Assembly: GCA_022113835.1 (NCBI GenBank)
Contig: JAILWY010000021.1
Coordinates: 10,788,001 to 10,852,000, forward strand
DNA from: Atopsyche davidsoni
Taxonomy: Eukaryota; Arthropoda; Insecta; Trichoptera; Hydrobiosidae
Direction of reading: 5' to 3'
DNA: 64,000 nt
The notes beneath the pieces are model-generated. The model was not told where the DNA came from and searched no databases. It was given only the letters and a program-made list of their open reading frames with translations. The position numbers and the translations under genes are program-made. This document shows, piece by piece, positions 1 through 64,000 of the stretch (the first letter of the stretch is position 1; each line of letters starts with the position of its first letter).

Positions 1-1347
1 CTAAGAAAATAAAGGACAAATAAACAGATGGACCGTAATAGATGTGAGAGAGAAAAAACGAAACTGTTATATTTTTTTGATACATCGTGAAATACAGTAA
101 TTGCTTTCAAAATGAATTACCATATTTTATGCTCCCATATAAAAAAAAAATAGCGACATATTTGCATTCGGTTGCCTAATTTCTGAATACTAAAGCAAGT
201 AATTAACAATTGATCGTCTAGATATCTCGTCATAGAAAAGCTGTGTTAATTTCATACAAAAGCGACTTGACAAACTTCATATTTGCTTGAAGTATATTTT
301 TTAGGACAACAGTTTTGATTTACACGGTATTTAGGTTATCAATACACACTTAAAATGACAAAAGAACCTTCGAATATTTTATTAAGGACATAGGTGGGAT
401 TTTAATACAAACCCCGGGGTTATCGAGGCCCGTTGTTCTATTAAATTCAGATAAAACGCTTCTGAAACTGAGCAAAATTTATACCCAATACATGTAAAAT
501 AAACTATTATAAATAAATATTGGAAAAACCGCCAGTATTTTTGCGTACATTATGCAAAACAGCCTTCAATCTTGTTAGGACACAAATTCACTCGATCTCT
601 ATTTTGTTTCAATTACCTAATTACTGTATACACAATATATCCGTATCGGCGAAAAAAGTATATTTATAATACAATATTTATTGGTTAATACTTTAAAATA
701 TTAAATATTTTTAACAAATTATACGTGGTTGTTTTCTGTTTAGATATTTTTATTCAAATTAATATATATACTGTTGATTTTCCATGTTTTTTTATTGTGT
801 GTGATTAGTTTCACTAAACTGAATTGTTGCCATTTTCAAACTGAATAATGTGGAAATCACAAAATAATAATTTATTTGAACGAAATATACATTTTCAAAA
901 TAAATATTGAATTTAAATAGCATTAATTTTTTTTCTTTATTATTCATAAAATAAATAATGAATCTTTCATTGTTCAAAGGGAGTATGCAAATAATCGATT
1001 GCGAGTACAAACCGCCCCTGATGTATTTTAGGTATAGCAAACAATGGAGTAAAATACTTTCATCCGGGCAAAATTCAAATATATGACGCAAGTGCTGAGA
1101 ATTTGAAATTCGCAAATGCGGGTGTAAATAAAGGCGTGGAATAACAAACACATATAAATCGTAACACAAAACACAAACCTACCTAATTATCTCGGATTTT
1201 GGTGTACAAAGGGTTAAATAAATGTTTATCCAACTGGACAGGATACCTTGGGGGGCAGTAACGCTCACACCTGCATATTTATAGTGAAATTATCTACAGT
1301 CTATCTATCTGCTAAAATGCATGAAACATTTGGTATTTTTGGCCAAA

Positions 1348-1690
1348 TGTCTTAGTAAAGCGCATAATATTTTTTCTATTTTGTTCAGATTCTCCTAGAA
1401 AAGTACACGAAAAGTTTGCTATTGTGTATTGATTTTCTTGGTTATGCATTTGTAAAGTTTTCCAATATAATAATATTGTCCTAGAAAAGCGCATACAAAA
1501 TTTGCTATTTTGTTTTGACTGTCTTAGAAAAGCTCATGTAAAATTTTCTACTCCTAACTCCTGTCTTTCGGTTGTCTTGTATACCGCATAAAAATTGCTA
1601 TTTTTATCGATTATCCTAGTAAAATATATTAAAATTAAGCTACTATATTTTGTCTTGGTAAAATTCAGGAATAAATTCGTCATAAAAACG
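1348..1690. repeat. Degenerate ~43-bp tandem repeat
   Basis: Diverged units open with TGTCTTAG or TCCTAG followed by AAAAGCGCAT and a TTTGCTATTTTG-like tract. Unit starts are near 1348, 1391, 1477, 1520, 1573, 1613 and 1652. Spacings of 43, 86 and 43 show the period, and later units drift. No coding frame runs through it. Confidence 0.65.
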
Positions 1691-4600
1691 TCGTTTGTCC
1701 TTGTTATCTTTAATTGATTAGGTTACAATATAATAGTACAAGGTAAAAAATCTCATCTTTTAATATTCATATATTTGACGCTTGGTATTTCAATATTCAG
1801 GGATATTAGTGATCACAGAATCCCAGGCTCTAATAAAGTTGATATCTTTTTTTAATTCTTATAAAATATGAATTGTCTATCTTCCCTCTTGATTTAATAA
1901 TCTTTCCCTATTTACCGGAAGTCAAGTCTCTGAAATTACTGTAAATACAGCCGCAACCTTTTCAAACCACTCTTTACCTTGCTTGCTGTTTGTATCGATT
2001 GTAATAATATTATTATATTTGAATATTTCTCGCTGGTGGAATAAGAACTCAATCATACAATCTTCTTAACTTTAATTTTAATCAAAGTAAATTATTTTTC
2101 TCAGAATTTTGTATTTTTTTATCAGTATACCCTATGTAATATAAAACATATCACGTATTTAACATCAAAGCAAATGTTTTGATGTAATTCCAATTAAAAA
2201 ATTAATTTGAGTTCACATGAAATATTATTTAACTTTGATTAAATATATTTCTCAATTAAAATTCAATGGTTTTATTTTTTTTTATATAAATTTCATATTT
2301 TCTATTTTTTTAAGTAATTCTGATGTATTATTCTTTATAGGCGGTGCCTTAGAATTGTATAAATGCATTTTATTTCAAGCAAGCAAGATATGCTCCAAAA
2401 TAAATTTTAAATATCTGTTTTGTGGCAATTTAATGATTTTTAATTTAAAAAAATCATGTATTTAAGTACTAAGGGTCATATTGGTTTGGAAGAATCAGAA
2501 TCATAACTGAATAAATAAATAAAATATGTAATAAATCATTATGTACAGAGATGTGATTAAAATTCTGGTTTCTAGTCAGTAATCAAATAATTTAACTATA
2601 AAGATCAAAGTAAACTGACATTAATTTTTTATTTTCCATAAATCACCGTCGTTTAAAAATTATTTTAATGTTTAAACAAGTCTCTATTTATGTGCACAGT
2701 TATTTAAAAGGATTTTTTTATTAATAATTTTTTTTAGCTTTATTTCTTTTTTTAGCTCCGACATTTTTTTCGCTCAGACTCAATGTAGCATAAGGCTTTT
2801 AAATATAACATTTTTTAGTTTTTGCCTTTTCGACCAGCTAAAATACACACAATATATCTCAAATGGCTATCGGTAATGAACGTCGAAGATACAAAGAGTT
2901 ACACAAGTCACTCCAGGAAATCGTTCACGTCACATTATTGACATCTGAGCGCTTCCCTTAAATTTAATGTTTCAGCGAGTCTCGGGGATGCTCGGGCGCC
3001 TTATAAATCTCAGCCTCTCCTTGGGGATGCTGTAATCTATTTTTCTTGAGATTTTTTATTACAATCATACGCAAAACGTAAACATTAACCAGCACAATGT
3101 AATTTCGAAGGGCAAAGCAGATTATTCAATAACGCTCAAACATTCATTTATTATTTCATTTTATTTTAATTCTATCTTTGCTTGAGTTTTCTTATAAAAA
3201 CCGCTATTGTTTTTTTTTGCTTTTTGAAGTAAAAACATTCTATAATCTTGTTCTCTCAAAATAATTATTTTAAAGAAAGGTAAAATGGCAATTCACTTTC
3301 ATATTTATAATAAAATATTATATTTCTTCATAAATATCATTTGTGTCATTCTGATGTCAACAAAATTTAGGGTGTTTAATCAATATATTTGACAAAGCTG
3401 GTTGTGTAAATAAAAGTGCTGACAAACAAAAACATATTTATCTGCTATCTACTTTGATAATATATACTTGTTGTGTAAGACGCATACGTTTTTTTACATT
3501 TCGTTTAAAATAAAGGATTTTTTTTTTGTAGATCAGTATAGAAACACCCTTTCCTGTAGTTGGTGCACACCAAAGACGAAATCTAACTACCTGCTTAAAA
3601 TTAATGAAAATTTATCGACGTAACTAATAATGGATAATCGCTCAATTAATCACTGAATGCCCTGAAAGGCCGATAATTTGTATTTATTACGGCAGGCCGG
3701 AATATAAACTGACCGCTGGAAACATTCGCAAAGTTACTAGCAAAAAAGCCTTTCCGAAGGTCGGAGAGCCTCCAGCTGAAGAGTTAGACACGGTTTTCCA
3801 CTCAGCTTTTTCAGTTGGTTGCTCTCCTTCAGGCGTCAGGCCTCCACCTCTCCAGAAACTGCCGATAATAGCCTTACGCACCGAAACACTGAAACTACCC
3901 TTAATTAATACTCACGCATACTGTGTACCCTAGAATGACAAGCGTTTTTTTTTTTTTTTTCATAAGTCTTAAATCTTAGTGTTTTTCAAAACACTATGTA
4001 TAAAATACTCGTCCAAATATAACTAACAAAATAAAATATAGAAAAAATACATTTTTCATTCAAACATTATATGTCACAAATTTTGATGAAGAAAATCTTT
4101 TCCAGTTTTGATAATATCATAACCATTTTTATTTGCATCTTACTTTTCTGTGTTTTATTACTGATATTTATTTACTTAAAATATTTCCATTATTATAGAC
4201 ACTGTTATCTTCATTCAATTTACGTTTCAATCAAACATTCAAGCCTTACATTCTAGGGGTATTTTGGGAAATGAGCAAATGTTTCAGAATCGCTCCGGAA
4301 TTTGGAATTGAAACATCTAAAAGAGAGGGTAACAACAATGTGAACAATTCAATAATTAGAATTTCAGTATAGGCTAGACTCTACGGTATATTTCTCAAAT
4401 AAAATACTCAAAGAAAATCAGAAATGAATATATTTATTTTTGATGAAAATAAATATACGTAACGATTTTTTGTTATTGCATATTATATTTGATATCCACT
4501 ATCGGCTAAAAATTGTAACTGGTAGAAATATATATGACTTACTTACGACATTGAACTAGTAATGTGTTTTCATAAAGTACAAAAAGTTATTTTAAAATCA

Positions 4601-5459
4601 ACTTTTCTAAATAATTATAATGTAATGTAAACTTGTACACTGCAATAAATTATATATGCGCATATTATTTACATGCTAAATTTTTTAAAAGTCGGCACGT
4701 GGTCACTATTAATCATTTCTTTATTTTAGGATTTATCATTGCGTGGAAAAGATCCCTAATTATTATTTAACACAACATAAATATTGTCATTACATGCGGC
4801 ACTTAAACCACCTTCGCCCCCGGGTTAATTATTTCATTATTTATTTCACCCTTAACGACCAAATATGTCATGTATTCCCGCAATACACTGGAGCCGCATT
4901 ACCCATTAGACTTAGGGGTGAGATTACACCTGACAGCACTCCACGCAGCTTCTACTGTGACAAAATTCTAAAAACCTGATTAAGGTGATCGTCAAACATT
5001 ACAAACAGGCGGCATGAGAAAACACAATGTTCGTTTTAAATCAATAAATATAGTTTGATCAAAATTTTGAATCACTTATGAGATAAATATCATTAGAAAA
5101 AAATCAACTGATGAATTTGAGAATAAATTATTTTAATGTTTCTATTACTTTATTCTGGAGAACGTATAACTAAAACCTGTTACCAATCATATTTTAGATT
5201 ACCTGTATGATTGATGAAACTCTTGTCTTGTATAGAGAGTGTAAACATAAAATAAAGCACTTAGTTCTGGCATCAAAAATATCACTGGCTTTGGGCTTGA
5301 TATGAATCAATATTTTGTCGATTTGTGCATACAATTTTTTTAATTCTCACAGTCGTTGATGAAATATATAAATGTTTTGCTGTATAATCTATATGAAAGT
5401 TATGCAATATAAATTAATCAATGTAAACAAAGCGCTGTGTTCAAATTTAATAATCCAAT

Positions 5460-6840
5460 CAATCCGCAGTTTGGGATCGAACTAACGCGGTCCTTCATTA
5501 CGAGTCGATTGGTTTCGGTTTAATAATGTCGAATTTTAACGTGATGATTGATTTAATCTCCCGCTCACGCTATGTGTCATCAGGTCATTAGTGTTCAGTC
5601 CACAGCGAATGGACTTTCATGGGGGAAAATCAACATTCAGTATTCAGTTTATTTGTCGACAATGTTAGAGGCATTGTTAGTATTTCGCTCCAATTAGATC
5701 ATCGTTGAACAACAAATATGAATAACTGAATGCCCAGGAGATTACGATAATACTAGCCTGTGGGCGCATTTGCCTTCCAAAAGATTTTAAAAAAAAATTG
5801 TTATGCTATTATATTTTAATTTAGTACTATAAAATATACTTGGATACAAAAATGCGCACAAAAACATTTTATCGAATCGGATGTTCAAAAAAAAAAATAT
5901 ATATATATATTTGTACTTGGTCAAAATTAGGGAAAAATATTACAACGCTAAGGTAGCTTTGTTGAATAGTTAAGAAGTTTTTTTTTTGACAAATAAAAAA
6001 AAACTTCAACATTATGTTTAAAACTAAGGAAGTATATAATTTCTAGTATTTTTTGTTCAAGCTTTAAATTTTTTTTGTTTCTATTTTTGTATCCTTGTAT
6101 ATAAAAATCCTGATCATTTCATAATATACTAATTGAATTTGTAATACTACAATTATTTATTATTTTTTATATCCTCTTGCTAAGACTGACAGTGATTTTC
6201 TAATAAATGGGAATTTTGTATTCTATTCTGGACTTTTTTTTGGGTTGGCTTTCATTAAATATCAAAAGAGAATTTTATAATGCAAAGTGTATTGATACGT
6301 TAATATCATTGTTCAATAACGTGAAAACTTAAAGAAACGAAAAGATATTTTATTTTGTAAAATTAAAAGAAAACCTGTATTTTGTACTGAATAGTATTTT
6401 ACAGCAGCCTTTCAGTTTCAATACAAAATTGACATAATTTGAAAATAGCAATGAAGGACGTTAAAGCGAGACTAAGCCACAATGCAAGCAGAATGACAGA
6501 ATAAATAAACCTGACTGAAAAGTATGAAAGTCGGGGTTCCGGCTGCAGCCGAGCGCTCGAGCCTCCATTGTCGGCCAATATTAATGCTCGAGCTCGAGCT
6601 GGTCGCAGTGCAGTGAACATAAAGGGATGATTGCGAAATCGTATTTATAAAAGAAAACTTCCCTATTCCAGAAACGTCACTATGAATTTTTCGCTCCGAT
6701 GAAACCTTTGTGCAATCGCTAAAGTTTCATAAATGGGTTAGCACATTAGCGAATGTGTCTTAATAAAGCCTTTGTTATGAAATTTATTTGCTCAGTTCCG
6801 GTAGAGTAATGTCCGCCCTGGGCTGTGACGTAATTTCTAT
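5460..6840. other. Unique, less AT-rich block, possible conserved non-coding DNA
   Basis: At 5,460-5,760 and again at 6,520-6,835 the sequence loses its homopolymer runs and becomes complex, with many ATTA/TAAT cores and a TGACGTAA motif near 6,826. There is no open frame with splice borders and no match to the repeats found elsewhere in the window. This is the texture expected of a developmental enhancer or conserved non-coding element. Conservation itself was not tested. Confidence 0.25.
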
Positions 6841-7111
6841 GTAAAAACTACAAATGAAAACTTTATGATATAAATGGAATATTTCACAAAAAGCAATATC
6901 CACGATAAGTCGTTTAAATTTGTGAAAATAAATATTACACAACGTTTTTAAGTGTATACAAAATTTGGACTATTTTTTATTTTAAGAACTTTTCCAGTTT
7001 TTCTTAACCTTTTGATGGCAGAAGCAATATAAATATTTATACTCATTACTCAATGTTTGAAAACTCCAGGTTTGTCATATTTGTTGTGAAAATAATAAAA
7101 GTAAATTTAAG

Positions 7112-7332
7112 TTAAATGTGTAAGTATGTCTATTTTTGGATTGAACGTCAATCAAATGCGTATTTATTACCTATTACAGGTTTATATTATTTACTAAAAT
7201 AATTAGGCACATAGAAGATGATTTAAAGAAATTCTCAGAAAAATATCATCGTGATTTGTGTGGTTTGTGATCCCACACAAATCACGATGATATTTTTCTG
7301 AGAATTTCTTTAAATCATCTTAAATGTGTAAG
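7112..7332 (-). mobile_element. Foldback tRNA-SINE tail with 13-bp TSD
   Basis: The 13-mer TTAAATGTGTAAG occurs at 7112-7124 and again at 7320-7332, bracketing a 195-bp insertion. The insertion begins with the family's fixed tail end (TATGTCTATTTTTGG...). It then folds back on itself: 7216-7263 and 7273-7320 are perfect 48-bp inverted arms around a 9-nt loop. The tRNA-like head is almost entirely absent. Read on the minus strand, the 3' tail is intact and the 5' part is replaced by an inverted copy. Confidence 0.85.
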
Positions 7333-8534
7333 CTTTCACTGATATTTACGTCAATAAACAATTTATATCTAGAACAAATATAAGAATAGCAATGTAAGCT
7401 GGTTCTGATAGAATATTCTCTTTGAGTAAATCCCACAAAGAAAAAGACTACTCACCACATAAGATCTTCAAAAGCTGCTTGTCCATTTGCTTACTTTTGT
7501 TGTAAGAATACAGATTATTAACAATAAAAAATATGCATGACCGGATCAAAATATTCAAAATTTCTGAAAAAATAAATATATCATCATTGTTTTTTTTTTT
7601 TTACTTTTAAAATTACCTCATAAATAAAACATATGTCTTAACATAATAAAAAGAATACATTTGTTTATTCGATATAATAAATTTGTTAGAAAAGATTTTC
7701 TTATGTGTTTAAAAAAACAATGGCTAAAAATATTCTAAATATTTTTTTTTTATATCTTCAGAAAACACAACAAACTTTTTCAATTCACGTGCTTTAAAAT
7801 TATATTAATTGAATAATGTTTATAGATGAGGTATATATTCTCACAATTGTTTTTCTATAATGTCATTTTAGTTTCAAAGCTTCAATTAGGCTATGTAGCC
7901 CTCTAATTTGAACAGACAGGTAAAGTTGTAGTTAAACTGCTACAAAATGCTGTTTAGTTTCTGCATCATGCATGCTCTTGAAGCGAGAGGCACTAAGAAG
8001 TGCTGTCATGGAGGTCATGAGCAGTTCCCATAAAAATAAATAATTAAAGTCTCCATATTACATGTGTTCTTCAGAGAGGTCTCGAATAATATGATTTTGA
8101 TAGAATGCAATTAACTTATAAAATATTTTATATTATTTACTATTAAAAAAAATTATTTTTCAAAACAGACGTGCCCCCATTTTATATCAATTTGATATCT
8201 TAAGAAGCAGACTTTATCTTTCCATAAAATCTTTTGATCCTTATAATATAGCCTGCAAAAATAATAAACACAATTTATTAGACTTATACACTTCCAAAAA
8301 AATCTATTTTAGAAACCTATTTAAAAGTCGATTAAAAAACTGCTTAAAATAATTCGAGATATGTGAAGGTTTATATTATATAAAATTGGGGAGTCTAATT
8401 ATAATTTTCAAATAAAAATATATGGAATTTAAATCTTATAAATTAAATTATAGTTTATTTGACTGTAATGAGATACTGATATTGGTTTTAGAATATAATC
8501 ACAATCTCCGATAAGTATGGGACTTGTTAAAATT

Positions 8535-8790
8535 CTATTCTATTTTTTTTATTGAACTTCAATCAAGTGCATATTTATGGTATTTACCTATCCAGGTTTA
8601 TTAATATTAATATGATTACAGGTATATTGTTTCACACATTGAAATGATTAAAAAAACTCTCAGAAAAATATCATCGTGACTTGCGTGGGATTCGAACCCA
8701 CATCTCCAAGTTTACATGGCCGGTGCATTATCTAATTATGCTAACAAGCCACTACAATTCATCGAAAATGTCTGATATCATCAAATATAT
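8535..8790 (-). mobile_element. tRNA-derived SINE copy
   Basis: On the minus strand the order is head, A-box-like TTAGCATAATTAG, B-box-like GGTTCGAATCCC (near 8690-8702) and the tail shared with the copies at 10, 22 and 43 kb. The 'CTCAGAAAAATATCATCG' segment of the family lies at 8660-8677. This copy is not visibly folded back. Boundaries are approximate and no clear target duplication was seen. Confidence 0.7.
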
Positions 8791-9264
8791 GAAAAGTTCG
8801 AATATAGGTACAATGGCGCTGCTTTGTGTGAATACCGATCGATTGATGGCGTATTGCCAAAAATTTTTGAGGTATTTTCGTGAATCTTTAATTCCGCGTT
8901 CTGGGCGGACCGGACGAGCGAGCGTAAATGAATTAACAACCCGAAGAATAATTTAGATTTTTGCGATGATCCAAATATGTTTCAGGATGATTTATACCCG
9001 GTTGGTCCTAGCCGGAAGGGTCGACTAGAGCAACCTCGGCGTGCTCCTTACACTGTGGAATATATTCATTCAAACATCCATTAGGCGTAATTTTCGGATC
9101 GTAAACCGCAATATTCACGCGCAACCTCCGGTCGTTAATATTTATTGTATGCATATTTGAGTATCTCTGACCACGCACGTATTTTATTCGCAATATGTTA
9201 TTTATACGTGATTAATGTTTACTCATTTAAAAAAATTATTTTGTTTGTTAATTTATATATATAT

Positions 9265-9281
9265 TGTGTGTGTGTGTGTGT
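9265..9281. repeat. (TG)n microsatellite
   Basis: About eight TG dinucleotides follow a short (TA)n run. It is a simple repeat with no other structure. Confidence 0.9.
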
Positions 9282-9360
9282 AAAAATAGACACGTGTGCA
9301 CACTCAATTAAAAATAATTATTTTAGCCCAAATATAGCGTAGAGGATTCTGTTGTTTAAT

Positions 9361-9839
9361 TTGTCCTTCCTGAGAGCTTTGTAAACTTCGATAAAGCTCA
9401 AAGCTTCGCTAGCAACACGGCAGCTAACTCTGGGCCGCTTCAGCTCAGGCTTCAGGCTTCGGGGTAGCCACCAGAGGGTGTATTGTGGTACCTAGAAATG
9501 CCCAAATCCAGTATGCTTGATTTGATTCCATTGTGAACTATTCCGTTTGAGCTCCTGCGATGTTACATTAAGGACAGTTATATTGCGAAGAAATTTCATA
9601 AATCAAAATAGACCTTCATTCTCTGAAAGTGCTTTCAATACAAAAATAAAAATTTTCTGTCGTAAATTAAAAATAAAACTCTTTAGCTTACTCAGTTAAA
9701 CATATGTTAAATAAAAATCTTTTTTCAATTAGTAAAATCTTTGTAAAGAAATCGGGAGTCGTATGTTTAATGAGTTCATATTTAAGTACAGTTTACACCC
9801 ATTCATATATTATTTATCAAATAAGTTATAACTTGCCAT
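9361..9839. other. Unrecognised, mostly AT-rich, with one GC-richer patch
   Basis: The patch at about 9,370-9,500 is complex and G+C-richer; it contains direct CAGGCTTCAGGCTTC repeats. It has no open frame and no repeat match. The rest is AT-rich filler up to the SINE target site at 9,840. Confidence 0.4.
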
Positions 9840-10663
9840 ATATCCATTTTTATATTAATTTTAGATTAATGTCAATCAGAATGCGTTTTTATTTACCCAT
9901 GCAGGTATTAGTATATTTATGTGATTAAGCACATTTTTTCATACATTGAAAACAATTAAAGAAAACTCTCAGAAAATATCATCGTGACTTGTGAGGGATT
10001 CGAACCCACATCCCCAAGCTTTCATGAAAGCTTGGGGATGTGGGTGCATTTATCCAACTATGCTAACGAGCCACTGCAATTTAGTGAGAATTTTTAATAA
10101 TCATATTCTACATATGAACTAATATGCTCGGGCTAATCAGAAAGCTTGGGGATGTGGGTTCGAATCCCTCACAAGTCACGATGATATTTTCTGAGAGTTT
10201 TCTTTAATTGTTTTCAATGTATGAAAAAATGTGCTTAATCACATAAATATACTAATACTTGCATGGGTAAATAAAAACGCATTCTGATTGACATTAATCT
10301 AAAATTAATATAATTGAATGGTGCGCGTCTCGGCTAAACATCAATAGATTTTAAAAATAATAAATAAACCAGATTTGGATATTAAAATGCTTCACTTGTT
10401 ACTTTAATTAAAAAGTCCAGTGTTTGCAAATCATTAAATATTGATTAGCCCGAGCATATTAGTTCATATGTAGAATATGATTATTAAAAATTCTCACTAA
10501 ATTGCAGTGGCTCGTTAGCATAGTTGGATAAATGCACCGGCCATGAAAGCTTGGGGATGTGGGTTCGAATCCCTCACAAGTCACGATGATATTTTCTGAG
10601 AGTTTTCTTTAATTGTTTTCAATGTATGAAAAAATGTGCTTAATCACATAAATATCCATTTTT
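9840..10663 (-). mobile_element. Composite inverted SINE insertion with 12-bp TSD
   Basis: ATATCCATTTTT occurs at 9840-9851 and 10652-10663, so the 800 bp between were inserted as one unit. From left to right: an antisense SINE tail and head fragment (9852-10023); a 116-nt spacer with an antisense tRNA-like piece; a sense copy of the same segment (10140-10312) forming ~173-bp inverted arms with at least one mismatch; then a sense full head, tRNA-like region (A box TTAGCATAGTTGG, B box GGTTCGAATCCC) and a truncated tail to 10,651. A perfect 42-nt palindrome spans 10004-10045. The intact 3' tail end lies at the left boundary, hence minus orientation. Confidence 0.85.
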
Positions 10664-12739
10664 CTCAAATCAATTAATTTAAAATGGTTTTTTGACTCTA
10701 TTGACATTTTCAATAAATGCTTTATTGAACAAATTAAAATAATAGTACCTGCAGCATAATATTTTGATCTAACTCTTGTAAATAGTATTGTAAATTTCAT
10801 TGATGATGATCAAGGAAACTCATCTATATTTTATATTGAAAAAGAAACGCACGATTAGTGTGTTTTTTTTAATCTACAACTCTTAATTCAAAAGGTTTTT
10901 TATTTCGTTAAACACGTTTTTTAGTATATTTTACAAAAAAAAACATTTTGTTCCAACAAGTTGTCAGTGGTCTGATAAAAAAAACATTGTAGGTTTCAAA
11001 AGTAAAAAAAGGGTTGCGGAAAAAAATCAAAACCGAACGTTTAACATCGGATTAAATTAACTAAAAGCCTTTTAAATGCGAGGAGGGGTATTTTATATAC
11101 TGAAAATTAATTTAAAAACGTGTAACTTGCGTAATAAATTAAAAAAAGTTTTCAATACCAATTTCAAACAAATTAAATATATTTCATCGCTTTCCAATGT
11201 TGAAGCAAATCATTGCTTACTGATTAATGTTATTAAGTAATAAATAAATTCGTTTTAATCACCAGTACAGGTTTTTTGTGGAATCTATATATTATATCAT
11301 AAATATATAAATAATCGATTGTCCCATAATAAGCGAGGATAACACATGGCTTGGATGGAAAAATTCTATATATACAATAAATAACAAGGCGTTTCTCATG
11401 ATCTTGTACTGCTAAATAATTAAATTCGAGGTTATAATATTTTTTTTATAATTTGCATCAAAAAACAAATTGGAATTTAATATCACATATGAAAATTATC
11501 TGTGAAAAATGTTAAGCATCGAGCACACAATTATAAATTATAATTTGATGAGAAACGTCAAACACATCATTAAATAAATTAAACTAGTTATTTATGTTAA
11601 AAAAAAAAACTACTGTAGCTTGCAAATATAAACAAGTCTATATAAGATCACATTTTTGCAGAAAATATTATTTTCGCATGAATCTAAAATAATTGATAAA
11701 TTGGTAAAGTTTCTTGAACTCCAGCCTATCTTGAAATATTTTTGGCAGATTTCCAGTTTAATTATCATATAATGTCCTAGTTTATATCTGAATCGAAGTT
11801 TTATGAAAAATAAAATGAAAATGTAATGTTTTTGGCCAGAGGATATAAAATTAACTATTATATTCAAATATACACTTCGTGTTTATTTTAAAAGCTAATA
11901 ACTTTTTTTCAGCCAATTTTTTTTTGTTTTAATTTTAATAAATAAAAGCTCAGTTTTATTTAACCTATATCCCGAGATCTTGGGGTAATTTTAATGTCAG
12001 TGAGTATATTAGTGACGCTCAAAATGTTTGGTAAAATTATGAAAACATCAATAATAATAACAATATAAAAAATATTAATAATTACAAAAACAAATTATAG
12101 TTTTTTATTTAATTTTTGATTGAAAAAAATTGTATTGAAATGCATACCGGGTATTATTAAGCTGATTTTCAAAGTGTTTTCTATTATTTATTTAAGATAA
12201 TAAAACAATATCTACTATAATAATATCCATTGTGTGTATGTTTCATTTTTTGGTTCTTTATAGAATATCTTAAAAGATACAACGCTGATTTTTTACATGT
12301 ATGTTCAGTAAGTTTTTCCGCAGCTATGTGCCGAATTTCAAGACGATAAGATAATATTTTCATTCATAAACCAATTTAATAAAACTATAAAATATGCTTT
12401 AGCGAGTTTCAATATGTACGAATTATAGGATTTTGTTGTTCACCGCGAGAATTTCAAATTTAGAACTTGTACAAAAAAACAAATTTTGATGCTTCTTAGA
12501 AATTTTCAGTTTCAGACACATGTACCAATTTTATTTTTTTATCGAAATTGCGTTAGAAATTATTAATCACATCATTAATAACTCAAAATACCTCCGAAAA
12601 CGTCATTCTGTGACGGGCAACATTTCTAGTATTTATATATTCTCAATCCATTCCGAAACTTTTTATAAAAAAATATTACAATAGTATAAATAAAATATAA
12701 TTTTGCAGTCCTCTCAATCCATAGCGAATTCCATCAGCG
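10664..12739. other. AT-rich stretch, nothing recognised
   Basis: I see long A/T runs and no credible exon, RNA gene or repeat copy. Open frames here, such as the 85-codon minus frame near 11.6-11.9 kb, are low-complexity. Confidence 0.6.
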
Positions 12740-12940
12740 GATTCGTCACATCGGCAGCGTCCCAAGATGGAGAACAAAGGCTGCTGTAACGTCCTGCAGG
12801 AGTACGGCGGGTAATGAGGGCCCACCACTTCCCGCCCCCACCGGAAGTCTACGAACCGCTGAAAAACTCGGGGAAGATGGCGGCATTAGTGCCGGCGTGT
12901 TTTGTGTCAGCTCTGTTTCCTTTTTACGGCCCCCGCGTAA
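12740..12940 (+). promoter_or_regulatory. Promoter-like GC island with ETS and YY1-type sites
   Basis: A sharply bounded GC-rich island in AT-rich DNA contains a CCGGAAGT ETS-type site (12841-12848) and AAGATGGCGGC (12874-12884), the form bound by YY1-class factors at housekeeping promoters. At 12767 an ATG in good context (CCCAAGATGG) opens a 15-codon frame that could instead run to a GT donor at 12811. It may be an alternative promoter inside the receptor intron, the start of a nested gene, or an enhancer. No downstream exon was identified. Confidence 0.4.
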
Positions 12941-15480
12941 AAGGCTCTAATTTATTTTTACTAAAAGGGAAATAGAAAAACTTTTTTCGGAACGTTGGTG
13001 TTTTTGTTTGCTTGTCGTACGATTAACGACTTCCACTGAGGTTCGTAAATACGTTGCCTTATAAATGTATTAGATTTTCATTTAATATAACAGAAAACCT
13101 ATAAATTACAAATCTTTTAAAATAAAAATCAATCATGAAATCAAAAAAAAATCGACTCAAAATTGAAAATTTATTATTAATATAACTCTGTGATACTTCT
13201 TATTTAGAAATAAAAAGATATCTTTGAGCAGGGTCAGAGCATATATTACTTAAGAGTTATGTATCTAAGGTGTCCCCTGCAGGTAAGGGAAAATCATCCC
13301 TTACTTAACACTAACAGCCCCAGAAAGACAAGGGCGCAAAGCCATTCAGGATTATTTATGTTGTAATAATTACTTGTAGCAAAATCCCAAGTGAGCTTTT
13401 AGGTCCTTAGAAGTAACTGTTTAAATGTAAATTTGCATGTATATTTCAAGACACGTCACTATAAATCTTGACTCATTGTTTTTAATTTATTTAACACTAC
13501 TTACATTTAAATATTTTACCAATTTACTTGTCCCATGCTGATATCATACTCTTAAAAAATATTTTACAAGCAAAGTGGAAGTAGAGGGAAAATTTTGCTA
13601 TCAAATGAGAAAACCGCCATATAAATCTTAGTGTTCTCAAGACAACTGGCGATATCAAGAAAGTTTGTGTTAAAAAGCAACTTTGGTGGCAGAACAATAC
13701 TTCGTAAGCTCTGTTATGTTTGGCGTATCCGAGGGTGCTATAAAAAGCACTAAAAATATACGCACGAGGCTTCCAGGGAATACCGAATATCAAATGGAAA
13801 CATAAATTGTAGAATATCTCAAAAATTACCAGACACTACAAAATGGTTCTAAAAAAAGACTTAAAGATGGTAACTAGATAAGTATCATAAAGCTTTTTAT
13901 AGTTTTCCCGTGAAAAAAATTCATATCTAAATTTCGTAAAACCACTAAATGAAACGACATTTTGATGTATTAATTTCAGAAAAAAATAATTAATTATTTA
14001 AATAAATATAAAAATATATTCATATCGAGGTAGATTTTAATTAAACATAAAAATGCTCATTTATAAAAAAAAATATGTTACGCAAACACAATAACTTTTT
14101 TTATTTTATACCATTCATTTTGGTTCAAAATACTTAATAAAAACAAACACAATACAAATTAAATTTTTTTTATTTATAAAAATTATTGCTCGATGCCAAA
14201 TCAATTTTTGTTTGATTTCAATAGAAGTATTTTTTATTGTTAAAACCAATATTTACTACTAAAATAAAACCATTATTCTTTGACATGATTTATTATTTAT
14301 TTGCAAAGCCTTCAAATTATTTTGATCAAAGACTATTGATAAATTTTATTTAACAAAAACGAAAATATTTTTTTAAATAATTGCTATTGATAAGAGTTTG
14401 GCCATATTTAACTTAGTACATTTCTGAGTGATTTGAATGGATATATAGTTAAATCTTAGATCTCAATCAATATAAAAGCCTAACTTACTCTCTCACAAAG
14501 ACTTAGGCAATGCTAGCAATGGCAAACGAACGTCTCGTAGTAAGAAGACAAGAATATTCTTCTCCATATCCGCTATAAATAATCTTCACTCGCCTGCCAT
14601 ATGATCAATTACTAAAAACCAGGGTAGGAACTTGATAGATTGGTTTTCTTAGAATAGAAGTTCATACCCATTGGGCGTACATAATATAGGCTCTCTAAGC
14701 TCCTCCGGATCAATAGGTGACCGAGTAACATAAAAACTTTTATATTTTAGGGATTTTCAGAAGGTACCTAAGGCTTATAAGTTTGGGGGTTGTAGTTGTT
14801 CACGTCTCCGGTCTTAGCCAGGACCAGTTTTCAGCGTGATCTCTCGGGGTTCCTCGCTTCAAAAGAAAAGTAGTACGTAATAAAACAAATATTTTAACAA
14901 AAATAAATATGTCTATAATATTATTTGCGCAAAACAAATTTCTGGGCAAAAAAATGACATCTTAGTTATATTATAAATTCTGATTTTTAGACAAACGACA
15001 AGGTAAAACTTTTTAATGAAATAATTCGGTTACGAAACTTTTCGATAAGCATGGCTTTATATATAGGCGAAAATATGTTGTAATTTGTATTAAACTTTCA
15101 ATGATAATACCAAGAAAAGCAGCTGTGACGTGTCCTAATGCCATGCACTCAATTTCTTATAACACTAGACCTTTTTTTGAAGATGGATCTAGTACAGGAG
15201 CCAAAACATCGTAATCTAATAAATAAACGCGAAAAAAACATTCACGATGACACCCGCTGAAGTGTTTTATAGATCGTTTAATATTTAATTTGTCAACGGA
15301 CTCACTCATTGCCATATAGGGACATGCTTCAAAAATGTAAACACAGATACTTCTAGGCTGCTAGGCCATATCAAAGCACCCAGAAAATCTTTAAATCATG
15401 GCCTTCTTGTCATTTATCAATCTGAAGTCCATTTGAATGTTAAATCCGGGATTTCTTTTAAAAGCGATAGCTTAGACTCC
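12941..15480. other. AT-rich stretch, nothing recognised
   Basis: No exon-like segment with splice borders was found. A few moderately complex patches (13,240-13,350; 14,560-14,860) may be old decayed repeats, but I could not assign them. Confidence 0.5.
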
Positions 15481-16050
15481 CTTTAATCCTCTCGAGAGGC
15501 GCCCCTACCCCCGAGGACCCCGAGTGCCCGAGGCAATGAGTCGATCACAATAAATAGCCTGCAATATATCCCCCTCCCCACCCTGTTAAGTTTGTTACGG
15601 CTGGAGAGATATAAAATGTACTGTAAACATCGCTCCAGCCCCGCAATCCAAAATTGATTGGATACATGATCCAGTTGCAAATGAATCCTGCATGTTTTAG
15701 TGGCGTTCAATCGTATCGCTTCTACCTTCCAAATTTATTACACCAATTACCATCAACGTCATTATCGCGCAGCACAAGACGCATTGTTCTATTACCGTAA
15801 TTCTGAAAGGCGTGTACTTTGGAATCACTTTTGGCAAAGTTCTCGTGTTTTTTTTTCGGTATTGTGTTTATTAAGCAATATTCTTCACATGTTCTCTTTT
15901 GCGCTGGAGAAGCCATCGAACTCCGGGCCATTAATTCTCGTACTGGATAATGGACCGATTTACGTCCCACGGCGAAACATTTCACCATTTCTCTCCTTAT
16001 TAAATTATCCCCGATGGGAAAACATGCATCAATCTATTTAGCGCACCCAC
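15480..16050. other. Complex unique block open on both strands
   Basis: A ~113-codon plus frame and an 88-codon minus frame overlap at about 15,700-16,040. Neither resembles a protein family or has codon-like texture. Low stop density on both strands with complex, ATTA-rich sequence suggests a non-coding element under constraint rather than a gene. Conservation was not tested. Confidence 0.3.
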
Positions 16051-16859
16051 ACATATACGGAAGTTTGCTTTTGCCCTATTCTTAACATATAATGGAATAG
16101 TTCTGTTTGTATTGTTTGCTGAGGTTCGGTTTGTGCTGCGTAGCTCTGAGCTAACTACAGTCAATTCGTAATAAAATTACAACTTTTTCTGGTTAGGCTT
16201 GGCTGACAGGAAGAATATACAGGGTGGCTCTTGTCTTGTTACAAACATAATATTATTACATAAAAAAAGCTCTTATTATACTCAAAGCAAAGTAAAAGTA
16301 AACAGTATGGTATACGAACCCACACCATTATGTTACTATAATTGAGTGAGAATTAAAATTATATTATGCACGTGCGGGATCGATGTGTAAAGTTTTTGGT
16401 AGACAAATTACGTTGTCACCCACCTGCGTTCCAAAAAAAGGCATTTTAAGTTGTTTCATCTGTGAATCGAGGACCTAAAAATATATCAAATACACAATAA
16501 ACCTCCACTGATGAAGTTGAGTGCAAGATGAGTTGTTGCGCTTTGGGAAAAATATACTGAAGGGTAGTGTCTTTATGCAGGCACATCTTTGTAGTTTTAT
16601 TTTAATTTCAAAAAGTATTATCATATGTGAAAAACTATGAATGAAGCATGTGTGAAACATCAGACACACTTCTCACGGCGTAGACATATCAATGGGGGTG
16701 AGAATTACTTATTCCTTTGTTATACGCTTCCGTTCTAAGGCAGTAATTAATTCGCAGTAAGTTGATTAGATCCGTTGTAATCTTGTATTTAATCAGCCCC
16801 GGCAACTCGATCCCATCAATCACGCTAATTTTGATTTACAAACTATAGTAAAATGAAGC

Positions 16860-16975
16860 TATAGTAATGCACGTGCCACGACCCCGGAATCAGGGCTCCA
16901 GGGGGGCTCTCGTGTCACGGGGGCCCTCCCTGCAGTAATCGTGGCCGAGCCGCCCCGTGCCGTAGTACGTGTCCG
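16860..16975. other. GC-rich block with CACGTG
   Basis: A short GC-rich island stands in AT-rich DNA. It starts at a CACGTG E-box (16,870), has runs of C and G, and ends near a TACGTG. It could be regulatory. No start codon with a usable exon structure was seen. Confidence 0.3.
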
Positions 16976-18966
16976 AAATATGTTTAACTCAGTAAACGAG
17001 GTAACACTGAAAAAGAAACGTGACAACAATAAACAAAAAACTCCAACCCTTGTGCTTAAAAAAAAAACGGGGGAGCTACATGAGTCAGCCCGTAACTGTC
17101 CGCCCTTAAATTCTTTTTTAGATTAGAATTTTATAAAAAATTCTGTTCATAAAAACTAGCAAACTCATTCGTAGGCTTTCTCGCGTTATTTATTCTTTGA
17201 CCTTTGGAAGAACTGAACTTTTTGTTCTACGTTTTGCAAAAACATCAATAGAAAAAAATGCTTACATTTATTAAAATATATTTGGTGAAATTCTTTTCAA
17301 AGGAAGCTTCATCGATTTTTTTTATTTATTTAATCTTTACATCGAGGTTAATACTTATCCAAATAAATGAAGTACAACCTTAGCGATTTTGAATATAATT
17401 TTTAGGCGATAAATTTTTTTATATCATGAAAAGACAAAAGCGCTTCTTGTCAATGGGCGTGCTTCTAATTACTTCTTAATAAAATTTCGAATAGTTTACA
17501 TTCAAAAACTTTTAAAGATCAGATATCATTCAGTCCACACTATTATTTTTATTTTTTAATAGCTTTTTTGACTAACTATTTCTAATATAGCAATATTTTC
17601 AGCTGAATGAATATATTTATTTTATCCATTACAATTTTTATATTTTAAAGTAAATTAATTCCATGCTTAAAAACCATTTATTTTACTAAGAATAACATTT
17701 TGTCGGTCATTTTGGCCAGTGTTTGTTTTTCAAGAAATATAATACTTAAAATAAAATATCAGATTCAGTAAGCACCATCTTAAAATGTCAAATCGTTTTC
17801 ATCAATTATTAAATGTAAAAAAAATATCAATGTACAAGGATAATAACAAAAATAGTTGATGTAATGCTAATGATTTTTCATCAAGTGCTGATCCTGAAAG
17901 AGAGAACTCATAACAAGAAGTAAGCACCAATAAGTTAGTAACTCCGACGAGAAATAAAGTAGTCTATATTTGTTTCTACCATTATTCTACCAAAACTGAA
18001 CAAGGATTAACCGGGAAAACTCCTTAATGCTTTAGTTGGAGTCAAACTATGTTTTATATACGAATACCAACATTTTTACAGTAAACCCGTATAAAAGTAA
18101 GGAAAACTTCAGAATAATCATGATAAACCCAATCTCCAACTCTTCTTTACAATCGAACATTAAAAGGTTTTTCGATTTCTTTGAATTTGTTTTCAAAAAT
18201 AATTGAAAGAATATATTCCTGAAAACTTTTCCAAAGAGAACAAGTTAGTCTCCCATAAATACACATACAAAGCGAAGTTACATTTATATCCTTTGAACAA
18301 TACGAATAGGTTTTATTTCGTATGTGCAGAGAAACTCTCGCTCTAAAGACAAGTTATAGTTAGCAGTAAACACTAGAAGTCTCGCACTGCATCTAAAATG
18401 TAAATAATTTAACCTGAGCTTATTTCATATGCTTTGATAAAAATATAGGTTTTAAATAAATCACCTTTATAAAGTTTTCTGCTAAATGTAAAATATCTAA
18501 CAATTTCTTTTAAATTAAACCAGTTATTGATTTAATCCCTCCTCGCTCTCTCCATTCTGTTACTTGTGCATGGCTGCTATTCTGTGCCCTGGGCGTGTGT
18601 AAAGAATCGGTAAAGGAGAAGTGGACTTGGAATGATTGTGAAGAAATGTGCTCTGGGAGTACCTTGTCAAGGTAAAGGGGTACCTGCTATTGATTGTGTA
18701 GCTTGCTGCAGAAGAAGTTTTAAATCTAAACGCCAGAGCTTTGTAAGTAAAAGGTTTATATTTGTAGTATAGACTTTTCCTTCCAATATAAAACTGCGGT
18801 CTAGAAGGAGCTGGGCATTCACTGGTTCAAGGCTCAGCATGAGTATATGCTCAGTAAAATGGTTTCCAGCCTCCGCTAAGGAGAGGCACTAGATGAAGAT
18901 GAAGATTTACTCAATTCATAATAAATGTTCAATATGTTCACAATGTGTACATCTAATACACTATAC
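16976..18966. other. AT-rich stretch with an unassigned block near 18.5-18.9 kb
   Basis: Mostly AT-rich filler. About 18,540-18,890, just before the mariner remnant, is more complex and GC-richer and may be flanking or nested repeat DNA. No protein similarity was recognised. Confidence 0.4.
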
Positions 18967-19571
18967 GAGATTGACTACCTGGGGAAGGGGAAAACGATCA
19001 CAGGGCTCTACTATGCCGAATTTTTGGGCCAATTCGACGCCGAATTACAGAAAAAACGGCCCCATTTGGCGAAGAAAAGAGTACTCTTCCACCTTGTCTT
19101 CCACTGGCTCACACCTCCGTCGTTTCCACGGCCAAATTGGTCGAATTGCACTACGAACTGTTCCCCCATCCACCGTATTCTCCAGATTTGGCCCTGTGCG
19201 ATTTTTTTTGTTTCCAAACTTGAAAAAATCACTCGCCGGGCAGAAATTTAAGTCGAATGAGGAGGTCATCGCCGCCACGGAGGCCAACTTCGCAGACTTC
19301 GAGAAAACGTATTTTTCAGATGGGTTAAAGAAGTTGGAGCATCGCTGGGTCAAGTGTATCTTTTCGCCACTTTTCCAAAATTTTCGTTTTTCTTTTGTAG
19401 GCTAAGTATTTATCGGACCGCCCTCGTATCTTAGCCTTTTTGCTCCCAATTCTGTATTTTCAGTTGAGGCAACTTTTGGTGAGGTGCACTTTTTACTGAC
19501 ACTAGAGTTTTATTAGCGCAAAATTTTCGTTTTTCTTTTGTAGGCTACGTACTTATCGGACCGCCCTTGTA
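18967..19571 (+). pseudogene. Mariner transposase remnant (C-terminal half)
   Basis: Across two frames the translation reads as mariner transposase: 'DYLGKGKTITG' (from 18973), then 'HPPYSPDLALCDFF', then 'LAGQKFKSNEEVIAATEA' and 'YFSDGLKKLEHRWVKCI' (about 19,230-19,360). The N-terminal DNA-binding half is missing, at least one frameshift interrupts the frame, and the expected second catalytic Asp codon (DNAP-type motif near 19,090) is lost. The element ends in CGGACCGCCCT(C/T)GTA, resembling mariner inverted ends. A 53-bp 3'-end segment occurs twice (19376-19428 and 19519-19571), so two broken copies may be nested. Inactive. Confidence 0.88.
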
Positions 19572-22124
19572 TATAATATAAGGTGTATTGGATACCAAGA
19601 AAGTCGCACAGTGAAGACAAGTTACAGTACGTGAGGCAGTGCCTTCAAATAATGCGGCCTGACAGTTGGCACGGGAGCTCCTCCTTGTGGAAACTTGGCA
19701 GCTCGGCCAAGGGACGTCGCCATTCCGCACAGTTACGGTCCCAAACAACTTCCCGTGCTGAGCGCTTGTCAGCAGAGGGAGAACCGTGGGGGAGTTATAT
19801 TCAATGAGAAGACTCTAAGCTCCGATGAATTATCACTTTCAATTTAATTTAAATTCATATAAAAATACCTTTTTTCAAAGTGATCAAATTCAAACAAAAA
19901 TTTTACCAGACTGCCCAAAGACTTCCAAACGGTTTTCACACAAAAAAATGAGAGGTCTTATTTTTTGTCTCAACTAAAATTATTTTTATTAAAATAACAA
20001 TGTCTGCTTAGTGAGGTTTTTGCTTATTTGTTAAACTTTTACATGTGTTCGTAGGCTTTGGCAGCCGCCTTTATTAGATTATTTGGTCACGTCAGACTGA
20101 AGACTGAAAATTTCAAGCAACTCAACACCCAAGGAACCAAATCATCTAATAGAGCATCTAAATAATTGTACTATAGTCGTAAACTCACATTTCTATATTT
20201 TTAATAAAAAAACTAATATTCAAAGAAATTGTTTTTATTTATTTTTATACATATTTTATATTTAGTTAATTGTCTATAACAACTGTTATAATTTATTTAT
20301 TTTTTCCATGTATATATGAATAAATAACAGGGGTGTAATCGAAGATAAAGTACGCTTTTTAATTCATTAGAGTTACGTATTTGTACATTATATTAATAAA
20401 TAAGTTTGCCAGTAAATGTACATAATAATTATCTCTGAGTGGTTCGGTGTGAATAAATACTAACTTATCGAATTGTAAAGGTTTCACAAGTTCATGTAAA
20501 ATTTAAACCTGCTCTTAGGCTGATTGCATTTACTGGACGATAAAAATGGGATATCTACAAGATTAAAAAGTTAATAAAGTATAAAACAACCTATCTTCTT
20601 AAATTACACAATAAATAATATATATATTTATATATGTTGTAAATTATTATTATGTGAAGAGATATGTAGCATGTGTGTCCTGTTTTCTTGTTTTCCTAAC
20701 TCAGTATACGTCCACAAAGCCCGGTGATACATAAAATAATAAAATCCTGCCGAGGGGGAGGAGAGAAAATAGTTTCTCATCAAAGATCCGGACCAATCTT
20801 CATTTACGACTAGGCGGTAGCGCCACATTTAGTACTACAAAAACACCCTTAAACATCTTACACGAATCCCTCCAGCCTTTCGTATATCAAAATACCACTC
20901 TACGATTGTAAGTATTTTTGTCTTGTCATTTTGAGTGTGGATATTATTTGTTTACAAATTTCCAAGAACATATTTAAAGACTTATCTTTTAGGAACTCAC
21001 AAATTATGTAAATTACCTGAAATCGACTCACAAGTCTTCTACAAACAACAAATCGGTTAGCATTCCAGGATATAAAAAAATATAATTTCGAAGTTCAAAA
21101 CCAAATAAAATATATTTTTTATATAAGCCATATTTATATTTTAGAAGAAGATGCATAAATTTATTTTTGTTACTGTTTCTATATTTTTAATTTTCACATT
21201 TACATCGATGTTTCCAATTTTTGTTCTAATAAATAAAACAGTACAAATTATTATTCCCATAAATTAATATTTATATTTGTGATAAAAAAATATCAAATTA
21301 TTTACGTAACCAGGGAGCATATTATGTTAGCAAAGTTTCGTTTTTTTTTTTATGTTCTTTTAATTTAGTTCTCATACGGGGACCATTTCTAGGGTGAATA
21401 TATTTCAAATTTCTGAAGATTGCTATAGTACAAGGACCAAAACTAAAAGCAAAAAAAAATATTAGTTTAAAAACATATTCATTTATTATAGGATAGATTT
21501 TTTAAAAAGGTTTTTTTTATAATAAAACAATGTGAGAACAACAACCGCAAATTCGAAGTTTAATTTATTACAACATATTATTTTAAGCTTTTTGAATAAC
21601 AGCGTATTTCCGGAGATAAATTTTCGGGTAAATTATAAATATTCTGCCTCATTTTGCGCATTTTTCGACACAAATACCTGAACTAAAAGCCCTCGGGTGG
21701 CAAGAGTGACAGGCTAAAGTATGTTCGCTCTTTCGGGGCTCTAAGTGGCCCCAAGTGTTTGACCGTCAAAAGCCTGTTGAGGGGGCTTCCAGCCGAGCAG
21801 GGGGTGTATCATGAATATTTTAAATGCCAAGAATGCAAGTACCTCATACAGAAGATTATTGCCAACTCTTTCATTGTATTTGACCACACTCCATAAAAAT
21901 ATTTTATACATTTACCCATATTTTTTAAAAAACGATACATTACTCACCTTTAGTATTGCTGCCATTTTTGAAATTTTTTTGTTCGGGTATTTTCGAAATG
22001 CTAATATATTTAGCTCATACTTAATAAATAATTTTTATCCACTCAAAAACATGTCAAACCAAAAATTGTCAGTTTTTAAAAATTGTACTTTTTAGTCAGC
22101 TTTTTTTGAAGATTTATGAGGTTT
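19572..22124. other. AT-rich non-coding DNA with one GC-richer block
   Basis: No supported gene. About 19,600-19,800 is GC-richer with a 74-codon plus frame that matches no family I know and may be transposon flank. About 21,640-21,815 is a complex GC-rich block containing TTTGACCGTCAAA, a short inverted motif, and could be regulatory. The remainder is AT-rich. Confidence 0.4.
20045..20155. repeat. Foldback repeat, copy 1 (20.05-kb type)
   Basis: It starts TGTTCGTAGGCTTTG and ends CAAGGAACCAAATCATCTAA. The first third (GATTATTTGGT) is partly complementary to the end (ACCAAATCATC), so the copy can fold. A diverged copy with the same two ends lies at 29,845-29,995. Family not recognised. Confidence 0.5.
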
Positions 22125-22860
22125 TATTAATATATGTCTATTTTGTGGATTGAACGTCAATCAAGTGCGTTTTATTTACCTTTACAGGCTTGTATTACTT
22201 ACTAATATGATTAGGCATATTTTAAAGAAACTCTCCGAGAGTTTCTTTAAATCATTTTCAATATGTTTTATTATTAAATGTGTATTTTTTGATTAACGTC
22301 AATCAGATGCGTATTTATTACCCATTACGGGTTTATTAGGTTGTTTAATATGATTAGGCACATCAGTTCATACATAGAAGATGATTTAAAGAAACTCTCA
22401 GAAAAATATCATCGTGGTTTGTGTGGAATTTGAACCCACATCCCCTGGCTTACATGGCCGGTGTACTAACCCTTGAACTAACGAATCACTTCCGTTTTTC
22501 GAGAATTTTTAACAATCATACTCTACATATGAACCAATGTGCCCAGGACAACCAATATTTAGTGATTTGCAAGCACTGGACTTTTTGAACAAAGTAACAA
22601 GTGAAGCGATTTTAGTCCCATCTGGATATTATTTTTAAAATCAATTAATTTAGCCAAGACGCGCACCATCATATACATATGTCTATTTTTTGATTAACGT
22701 CAATCAGATGCATATTTATTACCCATTACGGGTTTATTATATTATTACAAATATGATTAGGCACATTAGTTCATACATAGAAGATGATTTAAAGAAACTC
22801 TTTTTTTTGAGATTTTCTTTAAATCATTTTCTATGTATGAACCTTATCATATTAGTAATA
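22125..22860 (-). mobile_element. Composite foldback SINE
   Basis: Three pieces of the SINE are juxtaposed. At 22,134-22,270 an antisense tail meets its own inverse at a short palindrome (about 22,214-22,245). At about 22,280-22,670 lies a near-full antisense element with a decayed B box (GTGGAATTTGAACCCACA region). At 22,685-22,855 a second tail folds back on itself, with imperfect ~30-nt arms starting GTTCATACATAGAA around a T-run. This is the same hairpin-plus-full-element order as the 10- and 43-kb copies, in a diverged subfamily. A target duplication is not convincing here. Confidence 0.7.
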
Positions 22861-25195
22861 ATTTTATTATTATCAAACACTTTCCATTTCAATTGCTGAC
22901 GCATAATTTTTGTAGCGCATTTCCATGTTAGTATTAATTAATAAAAAAGTTGCATGATAACTAACTTCTACGGCGTACAGTCACCGCCTGCATTCACAAT
23001 TTTACCTAACCATATTGTGATACTTCGTTACTGCGCGCAGTGTTAATTTTTAAAACAACAACAAGTATTAACTTCGCTGCAGAATTCCCAGAGAGATTTA
23101 TAGGGGTGAGCTTGGCTTCCCGGGGTAGCGGAAGGCTGTATCGTGCAACCCCCCACAGTCACGCCAGCCCAGACACTAGCGCTAAAGTCCATTACATCGC
23201 ATGTCTTCAACGTCGTTTGTTAAACTGTTCATATTTATCTTTAAAATTTCCAGAATGAGTATTGCGATGTTCGCTCCTAGTTAAACTCAAAGTTAAATTA
23301 CTGAAGGGAATTTAAACAACACTTACATTAGTAAATTTATATACAAAATGAGAGATGCTATTTTATGAATACACATAAAAACGAAAATTTTTTTTGGGCA
23401 TGTTATATCAGTGTGTGAATCTTTCATTGGCACTTGTTAAAATATAGATATTTTTTAATGCTAAATGCTAAATGCTTTTAATAATAAATATGATTAACTG
23501 TGTAAGTTTTGTGTTGTTGTATAGGTAAGTAAATATCTGTTAAACAAAAAAATTACATTTTATAAAATAATGAGTTTACGCCTTTATATCTCACAGCGTA
23601 GAACAAATAATGTACGCTATCGATTTGTTCAATGCTTTAACATTATGTGCTATAAATAATGTGTATATTGATTGTATTCATCCCATTAGTCATTCTGTAG
23701 TCAATTGTTATGTTTTATTCCAGAGTGTTTTAGAGAGTCATGGAAGGGAGTTATGTTCATATAAGTGAAAATAAAAGCCCCATTAAAATGCTTTTCCACT
23801 CAAGCTTACAACTTTGATGGAATTCTGCTCACATGTGCGACATTCTAGTAGTGACTAGTAAAATATATAGCCGAGTATACTTTTTATGTTGATTGACATG
23901 CTTGGAGCGGGAGTCACCAAGGGAAATAGGCTTGAAAGGCTGCAGGAAATATCAATTTTCCAACGACGCCATTCTCGGAGATCGCAGAAAACTCGATATA
24001 GACTTCAGCTTTCATAGAATATTGCATTTATTTAATATAATCACTTTTATTTATGGAAATACCTTTTATACTCGACGTTTATTAAATAAAAATTCCTAAC
24101 TTAATACCATTTAGATGTAATATATACATATTCTAAATAAAATATTAAAATGGAATTCCACTAAATACTCCTTTAAATTGTAATAAACCGCAATTAAAAC
24201 GAATTAATTATGCTGTAAAACCAGCCAGAGAAGATCATGTTGTTATTGAAAAGATTTAACAGCCAAAATAAAATGTAATATTTATTATTTAAATAACAAA
24301 ATTACTACGAGAAGTTATAAGGGAACCCACATACTTATATGTGGATACACTGAATAACTAAAATATACTTGTGTTAACAAAAGGAAGTCTTTAAAATTCT
24401 ACGGTGAACCTATGGACAAAAATATTCTTAGCCAATGTTTTTCAAAAACATTTATTACGTAATAAATTCTTATTTTCAGATCTGCAAAATAAAACTAAGG
24501 AGTATAGTAGTTATTGTCAAACAGCAACTATTAAACTGTACATTTGTTCTAGAACCTTCAGTTTTGGAGAGATAATACTAGTTTTTAGGGTGATTTATTT
24601 CAAAATTGTTTTGCAAAGGCATTAATAACCTGATTCAGAGGGGAGTCGTTACCAAACCACCGCCAACTTGATACAATAAAACACTCACAATTACCATTCC
24701 AAAACTTATATCCATTCTTAAACATTTTATCATACAAACTAACAGCAACATTCAACCATAAATTAAACATTGTTTAACTATGCACAATTTGAGACTTTTT
24801 CTAAGTAATTCATAATTTTCTGTGTGATTTCTTTAATTTTGGAGAAGAATAAAGAACGATGAAGAAATTTACAGTAAATTAAAAACAGCTTGAACCGGGT
24901 TCTGAGCATGCCAACTACGAAACGACGAGGCATATATAAATTAATGATATAAGTATATGATAAATAAAAATGAACTATGACTAAGACCTGAATTCAGAGA
25001 CTCGGATTCATGAAAAAGCAATCTTGTAAATTCACGGTACACAATAATTAAATATATCATCTTAATATTTTATACAGCTCCAACTGAATTCCAGCTTGCG
25101 ACCTAAACAATCGTGCCAACTTCTCAATAAAAAAAACTGGCATATCCCTGATGACTGGGCTTTGCGCTGTTGGGATCTACGTTATTATAAACACC
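22861..25195. other. Non-coding, AT-rich with one GC patch
   Basis: A complex GC-richer patch at about 23,080-23,240 has no coding features. The rest is AT-rich. No splice-bounded open frame or RNA gene was found. Confidence 0.5.
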
Positions 25196-25262
25196 GCAAC
25201 TGGAAGTCCAACTCGAAACTTGCTGGTTGGCAAGCGAGTGTGCAAGCCACTGGACTACAAGG
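25196..25262 (-). repeat. tRNA-like fragment (SINE head or tRNA pseudogene)
   Basis: On the minus strand, TAGTCCAGTGGCTTG resembles a pol III A box, and about 30 nt later AGTTTCGAGTTGG resembles a decayed B box, with 'CTCGCTTGCCAACCAGCA' between them as in an anticodon-arm region. No clean cloverleaf or intact acceptor stem was found, so it is unlikely to be a working tRNA. Confidence 0.4.
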
Positions 25263-25612
25263 GAGTTGTATCCATGATATGAGTACATGAAGACTAAGTA
25301 CGAAGTGTCTTGGGGCGTTCATTATGCATACTGATATGCAGGTTCGTCTCGTGGACGAGTCTCTGCAATGCGCTCCCATAAACCACCCGATACTGTGCAG
25401 GGGTTGCCGCCGCAAGGCTCACCTGAGCCACTGCTTTATTAGCACAATCCACCACTATGCAGGGCTTCCCATGAAACGAAATCACCATGAACCCAATTGA
25501 ATACTAAATTACAACCCATGCACCAGTTAAACGATGCCTACTACATATAACTCGAAAAATTTTCTTAATAACTCATAATTTGCCATATGATGGCTTTCGT
25601 AAAGAATATGTC

Positions 25613-25881
25613 ATCTTGTTGAGGGACAAGGCATTTGATTCGTGAAGATCCATTATTATAATGATAAAAGTACCTTTGTATTCTGTCTTCACTTTGAGTT
25701 TATTAAAATTATTTGCAGTTTATTAATTAATTGCAATTATTACTAGTTTCGACCCAATACACTGAGTCATCATCAGTTATGCATCTGATGATGACCCAGT
25801 GTATTGGGTCGAAACTAGTAATGCAAATAATTTTAATAAACTCAATGTGAAGACAAAATACAAAGGTACTTTTATCATTAT
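25613..25881 (-). mobile_element. Hammerhead-bearing foldback repeat, copy A
   Basis: Imperfect inverted arms (about 25,660-25,776 and 25,785-25,880) flank an 8-nt loop. The left arm has an extra ~18-nt insertion. Outside the left arm is the one-sided flank ending CTTGTTGAGGGACAAGGCAT, which in copies B and C sits on the right, so this copy is oppositely oriented. The arms carry sense and antisense versions of a hammerhead-like core. The architecture suggests a Penelope-like retroelement terminal-repeat fragment; this is inferred, as no reverse transcriptase is present. Confidence 0.7.
25780..25825 (+). ncRNA. Type-I hammerhead ribozyme-like motif, copy A
   Basis: Core CTGATGA at 25785-25791. 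Stem II is GACCCA (25793-25798) with TGGGTC (25805-25810) around a 6-nt loop. GAAA lies at 25811-25814. Stem III is AC/GT (25814-25815, 25818-25819) with a 2-nt loop. The predicted cleavage triplet is GTA, cutting after 25820. Stem I is TGCAT (25780-25784) with ATGCA (25821-25825). One extra U (25792) sits between the core and stem II, a departure from the textbook core that is shared by all copies. A two-base-pair stem III is known from Penelope-type hammerheads, which are thought to work as dimers. Activity untested. Confidence 0.65.
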
Positions 25882-27985
25882 TATATATAGAATATGTCAT
25901 ATTGTGTACTAAAATATTGAATATATTTTTAAATGAGCCAATGCAATTTTTTTAAATAAATTATCATGATAAATACAACAACAAAAAAAATCACAATTTA
26001 AAATACAGTGTATCAATATATCAACCAAACATTTTTTTTTTGTTTTGGAAAAGTAGTGTGGTTTTGAAAACAGTGATCCATAAAAAAAAATTGTAAATAT
26101 TTTTCTTAAATTCAATTAAATATAAAAGGTTTTTATATTTCGGTTGCGAATAATTATTTGCTTTAGTAAAGCAATGCTTATGTAAACTTTTACGATAGCA
26201 ATAGGACTTGAAATTTACATTGAATCGGTCTACATCAAATATTAAATAGAACTACATTTAAGATATCGATTTGTGTCAAAACTATCAGCATTGAAGTGAT
26301 TACTTTATGAACTAAGTTGTTAACATTAAATTTATAACCCTATTAGAACCAATTTAATTAATGTCTGTATTCGGTCTAATAATTAGAACAATAATCTCTC
26401 CGCAGTGCAAATTAGGAGGCGTTTATCGTCGTCTTGTGCACAACAGCACACCAAGTGGTGTGTCCAAGTAATTTAAAATGCTAGAGCGTCATTATAATTG
26501 CAAATTTATATACAAATACAATGCCAGAATGCAAAACAAAGAATAATATTTCCCCTCTGAAACTTTTCGCTAAAGCTCTCCGTATCTTGCTCAATTATTT
26601 CATACATTTGGAAACTTGTAAATAATGATTCTTGGATCGCTAGGTCGTTGCATAATTAATAGAAACCACTACAAGTCTCAGCTTCCTCAGCTTACGAGAG
26701 CTGGTGGTGGTAGCAGCGTCTAAGGGGAAGAAACAACCCCCATGCTCGCTGCCTCCTCGCGCCCTCCTACAGGCTACTTCCTGTTTTAATAATATTGCTG
26801 GGATCAGTTGCCCCAAACCCGTATTAGCGGATTATTTACTTAGAAAACTATTTCGAGGACTTTCCAGTTTACAGGGTCCCAACTTCTTATGGAACAACAT
26901 TTGGTCCCTTGGTATATTTATTAAATTTTTGACTGTGTAGTTCAGTTTTGTTTCAATGATTTTTAACATTCAATGTATCCGAGATGCAACAATAAATATT
27001 TATATATAACCATTACATTGTAAAAGCTTTATTCTATAGTATTATTTTAAGAGTTAACCTTCGGTCAATTTATAATTCATTGAGACACTTCTGGTTGAAA
27101 TAAATAAAATAGAATATAGAGCAACAATGAAGCAGAAAAAAGATGCTCAAAGTAATATCTCTAAAAAACACAAATATATTGATGAAAAAGGATATAGCAC
27201 TCTGGTGTTCTTTGAAAATACAAATATACAACTATAAAGGATATATTACTCTGAAAAAATACTTTTGTCGGCCCTAAAGCATCCTAAATCGATACCCTAG
27301 AAATGTAAAATTGGTAAAGTACCACTTAGAGATAAGAAAAATATATAAATGCCAGGAAATCATGTATCAAGTCAAGCAGAGAACTACCAGCCACAAATAA
27401 CAATGAAAAAAAATAAGCTCTACATTTATATATATGGTATTTCGAAGTTTTCGTATGAACTTTTTCCTACTATTGAATTAATCGATTTTGGTACCATTCT
27501 ACTTATGTTTTTTTTTTAACACTTAAATAATGCAAAAATATAAACTCTGTGCTATTTTAGGACGAGAAAAATATCCTCATAACTTTCACAATAATTTACA
27601 CATATGGATTCAATAACATTAATATTGAACATTTATTAGAAAAAAATATATATCTCACTCAAAATGAAGACAGTCGTCTTTTTTTCGAAGGCATCAAAAG
27701 TTCATTTTGTGTTTGCATACTTATAAACTGTAAATGTTGAACAACCCTGAAGATTAATTCAGTCAACCCTTTCAATAAAACTGTAAGAATAGCAAGTAGG
27801 TATCTATACCTGTTTTATATGGCACTGTCATATTCGCGAATGTTTTTGTCATTCCTTCTCTCGGCGCTCTTCTGTAAGTTTTATCGTTTACTATGACATT
27901 CAGTGGAATAAGAAAAGAAAGAAAATTTTATTACATTTCGTGTATAAAAAATTCACGGCAGTGCGTTACGGCTGCTCTAATGTAA

Positions 27986-28711
27986 AATAGACAACATTAT
28001 GGCTGTAGACCGTATTTTCCTGTATTCATCTGACTCACAGATCATATCGATTTCAACGTGTCTACTTTAAAATTCTATGCCCCTGAATGCTCTCAGCTGC
28101 TATCAAGAACCTCAAAAACAATTTAAGTATGTGCGAATAATGCTAAATAAAATAAAAGAGCCAAGGCTCTTAATCATCTCACTATAAACCAAGGTTTATA
28201 CGTAAAATTATATTTTTATATAGAAATAAACTTTTTAAAAAATGTATGGAAGTTAACTAACTAAGGGTGAACATCAAAACTCTTTTCAATAATTGCTCAT
28301 AGCCATTTAAGAAACGCTATATATTTTTCAAAAGCTATATGCTAAATTATTATAAAATAAAATATTGTAAATAAGATAATCAAATTATTCATATAGGCTA
28401 AATTAATTTGATTCACTCATCGCATCGATTGCTGTTTCCCTACCTTTGAATTATTTTCAATAATTTATTTCAGCCAGCTATAAAATGTTACACATATACC
28501 AAAAATCATACATTGGAGTGTTAATGTATTAGAATACAATTAATGAAACATTTTTAATACATATCGCGTTTCTCTTTATGTAGAATACACAATATAATGG
28601 TAATATAGTTCGTGTAGACTATATTCATCTGACTCTCTGATCGTATCGATCGCTACGTGCCTACCTTAAAATTCTTTTCACTGAAAGATCTCAGCCAACT
28701 ATCAAAGGCTT
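27986..28711. repeat. Locally repeated ~125-bp segment, three copies
   Basis: 27,986-28,112 and 28,582-28,711 share ATTCATCTGACTC, a degenerate ATCGTATCGAT, ACGTG(T/C)CTAC and TTAAAATTCT, then a CTCAGC(T/C)...CTATCAA end. A weaker, partial third copy lies at 28,409-28,486 (CATCGCATCGATTGC...TTCAGCCAGCTAT). All have the same orientation and are 170-425 bp apart, so the segment probably arose by local duplication. Confidence 0.6.
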
Positions 28712-29844
28712 CTTGAAATTCCAGAGTCTTTGAATAAAGCGATATGCTTTCGTGAAATTATCACATTCAAAGAGGAGGCACCTGTACAGTGCAAATAAAG
28801 GTTCTGTGCAATCCTTTCTCACACAGCAATATCTCGATAGAAAAGAGTTTAGCTGCCTGTATGTATTCAGGTAAAATATAACAGCTCTAGAACAGCATAC
28901 ATTTACATTTGATCAACTCGGTGTATCCTAAAAATTGGATGATTAAGAAAAATAAGTTTAGAAAAGTAATGCCGAGACGTCAAGACACCAACAGTAAATT
29001 TCAGATTTTTTGCTCAAAGCTGCTTCTTAGTTGAAAACGGCTATATTTTCTAAGCACTTATAAACTTTATTTACTTAAATTCAAACTCGCTTACTTTACG
29101 ACAAAGAACTGTGGCTTTTTTACTATCTCAAAAGCTACTACGAAAAATCCGCTAAACTTTACGGATAGCTTACAACGAACTCGTTGGAAGAACGGGCAGC
29201 ATAATAACGAGTCTAAAATGTTTTTATTTTACTTTACGCGTTACTATCATTTTAATCTTAAGTATAAATAAAACCAAGATACTCTCTCGGAAAAAGGTTT
29301 AGTTACGACTTACTCGGTACGTGCCAGATAAACCGAGCGCCGGTCCTCCCTCGCTCGCATCAGATTATGCAAGAAATATTTTGATATTTAAATTAAGCCA
29401 AGAACATTTTTAATAAAACTCGTTTTTAACGCCCCACTTTTATTTGAAAAGGAAAACCAAAGTCGAGTGATATTGTTTCAACTACATGAGGCCATTATAT
29501 TGTCTAAAATGAAATCCTGAAAAGGACCCTCTGGTTAAGATAAAATAGAAATGTTTCTCGCGCCTGAACGACAGCCAGTGTTTTTTTCCTTGACATTTTG
29601 AAGGAGATAAATGATGCTTCTCCGGGGTGGTGTTTGACTTCTCGACTGGGTCTATGTTGATGGAGAGATAAAAACTTGGACGGTCATGAAAACGAAACAT
29701 AAAATGTACACACAAAAAACTCTTCCTATAATAAACTTTTTAAAGAATATTTTCCAATACAGTTGGAAAGTCTCTATGATTTCCACAGCCTGCTATTATC
29801 TTTTTATACTGAAAGTATTACGGAAATACACGGAACATTAAGTT

Positions 29845-29995
29845 TGTTCGTAGGTTTTGTCACCCGTTGTTTTTAAATGATTTGGTTTTTTGGGTGTTCA
29901 GTGATGCTTGATGTTTTCAGTTTTTCTGCTTTTCAGTCCTCACAAATCTCCTAAAATGGTTCGAGCAGCTTAACACTCAGGAAACCAATTTATAC
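29845..29995. repeat. Foldback repeat, copy 2 (20.05-kb type)
   Basis: Shares TGTTCGTAGG(C/T)TTTG at the left and CTTAACACTCAGGAAACCAA at the right with the copy at 20,045. GATTTGGTTTTTTGGGTGTT near the left is nearly the inverse of the right end, giving a hairpin with a ~70-nt loop. Boundaries are approximate. Confidence 0.5.
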
Positions 29996-32900
29996 ATTTA
30001 ACATCATATGTATTAAAATGTGTGCTATATATGTTTTTTTACATTAATACAGATTTTGTTGACTATTTATGTAGTTTAATATTAGTAATACTTTGTTGAA
30101 ATGTTGTTCTTTAATGAAAATGTGCAAAGGGTCCCAAACTGCCGCATCTATCTTTTTCACGTATGGCATTGATTTTTAGGGACTCTTTCTCTATTCCGAG
30201 CATAAAGAGTGTCGGAATTGTAAAAACCATTTGTCAAGATGACACAGCTCTGAATTTATAATCCGAGGGGGATGGCCGGGCGGATCCCTTAAACCCAAAT
30301 CCCCGGATCCGATCATCATGGGGTTTGTCTGATTGACATTTTGGATTCAGGCAAACTGATACAGGTTTCGGGCCTACAAGGGTTTTCCGATACTTCTATC
30401 ACTTAAAACAGACAGTAGTACTTGAAAAATTCATTGAATTGATTTTCTTATACTTTGATTTAATTTAATTAAAATTATGGTATACCTTGTGTAATGAATA
30501 AACGTTTTTATTGACGGACATTTAAAAAAAGTCAAATATCGCTTTTTACAAACACGTTTACTAATCAACTAATATTAGTATTTAGGTCAGTAATAATTTA
30601 ACCTCCCAGTAATTATAAAAAAATATGGATCTTTCAATATCTAGCAAGTTTTTTTGATGTGTCACTGGTCTTCAATGAAGATTTAATGCTTTCACAAGAA
30701 GTAGAATAAACTACAATCTCAGTCAATATTATAAGTAGTGTATTTACATTATTCTGTATAATTTTACAGTCAATTATAATTTTTGAATTGAGCGTTTTTA
30801 GCTGAATAGGAAAAGACTAGTTTACTTTTTGTCTAAAAACCTTCTTTCATAATCTGTCAGGAAAGTACTTTATTATTAATTAATGTATATTGTTTACTGA
30901 CTAAAAGTGTTATACTTCAATGAAATTTGTTTATTTTATGAAAGGAATTTTACTAAACAAATATTATTAAATAAGTTTTTATACTTCTTGTTTTATCGAT
31001 AGACATCGCTGATGTATTTTCTTCCACCATTAATCAAACTTTCCAACGAAGAAAGTTTGAAAGTGTCACTTAAATTTCAATAAACTTCAATCAATTATGC
31101 ATTAGTATTTATTTGTAAAATGCAATTAATTTCGTGATTATCTACTCTGCAGAAATAGCGATACTATTATAGATTAATTGATTTGATCTAAATTACTTAC
31201 ACGTCGTAAACACCCCCTTTAATATCTTGCAAACGGCAAGAAGCCTTACTCCACCGAGCCAATTTCCCCAGCAGCCTCGCTATCTTCAGCCTCGGGGTGG
31301 GTTCGCCGTCAGACCATCAGATATCCGCCCACCTGAAATTTACTTAATGCTACCCATCCGTGTACGGGGAATTCTCACAACAGCCTTGAAATTCTTAGCA
31401 TTTTGCAGAGGGTTGTCACCAATTGCCGAAGTTAAGTAGGTGGTGCCTGTAAGGGTAGCTCCGGGTATGTTTGCGCTATGCTTTATTTAACGGCATAGAG
31501 ACGCTTCATACACTCAGAGAATGCTGAAATATTTACGCGAACGTCAGTATTATTTTTATTGCGCTCAGCATTATAGTCCTTATAATACGCTCCATAAATT
31601 TTACAACTTAATTTCAAAACTAGTAGTTGAAGTATGCAAAAAAAACTTTACTGCGTTAGCTTATGCATATAATGTTATATGCTCGAAAATAAACTGGAAT
31701 ATTTACATATTTCAATTGGCAATACGTCATGTTGAGCGTAAAAAAATGCTTGGTTATCGAGGTGCATCGAGGTTTTTCTAGTCTTTTTCTGTATTACAGG
31801 ATATGTATGTATACGTAGATAAAAATTTCGCATCTTTTCAAATATTCGCTGCACCAATTCCTACTCCAGCGCCACTACTCGTATATCTGAAAACACCTCC
31901 TTTCCCGCGCCTTCATCCAATTCATCCCCTAAGCTTCAATCCCATCACATCATGATCTGCTCCCCTCGCAGCCTCCTGTCATGTATCTAGCAGCCTTCCG
32001 CCTCTCGACAGATCAACTATAACACTAATTCCCCTGTTTCGGTTACTGCGAACTGAGGCAGTAGGAAATTAAAGTCAATATATAAGGACGACTCCGCCGT
32101 GGTTTGCTGTGAGTTTCCAGGATTTCACTTTGCACAAATTATTAGTTCTGATTTTCAGTGTAAATATAGGAAGTACGATAACATCGACACTAAAAACAAG
32201 TAATGATATATTCGTCATTTAATTAATTTAACAGAAGAGTAGTGTTAATTATCTTGATATTATTTTATAGTATGATAATTTTTAATCTTTAAAAGATATT
32301 ATTTTACACCACTGGTTTCGCCAACATGCTTGTTTGGCATATTTTGACAAGTCTCAGACAGATCTCTACATGTAGACGTAATTAAGCATGTATGCGAAAT
32401 TACATTTTTTTGTTGTATCTGTAGAACTTTAAAGTTATCATGAGAAATATTTTGTGATTAATGTGTTGTCATGTTTGTTTCTTGCTATTTTTTATAATAT
32501 ACGAAGTATGATGGCAGCCACAATTTTGCTACCCCAATGAATAAAAGTTTCCTACGGAGCATCTTCGTTAGTCGATCTGTGAAATCGCTATTTCTCACCT
32601 CACTGGTTCCTATCATATCCGGCTGAAATTCTCGATATTTATCCATCACTATGAACGGAGTACTTCTGAAAATTCTTTTAACATTTTTAGATGAAAAGAT
32701 TCCTTTAAGCCTTCTATTTCTTCAAATAGATAGACATTAGGAATGGGCCATCTTTCTACTTTTATACTATCGTTTTATTATTACCAATAAATATGTGGTG
32801 ATGGAATCAAATAAAAACTTTATGTACTTTTATAGTTTTTGTATACTTCTGCATTAAGTATTTTATAACAAAATTTAATTTTATAAAACTGAAGGGAAAA

Positions 32901-33874
32901 ATAAATGAGGCACTTTGCGAACACTACTTAAAGTTGTTATAAACGTTTATGCCTAGAATAAAGAGTCCGACACCGATAGGACCTTGTAATATTAAGCTTT
33001 TCTTGTAGACATTTAAGGTCTTAAAATTTTGTAAGTTGACATGCTTACATTTGCGTTTACAGAAATTAAAACAAAATACTTTATAAAGTGAAAAGAAACC
33101 ATTGAATAATTTTGCAAAAGCTTATAAAATAAATAAGAAAGAAGCTTAAGAGAAATGTTCAGTATAAAAGTAAAATGTTTTGGAGGGTAAAAATTTTTTT
33201 TTTTAAATAAAAGTTATTTGGATTATATGAATAATTTTCTGAGTATTCAGAAAAAAATGCGATTCATTTTTTGGCTTTATTGTCGATACGGCACGTACGG
33301 CGAGTCCGGATACGTGTGTGGCTTGCGTAGAATACCTCCATATATTACAAAGAGAGCGGAAAATTACAATGCCAGTTTTTAACTCTCTGAGATGAAAAAG
33401 GAACTTCGCGGATTAAAAATAAAGTTCGGGTCTCGAAAAAGAATTTCTGGAGTCAAAAAATAAGCGACGGTCGCTTGCCTCGTGCTCTTTCTGAGTATGA
33501 ATGCTGAAATTGTATTATTCTGTTTTGAGCAGTTTAAAAATAATCATGTGTCTAATTTTAGTTTTTTTATGCCAACAGGGGTGACATACATTCTTATATA
33601 CTTTGGGAACGTAGGTAGCAGTTGGAAGCGTGCATAGAAAACTGCGATTAGATACGTTTTCAGCACTTGCATTTTAAGAGAAAATCATAATGAACCTTCA
33701 TCGGTTCTTTTAAAGTTTTAACTCTATTTTTGTTTATGTTTGAACATAAAGCCTTTGAATAGATTTAATATTTGATTAAGAATTTGATACTTTATATGAG
33801 GCTTTATCTAATGCTTCGGGAAGAGATTTCGTTGATATTGAATCAGCAAACAGATTAAATTAATATAATAATAA

Positions 33875-34134
33875 CAGTAACTTTGTATTATCTTCACTTT
33901 GAGTTTATTAAATTTTTTGCATGCCTTTTTCGACCAAATAGACTAAGTCACCATCAGATGCATAACTAAATTAAACAGTTTAGTTGTGCATCTGATGATG
34001 ACCTAGTCTATTTGTTCGAAACTTTGTCATGCAAAAAATTTAATAAACTCAAAGTGAAGACAGAATACGATGTTACTTTTATCATTATAATAATGGATCT
34101 TCACCAATCAAATGCCTTGTCCCTCAACAAGATT
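33875..34134 (+). mobile_element. Hammerhead-bearing foldback repeat, copy B
   Basis: Inverted arms (about 33,875-33,966 and 33,983-34,080) contain CTTCACTTTGAGTTTATTAAA and its inverse. The right side continues with the one-sided flank GGATCTTCACC...CTCAACAAGAT (34,096-34,134) shared with copies A and C. The left arm's antisense core is decayed (CTGATGG in place of CTGATGA). The right arm holds the better motif. Confidence 0.7.
33987..34033 (+). ncRNA. Type-I hammerhead ribozyme-like motif, copy B
   Basis: CTGATGA at 33992-33998, an extra U at 33999, stem II from GACC (34000) to GTTC (34017) with one mismatch, and GAAA at 34018-34021. Stem III is AC/GT with a TTT loop. The cleavage triplet is GTC, cutting after 34028. 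Stem I is TGCAT (33987-33991) with ATGCA (34029-34033), fully paired. The opposite arm preserves GGTC where this one reads GTTC, so the stem II mismatch is a later mutation. Confidence 0.6.
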
Positions 34135-37100
34135 AAATTAAAACTAGATTTTTTTTATTAAGATATATGACAACTTTATATGATGTTTCTTCAACACATA
34201 AGATAATATTAAAATATTCAATTTGTAATATACTTGCGAAAATATCTCAGTGCCTCACGCTGAAGGTTATTCAAATATATTACAAAAAACTTTATTACTG
34301 AAATATTTTCGCGTCAACGTTTTTACATGTTTTCGGTGCTCTTACCTTGAAAATCAAAAACAAAGTTACTTTGTTTGAATATTTTCTTTAACTAAAAAGT
34401 GTTTTACTAATATTGGGTTAATTTTATTTTTGAAAAGTAGCGAAGAAGCGTGCGCCTGACGCTGGGAGGCGGAGCAGGAGGCTGTACCCGGGGGTGATTG
34501 ATTATATGGGATTAAAAATACTTCTAAGGCTGTATAATGTTCTCACTTCAGGGTATTCTGATTTATTTTAGCGCCGCTCAGTAGAATTAGAAAAGCAGAC
34601 CAAATCGTCTGTTACACTACCTGCGGTAATTAGTTTTTGATTAAATATTTGTTTTAGTTTTAGCTCATGCATTAAATACCTCGTACGGTCACAATAATTT
34701 TGCAAATTTGTGTTGTCTACGTGATGTAATTAGGCACAAAATATGCACAAACATGCCACAGGCCGGGTGACCTAAAGTCGACGTAAGCTCGACAAATATA
34801 CCAACAATAATTAACATAATTTTTTTTAAAACTATATTTTTATTTTTGCTACACTGTGATTGTGCAATTATTTTGACTATTATAGTTTTGCAATAACAAT
34901 GAAATTTATGTACAAGTTTTTCGTGCTACCTGGGCAATTAGATCGCTCAGTTTATAATTAGTATTCTATATTGCAAATGAATTGAACTAATAGAGTGTCA
35001 AAAAAGTATTTTAAAAAATTCAATTAAATATTAAAATTATCCACTATTAAGTACTGCTTCTTTGTAGCAGGTAAAAAAAACCTAATACTGACAAAATATA
35101 GACAAATTAAATTACTTTGAATTTTTATAACTCTATTTCTGCGTAATGGCCACATATTTTTTTTAAAAAACTACGCTTGAAATATGCAACATTTTATCGT
35201 GTTTGTCGCGTTCGTGTGTAAACGTGCTCAACTGCATTTACATTGAGAAATGTGCAGCCATTAAAATGAGAACTGAAATTTGATTTTGAATCAACCACGT
35301 CAGTTGTGGACTGCAAATGTACAACGACTTTATTCAGAAAATAGCCATTGCATTTATGTGCAACTTGTTCGACAGTATCAGACACAGAACGGTTCTGCTG
35401 CCAATCAGAATTGACGTTAACTTCCTGTGTAATACAATATGTATGGGATTAATAGAAACTTGAATCCACGGCTGTTTAAATATGTAATATTTGATATTTA
35501 AACAAGTATGAATACACTGATATCAAAGAGATACATTAATATTTGTGAAAGCTCAACTTTTGTTAACTAAATCTGATTAAATCTCTTTGAAGTATTACAA
35601 TCATTTAAATAGTGAGAACTTTCGCCTTTTAATGGTTTCGTTTTCGTTTAAAACCAAAAATGCTCATTAACAAAATAACTCAAAAAGCCAAGTCATTTAA
35701 TTATTAACATTTTTTTTTATACATGAAGTAGCAATAAATGATAAAAATGTTGAATAAATTGTCTAAATAAATAATCAAATTTTAAAATAATTTGTTGCTT
35801 TGTATAAAGTTTTTTTTATGGAAATACACTTCATGGATGAATGAATTCAATGCAATTCTGACGATTTCATTTTTATTATGTGGCAAAATTTGTGAAGTCT
35901 ACCAAAGCCTTGCAAAAGCTCCACTTGAGAGGGTATAAGCCTGCTTGAAGCTGCCTTTTGAAGTGCAGGGGAGTATGTTGTACGGTCAGTGAGTTATTTG
36001 CCATATTAGAAATTAAATATCTTTTGGGGAATTAATTTGTTTTAAGACATTCCAGCTGAGATAATTTGGTAGGATCGTGATATTGGGTATTATGCCGCAT
36101 TACATATAAATTTATTTTAATTTAGAGTACATTTATAACGAACGCACCTCTCCAAATGTGTTCGCAGGTCATAGCGACCATTATCAATATAAATATTTAT
36201 TTTCAGTCATCAATCACTTACGTGGTCACCTTTTAAGATTTTTTTACCACTTTAACCCACAGATAGTTTATGAAATTCGCAGAATCTTAAAAACAATATT
36301 AAGTAGAATTCATTTTAATATACCGTATTCTTCTGGCCTAATGAGAATAAATTAAGGACCAATACCCTATTGGAATAGGGTGGAAGATCAGGATGAGAGA
36401 TAATTTGACAATCGATGGAGTTCTTTGTTTAATAATGACTCATTAATTATAATGATACCAATAACGAAGACAATATAGGTTCGTGATTTTCTCTTATAGA
36501 ATAAATGAACCGAGAAAAACGTAAGAAACAATATGACATAGACGTTTTTAAAACAACATTACATTTCCAGAGTAAATCTGCTGTAAGTATGGAAATGAAA
36601 ATTTTAATTAGGTTTTGATAAAAAACGCACATAAATTATTGACTTATTTGATATTTACAAATAATTCGCATTTATAACTATAAAGGTTTATTGTAAATGC
36701 AATATTTAGGTAATAAGGAGAAAAATCTTTATTAGTTTTTCAGAAAAGTTAGAAATTAGAATTTATTGAAAATTTTATTTTTAATTTCAAAAATCCTTCA
36801 TTGGGTATTTAACAAATATGCACATTAAAATAAAGTTTATCGCAAGATTATTTTTAATTTTACAGTAAATTCGTAGTTTCATGGGATTTTTTTAATCAAT
36901 ATACTGTTTTTTTTATGCCAGCGTAGAATACTTAAATTCACAGGTTATGATTGATTTCAATTAAAATATATATTAAAATTGTTTATCATATATAAGTAAG
37001 TTTTTGCTTCATGATCATAAATATTCCTGCAATCAAATTCTAATTGAATACCTTGTAGACCACGATTTGTGTGCGATACCGATTAATTACCTGGCATGAC

Positions 37101-38329
37101 ACATGCAAATCGCACACTTGACAGGTAATGCATCAGCAGCCAGGCGCCGATGAAATGACATAAGAAGGATGGCTTTGACTATGGAATTGAAAAAGCACTA
37201 CACACGTCGTGACACAACCGACAACCGACCAAATTACAACAAAAAATGCCAATAGCTACTTTTTATGATATTCCCACTAACGCTATTTATGGTTTTTTCA
37301 ATATTATTCATCATCGTGAAAATATATTTTTACAAATCGTTTTCCACACAAACAATGCATGTTTAATTTTTTTCTATAAAATCAAACGTTTTAGTCATTT
37401 TAAAAACATTGAAATAATAGTATAAATGAACATGTTTTTAGATTGACTAATTGAATGTTAATCGAACTGGAATATTCAGGTTGACATCACACTGATAGTT
37501 AACTAGATTTTAGGTCAAAGCAAAAAAATATCAAAGAACGTCAATATAAAAAAATTCCACGTCAAATAAGCTTGAAATAACATATTCCACGGAGAAAATA
37601 TAAAATTCATGTAATACAATTTACCTTTTCTAGTCGACAGTGCTTTCGTTATAAGTCTGCATTTAAAAGAGTTGAAATCTTTGAGTCATTTGGAAATTCA
37701 TACTCGTCGTAACCGTTCGCAAAAGACAAAAGATCCACACAGTGAAAAACTAGAATGTAAACGCTCTACCCTAGAAGAGTTGAGGGCTTCTAGAATAGAA
37801 ACATACCTGGAGTAAAACATCCGCTGATTGTACTTCAGAAAATGTCTGGTCTGAAGGTAAAAACGAGTCCTACTTTGATATTAAACAAGAAGTTTCTAAA
37901 TAAATAAAAAATACATACTTTGCTTATTATAGACGTTGACCCATATATTATAGTATATTCGTATTTGATGTTCATTTTATATATTTTTAATCATAGCCTA
38001 ATAATTTATATCTTTATGAATCATTATAGAGATGTATCCTGGGCTGTTGATATGTGAGTAAAATCCTTTATCCAAACATACTGTGCGATCGCCGTGAGCA
38101 AAGAGGTGAACCCTCGACTCAGGGTTCATGAGGGTGTCTGTCCCAGTTGAAGTTGGCTTCCTGCCAAGGATTGTCTCGCTAATCTGCAACCACTAACTCA
38201 TTTACATCCTGGTTGCGATCTTCTGGTGGGGATCGCAAGGACACTGAAACCATCGGCATGCGGAATCAGCTAGACTTCCTTTGAAAACCATACGTAAAAT
38301 TGTAGTACCAATAATATGAATGATACGAT
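34135..38329. other. AT-rich non-coding DNA
   Basis: No exon, RNA gene or family repeat was recognised. Small GC-richer patches occur near 34,440-34,490, 37,050-37,200 and 38,040-38,270. The last may be the decayed 5' flank of the mariner remnant that follows. Confidence 0.5.
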
Positions 38330-38975
38330 ACAAGATACGAGAGACGTTGAAAGGCGATTTTGCATTTCGGAAATGCTACTTGAACGCCACAAAAAAAGTC
38401 ATTTTTGCATCGTATCATCACTGGTGATGAAAAATGGATTCGCTACGACAACCTGAAGCGTAAAAAATCATGGGGTAAGCCCGGACATGTATTAACATCG
38501 ACGTCAGGCCAAATATTCATGGCGCCAAGGTAATGCTGTGTAGTTGGTGGGATCAGAAGGGTGTCATGCATTGTGAGCTGCTGAAACCGGGCCAAACTAT
38601 CACGGGCGAATTCTACAGACAACAATTGATGCGTTTGATGCCAGAATATGCGATCAGGCACGAGTCTGTAATTTTCCATCATGACAATGCTCGGCCACAT
38701 ATTGCTAAATCTGTAAAAACCTATTTGGAAAACAGAGGATGAGAAGTTCTGCCTCACCCGCCTTATAGCCCAGACCTTGCCCCTTACGACTACCACTTGT
38801 TTCAATCGATGCAGAATGCCCTTTCTGGAATACGCTTCACTTCTGAACAGGGTATCAAAAATTGGCTTGATTCTTTCTTGGCTTCAAAAGACGTACAGTT
38901 CTTTTGAGATGGAATCCATGATTTGCCCGAAATATGGGAAAATGTAGTGGCTAGCGATGGACATGAATAGTCAAA
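38330..38975 (+). pseudogene. Mariner transposase remnant (D,D34D type)
   Basis: In order: 'TGDEKWIRYDN' (about 38,420-38,450, first catalytic Asp), 'MLCSWWDQKGV' (38,533), 'LLKPGQTITGEFY', 'HHDNARPHIAK' (second Asp, near 38,680), 'VLPHPPYSPDLAPYDYHLF' (third Asp, near 38,790) and 'LPEIWENVVASDGH' (to about 38,970). Counting from the second to the third Asp gives 34 residues, the mariner spacing. A frameshift near 38,515, an in-frame TGA at 38,740 in place of a Trp codon, and another TGA near 38,906 break it, and the N-terminus is missing. Its protein differs clearly from the 19-kb mariner, so two lineages are present. It lies just downstream of the receptor exon, in the opposite orientation. 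Confidence 0.92.
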
Positions 38976-39042
38976 TCTTGGTTGATATTAGCAGGAAAAT
39001 TTGAATCTCTTAAGCTAGGGCTGGGATGTTCTGCAGACTCAC

Positions 39043-39363
39043 CACGTCGATGAGCTGCGACAGCTTGAGCTTGATGCAGACGCGCAGCACGTCAGTGGTG
39101 TTGACGACCGGGCGCACGAGCTTGTTGTAGTTGCTGAGCAGGTCGTCGTAGAGGCGCTTGGCGTCGGGGTTGCCGGCCACTGCGGCCTGCGCCACCAGCG
39201 CGCTCAGCAACCAGGCGCGCAGCACCCCTGCAGACAGCCTCTGCGCCCGCAGCCGGAAGCGCGCCACCTGCGCCACCTGCGCCACCCGCGCCACCGGAAA
39301 CTCCATCTCCCCAAATTCAAACACCGAGTCGACGTATCCCATACTCTCCCCAACGAATACCAT
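39043..39363 (-). CDS. Nicotinic acetylcholine receptor alpha subunit, 5' coding exon (alpha4-like)
   Basis: Encodes the start of a cation-conducting synaptic acetylcholine receptor subunit. The conceptual product has a basic/hydrophobic leader ([18 protein letters not shown]) followed by '[19 protein letters not shown]' and '[19 protein letters not shown]', ending 'SQLIDV', the conserved N-terminal alpha helix and beta1 region of insect alpha subunits. The KLVRPVVN...[11 protein letters not shown] pattern fits alpha4 best from memory. NTT is a glycosylation sequon. The exon ends at a textbook donor (GACGTG|GTGAGT, intron from 39,042), exactly where insect receptor genes are interrupted before the NLKNQ exon. 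An in-frame TGA precedes the first ATG (39,363). Met at 39,306 (MEFPV...) has better context and is my preferred start. The leader has a VAQVAQVAR tandem repeat. The remaining exons were not found in the window. Confidence 0.85.
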
Positions 39364-40098
39364 TCACAATACTCACTGCGCTCCGTTTAATTATTTATTG
39401 CGTTGAAACATTATTTTAGCACATACAAAAATATAATCGCGCGTTTACTTCGGCTTGCAATCTCGCAATTATGTAGTATTTAATGTCATAACTTTGTTAC
39501 CCGATAAACTCGCGGCGAGCGCTCTCGGCGGCGGTGTGAATTTATTATCCCGTACTTATACTACTTATACATATAAAAAAAAAATAAAAAAACAACGTTA
39601 TCCTAGTTTTATGTACATCATTTAGAATATAGCTTTATTTCGTCGGGCCATCGGCGCGTAAATGAACTTTTTTTTTTTTTTTTTAATAACCACTACGTAT
39701 TAACGGCTACGGGACCACTAGCTCGAGCTCGAGGATCGCTCGACTATGAACGATCGCTACTGCAAGGAGAGGCGAGCGCCCCGGAGGCTTCAGGGGCGGG
39801 GGCGGGGGCGGGGGCGGCGGGGGCGAGCCCGCGGGTTACGTAAGCGCCAGGAGAGAGTCCTGGCGGCAGGCGGACCCGCGTGGCCCCGTGACCCCGATGC
39901 GCTCCCCACATAACGCAGCCTCGGCCCCCCGGCGGAACTCCTTCTTCTACCCCCGTCTTTTTCTCTAATCCCTTCAACCTCCTTTTGTACAAGTTTTTTT
40001 ACAATTTTTTCCGCAACTTTGCATATTTTCACATTTTCGAACTTTTATATATATATATATATATTACATATACTCAATGCAACAACGTTTTCAGTTTC

Positions 40099-40129
<31 letters not shown>

Positions 40130-40639
40130 TTCACGTTTAGATTTCAACTCAGCGATCGATCATTTGGACTATCAACATTTGCAACAACAACAAAAAACAT
40201 TCGAAACACAGAATTGTTAGTAACGTATTATTGAATAAAGTGTTTTTTTTTTATTTATTTTTTATGATTTTGCACGATCACAGTGATGAAAAGTTTGCGT
40301 TGCACCCTCAAGGAAAACTGTTGTACGTTTTTTTTGCTTGTCGGGGAGCAGCCTCGCGCCTTTTGGGAAATTTGAAAAAGCAGCCGGCGTCACTGGCTGG
40401 CGGTGTCGGGTCGGCTATGGCGGGGCGCGGGGGCGAGCGGACGCCATCCCCGACCGTCGAGGATCTGCCGGCGGAGGTTTTTGAATTCGAAAGTTGGCGG
40501 GTAGGGGTGAGGTGCGAGCCTCGGTGGTGGAGCGCCTGACGTCCCCTCGCGGCGGCGGCCACAGCGCGACTGGGCCCGCCCCCGCCGCGCCCGCGCGCTC
40601 GCCCTCCCGCCCCGGTCATCCCCGGGATGAACTTATGAA
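39364..40639 (-). promoter_or_regulatory. GC-rich upstream region of the receptor gene
   Basis: Directly upstream (minus sense) of the receptor start codons. Two GC-rich islands (about 39,720-39,960 and 40,380-40,625) contain a run of GGGGCG repeats at 39,793-39,827, giving G-quadruplex potential and Sp1/KLF-type sites. Between them lie (TA)n microsatellites (about 40,045-40,070 and 40,100-40,126). Apparent open frames of 60-150 codons in the islands are Pro/Arg/Gly-rich artefacts of GC content. The transcription start could not be placed. Confidence 0.5.
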
Positions 40640-42370
40640 TTTGAATGCCCAGATAAAGGATCTCTGCCCAAATTAGTATGCTGAAATAAGGGTAGATTTT
40701 TACGCATACCATTGTTAAGAAAAAAAAACCTTCTCTGCCAATCAACAACAACGTACCGTATATCATCACTATCTAGCCCTCTACACAGATAAATACATAT
40801 TTGGCGTATATATATATTTTATGTCAAAATTCAAGCTTCATGCTAGCTATACATATTTTATATAAATTTAAGTTCCGAGTTTAAGGACGTCTATCTAAAT
40901 TAATATGTGTAAATTTTTTCGCATACCATTGTTAAGAAAAAAAAACCTTCTCTGCCAATCAACAACGTACCGTATATCATCACTATCCAGCCCTCTACAC
41001 AGATAAATACATATTTGACGTATATATATTTTATATGCCAAAATTCAAGCCTCATGCTATAGCTTTATATTTTATATAAATTTAAGTTCCCAGTTTAAGG
41101 ACCTCTGTATTAATTAATATGCTAAAATAAAGGTAGATTTTCACGCATACCAGTGCTAAGAAAAAAAAAACCTTCTCTGCTAATCAACAACGTACTGTAT
41201 ATCATCACTATCCAGCCCTCTACACAGATAAATACATATTTGACGTATATATACTTTATATGCCAAAATTCAAGCCTCATGCTATAGCTATATATTTTAT
41301 ATAAATTTACGTTCCCAGTTTAAGGACGTCTATCTAAATTAATATGCTGAAATATGTGTAAATTTTTCCGCATACCATTGTTAAGAAATAAAAACCTTCT
41401 CTGCCAATCAACAACGTACCGTATATCATCACTATCCAGCCCTCTACACAGATAAATACATATTTGACGTATATATATTTTATATGCCAAAATTCAAGCC
41501 TCATGCTATAGCTTTATATTTTATATAAATTTAAGTTCCCAGTTTAAGGATCTCTGTATTAATTAATATGCTAAAATAAGGGTAGATTTTTACGCATACC
41601 AGTGCTAAGAAAAAAAAAACTTCTCTGCTAATCAACAACTTACCGTATATCATCACTATCCAGCCCTCTACACAGATAAATACATATTTGACGTATATAT
41701 ATATTTTATATGCCAATATTCAAGCCTCATGCTAAAGCTATATATTTTATATAAATTTAAGTTCCCAGTTTAAGGACCTCTGTCTCAATTAATATGCTAA
41801 AATAAGGGTAGATTTTTCCGCATACCATTGTTAAAAAAAAAAAACTTCTCTGCCAATCGAAAACAACGTGCCGTATATCAACACTGATAATCACTATCCA
41901 AACCTCTACACAGATAAACAAAAAGAAACATTTTCATTTTAGTATATTTGACGTATATATATTGTATACGTCCGTAGCTAAAGATTTATTTTCACCCCTT
42001 GCCAAAATTCAACCCTCATGCAATAGAATAGCTAAATCAATTTTTTTAAATTTAAGTTCCCAGTTTAAGGACATCTGTCTTAATCAATATGCTAAAATAA
42101 GGGTAGATTTTTCCGCATAAAAACACTGATAATAATTAACAAGCCCCCTTCACAAACAAACAAAAAGTAACACATTGAAAATAATTCTGATTGTATTATA
42201 TTTGACGTATATGTATGTTATACGTCCGTAGCTATAAATTTATTCTTAACCTTGGCCAAAATTCAAACCTTACGTAATAGCTTTATCATTTTTTTTTTAT
42301 TTAAATGTTCAGTTTGAAGACCTAAAATTAGTATGCCAAAATAAGGGTAAAATTTTAAAATACAATTAAT
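40640..42370. repeat. ~223-bp tandem satellite array, about 7.5 units
   Basis: The GCATACCA landmark recurs at about 40,703, 40,921, 41,143, 41,370, 41,593 and 41,820, and as a decayed GCATAAAA at 42,114, giving spacings of 218-227 and one of ~294. Each unit has CCTTCTCTGCCAATCAAC, CCGTATATCATCACTATCC, CAGCCCTCTACACAGATAAA, TTGACGTATATATA and AAGTTCCCAGTTTAAGGAC. Units at the far end (42,000-42,370) are diverged or interrupted. No unit encodes a protein. Confidence 0.92.
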
Positions 42371-42625
42371 AAATTAATAAAACTTCTCGGGAAATCAAAA
42401 ACGAAAAATTAATAAAATTTACTCCTCTTTTCTAAGCATCTAAATAAAACCCTTGGTTAAAACCAGAATCATGATTAATCAGTTAAGTTTCCACATCATT
42501 TCTATTTCATCAAAGCTATTTCAGTACACCTGTTTAATTAATCACTTCATAGATGTACTATTTTAGATTTTGTGTTTTTTTAAACTCAAGCTTTGAAAAG
42601 TATAACACTAAGGTACAAATTTTGT

Positions 42626-43307
42626 TTAATTGGTTATTATATTAATTTAGATTAATGTCAATCAGAATGCGTTTTTATTTACCCATGCAGGTATTAGTAT
42701 GTTTATGTGATTAAGCACATTTTTTCATACATTGAAAACGATTAAAGAAAACTCTCAGAAAATATCATCGTGACTTGTGAGGGATTCGAACCCACATCCC
42801 CAAGCTTTCATGGCCGGTGCAATCCCTCACAAGTCACGATGATATTTTCTGAGAGTTTTCTTTAATCGTTTTCAATGTATGAAAAAATGTGCTTAATCAC
42901 ATAAACATACTAATACCTGCATGGGTAAATAAAAACGCATTCTGATTGACATTAATCTAAATTAATATAATTGAATGGTGCGCGACTCGGCTAAACATCA
43001 ATAGATTTTAAAAATAATAATAACCAGATTTGGATATAAAAATGCTTCACTTGTTACTTTAATTAAAAAGTCCAGTGTTTGCAAATCATTAAATATTGAT
43101 TAGCCCGAGCATATTAGTTCATATGTAGAATATGATTATCAAAAATTCTCACTAAATTGCAGTGGCTTGTTAGCATAGTTGGATAAATGCACCGGCCATG
43201 AAAGCTTGGGGATGTGGGTTCGAATCCCTCACAAGTCACGATGATATTTTCTGAGAGTTTTCTTTAATCGTTTTCAATGTATGAAAAAATGTGCTTAATT
43301 GGTTATT
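42626..43307 (-). mobile_element. Composite inverted SINE insertion with 13-bp TSD
   Basis: TTAATTGGTTATT occurs at 42626-42638 and 43295-43307. Between them, 42636-42786 and 42821-42971 are 151-nt inverted arms with no mismatch that I found, around a 34-nt loop holding a fragment of the antisense tRNA-like region. A sense full head (from GGTGCGCGACTCGGC, 42,977), a tRNA-like region (A box TTAGCATAGTTGG, B box GGTTCGAATCCC near 43,218) and a tail cut at GTGC follow. The tail-to-head junction equals that of the 10-kb insertion, so both derive from one composite source or mechanism. Confidence 0.88.
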
Positions 43308-46300
43308 GTTTAATAAAAAAAAAAACAATATATTTATCGTGTGTTTTATTAAAAAAATTAAACCATTTTCTGCACTTAACAAACAAAAATCCTTACATTC
43401 TACGTATATTTAATATTAAATTGAATTTTCACTATCATGTCAAAAGTAATTTCATTAAAACAACTCCATGCTAGAGTTTGCGTTGAAAAAAATTGTAGAT
43501 TGTTAAAACGCTCGTACATTTGAAAGTTTTTTCAGATCCCAGGTTTTGAGAATATATGAGTCTGGATGCTTTGTACGAAAGTCTTACAAAATTTCCTATG
43601 TTATCGTGTTTGAAAGGGTGCACAGATGACTCAAAAGAATTCTCCTCTCACAGTAGTAAGGATATCTATGCCAAACTGGCTTAATTTGTAATTCTCCGTG
43701 TGTAAACAACAAATATGGACAACCTAATAGCCAGAATATGGCTTAAATGACTGAGTAGTCCTTAAAAGTATTTTCTATTTGTTGGCAATGTAGATAATTA
43801 ATTTATTTGCACCTTCAGAATTCTTAACAGGAATGGCAATATAACTCGCTTGATTGAGTTCTATTTGCTAATGTTTTTACAATAAATTATTTTCGTTTTT
43901 AGTTAAAAATGTTCTGTCTATACAACACGATATTTTTTTGTATATTCTACCTTGTCGTTTTAGGAAACGACAGATATTTATCTGACTTCCTGTACGCCGC
44001 GCAAACGTCCTAAAGTTTTCTGCTGTTGGCAAAGAACTCGTTCTATTATGACCAGTCTGGCGATATTGATATTTTTGCAAATAATCTTAATAATTTTATC
44101 AGACTTTAAAACACTCATATACATATTATATATATATATGCAGCATAAAATTACTCTATAAAAAGACATCAATCAAAAATATCAATTCGACAAATATTGT
44201 AATGAAATTTATTCCCCCGTATATACGGTACCATCAAATTATATTTCTGCGAAATATTAAATTTATTTCTTTCAGCGCAGGAAGTACAGAAGCATATAAA
44301 TTGCAATTGCAAATTTCAGTGGCTGTACTAAATACTTTTCATGGAGTTTTGCTCTCTCATGCATGCATATTTTTATAATGAAGAAATTGTTCTCACAGAG
44401 TCCAGCTGGTTTCCCGTTCCCATTATTCACCCCGAGGCAGGGGGTTGCAGCCCCGGGCGGGTGCATTGTGGCGAGTCGCAGTCGGACTGAAAAGGCTTTC
44501 CAGACAAATGGGTGCTCAAGTCTGGAGGCTGCCGATACACCGCATACTGCCTCCGCATCCGAAATCCAATGCAACTTGACTGCCCGCAATTACAGCTCAA
44601 TCCCTGACTCAGTATTACCTACTCATATAATTACCCCAAGTGTTAAAATATACATATCATACACGTATTTATGTATGAAAAATGTGGAAAGTACTTGGTG
44701 GAACTCTCTCACACTTGCGTATCATCTTTATAACCATAATAAAGACACATGTATTTATCATTTAATTATCGAAGATAATGCCTTCGTCTTGTACAAATGG
44801 TCATGATGATATCTTGAAAAATCACTTTTAGAGGCTTTGATCTTTTTTTCCGCTTTTTAGCGCTTTCAGTTATCAAACTTATTATATTATCCTACAGCAG
44901 GCTTTATTTTCAAGATTTATCTGTCATTCAAGTAACGAATTGAACCCATTTTTTTATTGCTTGATTTATACTAGAGAAGACAAAATCTCTTTGTTAATTT
45001 AATCTGTGGGTGTTTTTAATAAAATTTTAATGTCATCTTACTTTTTCTAGATTGATGTTTTTTAATAGCTTTGTTTCTGTGAAATTTAAAAAGTAAAATT
45101 AATATAAGTCGTAAAATTTTCGAAATATTACGATAAACATTGTTTTGTGAATTCGCTAGCATAGCAGCTCGACGATACGTTTATAAATTTTAATATTAAA
45201 ATACACAAAAATAGTAATAATTATCAACATTGTTACAGCATATGTGATATTAACACAAGTTACTTCTTGGATTTCTTAGAAAATTGTAGTCAATTTTAAT
45301 ATTTTCTGTGTTGTTTTCATGTATGACATAAATCAGTATCGAGATAGCAAATTTGTAAGAATGCTTAATAAATCATTTCAAACATTTTTTCCTTTATTGC
45401 CGTTTTATGTGCTTTATTACCAATACAATGCAGATATACCACGATGCAGTTGGCAAACGTTCGAATTTTTTAGGCAGATGCTTCGACCGAATGTCTGTCG
45501 AGTAAATTATTACAGTGACTCAAACTGTTAAAGTTATTTCAGAGTAATAAAGAAGACAAACGCAACCGAATAAATTCTTCGTTTTGTTTTAATGCTACAA
45601 AAATATTTTGACACTTTAAGTGTATATTTTTTAAATAAAAATGAACGTGATAATAAAGGTGGTGTATGAAGCTACATGTCTACTGTGTATGGCACAGTAG
45701 ATTAGTGTCACATACGATTCGCTTTGATCTCGGTTCCACTCCACCACACGAACTATACATATCAATGCTCTTCTCTTCAGAATATTTCTGAAGGTTCTGT
45801 CAGTGAATGCGGGCGTCTAACTCAACTCTGTAATCGTAGAATTAATAATTAACTATAACTTTAACAACGTGGTTAGTTGGTGATGACGTCATGAGCTAAG
45901 CAGCTCACATCCTGGAATGCTAACGAATGTCAGGACACGCTGAAACTGTTCCTGTAATGCTTCGATTTTTTTTAGCGCTATTGAATATAATATCTATGAG
46001 GTTAGTCCAGCAATAAAATGTTAAGCTGAAATAATGTTTCGATTCATTTAACGTCATTCTTCAGTAGATTCACTTTTTTCGTGAGGCATAATCGGCTCAC
46101 GTCCGCTTTTACTAACCAACGCCAAAAAGCTCCAAGTCATAGGGGATAATATCACAAGTTATTGCAGATAAAGTTCGTTACAGTTAATAGCCACAAAATA
46201 TTACCGGATATATATAGTAAGTAGCGAAGCGAGAAATACACAATAGACGTGTGTGGGTGAATACTTCGGATTCGTTCAGTATTAAAACGCTAATTTAATG

Positions 46301-49300
46301 TAATGACAATATATTCAGTTGTGGCAAATTCCTTCCAGTTGTGTGATTTGCATAGCAGACATATGGACGGAGTATTTCGAGTTTTATTTACTAGATTCTA
46401 ATGTATTATTTCAGGATGTATGTTTTGCTGAATAAGGCACCGACCGGCCTTCCCCTAAGCCCGCACGCTCGACTAAACTTGCTTGGGAAATTCATTAACG
46501 ATCCTATAGCTATCTACTTGTAGGCCGAGTCTCCGTACAATAGATCCTGCCACATCGGCTATCTCTAATGTCTGTTCTTTCTTTTTTATAATATTGATTA
46601 TTGCACAAAGAAACGCTGGCCCTAAACGATATGAGAATGTATTCTTATTTTCACGAAGATGGTGAATGAACAACAATAATTAAAATAATGTTTTAGTATC
46701 CATTTACACAGGCTTAAGAAGCAGAATTTTTTTGGTTTTAAAACGATGTTAACATAAAAGTTTTACACGTGCTTAAAAAAAGCTTTGTATGGTTTTAAAA
46801 ATTAAGACAACAGTATTGATTCCATTTCGATAAGGGAAGTATTTAATTTCAAGTAGTTTAAACTTTACAAACTTCATTACTCTTTAACAATAGAAGACTG
46901 CATGTAGTAGATCGAGGTAAGTTATACATTTTTATAGCAAGTAAGTTTTGTTTTGGTGTTGACCTGGTTGTATACAATACAATCACAGAAAGCTTATAAC
47001 AAAGAGGATTTGTTTTCAAAAGCTTTTCATTTTTTATTATAAACTATGAGAGGTTTTGGGATCTACAAAATATGTTAAGAAGAAAATATCAGGTGAAAAA
47101 GCCTCAACATCAAGCTTATAGCGCTTACTTGTGAAATCTCGGATAAAAAAACATTGTTGTTTGACATGGATGAAAAGTATATTCGGTAAAAATCATAGAA
47201 AATAAGTTTTTTTTTTTAAAAACGAACTTATCCAACCTTGGATTTACTACTCTGTTATAATGGTTTATTCATGCGAAGACGATTCCGGCTTCCTGTGATG
47301 GTAAAACAGTAGAATATTCAGGATTAAACACCTAAAACGGGAGGAATTCGATTCCGATTAACGGAATGAGGGATTTATAGCCTCCACCCAACAGATCCTG
47401 TGGCCCCAGTCAGGTCGTCACTTATATATTACCAGTTTATCAACATTTTTTGTAGAACCACCTGAACACACCAAGGAGTTTTTATACATATAAATTTTTA
47501 TTATTCATTAAAAATATTTCTCAAGTAACACAATATACCCCGATTTGTAAATAAATTAATAAAATATTATATATAAAACTATGTATTAGCTTTTCAAGTA
47601 ATGTACTAAAGCTATCGGTCGTTTTGTACGTAGATAAATATTTATAATTCAAAGTTTGACGAGCATCGCGTGTCTGTCTGCGAACGCCTCGGAGTGTTCA
47701 GGAGCCGAGATGCGGCTGCCTCGGCAAAGGGGAAGTTTTCAGGGTGGACCAGCCCTCGACTCAGACCCGAGTTATATCTACCCCCGGCACTATAGATTAA
47801 GGGGGGGGTCTCCCAGATAGGGGTCGCTATAAGTAGGACGCTTAATCTTGGGTGGCTGTGGCGCCATCTTAAATTAACGATTTTGGTATTGGTTTCAGTT
47901 ATGACGTAAACTTATGGACTCTCTGTGAAATGCGAATGAATTTTCTAGTTGGAAATTTATTTAAGGTGCAACGACGGGAAAAGTACAAAAGCATTGCGCT
48001 TTGATTGGATATTCTTCCATATTAACAAGTTTTTAAAAATTTAAATATATGAGCTGACCAATGAAATATTGTACCTCAGGCACCAGGTATAAAGTTTTAA
48101 AATTGTAATAAAAATAAGCTATATTCTTAATATTTAATAAGCAACTATGAATGGTGAATTCAAACAACTAATTCATTAACATTATTCATCAAAATTAGAT
48201 TTAACGCGTTGTAATTTTTATTTACTTTAATTGTGTAATATTAAAATGTTGTTTGCTCAATTTGCCTGTTTTTTCATAATACATAAGATTTATTGGCGTA
48301 AAATTAAACAATAAAAAAAATACTAATAACAACGTAATATACGCCGCACCATTACAGTTGAGTTCTCGCAAAACACCATCTCGTTAATCAATAAATCACA
48401 ATAAATATCACGTCAAATATTCTTTTGTTCAATTTATTTCAACCTGACGTGGAGCCGCAAATTTCCAATATCATAATGAAAATATTTCTCGACACGGTGG
48501 GTATCGTTTGCACAGGGTGTTTCAACAAAAATATCGAATAGATATTTTTTGATGCTGATAATTGGAAGTACTTGAAAAATTGTGGCATCTTTGTATCAAA
48601 GAAATCTTAGATATATAGTATTTTTGAATTGAAATCCAATATCTATAGTAAAGACCACCTACACAGTTGGATTTTTTTAACACATGAAATCATGTCTTCA
48701 TTAATTATCTTTTTCATAATTTTGACAATATCATTTATGCGTTTTGTATCTTTTTAATTTATAAAGGTTGAATTAAAACATTTTTTAAAATAGTCCACAA
48801 GTCCACTCAACAGCAATGCTTATTAGAGTCAGAAACACGTTAGAAGTTGATATTTTGAATACTGGGGGTCTACTGAAGACAGAAAAATTCAGCACCTGGT
48901 ACACAGGACGGAAAGTTTGGGGACCTCTGCCCTGCGCTATCGGGTTGGCTTGCAGCGGCGTAGCAAATGGGCCAACGAGCAAGCTGGCTGCGGTGCGGCA
49001 CCGGAGCCACGCGATTGACCGCAGAATCCATTTTCTGATATAATCTCCGTGCTGCTAGCCGATGAGCGCACGCGGAGCGCTGCTGCTAATTGATTTCACA
49101 TCAGCTGTTCAATATGCAAATTAAAATTACCTGTACCTGATTTCGATTCTTTGAAAAGTATACATTCACGTTTACTGCTGAATATATTGCTTTCAGTAAA
49201 TTCTAATTAGTTATCCGTGCTCTGTTTATATTTTTAGGTGCTCTGTAATCAATGTTTAGATTATTAAAGCTTTGGTTGTTTTCTGCTTGTTAAAAAACCT

Positions 49301-49910
49301 TTACTTATAATAGATCTCATCATCATTTGGACTCCATTAATATATTAATTACAGATAAACTTTTTGTATAAATAATTTATTTGACAATTTCTCTTTGTTT
49401 ATTTAAATAATTAGTAAATGTTTATAAATAATATAATTTCATGCGTTAAACTCGAGCATTTCATCCTGAAGCCATTCCGCATTTTTCTCTCTCGCTTTTC
49501 TTCTGACCCTTTTGCATTTCTTTATCCGTTTTCGTTATCAACGATCCATTTAGTAAACCGAAACATAAGCCTAACGGCCGTTAAAGAGCGAACCGCTCGA
49601 AATGCAAGTTAAGGCGTCATGCATAATGCATTTAGATGGTTCTCAAATTACCCTTCGATTTTTCCACCCTTAGTTAAAAATTCCTCTATAATCTACCACT
49701 GCCATCTTTTGACCTTACTACAAACTATAATTCTACACAAAAGCATTATAGTCTATTATTTTTTTTTATATATTTAAATTATTAAGTACACGTGTTTTTT
49801 TTAATTTTTTTTCTTCAAAGTTAATGATAGAATTTGATTATTATTTTTTTTGCAAATAATAAACTGCCATCTGTATAAATTTCTTCACAACAACAGAGGC
49901 TCTCTAACAA
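43308..49910. other. Intergenic DNA between two minus-strand genes
   Basis: Separates the upstream side of the receptor gene from the 3' end of the seven-exon gene. GC-richer unique blocks lie at about 44,390-44,640 (long frames open on both strands, none family-like), 46,420-46,580, 47,640-47,850 and 48,890-49,080. They may be regulatory. An ATTAAA polyadenylation-type hexamer on the minus strand (49,800-49,805), about 105 bp past the stop codon at 49,911, could end the seven-exon gene. The rest is AT-rich. Confidence 0.45.
45690..45765 (+). repeat. tRNA-like SINE head or pseudogene
   Basis: TGGCACAGTAG (45690-45700) fits a pol III A box and GGTTCCACTCC (45732-45742) fits a B box, about 40 nt apart, with ACATACGATTCGCTTTGATC between. 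It differs from the family at 10 and 43 kb. The arms do not give a clean cloverleaf, so a SINE promoter is likelier than a tRNA gene. Confidence 0.45.
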
Positions 49911-50127
49911 CTACCCCTTCTCTCCTTTCCGTTCAGCGTTAGGTGTCGCCCGCTTCATCCGGTTGGTTTTGCTACTCGACAACAGCTGTCTCATGTCGCA
50001 ATCACCGTAAAGAGTCTCGCAGTCGGCCTTGGCGAGTCCGAGAGCACAAGCCCTCAGGGAATCCAGCATGATGGACGTGGATGGAGAACCGATCAGGAAG
50101 CGGCTCGAGAGCCAACTCATTCCGAGG
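49911..50127 (-). CDS. Unrecognised membrane/secreted protein gene, last coding exon
   Basis: Follows an acceptor TTTTTACAG at 50,128 and completes a Gly codon split with the exon at 50,823. It encodes 71 residues and TAG (49,911-49,913). It begins 'LGMSWLSSRFLIGSPSTSIM' and has 'LDSLRACALGLAKADCETLY' followed by GDCDM, contributing three cysteines, then a basic tail ERKGEKG with an RMKR dibasic/furin-like site. With the previous exon it forms a conserved-looking cysteine module. I do not recognise the family; this looks like one of the insect-specific proteins of unknown function. Confidence 0.75.
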
Positions 50128-50330
50128 CTGTAAAAAGATTTTGTAAATAAAAAATACAATATGGAAATTCTTTCAAAGTAAAGATATGAAAGAATTATTA
50201 AATCGATTTTTTTCACTTGTGACAACATTAAATTTTATTTTTATTTTTGTGAATCTATATATTTTTTTAATAACATATCATTGAGCAGTATCAACTACTT
50301 TTTGTCAAAAACATATATGTAGTATAAATG

Positions 50331-50730
50331 TTAACACACTAAAGGCGGGGCGGGTACTAGTACCCGTTTCGCGGACTGCGCGTATTAATACCTTTTTGAA
50401 TGTGTTTACTCTTAAAGCGGCAGAAGGTCATTTTACTATTTAGTTTTACAGCTCGTAATGTTTGTTTAGACTCGTCAACGTTACTTCTACCAATACTGTC
50501 CAGTGATTCTGAACAAAGTGACAATGAAGAAGTGGAGTGGTAATGATAATCCTCCAATTATTGAACAATTTTTAGGACAAAGTGGTGTTGTTGTGATGCC
50601 AAGCAATCCGCAAAGTATGTATGAAGTGGTTCAACTTTTTATAGGAAACGATTTATTTGACTACATGCAAATCAAAGAGTGTATAGACTAGATTTCGCAC
50701 GCGCAATTTTACCCGCTTAAAGTGTGTTAA
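50331..50730 (+). mobile_element. piggyBac-type miniature element
   Basis: Flanked by TTAA at both ends (50331-50334, 50727-50730), the piggyBac target duplication. The ends begin CACACT(A/T)(A/T)A(G/A)GCGGG in opposite orientation (imperfect ~14-bp terminal repeats), with GCGCG-containing subterminal motifs inside each end. The interior retains a fragment of transposase N-terminus: an acidic 'SSDSEQSDNEEVEW' in one frame and, after a frameshift and stop, 'PPIIEQFLGQSGVVVMPS' to 'LFIGNDLFDYM' (about 50,550-50,670) in another. It sits in the last intron of the minus-strand gene. Non-autonomous. Confidence 0.85.
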
Positions 50731-50822
50731 TATGACATGCATGAAATGTAGACGTTTTATCAAACATTTTTATTGATAACAGCATAAAAATAACATTAAA
50801 TAAAATAAATGTATATTCGTAC

Positions 50823-51085
50823 CCCCATACAGGAATCCATATTTTCTGGTTCCCCTCGAGCGTCCTGGAGTACCTGTTGTCGTCGCACATGGTCCTCCGC
50901 AGACAGGCCCCGTCGTCCCGAGCTGCTGCGGTGCCAGCCTCGATGGAAGTCAACACTCGGCGCGCCAGCTCGTTGATGGCTCCGTGAGGGTTGGGAGACG
51001 CGGCATCGCGCCGGAAGCGGATCTCGTCGAAGGTCTCCGCCTCGCCGGGGTTGTCTACCATCTGCATCATTGCCGTCGGCTTATT
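50823..51085 (-). CDS. Unrecognised membrane/secreted protein gene, penultimate exon
   Basis: Acceptor ATTCCAG before 51,085; donor TGGGG|GTACGA at 50,822; 263 nt ending two bases into a Gly codon. The peptide runs from 'NKPTAMMQMVDNPGEAETFD' through 'HGAINELARRVLTSIEAG' and 'DDGACLRRTMCDDNRYSRTL' to 'EGNQKIWIPVW'. It has two cysteines in a CX5C arrangement (CLRRTMC) and a mixed-charge helix. The frame continues cleanly into the last exon as IWIPVWGLGMSWL. An alternative in-phase donor (CCT|GTATGG, 50,830) would break the phase of the next exon, so I rejected it. Confidence 0.78.
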
Positions 51086-51174
51086 CTGGAATTACATTTG
51101 CGAAATCATCAAACTTGTTCATGGTTTTCAAGCGTGATACAGTAACCGTGCTTATGTGGTATGTTACTGCCTAC

Positions 51175-51344
51175 CATTGAGATGCACATGATGACCTGCA
51201 GGATGAACATGCCGAAGGACAGGAAGGCCAGCGCGGAGAGTGCGATGTCGAACATGTCGTGCATGGCCATGCCGTGGGCTGGCTCCTTCTCCTCCTCGGT
51301 GGTGTGGAAGTGCACGTGGTGGGGGCTGTACTCGTAATCACCAC
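51175..51344 (-). CDS. Unrecognised membrane protein gene, transmembrane exon
   Basis: Acceptor TTTGCAG before 51,344; donor ATG|GTAGGC at 51,174; an 89-bp intron follows. The first two bases complete a split Gly codon. A His/Glu-rich stretch (GDYEYSPHHVHFHTTEEEKE) leads to 'MHDMFDIALSALAFLSFGMF' and 'ILQVIMCISM', a single strong transmembrane helix of about 23 residues. Together with the signal peptide encoded upstream, this suggests a type-I or tail-anchored membrane protein if all exons belong to one gene. Confidence 0.78.
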
Positions 51345-51605
51345 CTGCAAAGCAATCATAGCTAGAACCAACACACCAACATATGATATCCCATATCAAT
51401 ATCCAATACATTGTTCTCTATAGAGCATGAATTTTTTATAATTCACTGTAGTGTATCACTCTGGAGCTGAGTCCCTATTATAAGTTACATTTTCAAGTCA
51501 AAGCAATGTTACTGCCAAAAATATTTTTAAAGAATCTATCGGTTTAAGGAACACTCTGATTAATCAATAATACGATAGAAGCGAGTAGCTTAAATGTTTC
51601 CATAC

Positions 51606-51698
51606 CCCCTAGTTTTTCAGCATCTTGTTGCTCTGGTTGCTGAACAAATCCCTGGTGGATAAAAGGGACATATTGTTCCACGAGCGGTGTCTGGTATT
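51606..51698 (-). CDS. Unrecognised membrane protein gene, short exon
   Basis: 93 nt between acceptor GTCTTTCAG (before 51,698) and donor AGGGG|GTATGG (51,605). It encodes YQTPLVEQYVPFIHQGFVQQ followed by PEQQDAEKLG, a Gln/Pro-rich linker. The exon needs one base from the preceding exon to make its first codon (xAA). No good donor in that phase exists in the exon at 52,480-52,672, so the 5' connection is unresolved. Confidence 0.65.
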
Positions 51699-51849
51699 CT
51701 GAAAGACACCAGGAAAAATATTCATTATTAAAAGTGCTCGTAATTTTAAGCAACCGTTACTATATACTATTGTACTGCAATATGATTCGAGTCTTCCTGC
51801 GTTTCAGTCTCGCTACTGGGACCACCTTCAGGGTATTGAATGGTCGTGT

Positions 51850-51929
51850 CGTGTCATGTTTGCTACATTCGAGCCTGAATAATGCATCTCGGAGTGATGC
51901 GGTCGAAAACAGGCAGCAAACATGACATG
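51850..51929 (+). other. 80-nt imperfect hairpin in an intron or short intergenic gap
   Basis: GTCATGTTTGCT (51853-51864) is exactly inverse to AGCAAACATGAC (51915-51926). The helix extends three more bases outward (one G-U). Inside, TTCGA/TCGAA and GCATC/GATGC pair again with bulges. The size resembles a microRNA precursor, but the internal loops are asymmetric. A decayed miniature inverted-repeat element is equally possible. Confidence 0.3.
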
Positions 51930-52479
51930 TGAATTATTTTTATGCAAACGATTATTTTTAATGTTTCACCGAACGTTTTATTTAAAATTGTAGATTGTAG
52001 ATTCGTTAGCATCATGATTGTCTATTATTGAGACGTGAAGGTCATCCGCATTGCAAACAAAGTCGCAACGGAGAGACTATCTTGTAGCGTCTCCCTGCAT
52101 TTGTATCAACATATGATTATACTTTGAATTATTTTAATTGATATTCACCCCTGAGTAATTAGGCCAGATTCTTGTCACTTTGAGTAATGTTCTGTTGCAT
52201 GTTACAGTTATCCGTAAGATAAAACTCAATGTTTAGCAACTGGAACATCACTAAGTAACTGTCAAGAATCACTATTACGAGGCATATTTATTTTTATAAT
52301 TTCAAAATATTTATTATTTAATCTTCTTTTCAAAAAAAATGGGTGACTAATCCCTGACCTTTTGCTGACCTGAGCTTTTGCTGAGTAATATTTATGTGTA
52401 AGAATTGAATTAATTTATTTTTTATGTGTTATTTTTAGTGACTATTTTGATTATCTATCGGTCGTCTCGGTTCAAAAAG

Positions 52480-52672
52480 TTATATCTGTGATGGTGTGTA
52501 AGATGTGGTTGGATCGATGGGGGCACGACCGTGGGTGGCGACAGGCATGGGGCGTTGGGGGCCCGGCATGGCGTATCCCGTGATCTCGCCCCCGTCGTAC
52601 TCCACCTCGGCATCGCTGCGGGACCCAGCTTCCTTCCCATAGTGCCGGTAAACATCTTCCAGTGTTGCCGTT
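52480..52672 (-). CDS. Unrecognised secreted protein gene, third exon (with stop)
   Basis: Acceptor ATTTTCAG before 52,672. The first base completes the Lys codon split from exon 2. The peptide is TATLEDVYRHYGKEAGSRSD, AEVEYDGGEITGYAMPGPQR and PMPVATHGRAPIDPTTSYTP followed by SQI, ending at an in-frame TAA (52,480-52,482). If this is a true 3' end, exons 1-3 make a 222-residue secreted protein. If the gene continues, the only phase-compatible donors (about 52,530, G|GTCGTG or C|GTGCCC) are poor. GC content is high, and antisense frames here are shadows. Confidence 0.7.
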
Positions 52673-52849
52673 CTGAAAATATCAGTTATTTCTATTTCAA
52701 GTTTTGGATGGCCAGTGTACTAACAATCAAGGAATTTACACATGTTTTCTCAATATATGGGCACACTACCACCTCAGCCACCATGACTGGGCGCGCAAGA
52801 AGAGATAACATTTTGTTAACTGTATAGGCTACTATGTAAATATTTTAAG

Positions 52850-53145
52850 TACAGTAAAACCTCGATATAACGGACTTCGGATATAACGGACAAAAATCCG
52901 GTTAAATGTAAAAAATTCGTAATTCTATTATAAAAAAATAGCAGCCTTCAAAAGTGCAAGCAATAGTTGATTACCGAAAGCAAACGCGTCAATATCAATC
53001 AGCAACGTCTTTCACGACAAGTGTCCGAAGACAATTAAATACAATTTGCTTTGTGTTTTGTATTTTGTATTTATATCTAAATACGTACAGTGAATTTTTA
53101 CACCGCCTCCCCCCAATTGGTCCGTTATATCGTGGTTTTACTGTA
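52850..53145. mobile_element. pogo/Tigger-type miniature element
   Basis: TA at 52850-52851 and 53144-53145 is the target duplication. The ends CAGTAAAACCTCGATATAAC and its inverse (GTTATATCGTGGTTTTACTG) form ~24-bp terminal inverted repeats differing at one position, the pogo/Tigger end type. Inside, 'KVQAIVDYRKQTRQYQSATS' (about 52,950-53,010) is reminiscent of the CENP-B-like N-terminal region of pogo transposases but is too short to be sure. It lies in the second intron of the minus-strand gene. Confidence 0.85.
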
Positions 53146-53314
53146 TTCACAAACAAAATTTTTCATAATTTTTAGCCGGTTTGCTATGAAATATTATACA
53201 TTAAACCGATATTCTGATATATATAGAAAATTTTGCTGCGTAGTATGGCCAATCTGGTATTTTTACAATGAGTGTATTGTGTCGTATGAATATTAGTGAA
53301 ATTGTTATCATTAC

Positions 53315-53545
53315 TTTGAAAGCCAGTCCCTGTAGCTGGACGAGCCGGGATCCGACAACAGGTTTTCCTTGACGTCACTCAGGTCTACGAGTGATTTCCG
53401 GAGATCCGAGGGTATTGAAGGTTTGTTTCTCTCCTGTGACTTGGTGAATGGCTTGCCAACCCTGTGCGCCAGCAGGGGTCTCTGCATTTGTGATATTATT
53501 TCATCTGCCACGAAATTACGGCATAGATACTCGTTTAGCATCTTT
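53315..53545 (-). CDS. Unrecognised secreted protein gene, second exon
   Basis: Acceptor TTGTTCGCAG before 53,545; donor CAAA|GTAATG at 53,314; 231 nt. It completes Arg-82 and encodes 'KMLNEYLCRNFVADEIISQM', 'QRPLLAHRVGKPFTKSQERN', 'KPSIPSDLRKSLVDLSDVKE' and NLLSDPGSSSYRDWLSK. The charged amphipathic character suggests helices, and there is one cysteine. No domain recognised. Both intron phases fit exons 1 and 3. Confidence 0.8.
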
Positions 53546-54325
53546 CTGCGAACAACGCAACATTATTAACTGCAAACAGTATACAACTATACTTATCAAT
53601 AGATTTCACTTCTAACTGTATGTTTGAAATCCTCATAGTGTTTCCATACAAATTATATTATATTTAACGCATGATTGACATACAGTGATCATACAAAAAT
53701 TCATACATTGTAAAAAAAATGCCGTTAATAATTTTTTTTTAAGAAAAATCACACTTATTTTGTATATTTATATATTATATTAGTATTTAATATTAAGAAT
53801 AAAATGTGATTGTTTGTGAAAATTGAATAGTGCAGTGTATTATTACATATATGGCTTTTAAGTTTTTGCTTACACTTTTAATATAACTTTCAAATAATTA
53901 TATTGATAAATCTACATATATAAATTTTTTGAAGGAACAAGTTCAAAACTAAACAGTATAGTCAGTTAAGAGATATCCAGAGCTTTATATCGTAACTTAA
54001 CTATATATTTTTTGATATATTAAAATATTAAACAATACTTCTCTGTTTATTAGGTATTTTTATTTCGTTAGAATAAAAATTATATAAATAATGTCTTTTA
54101 ATATTCTAAACAATTATATATACAAATTGATGCATCTATGGCTTTAATGGCATTTAACAAAAACAAATACTTTTGATAAAACCGGTTACATTAAAAAATA
54201 ATAATAATGTGGATCTGCTTGTTGAAATTTCAATATGCACACAAACTTTCCACTGCACACCACAGATTTAAACATAACACCCTAAACACGTGTCGACTTG
54301 CATAAAAAAAAATCTATAAAGTTAC

Positions 54326-54570
54326 CTGTGAAATCCCATAGTCGTATATGCGTCATCCCACGACCCATTAAAACTCAATGGACGCCGTTTAAAATTCTCC
54401 CTCGTAACATTATTCCAAGGCGTCCTTGAAACCGGACCTTCCACCATGAGCAAAGAGCTGGGCATCAAATCTGCCCGAAGTATGTCATCAGCGTCGAGCA
54501 TGTCCTCGTAGCGGAACGAGTACGAAACCACAAACAAAACAGGAACCACGAAACAAATCAATGCATTCAT
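54326..54570 (-). CDS. Unrecognised secreted protein gene, first coding exon with signal peptide
   Basis: ATG at 54,570 opens 'MNALICFVVPVLFVVSYSFR', a clear signal peptide with likely cleavage after SYS. 'YEDMLDADDILRADLMPSSL' and 'LMVEGPVSRTPWNNVTRENF' follow, with sequons NVT and NGS and a KRR basic site. The donor is ACAG|GTAAC at 54,325, two bases into Arg-82. A good acceptor-like sequence (CTTTCTTCAG, about 54,633-54,642) lies ~65 bp upstream of the ATG, so a further 5' non-coding exon is possible. The neighbouring gene upstream is divergent, at 62.8 kb. Confidence 0.82.
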
Positions 54571-56519
54571 AATTATTAATAATTTTTTTCTATGAATTAA
54601 ATTGTGAGAATGCTGAAAGACGTGTCTCTCTGAAGAAAGGCTCCAGACTGGCTGTGCATGTCTCCATGCGGCAGTAGTCGAAGGCTCTAGAGGTAAGATG
54701 TTCCGGTCGCAGCCTGTCGCGGTTCAGCTGCACCGTTGTGTCGTCTTTTGTCAGTTTGTATGAATAACTGAACGCTTCTGCACTTGTGATCTACTTCACA
54801 TCTCAAATGTGGTTCAACAACAACGCGTCACTGATATACCGTACATACATATAATAAACTATTAAAATACATTTTGATGCTGGCATTGATTTTGTGATTA
54901 TTAAAGCAACCTACACACATTATAATACAACCGATAATCGATCGTTGATTTAGCTAAAGCAATCACTTTTGTGTGTAGACCACTCAAGTGATACAAGAGA
55001 TTCTTAATACTAACTTAATAACAAAATATATATTTTTGAATTTAAGTCACGTTAAGAAAAAAAATCAAAACGATTATATTAACATTTTGTAGTTCTGAAT
55101 TTATTATGAATAGGTTTTTCGTTTATAAGGTGTGTTTTAATTGACGTGTTTTGTACGTGTGTTTATCTAGTATAGTACACATGCATGTAACGATTCGGAT
55201 TCTCGCTTAACTAAATGGTTACTGTTGTCGATAGAATAAACCGAGAAGTAATTCTGATAATAAAATTTCACTTTTGTTCTACTAATATACGATTTTTTAC
55301 ACCGTTTATATTTTTCTTAAATATTGAATCTGAATATATAAGATGTTTGTAGTTACTTGTTTACTAAATTTTGCATGTATTTTGTGCGATATTTGATTTT
55401 CACCAGTTGTGATATTTTTTAACGGAGTTTCTCCATGTCAAAAATTGGAGTACTTTGAATCTCCTTAATAGCTCTAGGAGCCATTATTTCTGTACTCCGG
55501 TGTTTTGCGCCAGTTTTTTTGGTAGTATATCATGATTTAAATAATATATAACAAGTGTGCACAAATGTGCACACGACAGAGTTAATAATATGATTTCAAA
55601 AAATGTAAATAACCTTTGTATCAATAACAGTAAGAACTCATAATACAATATTTGTAACAACCAACAAAGCGCTGAGAATTCCATCATCGGAACCGGGAAA
55701 GCTTTTACTGAAATATATCACCAGGACCCGAGAATACCTGAAAAGCGATGTCTGAAAGCTCCAGTGAATACAGGGAGGGAGGGAGGGAGGGTTTATGGCG
55801 AGGAATGGCAGCCATTTCGCGTGCGGCGCTCCCGTAAGGCTTTATGTGGAGTGTCAGCCTCTCGGGCCCGCAGCCATTTTATATTCGTAACAACCTTTTC
55901 AGGCCTTTATCTGTATTTTGGTATACTTTATTTATTAAGCGTCCTTGTTTATTGCGCGTTATTTTTATATTGTTATATAATTTGTGTCTAACGACGTGGT
56001 ATAAAACTTTCAAGTGTTTTTTTTTTTTTTATGTGGAATATTTTTTTAGCACTCTTTACAAAGCGTGCACGTTAAACTTTTCTCACGTAAATTGAGCTAT
56101 TCGTGTTACGCCTTTTTGATAACATAATTTTTAAACTAAAAGCATATCAATAAATAAACTTAGGAAATAAATAAAATTCCTCTAAAGTGAACGCTATTTG
56201 ACTAGATTACCAATCATGTAGAATATGCGTAGTCCGGACTATGAATTAGATAATTTAAGTCATTATTGGATTTTCTTACTAAGTTTCATGTACAAAAAAA
56301 CTTAATGTATGATATCAGTACATAAAAATACTTTTAAAAAATAGAATACGATTATTAAAATATTTTTTTAAATACCTGCAACAAATATACATAATTGAAT
56401 AATTATATGCCTGCAATAATAATTGCATAAATAAGTAAGCCAATTTACACGTAAATAAAAAAAAGATTACTACGAATATATATTAACGTGTGTCAATGTA
56501 TAGATTACCTCTTAATGAT
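54571..56519. other. 5' side of the minus-strand gene; AT-rich with a G-rich patch
   Basis: 54,600-54,790 is GC-richer and may hold the core promoter of the minus-strand gene (TCAGTTATTC, an initiator-like sequence, and a CAGCTG E-box in minus sense). GGGAGGGAGGGAGGG at 55,773-55,791 is a G-quadruplex-forming run next to a GC-rich block to ~55,880. No exon was recognised. Confidence 0.4.
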
Positions 56520-56561
56520 ATGGGATAACTTTTTATAATTTCTTCACGTTGAGTTTATTTT

Positions 56562-56606
56562 AACATGACCAGTTTCAACCAACAGACTAGGTCATCATCA
56601 GATGCA
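56562..56606 (-). ncRNA. Hammerhead ribozyme-like motif on the opposite strand, copy C
   Basis: On the minus strand: CTGATGA (56,601-56,595), an extra U, stem II GACC...GGTT (four pairs including one G-U), GAAA (56,576-56,573), stem III AC/GT with a TG loop, and a GTC cleavage triplet ending at 56,567. Stem I has about three to four pairs. It is slightly weaker than its plus-strand partner. Confidence 0.5.
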
Positions 56607-56607
56607 G

Positions 56608-56652
56608 AACATCTGATGATGACCAAATTCTTTGGTTGAAACTAATCATGTT
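56608..56652 (+). ncRNA. Type-I hammerhead ribozyme-like motif, copy C
   Basis: CTGATGA at 56613-56619 and an extra U at 56620. Stem II is GACCAAA (56621-56627) with TTTGGTT (56631-56637), loop TTC. GAAA lies at 56638-56641. Stem III is reduced by one mismatch (AC/AT), with cleavage predicted after C56647 (ATC). Stem I is AACAT (56608-56612) with ATGTT (56648-56652). Stem I differs in sequence from copies A and B yet pairs completely, and stem II differs from copy A yet pairs. Confidence 0.6.
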
Positions 56653-57309
56653 AAAATAAACTCAACGTAAAGAAATTATAAAAAGATATCCCATATCAAT
56701 AATAAAAAATGGATCTTCACCAAACAAATGCCTTGTCCCTCAACAAGATTATAGATTACTGATTGAAATATCTGCGATATGATGTAAACAGTGACTCTCA
56801 AACTCTTTTGGCCCACAGACTCCTTTTTATAGTCAAAACTTTCCCACGGACCTTCTTTCATAGTCAAAACTTGCCTACGGACCCTGGGTGAAAAACTACA
56901 TAAATTCATATTATAGACTAGTTGGTGCAAGTATCGACTCTATTGCGTCCCTGTATTAACCTACCTGACTCACGTGTCTACAAAAATCGCTAATAATGTA
57001 TTCATTGTTATTTATTTTAACATCCATATTAATAAAAATGTGTCACAATTTTTTTTATTTTATATTTAACCTTGAGCGGACCCCCTGACGTTGTTCAGGG
57101 ACCCCCGAATCGATTTTAATTTTATAAGGGACCACTTTGAGAAGCACTGATGTAAATAGATACTGAGTATAAAATTTTTCATGATAATTTTTTTACACTC
57201 GTATTTGAGGAAGATTGCATTCGTAATAGTGTATAATACTCTGGCGAGGCTGTTCATGTTCCCTGTAAACATTAAACCAGTCGATTTGAAGCGAAATCAT
57301 AAAACTCAT

Positions 57310-57448
57310 TTCCACAATAGCGGAAAGACTGCCGGACGGAAGCCGCTTCCGGCGTGTCGGCCGGCGAGGCGTGCGGCCCGCGAGGCGCAGGCGCAGGCTC
57401 GGCCAATGGCGGCGGGAGGCGGCCCCACCCCCACCCCCCACCCCCGCC

Positions 57449-57482
<34 letters not shown>

Positions 57483-57545
57483 ACCACCCTCCCCGCCGAA
57501 GCCTCCACGGCTGCTTCTCGCGACGCACTGACGTCACGTGATCAC
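57310..57545. promoter_or_regulatory. CpG-island-like promoter candidate
   Basis: An abrupt GC-rich island with GGCCAATGGCG (inverted-CCAAT/NF-Y type, about 57,398), a C homopolymer of about 30 nt near 57,452-57,482, and TGACGTCACGTGATC (57,530-57,544), which overlaps a CRE (TGACGTCA) and an E-box (CACGTG). No start codon with exon structure adjoins it. It may be a promoter for a non-coding first exon of either neighbouring gene. Long Pro- and Gly-rich frames here are compositional. Confidence 0.45.
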
Positions 57546-57569
57546 CAATTTGCAAATTACTGTATAATT

Positions 57570-58166
57570 AACATGTCTATTTTTTTGGATTGAACGTCAA
57601 TCAAGTGCGTGTTTATTACCTATTACAGGTTTTTTTTATCTTGGCTAAATTAATAGATTTTAAAAATAATATCCATATTGGATTAAAAACGCTTCGCTTG
57701 TTACTTTGATTAAAATGTCCAGTGCTTGCAAATCACTAAATATTGGTTGGCCTTGGCACATTGGTTTCATATGTAGAGTATGATTATTACTGATATGATT
57801 AGGCACATTAGTTCACACATAGAAGATGATTAAAGAAATTCTCATATTGATTTGTGTGGGATTTGAACCCACATTCCCAGGCTTTCATGGCCGGTGTACT
57901 GACCATTGTACTAACGAACCACATCCATTAATCGTGAATTTCTTAACAATCATACTCTACATATGAACCAATGTGCCCAGGCCATTCAATATTTAGTGAT
58001 TTGCAAGCACTGGACTTTTTAAACAAAGTAACAAGTGAATCGTTTTTAATCCAATCTGGATATTATTTTTTAAATCTATTAATTTAGCTAAGACGCGCAC
58101 CATCATATACGTAGGTTTATTTTTTTGGATTGAACGTCAATCCAAAAAATAGACATACGTACAACA
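57570..58166 (-). mobile_element. Foldback SINE copy with inverted head
   Basis: The fixed tail end (ATGTCTATTTTTTTGG...) opens at 57,571. At about 57,640-57,790 a sense head fragment (TTGGCTAAATTAATAG...) is spliced in, inverse to the antisense head at 57,945-58,110. Between lie the antisense tail and a decayed tRNA-like region (B box inverse TTTGAACCCACA near 57,863). The right end closes with TTTTTTGGATTGA/TCAATCCAAAAAA, a 13-bp palindrome made from the tail. Confidence 0.7.
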
Positions 58167-58920
58167 AAAAAGCAACCTGTTTTTGTTGTGTTTATGTTTT
58201 ATGTTGCAACGCGTGTAGACTGTTTATCAGACTAAGTAATGTTCGATGTGCTATCTTATACCTCTTGTTGCTATTTTTAACAATAATTCAATAGCTAGAA
58301 AGTCCTAAGTAAAATGAAAGCTCTCAATGTTTGCGAAAAACTCTCTTGATTTATGGTAGTGTTATTTGATTATAAAATTTATTTTTTGGTTGTTCACATA
58401 CCTATTTTATTGATAATATATTTTACGATCCATCGTCGTATAATAAGTCAGAACATATCCGATAGCGAAAATAATACACGAAAAACAATTTTTTTTTAAA
58501 AGTATACGTGGCGCTACTGTTAAACAGGTAAAGAGCTTTTACTGTTATAGGTATTAAACATCCCTTGGCATTTTCTCTCCTTCGCCACCCCCTTTCCCTC
58601 ACCACTCGCCCGTCACTCTCTTTCCAGAATTTTCCTCGTCGCACTTTACAGGGCCGGTCCTGTATTTACTTCGCGAATATTTCCAACAAATACGTAAGAC
58701 CCAATATAATACTAATACTTTTTTAACAAAAGGCAAATCGTTGTTGTTTAGAAGTGTTCACACCATTAATTTTATATTTAAATTTATTTATAGTACTTAG
58801 TACTCATCATTCTTGGATGATTGTGTTACCACAGAGCCTCATAAACATACTTTATATTTATTATTGATTTTTGTGAAGACCGTCTCACAGGAAGTACGAT
58901 TTTGCCTATACAGGTTTGAA
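58167..58920. other. AT-rich stretch, nothing recognised
   Basis: Contains a pyrimidine-rich tract near 58,570-58,640 and otherwise AT-rich filler. No exon borders with open frame were found. Confidence 0.5.
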
Positions 58921-59059
58921 GTACATTTTTTCAAATATTGAAAATTTATTAAAGAAACTCTCAGAAAGCTTGGGGATGTGGGTTCAAATCCCACACAAAT
59001 CACGATGATATTTTTCTGAGAGTTTCTTTAATCAATTTTTAATTTTTGAAAAAATGTAC
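58921..59059 (+). mobile_element. Foldback fragment of the tRNA-SINE
   Basis: Left arm 58,921-58,967 (GTACATTTTTTCAAATATTG...) is inverse, with a few mismatches, to right arm 59,015-59,059. The loop keeps the B-box region (GGTTCAAATCCCACAC) and part of the tail. The A box is missing. Confidence 0.7.
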
Positions 59060-61847
59060 TTGATCATTAAATTATATGAATCTATTAGATAAAAAAAATG
59101 CACTCGCCCCTGCTGAAACCGCCCTCGGGCCTGTATATTTACCCCGAGCATTAAGCACCCTTATTTCTGGTGGTATTGTCTCGCTCTCCCTCGCACCCCC
59201 TCGGCCCGCCCCTCCCGCGCCCAATACAACCACCTTAGCGCCGCGAAGGCCAATGATAAATCACGGGCTTCTGTTAAATTGAATAAGAGAATTAAGATTC
59301 GTTTCTTAAAAGGATGGTACAACGGTAGACAGATTTTTTAATGGCCAGAAATTATATACCCGAGTGGAATAATATCTGTCTATAATACACATTTCGTTAA
59401 ATTAAAATAAACTTTACATCATTTACAAAATCTTTGCTACTTTTGCAGCATTGTTTAAAATTTACAATATATTTAAAAAAAAATTTTTTTATACATTTCA
59501 TAACGCATAAGCTGCATGCAGCGTGCTTAAAAAAAATACTTAAAAGAACAAACTACTCTTTGAGGCTGTTTTTATTTTTTTAAACGCCATACCTGTGAAA
59601 AAAACCTTATGGAAATGTAATTTTGAAACCATTATCAGCATGAAACATACCAAAAAAAATTATTTATTTGAATTGGGGATCAAATAAATATTAAAGTTAC
59701 TGCTTACTGCTTGCTAGTAACTAACTAAAAATTTGATTCAATTTTGATAACTTTATTGGTTCAAATATCCGATACTTGAAATGTTTCTTTGAAATACATT
59801 TCAAAGAAACATTCAGTAAGACTGATGTAATTCGATTTCATAAACGAAAAAAAAAAAAAACCAGAGCACCCCATACAAGGGCCGTGCGACACCCGCAAGT
59901 GACGTCACCCCGATTAAAAATGAATAAATTAATGTTTCCGAGCGGCCCCCCCGCGAGCCGCCTTTGTCCCATTATTTGCGAAAAGGATTCGGTGTTTTAC
60001 ACACAATGGGATGTTTTCTGAACGAGGTAATTGAACTTAATCGAGTGGCGGGGGGGACCAGGTGAGGATCTTTTATTTTACTATGCAGTGGCGTGCGCTC
60101 TGACTGGGAAAAAAATCGTATTTATTCTGCGAAGCCTTTTAAATATAAATATATATTTTCACACATAATTCACATCAGCTTTATACTTTAACTCACAACA
60201 AATATTTATTATAGTATATTACTTATTTAATTTAAAAAATATATATAAACATACTCGAACACATTCATTGTTATAATTAACTTCAAATCTTATTTATCAA
60301 TAAACAGTTTATTAGTTTTGCTTAAAAGCCTTAAAACTCACAGTCATCGAAATATCGACTTTGTCCGGTAATTTTGAGTGATGTTACACGCTCGCAGCAT
60401 ATTTTTGAGGCTTAAACTCAGAACTATAAAGCTGCCTACTCACACTGCGTCTTAACCGGCAACCAAACGGTGAGCTACCCCATAACGTATTCTATTGATT
60501 GCGTTATATAAGAAAAATATTAAAAATCTCATTAAATAATAGAATGCTGAAATAACAATGGCTGCTGAAATCTACGGAAACATTTGATATATTCAACTTG
60601 ATACGTTAGTTATTTTGTACTTAAAAATATATACTTTTTATTTTACAAAAATACCACAGCCACCACTGCTAAATTCGTAAGAAATGTGTAAACTTTTTTG
60701 TGTAAACACATTACAGGTAAACAGCAAGAACTTATGCTAATGTTCTTTGTTGAAAGCTTTCAGATATTGTTTTCATGCTGGTAGGCAAATTAATGTTTCA
60801 CGCTCTACCACGTCGTTTATTCTCCGGGCATATTCACTCCAGGTATTTGCTCAGGTAAACCGATACTGAACCATGTTCTAAAAAAAAAAAACCAATAACA
60901 CATTTTAAGTTCTATAGGTATTATATATAGCAAAATGAGCTTTAAAAAACATACATTAAAAATAATTATTTAACGACGAATTCTTCGAGACACAGATGGA
61001 AAGTGATGTAGGTAATTTTTTAATCCGATTTTCAATGTTTTTTTTTTTACATAAAATATTTCAAATATACCATGAATAGCCATTAGATGTACGAGTATGT
61101 CTTTTTTCTCATTGTTAAATGTGAAAAAAATACATATGATTTTTTTTAAATATATAAGTCGTATTCCCAACATCCCTATCGCGCATCAATACTTGCATGA
61201 TTATAATATCCCGCATTGAATAGTGCAGGGTAGAGGGTGCAGGGTGGCGAGTAGAGGGTGGATGGTGTGAGGAGTGAGGTAACGCTAACTAACACGCAAG
61301 ATTTGCGGTCGGGCTCCATTGTGGACCTAAAGGGGCCCCTCCGCAGTAAATTGAGGTGAAATACCCCTGACTATCGCTCATCTCCCGCCTGACACCTACC
61401 AGCTTCTGCTTGAGCGACAGGGTTTACCAATCGTTTGATTATTTAACCAGGGATGAATAAATTGTACATTTTATAAATTGATCTCTAATAAATAACACAC
61501 ATGCAGTAAAACATGAGTTTTTTTTATTATACAAATTCGATAACATATCAGAAAACGATGTCTACACAATACACAATACTAGACAAAAAATCATAGTATG
61601 TCACATTGTTACTTAGAATACCACGTATTTTATTGCTTTTATTGAGAGCTTTTTCATCATGCTTAGACATTACACCCAGAAAAGTATACGGTTCAATAAT
61701 TACACAAATACGTATAACTAGGAACTGTAACCTTCAACGATTCGGTGTTACTTTAACCAGCGCCTATAATAGAAAGTGGGTAAGTGTACAACAATTCTAA
61801 ATCGCGAGAATTTATGGTAAAATCATAGTTAGGCTTTGTTTTCTTAC
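59060..61847. other. Intergenic DNA with GC-rich unique blocks
   Basis: GC-rich complex blocks at about 59,100-59,270 and 59,855-60,060 hold TGACGTCA (59,900-59,907) and a CCTTTGTCCCATTATTTGCG stretch resembling a Sox-plus-POU composite. 61,220-61,290 is a short G-rich minisatellite (AGGGTG-type units). A 16-bp perfect hairpin with a 2-nt loop lies at 59,779-59,812. These may regulate the divergent gene pair. No exon was recognised. Confidence 0.4.
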
Positions 61848-61888
61848 CTTTTGAATGGCAGCCTTACCCGAGCGCTAAAAGGATGCTC
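61848..61888 (-). other. Candidate 41-nt internal exon
   Basis: Bounded by a strong acceptor (CTGTTTTATTTCAG before 61,888) and a strong donor (CAAAAG|GTAAGA at 61,847) on the minus strand. One frame reads through as EHPFSARVRLPFK. It could be a 5' non-coding exon of the minus-strand gene 7.3 kb downstream, an alternative exon of an unseen gene, or chance. The adjacent GC-rich segment 61,900-62,010 also has an ATAG acceptor-like left border and a long minus frame. Confidence 0.3.
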
Positions 61889-62399
61889 CTGAAATAAAAC
61901 AGTTTACGTTGGGGCTGATGCTCGTGGGAAGCGGCCCGCCTGGCGGGGGTGTTGGGTTTCATCCCCTGCCGGTCCAAGGGTGGTCCTTGATTTACCATCC
62001 CATTTATTGCTATAAAAAATGTTATATTTTTTATAATAAAATAGTAATTTATCTCAATTAACACGTAATTTACGTACAATTTGTACAATTTTTTCACGAG
62101 GACATTCGCCATTTTATACTCAACAGTATTTTATTTTAACAACAGTAGAAGGTTGTATATGAACGTGGTATTGTTGAAACAGACATATTAAAACAAACGA
62201 AAAAATATTTTTTGTAATATTAAATAGCATATTTATTTATATGTTTATAGTACAGAGTTTCTTCTTACTTTAGCTGCCTACACAGCTTAGAAAATTACCA
62301 AACGATAATTAGCCAATAGCTTCCGTACCTTTTCTATTTTATGTAATAAATTTACTTAAGTAAAAGTCAGTTGTTGATTGTATCGCAGCATGTGTAGGC

Positions 62400-62819
62400 A
62401 GCTTTAGTGCCTCGATGGTTGCGTCTTCGGGGAGGCCTCACTGCGCGATTAGGTACACTTTACATCGGAAACAAGCGCTAACGACGACAGTGGAGGGGGC
62501 AAGCCCCGCCCCCGCCCCCGCCCCTGCCCCCGCCCCCGCCCCCGCCTTGCCACGTGACCGCCACTGCCTTCAGGACGAGCCTCCCGGAAGCGGCCGCGCT
62601 ACCTGTTAAACACCGACCGCCACCGGATGTAGTGCGCTGAAAAACGAAACCCAAGTATCGAATTGATCACACGTTTAACTACCATAGAAAACTAAATATT
62701 ACACTTTGATATAAACACTTTATACGTTTTTAGTATTCAAATAAAAAAAGTGTATTAAACATTAAAATATTTAAATTGTTTTATATTTGTGAGTGATGTG
62801 ATTTAATTGTGTTTTAAAT
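62400..62819 (+). promoter_or_regulatory. GC-rich promoter and 5' UTR of the eh1-motif gene
   Basis: A GC island (62,400-62,640) with about eight CCCCGCC-type units (62,500-62,550; G-quadruplex potential on the minus strand) is followed by a CCACGTGACC E-box (62,551-62,560). An AT-rich leader runs to the ATG at 62,820. An in-frame TGA at 62,799-62,801 shows that the coding region starts at that ATG. The transcription start was not determined. Confidence 0.5.
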
Positions 62820-63260
62820 ATGGAGTCCGAGTCAGGAAATCGCTTGGTAAACAGTGTTCTTTACCAGCGATCTCCCATTTCTCCGACAGGATCTGAAAGC
62901 AGATCCGACCACGCAGACTATGACAACGATGACTCAGAATACGAAGATAACAACAGCATCGATATCATCAACGACCAAGAGGAGCGCTTTTCGTCCAACG
63001 AATCGGAAAGGGCTGCGTATAGGGGTGTGTTAGAGAATCGGTTGTCCGATAATTACAAGTCGGCTAACGACAACGAAGACTGTGACAGTTCTGTAGGCAT
63101 CGCCGTGAGTTTTAAAAGTAAAAAGTTCTCGATTGACAACATCCTCGGCTTGGGGAAGAACCGCGCCAGTCCCGAGATTCCGAACTATGACAAGCACTCC
63201 CCCAAGGCCAAGTATGAGCTCAATGATGGAGACAAAGCTGACCAACTCATCAACGATCGT
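62820..63260 (+). CDS. Homeodomain-type repressor, first coding exon with eh1 motif
   Basis: 147 codons from the first ATG after an in-frame stop to a GT donor (CGATCGT|GTAAGC-type border, 63,261), ending in phase 0 after Arg-147. The product begins 'MESESGNRLVNSVLYQRSPI', has an acidic low-complexity stretch (about residues 30-65, many D, E, N and S), and carries 'SKKFSIDNILGLGKN' at about 100-114. FSIDNILGL is an engrailed-homology-1 motif that recruits Groucho; a basic KK and a trailing GL or GLG are typical of paired-like or NK-like homeodomain proteins (goosecoid, Vsx, Rx, homeobrain and Hmx types are all possible). The homeodomain itself must lie in exons beyond the window. The family is inferred from one motif, and other eh1 users (Fox, T-box) are not excluded. 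Confidence 0.72.
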
Positions 63261-64000
63261 GTAAGCATACTTACAGGTACATTACCTTTTATTTATAATC
63301 AATTCACTAGAGGAATTCATAGAAATTTGTTAGAATGATTAAAACGCTACACAAGTGGAATACAGATTTTTTTCGTTTAATGCGTGAAACGGTTCAAATA
63401 CCTATTATTTAAAATATTAACCCGTTGCTTTTAAAATATACAATGATATTCATTGATAGGTATTTATACAATTGTTTAAACTGCCAGTGCGATTTGTTTA
63501 ACGCCAGTAAAAAATATATAATTTCAGTAGAGTTGTGTAGGTATTTCTTTCCGTCGCATCGCAATTGATTATTATTTTTATTTGATAAAAAATATTCTTG
63601 AGTGGCAAAAATTAATAAAAAATATATGATATTTACAAAAGAATATAATAGGTTTAATTTATATATTTTTTTTACAAAAAAAATTACTGGCATACCGTTG
63701 GTTAAACTTATAAATGTTGTTTTCATAAATATAACCATATCGTATCTTGTTACTCACATTTTGTTATCTCAAATATACACAGCATTAAATAAAATTTCCT
63801 TTAAGGTTTTTTATTTGTTAATTGTTAAAACAACAAATGTTTTGAATAATCTTAAATTTTATATTTTTGTATTAAACCAAATCCGACCTGCATAAAAATT
63901 TAAATAAAAAAATATTTGTATCATGCATTTTTTGAACGCTGAACAATTATTATTCAAAAAATATTATACACTAGAAATGTCATTATTAACAAAAATCTAT
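63261..64000 (+). other. First intron of the eh1-motif gene (partial)
   Basis: Begins GTAAGC. A second donor-like ACAG|GTACAT lies 16 bp on. The remaining ~700 bp are AT-rich with no exon. Its 97-codon plus frame (63,602-63,895) is an AT-rich I/F/Y/N-rich artefact. Confidence 0.6.

Follow-up and report, generated by a model that had tools for sequence, protein, structure and literature searches.

Minimal type I hammerhead ribozymes of Penelope-like elements (PLEs) were reportedly described by Cervera and de la Pena 2014 and by Lunse et al. 2017. In the accessible parts of a review, type I hammerheads with a minimal stem III are located in PLE pseudo-LTRs (pLTRs), are dispersed in thousands of copies and are thought to cleave as dimers, while the role of the PLE hammerhead is termed unknown or a mystery (PMC7761336). 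The motifs reported here share with those the type I layout, the minimal stem III, the location in pLTRs and the dispersal. They differ from that account by an extra U after the CUGAUGA core and by the fact that the dispersed copies are pLTR palindromes with one tail. Minimal PLE hammerheads as such are already known; the record of their insertion is less so.

For PAc (Poseidon, Anolis carolinensis), two internal start sites of reverse transcription with the tail between them were described, both strands being cleaved and extended, and in vitro no strand difference in the start site was seen (PMC11167929). A pLTR hammerhead just before the ORF and an intervening tail are common to both systems, and internal reverse transcription starts with cutting and extension of both strands would be as well. 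In contrast to the missing strand difference of PAc, exactly one end is tailed here, and the ORF begins at the tail, about 90 nt later than in PAc, where it starts at stem II. The Penelope element of the rotifer Adineta vaga is similar in its inverted pLTRs, a single one-sided tail of 31 bp, target-site duplications of 8–10 bp and a pLTR running into the ORF, but its copy number is low, and the accessible parts of the report neither mention a hammerhead nor describe a population of ORF-less palindromes (PMC3846280). Type I hammerheads also occur in animal non-LTR retrozymes, which are likewise short and without an ORF; as far as described in the accessible text, their units are repeated directly in tandem and the hammerheads are mostly canonical, whereas inverted pairs with the minimal form are found here (PMC7229834).

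The window, i.e. the whole stretch of 64,000 nucleotides analysed from Atopsyche davidsoni, had been described in a sequence-only reading as containing three hammerhead-like motifs. The recurrent layout is present at all three sites, with + strand CTGATGA..GAAA cores at 25785, 33992 and 56613 (copies A, B and C). The number has to be raised to six, one per palindrome arm, since cores on the − strand of the same loci at 25776, 33957 and 56601 had been overlooked. Each of A, B and C is a near-perfect head-to-head palindrome, flanked by repeats of 10–12 bp, and either arm contains the ribozyme core. A 39-nt tail is found at one end only and reads as the first 13 codons of a PLE ORF; in A it can be read as MDLHESNALSLNK, in B as MDLHQSNALSLNK and in C as MDLHQTNALSLNK. 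The insertions have no ORF of their own, and no tandem arrays were found at A, B and C except for an 18-nt period at 25697–25735. The features are as follows.

25603–25614, no strand: insertion A, target-site repeat, copy 1, AGAATATGTCAT (12-bp flank match)
25615–25653, − strand: insertion A, tail, the 13 first PLE ORF codons (match to the PLE ORF start)
25654–25885, no strand: insertion A, palindrome of two pLTR arms head to head (inverted repeats I8 and I12)
25737–25785, − strand: hammerhead of the opposite arm of A, with loss of stem I (model R1, E 1.3e-9)
25776–25829, + strand: hammerhead A+, minimal type I, copy A of the sequence-only reading, three stems kept (R1, E 1.8e-20)
25889–25900, no strand: insertion A, target-site repeat, copy 2 (flank match)
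33852–33863, no strand: insertion B, target-site repeat, copy 1, AGATTAAATTAA (flank match)
33864–34092, no strand: insertion B, palindrome of two pLTR arms (inverted repeat I13 at 33891–34060; arm matches at 33861–34097)
33914–33966, − strand: left-arm hammerhead of B, with CTGATGG as core (R1, E 4e-12)
33983–34037, + strand: hammerhead B+, copy B, stem II with two broken pairs (R1, E 4.5e-15)
34093–34131, + strand: insertion B, tail (sequence reading)
34130–34141, no strand: insertion B, target-site repeat, copy 2, overlapping the tail end by 2 nt (flank match)
56499–56508, no strand: insertion C, target-site repeat, copy 1, TATAGATTAC (flank match)
56512–56702, no strand: insertion C, palindrome with 93-nt arms and 5 nt between them (inverted repeat I7)
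56558–56610, − strand: left-arm hammerhead of C (R1, E 1.3e-17)
56604–56656, + strand: hammerhead C+, copy C, AACAT strand from the arm junction (R1, E 1.4e-13)
56709–56747, + strand: insertion C, tail (sequence reading)
56750–56759, no strand: insertion C, target-site repeat, copy 2 (flank match)

In detail the layout is less uniform than had been read. Five of the six copies possess the CUGANGA and GAA core, the exception being B−. Stem III (AC..GT) is intact in A+ and B+ and has one broken pair in C+ (ACTAAT), and B+ and A− are impaired in stems II and I, respectively, as listed. With a descriptor of stems I, II and III, written post hoc with the motifs already seen, three matches were obtained in the window (A+, C+ and C−, with B failing), whereas 400 dinucleotide-shuffled sequences gave 0.005 on average. 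The covariance model R1, built from 17 segments that all lie outside the window, gave six strong matches with E values from 1.8e-20 to 1.3e-9, the next best being 0.068. The stem III region is self-complementary, ACTAGT in most copies, a design that suits dimer cleavage; self-cleavage itself is a prediction. With three stems, a very short stem III and compensatory changes, the three motifs are genuine and of a known kind, namely small hammerheads in the ends of Penelope-type retrotransposons.

The Rfam hammerhead models, proposed as a check along with the original reading, gave no match in the whole window at E values up to 5 and none in short segments covering A and C at E values up to 10, B being covered by the window scan only. 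This silence is no evidence against a hammerhead, because the PLE loci L035, L056 and L061, which contain the motif, were also missed; the Rfam models do not cover the minimal form found here. L070, included in the same check of PLE loci, belongs to a second family (family 2) and is without the motif. Among the viral contigs scanned no match to the 22-nt tail string was observed, Pfam gave no match for 9 of the 12 window ORFs of at least 120 aa, and no sequence relative of the PLE protein was found in the PDB at E 0.001.

Paired changes in the stems, originally put forward for both stem I and stem II, could be confirmed for one pair of stem II. Over 22 sequences, 92.0% of the cells are paired and compensatory changes occur chiefly at stem II pair 5, which varies in step (A-U 8, C-G 5, U-A 4, unpaired 5); pairs altered on both sides show no excess in this set (3 observed vs. 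2.7 in shuffles). The AACAT/ATGTT change in stem I was rejected as covariation. The AACAT strand of C sits where the two palindrome arms meet, and the change is an artefact of this junction because the other arm of C has TGCAT facing the same ATGTT and only 20 exact copies of the AACAT form (AACATCTGATGATGACC) occur genome-wide vs. 2,030 of the TGCAT form (TGCATCTGATGATGACC), with 0 for the backward controls.

A reverse transcriptase with a GIY-YIG domain, which was to be sought near other copies of the family, was found in the same genome in a single ORF. In L062 both domains were detected (RVT_1 2.4e-10, GIY-YIG 3.5e-5), in L078 RVT_1 at 4.6e-15 and GIY-YIG at 0.0051, the latter below the cut-off; the reverse transcriptase was assigned to PLEs by similarity search. 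The intact ORF of L062 starts with MDLHHANALSLNN, closely resembling the tails in the window, and the PLE pLTRs hold the same kind of hammerhead. The hammerhead string is present in 26 of the 30 GIY-YIG loci retrieved, and the core of copy A recurs in one GIY-YIG copy. Exact genome-wide counts amount to 1,234 for the tail 20-mers and 2,030 for the hammerhead halves. The window tails and arms hence match the PLE ORF start and pLTR, and often inverted pLTRs with a 30–40 bp tail at one end as well as target-site repeats of variable length are found, as in PLEs. The assignment to terminal repeats of a Penelope-like element therefore holds. The term remnants needs correction, since the copies are not ragged: judged from their sequence, A, B and C are almost certainly short ORF-less PLE insertions with a hammerhead motif. 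Inverted arms and flanking repeats would also be expected of a palindromic foldback or MITE-like DNA transposon with an accidental hammerhead layout, but the identity with PLE pLTRs and ORF start, the one-ended tail and the covarying stem II make this exceedingly improbable.

Among the insertions sampled from the genome, all 20 large inverted PLE insertions and 29 of the 32 short palindromes have exactly one terminal tail, two of the other palindromes having two tails and one none; no counts of tails per palindrome were found in the open-access literature searched. For rotifer Penelope, a single cDNA that folds back and copies itself has been discussed, put forward in the accessible parts of the report from inverted repeats with junction palindromes (PMC3846280). 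Such self-priming predicts equal outer ends, yet one tail is the rule here. Furthermore, in several palindromes the tail-less arm has about 15 nt at the centre that are absent from the tailed arm; copying of either arm, outer end included, from the other could not have given this arrangement. It also predicts the same allele in both arms, and this is what was observed in 14 of 14 family 2 copies; likewise, the subfamily type is common to both arms in 18 of 19 classifiable palindromes. Because family 2 copies differ so little (mean 0.94 substitutions, zero in 58 of 182 comparisons), the identity of their arms has little discriminating power except at the 7:7 site, and arm agreement could stem from single-lineage bursts or gene conversion as well. 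Taken together, we regard self-priming as unlikely.

In 34 palindromes, with 68 arms, the arm start was located: it coincides with the core or precedes it in 56 arms, falls between core and cut in 8, lies within 3 model positions of the cut in 1 (L030) and is beyond it in 3. This sample was picked by likeness to palindrome C, and cut-site starts may be under-represented in it. The start in L030 is read as a deletion between two TGCAT repeats. Templates cut by the ribozyme were checked as a candidate and rejected, the core being mostly kept. Small circular hammerhead RNAs copied in trans, as in animal non-LTR retrozymes, would explain why type I hammerheads reside in repeated elements that are short and low in GC, a combination that the accessible parts of PMC7229834 describe for retrozymes. 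The copies here are however inverted pairs and not direct tandem repeats of 150–450 bp, their ends are located not at the ribozyme cut but at the start of the PLE ORF and, in most cases, ahead of the core, and the same sequence is carried by a PLE ORF. A retrozyme origin is accordingly very improbable.

Target-site repeats of at least 9 nt were found in 14 of 24 palindromes vs. 10.7% for swapped flanks, with the repeat more than 25 nt from the arm end in 4 of these 14. The large insertions share flanks of 11–18 nt in 18 of 18 cases, a raw and uncontrolled count. In family 2, only a distant hammerhead-like string without C3 was recognised by sequence reading, and model R1 detected nothing inside the insertions at 15 family 2 loci, the one truncated match lying beyond the insertion, at the margin of L078. 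Since family 2 forms the same palindromes without an R1-recognisable motif, the hammerhead is not needed for their formation.

Priming at two sites and on two strands, with mostly uncut RNA as template, fits the one-tail rule, the allele sharing and the retention of the core, and is probably the correct explanation. The PLE mRNA would start at a putative cap site that precedes the hammerhead core by about 15 nt. The PLE enzyme would cut both target strands and begin reverse transcription at an internal position of the RNA, close to where the ORF starts. Of the two strands, one would be primed at the outer site, at about codon 13, giving the tail, and the other at the inner site, at about the start codon, giving none. 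On one RNA per insertion, both cDNAs would extend to the nearby RNA 5′ end and then be joined, often at a few matching bases. Where priming falls within the first of the mRNA's pLTRs, no more than about 150 nt would be copied per side, resulting in palindromes of the A/B/C type. We infer this priming order, and the lizard PLE speaks against a strict one, as no strand difference in its start site was seen in vitro. More tentatively, and with somewhat less than even confidence, the thousands of dispersed minimal hammerheads of animals may largely be PLE ‘strong-stop’ insertions, each a mostly uncut mRNA copied twice in fixed outer/inner order from the two cut strands of one target, with the palindrome centre corresponding to the mRNA 5′ end.

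PLE integration is poorly understood, and the sampled insertions provide testable constraints on its mechanism: the one-tail rule, the allele sharing between arms and the retention of the ribozyme in most arms. The near-strict one-tail rule in these samples is not predicted by the in vitro work on PAc. If the strong-stop reading is true, a sequenced genome could serve as the readout of a primer-extension experiment on how PLEs integrate.

The palindromic insertions A, B and C each hold, inside one arm, one of the three hammerhead-like motifs that the sequence-only reading had placed near 25,780, 33,987 and 56,608, and the described layout is present at each position. All three are real, their number is not: since the core CTGATG(A/G)...GAAA lies in both arms of all three palindromes, the window carries six copies.

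Palindromic insertions in the window
25654-25885: palindrome A, inverted repeats I8 and I12; flanking repeats of 12 bp
33891-34060: palindrome B, inverted repeat I13; flanking repeats of 12 bp, 2 shared with the tail end
56512-56702: palindrome C, inverted repeat I7, 93-nt arms with 5 nt between; flanking repeats of 10 bp

Oriented alike, they share the order tail-less left arm, short centre, right arm and a 39-nt tail starting ATGGATCTTCAC and ending CCCTCAACAAG. A hammerhead descriptor framed post hoc matched the window 3 times; 400 shuffles averaged 0.005 matches. The covariance-model check was positive with R1, a model built from 17 segments, none from the window (six matches, E ≤ 1.3e-9; next at 0.068). 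The Rfam hammerhead check gave no match in the window, nor in the hammerhead-bearing Penelope-like element (PLE) loci L035, L056 and L061.

Pairing was assessed in 22 of 31 distinct hammerhead segments. There, pairing holds in 92.0% of cells, compared with no more than 44.0% in slid controls. The score for covariation is 0.173 vs 0.124 in shuffles, 0/500 of which scored as high. Because neither pairs changed on both sides (3 vs 2.7 in shuffles, 331/500) nor further pair types (7 vs 9.1, 499/500) exceed the shuffles in these segments, the covariation support rests on few positions. With window sequences left out (17 segments), pairing was 92.3% and the score 0.154 vs 0.113 (3/500 shuffles). The claim that stem II changes in step is borne out, chiefly at pair 5 (A-U 8, C-G 5, U-A 4, unpaired 5 among the 22). 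The stem I covariation claimed for copy C falls away: AACAT/ATGTT is a junction product of the arms, since genome-wide the AACAT form occurs 20 times vs 2,030 for TGCAT. Stem III is the self-complementary ACTAGT in most segments; for PLE hammerheads, dimer cleavage is described in PMC7761336. At L076 ~5061-5095, a family 2 PLE, a distant hammerhead-like string CTTGAAGATGCCGTGTTCGGCGAAAGAGCTCTCGC without C3 has the self-complementary AGAGCTCT in place of stem III, possibly a decayed or altered hammerhead.

Elsewhere in the window, six tRNA-model matches exceed the Rfam cut-off. They probably mark SINEs derived from tRNAs, a few of them arranged as inverted pairs; several lie inside long inverted repeats (9850-10313, 42636-42971, 57639-58093).

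tRNA-model matches
8677-8750
9985-10072
10509-10583
22415-22487
43164-43238
57848-57920

At 7208-7328, an inverted repeat of 56 nt, near-perfect and closed by a 9-nt loop, draws several microRNA-model matches below threshold, and a tandem array (40634-41885, 224-nt unit, 5.6 copies) adjoins a GC-rich stretch (48% at 38001-40000).

In the assembly (370.7 Mb, 80 contigs), palindrome C gave 90 matches, with 40 of 2,181 first-look candidates scored. GIY-YIG gave 122, of which 35 exceeded the family's cut-off, and 26 of the 30 best loci (L031-L060) hold the hammerhead string. The putative PLE copy L035 has copy A's string, gttatgcat through ATGCAAA; copy B has a look-alike in L056. The proposed search for a reverse transcriptase with GIY-YIG succeeded elsewhere in the genome: an intact 810-aa ORF of PLE family 1 (L062) contains both RVT_1 and GIY-YIG. 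Since this ORF begins MDLHHANALSLNN at the locus's tail and many database relatives start with MDFRKVTPDSIN or MDFHQVT, the tail is, judged by sequence, the first 13 codons of the PLE ORF. PLE relatives at ~40% identity include Parnassius, Euphydryas and Phthorimaea. L078 is a nearly perfect 5.5-kb palindrome in which two PLE ORFs of 816 aa each face head to head (3772-3787), start codons 14 nt apart; it is centred at the ORF start and not at the cap-like site.

Exactly one outer end is tailed in 20/20 large head-to-head insertions, picked as neighbouring minus/plus GIY-YIG pairs (family 1 n=5, family 2 n=15); outer ends alone were counted, internal tails being ORF starts of further units. Family 2 shows the one-tailed inverted structure as well; R1 finds no such hammerhead there. 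Among 34 short palindromes, 29 have one tail, 2 both and 3 none, tallied with a wider pattern (a narrower one labels some of them 'none'); with two partial duplicates removed it is 29/32, which a fair coin would give with P ~1e-6. In the genome, exact matches to the tail 20-mer number 1,234, those to its backward control 0. Among the first 100 listed places of the tail 20-mer, a single close pair turns up, tail to tail (G000:C1:3201641 and 3201969), and no two tails stand head to head within 600 nt; those of the hammerhead 17-mer include 16 head-to-head pairs within 400 nt. Arms clustered side by side (L016 1043-1696, L023 1494-1804, L027 1501-1881) are perhaps nested or tandem insertions.

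The two arms also share alleles. Over ~600 nt, family 2 arms are free of substitutions in 12/14 copies, while one further copy has 1 and another has 2; yet the copies themselves differ from each other by only 0.94 on average. At a site split 7:7 between copies the arms agree in 14/14. Both arms are of the same subfamily type in 18 of 19 classifiable short palindromes (~5 expected; 15/34 unclassified). One RNA copied twice, giving both arms of an insertion, would explain this agreement; single-lineage bursts, gene conversion or self-priming could account for it as well.

Centres were scored in the 21/34 palindromes where both cores were found, one pair of which shares an arm. A cap-like AGTTT sits ~15 nt upstream of the core. 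By manual count, arms never end more than 2 nt past it, and in 18/21 at least one arm ends within 3 nt of it; these scores hang on typed yardstick strings and may come out a few nt too high if the junction repeats CTGA. In the family 1 3' region, AGTTT lies 32 nt after TATTTAAG, a TATA-like spacing, and we infer a cap site. Since 56 of all 68 arms begin at the core or further upstream (1 begins within 3 positions of the cut), the templates mostly kept the ribozyme. This resembles PAc, the Poseidon PLE of Anolis carolinensis, whose ribozyme mutants still inserted (PMC11167929).

Both the ribozyme and the element that carries it belong to kinds already known. What merits pursuit is the population of one-tailed palindromes, especially since PAc in vitro revealed no difference between the strands in start site (PMC11167929).
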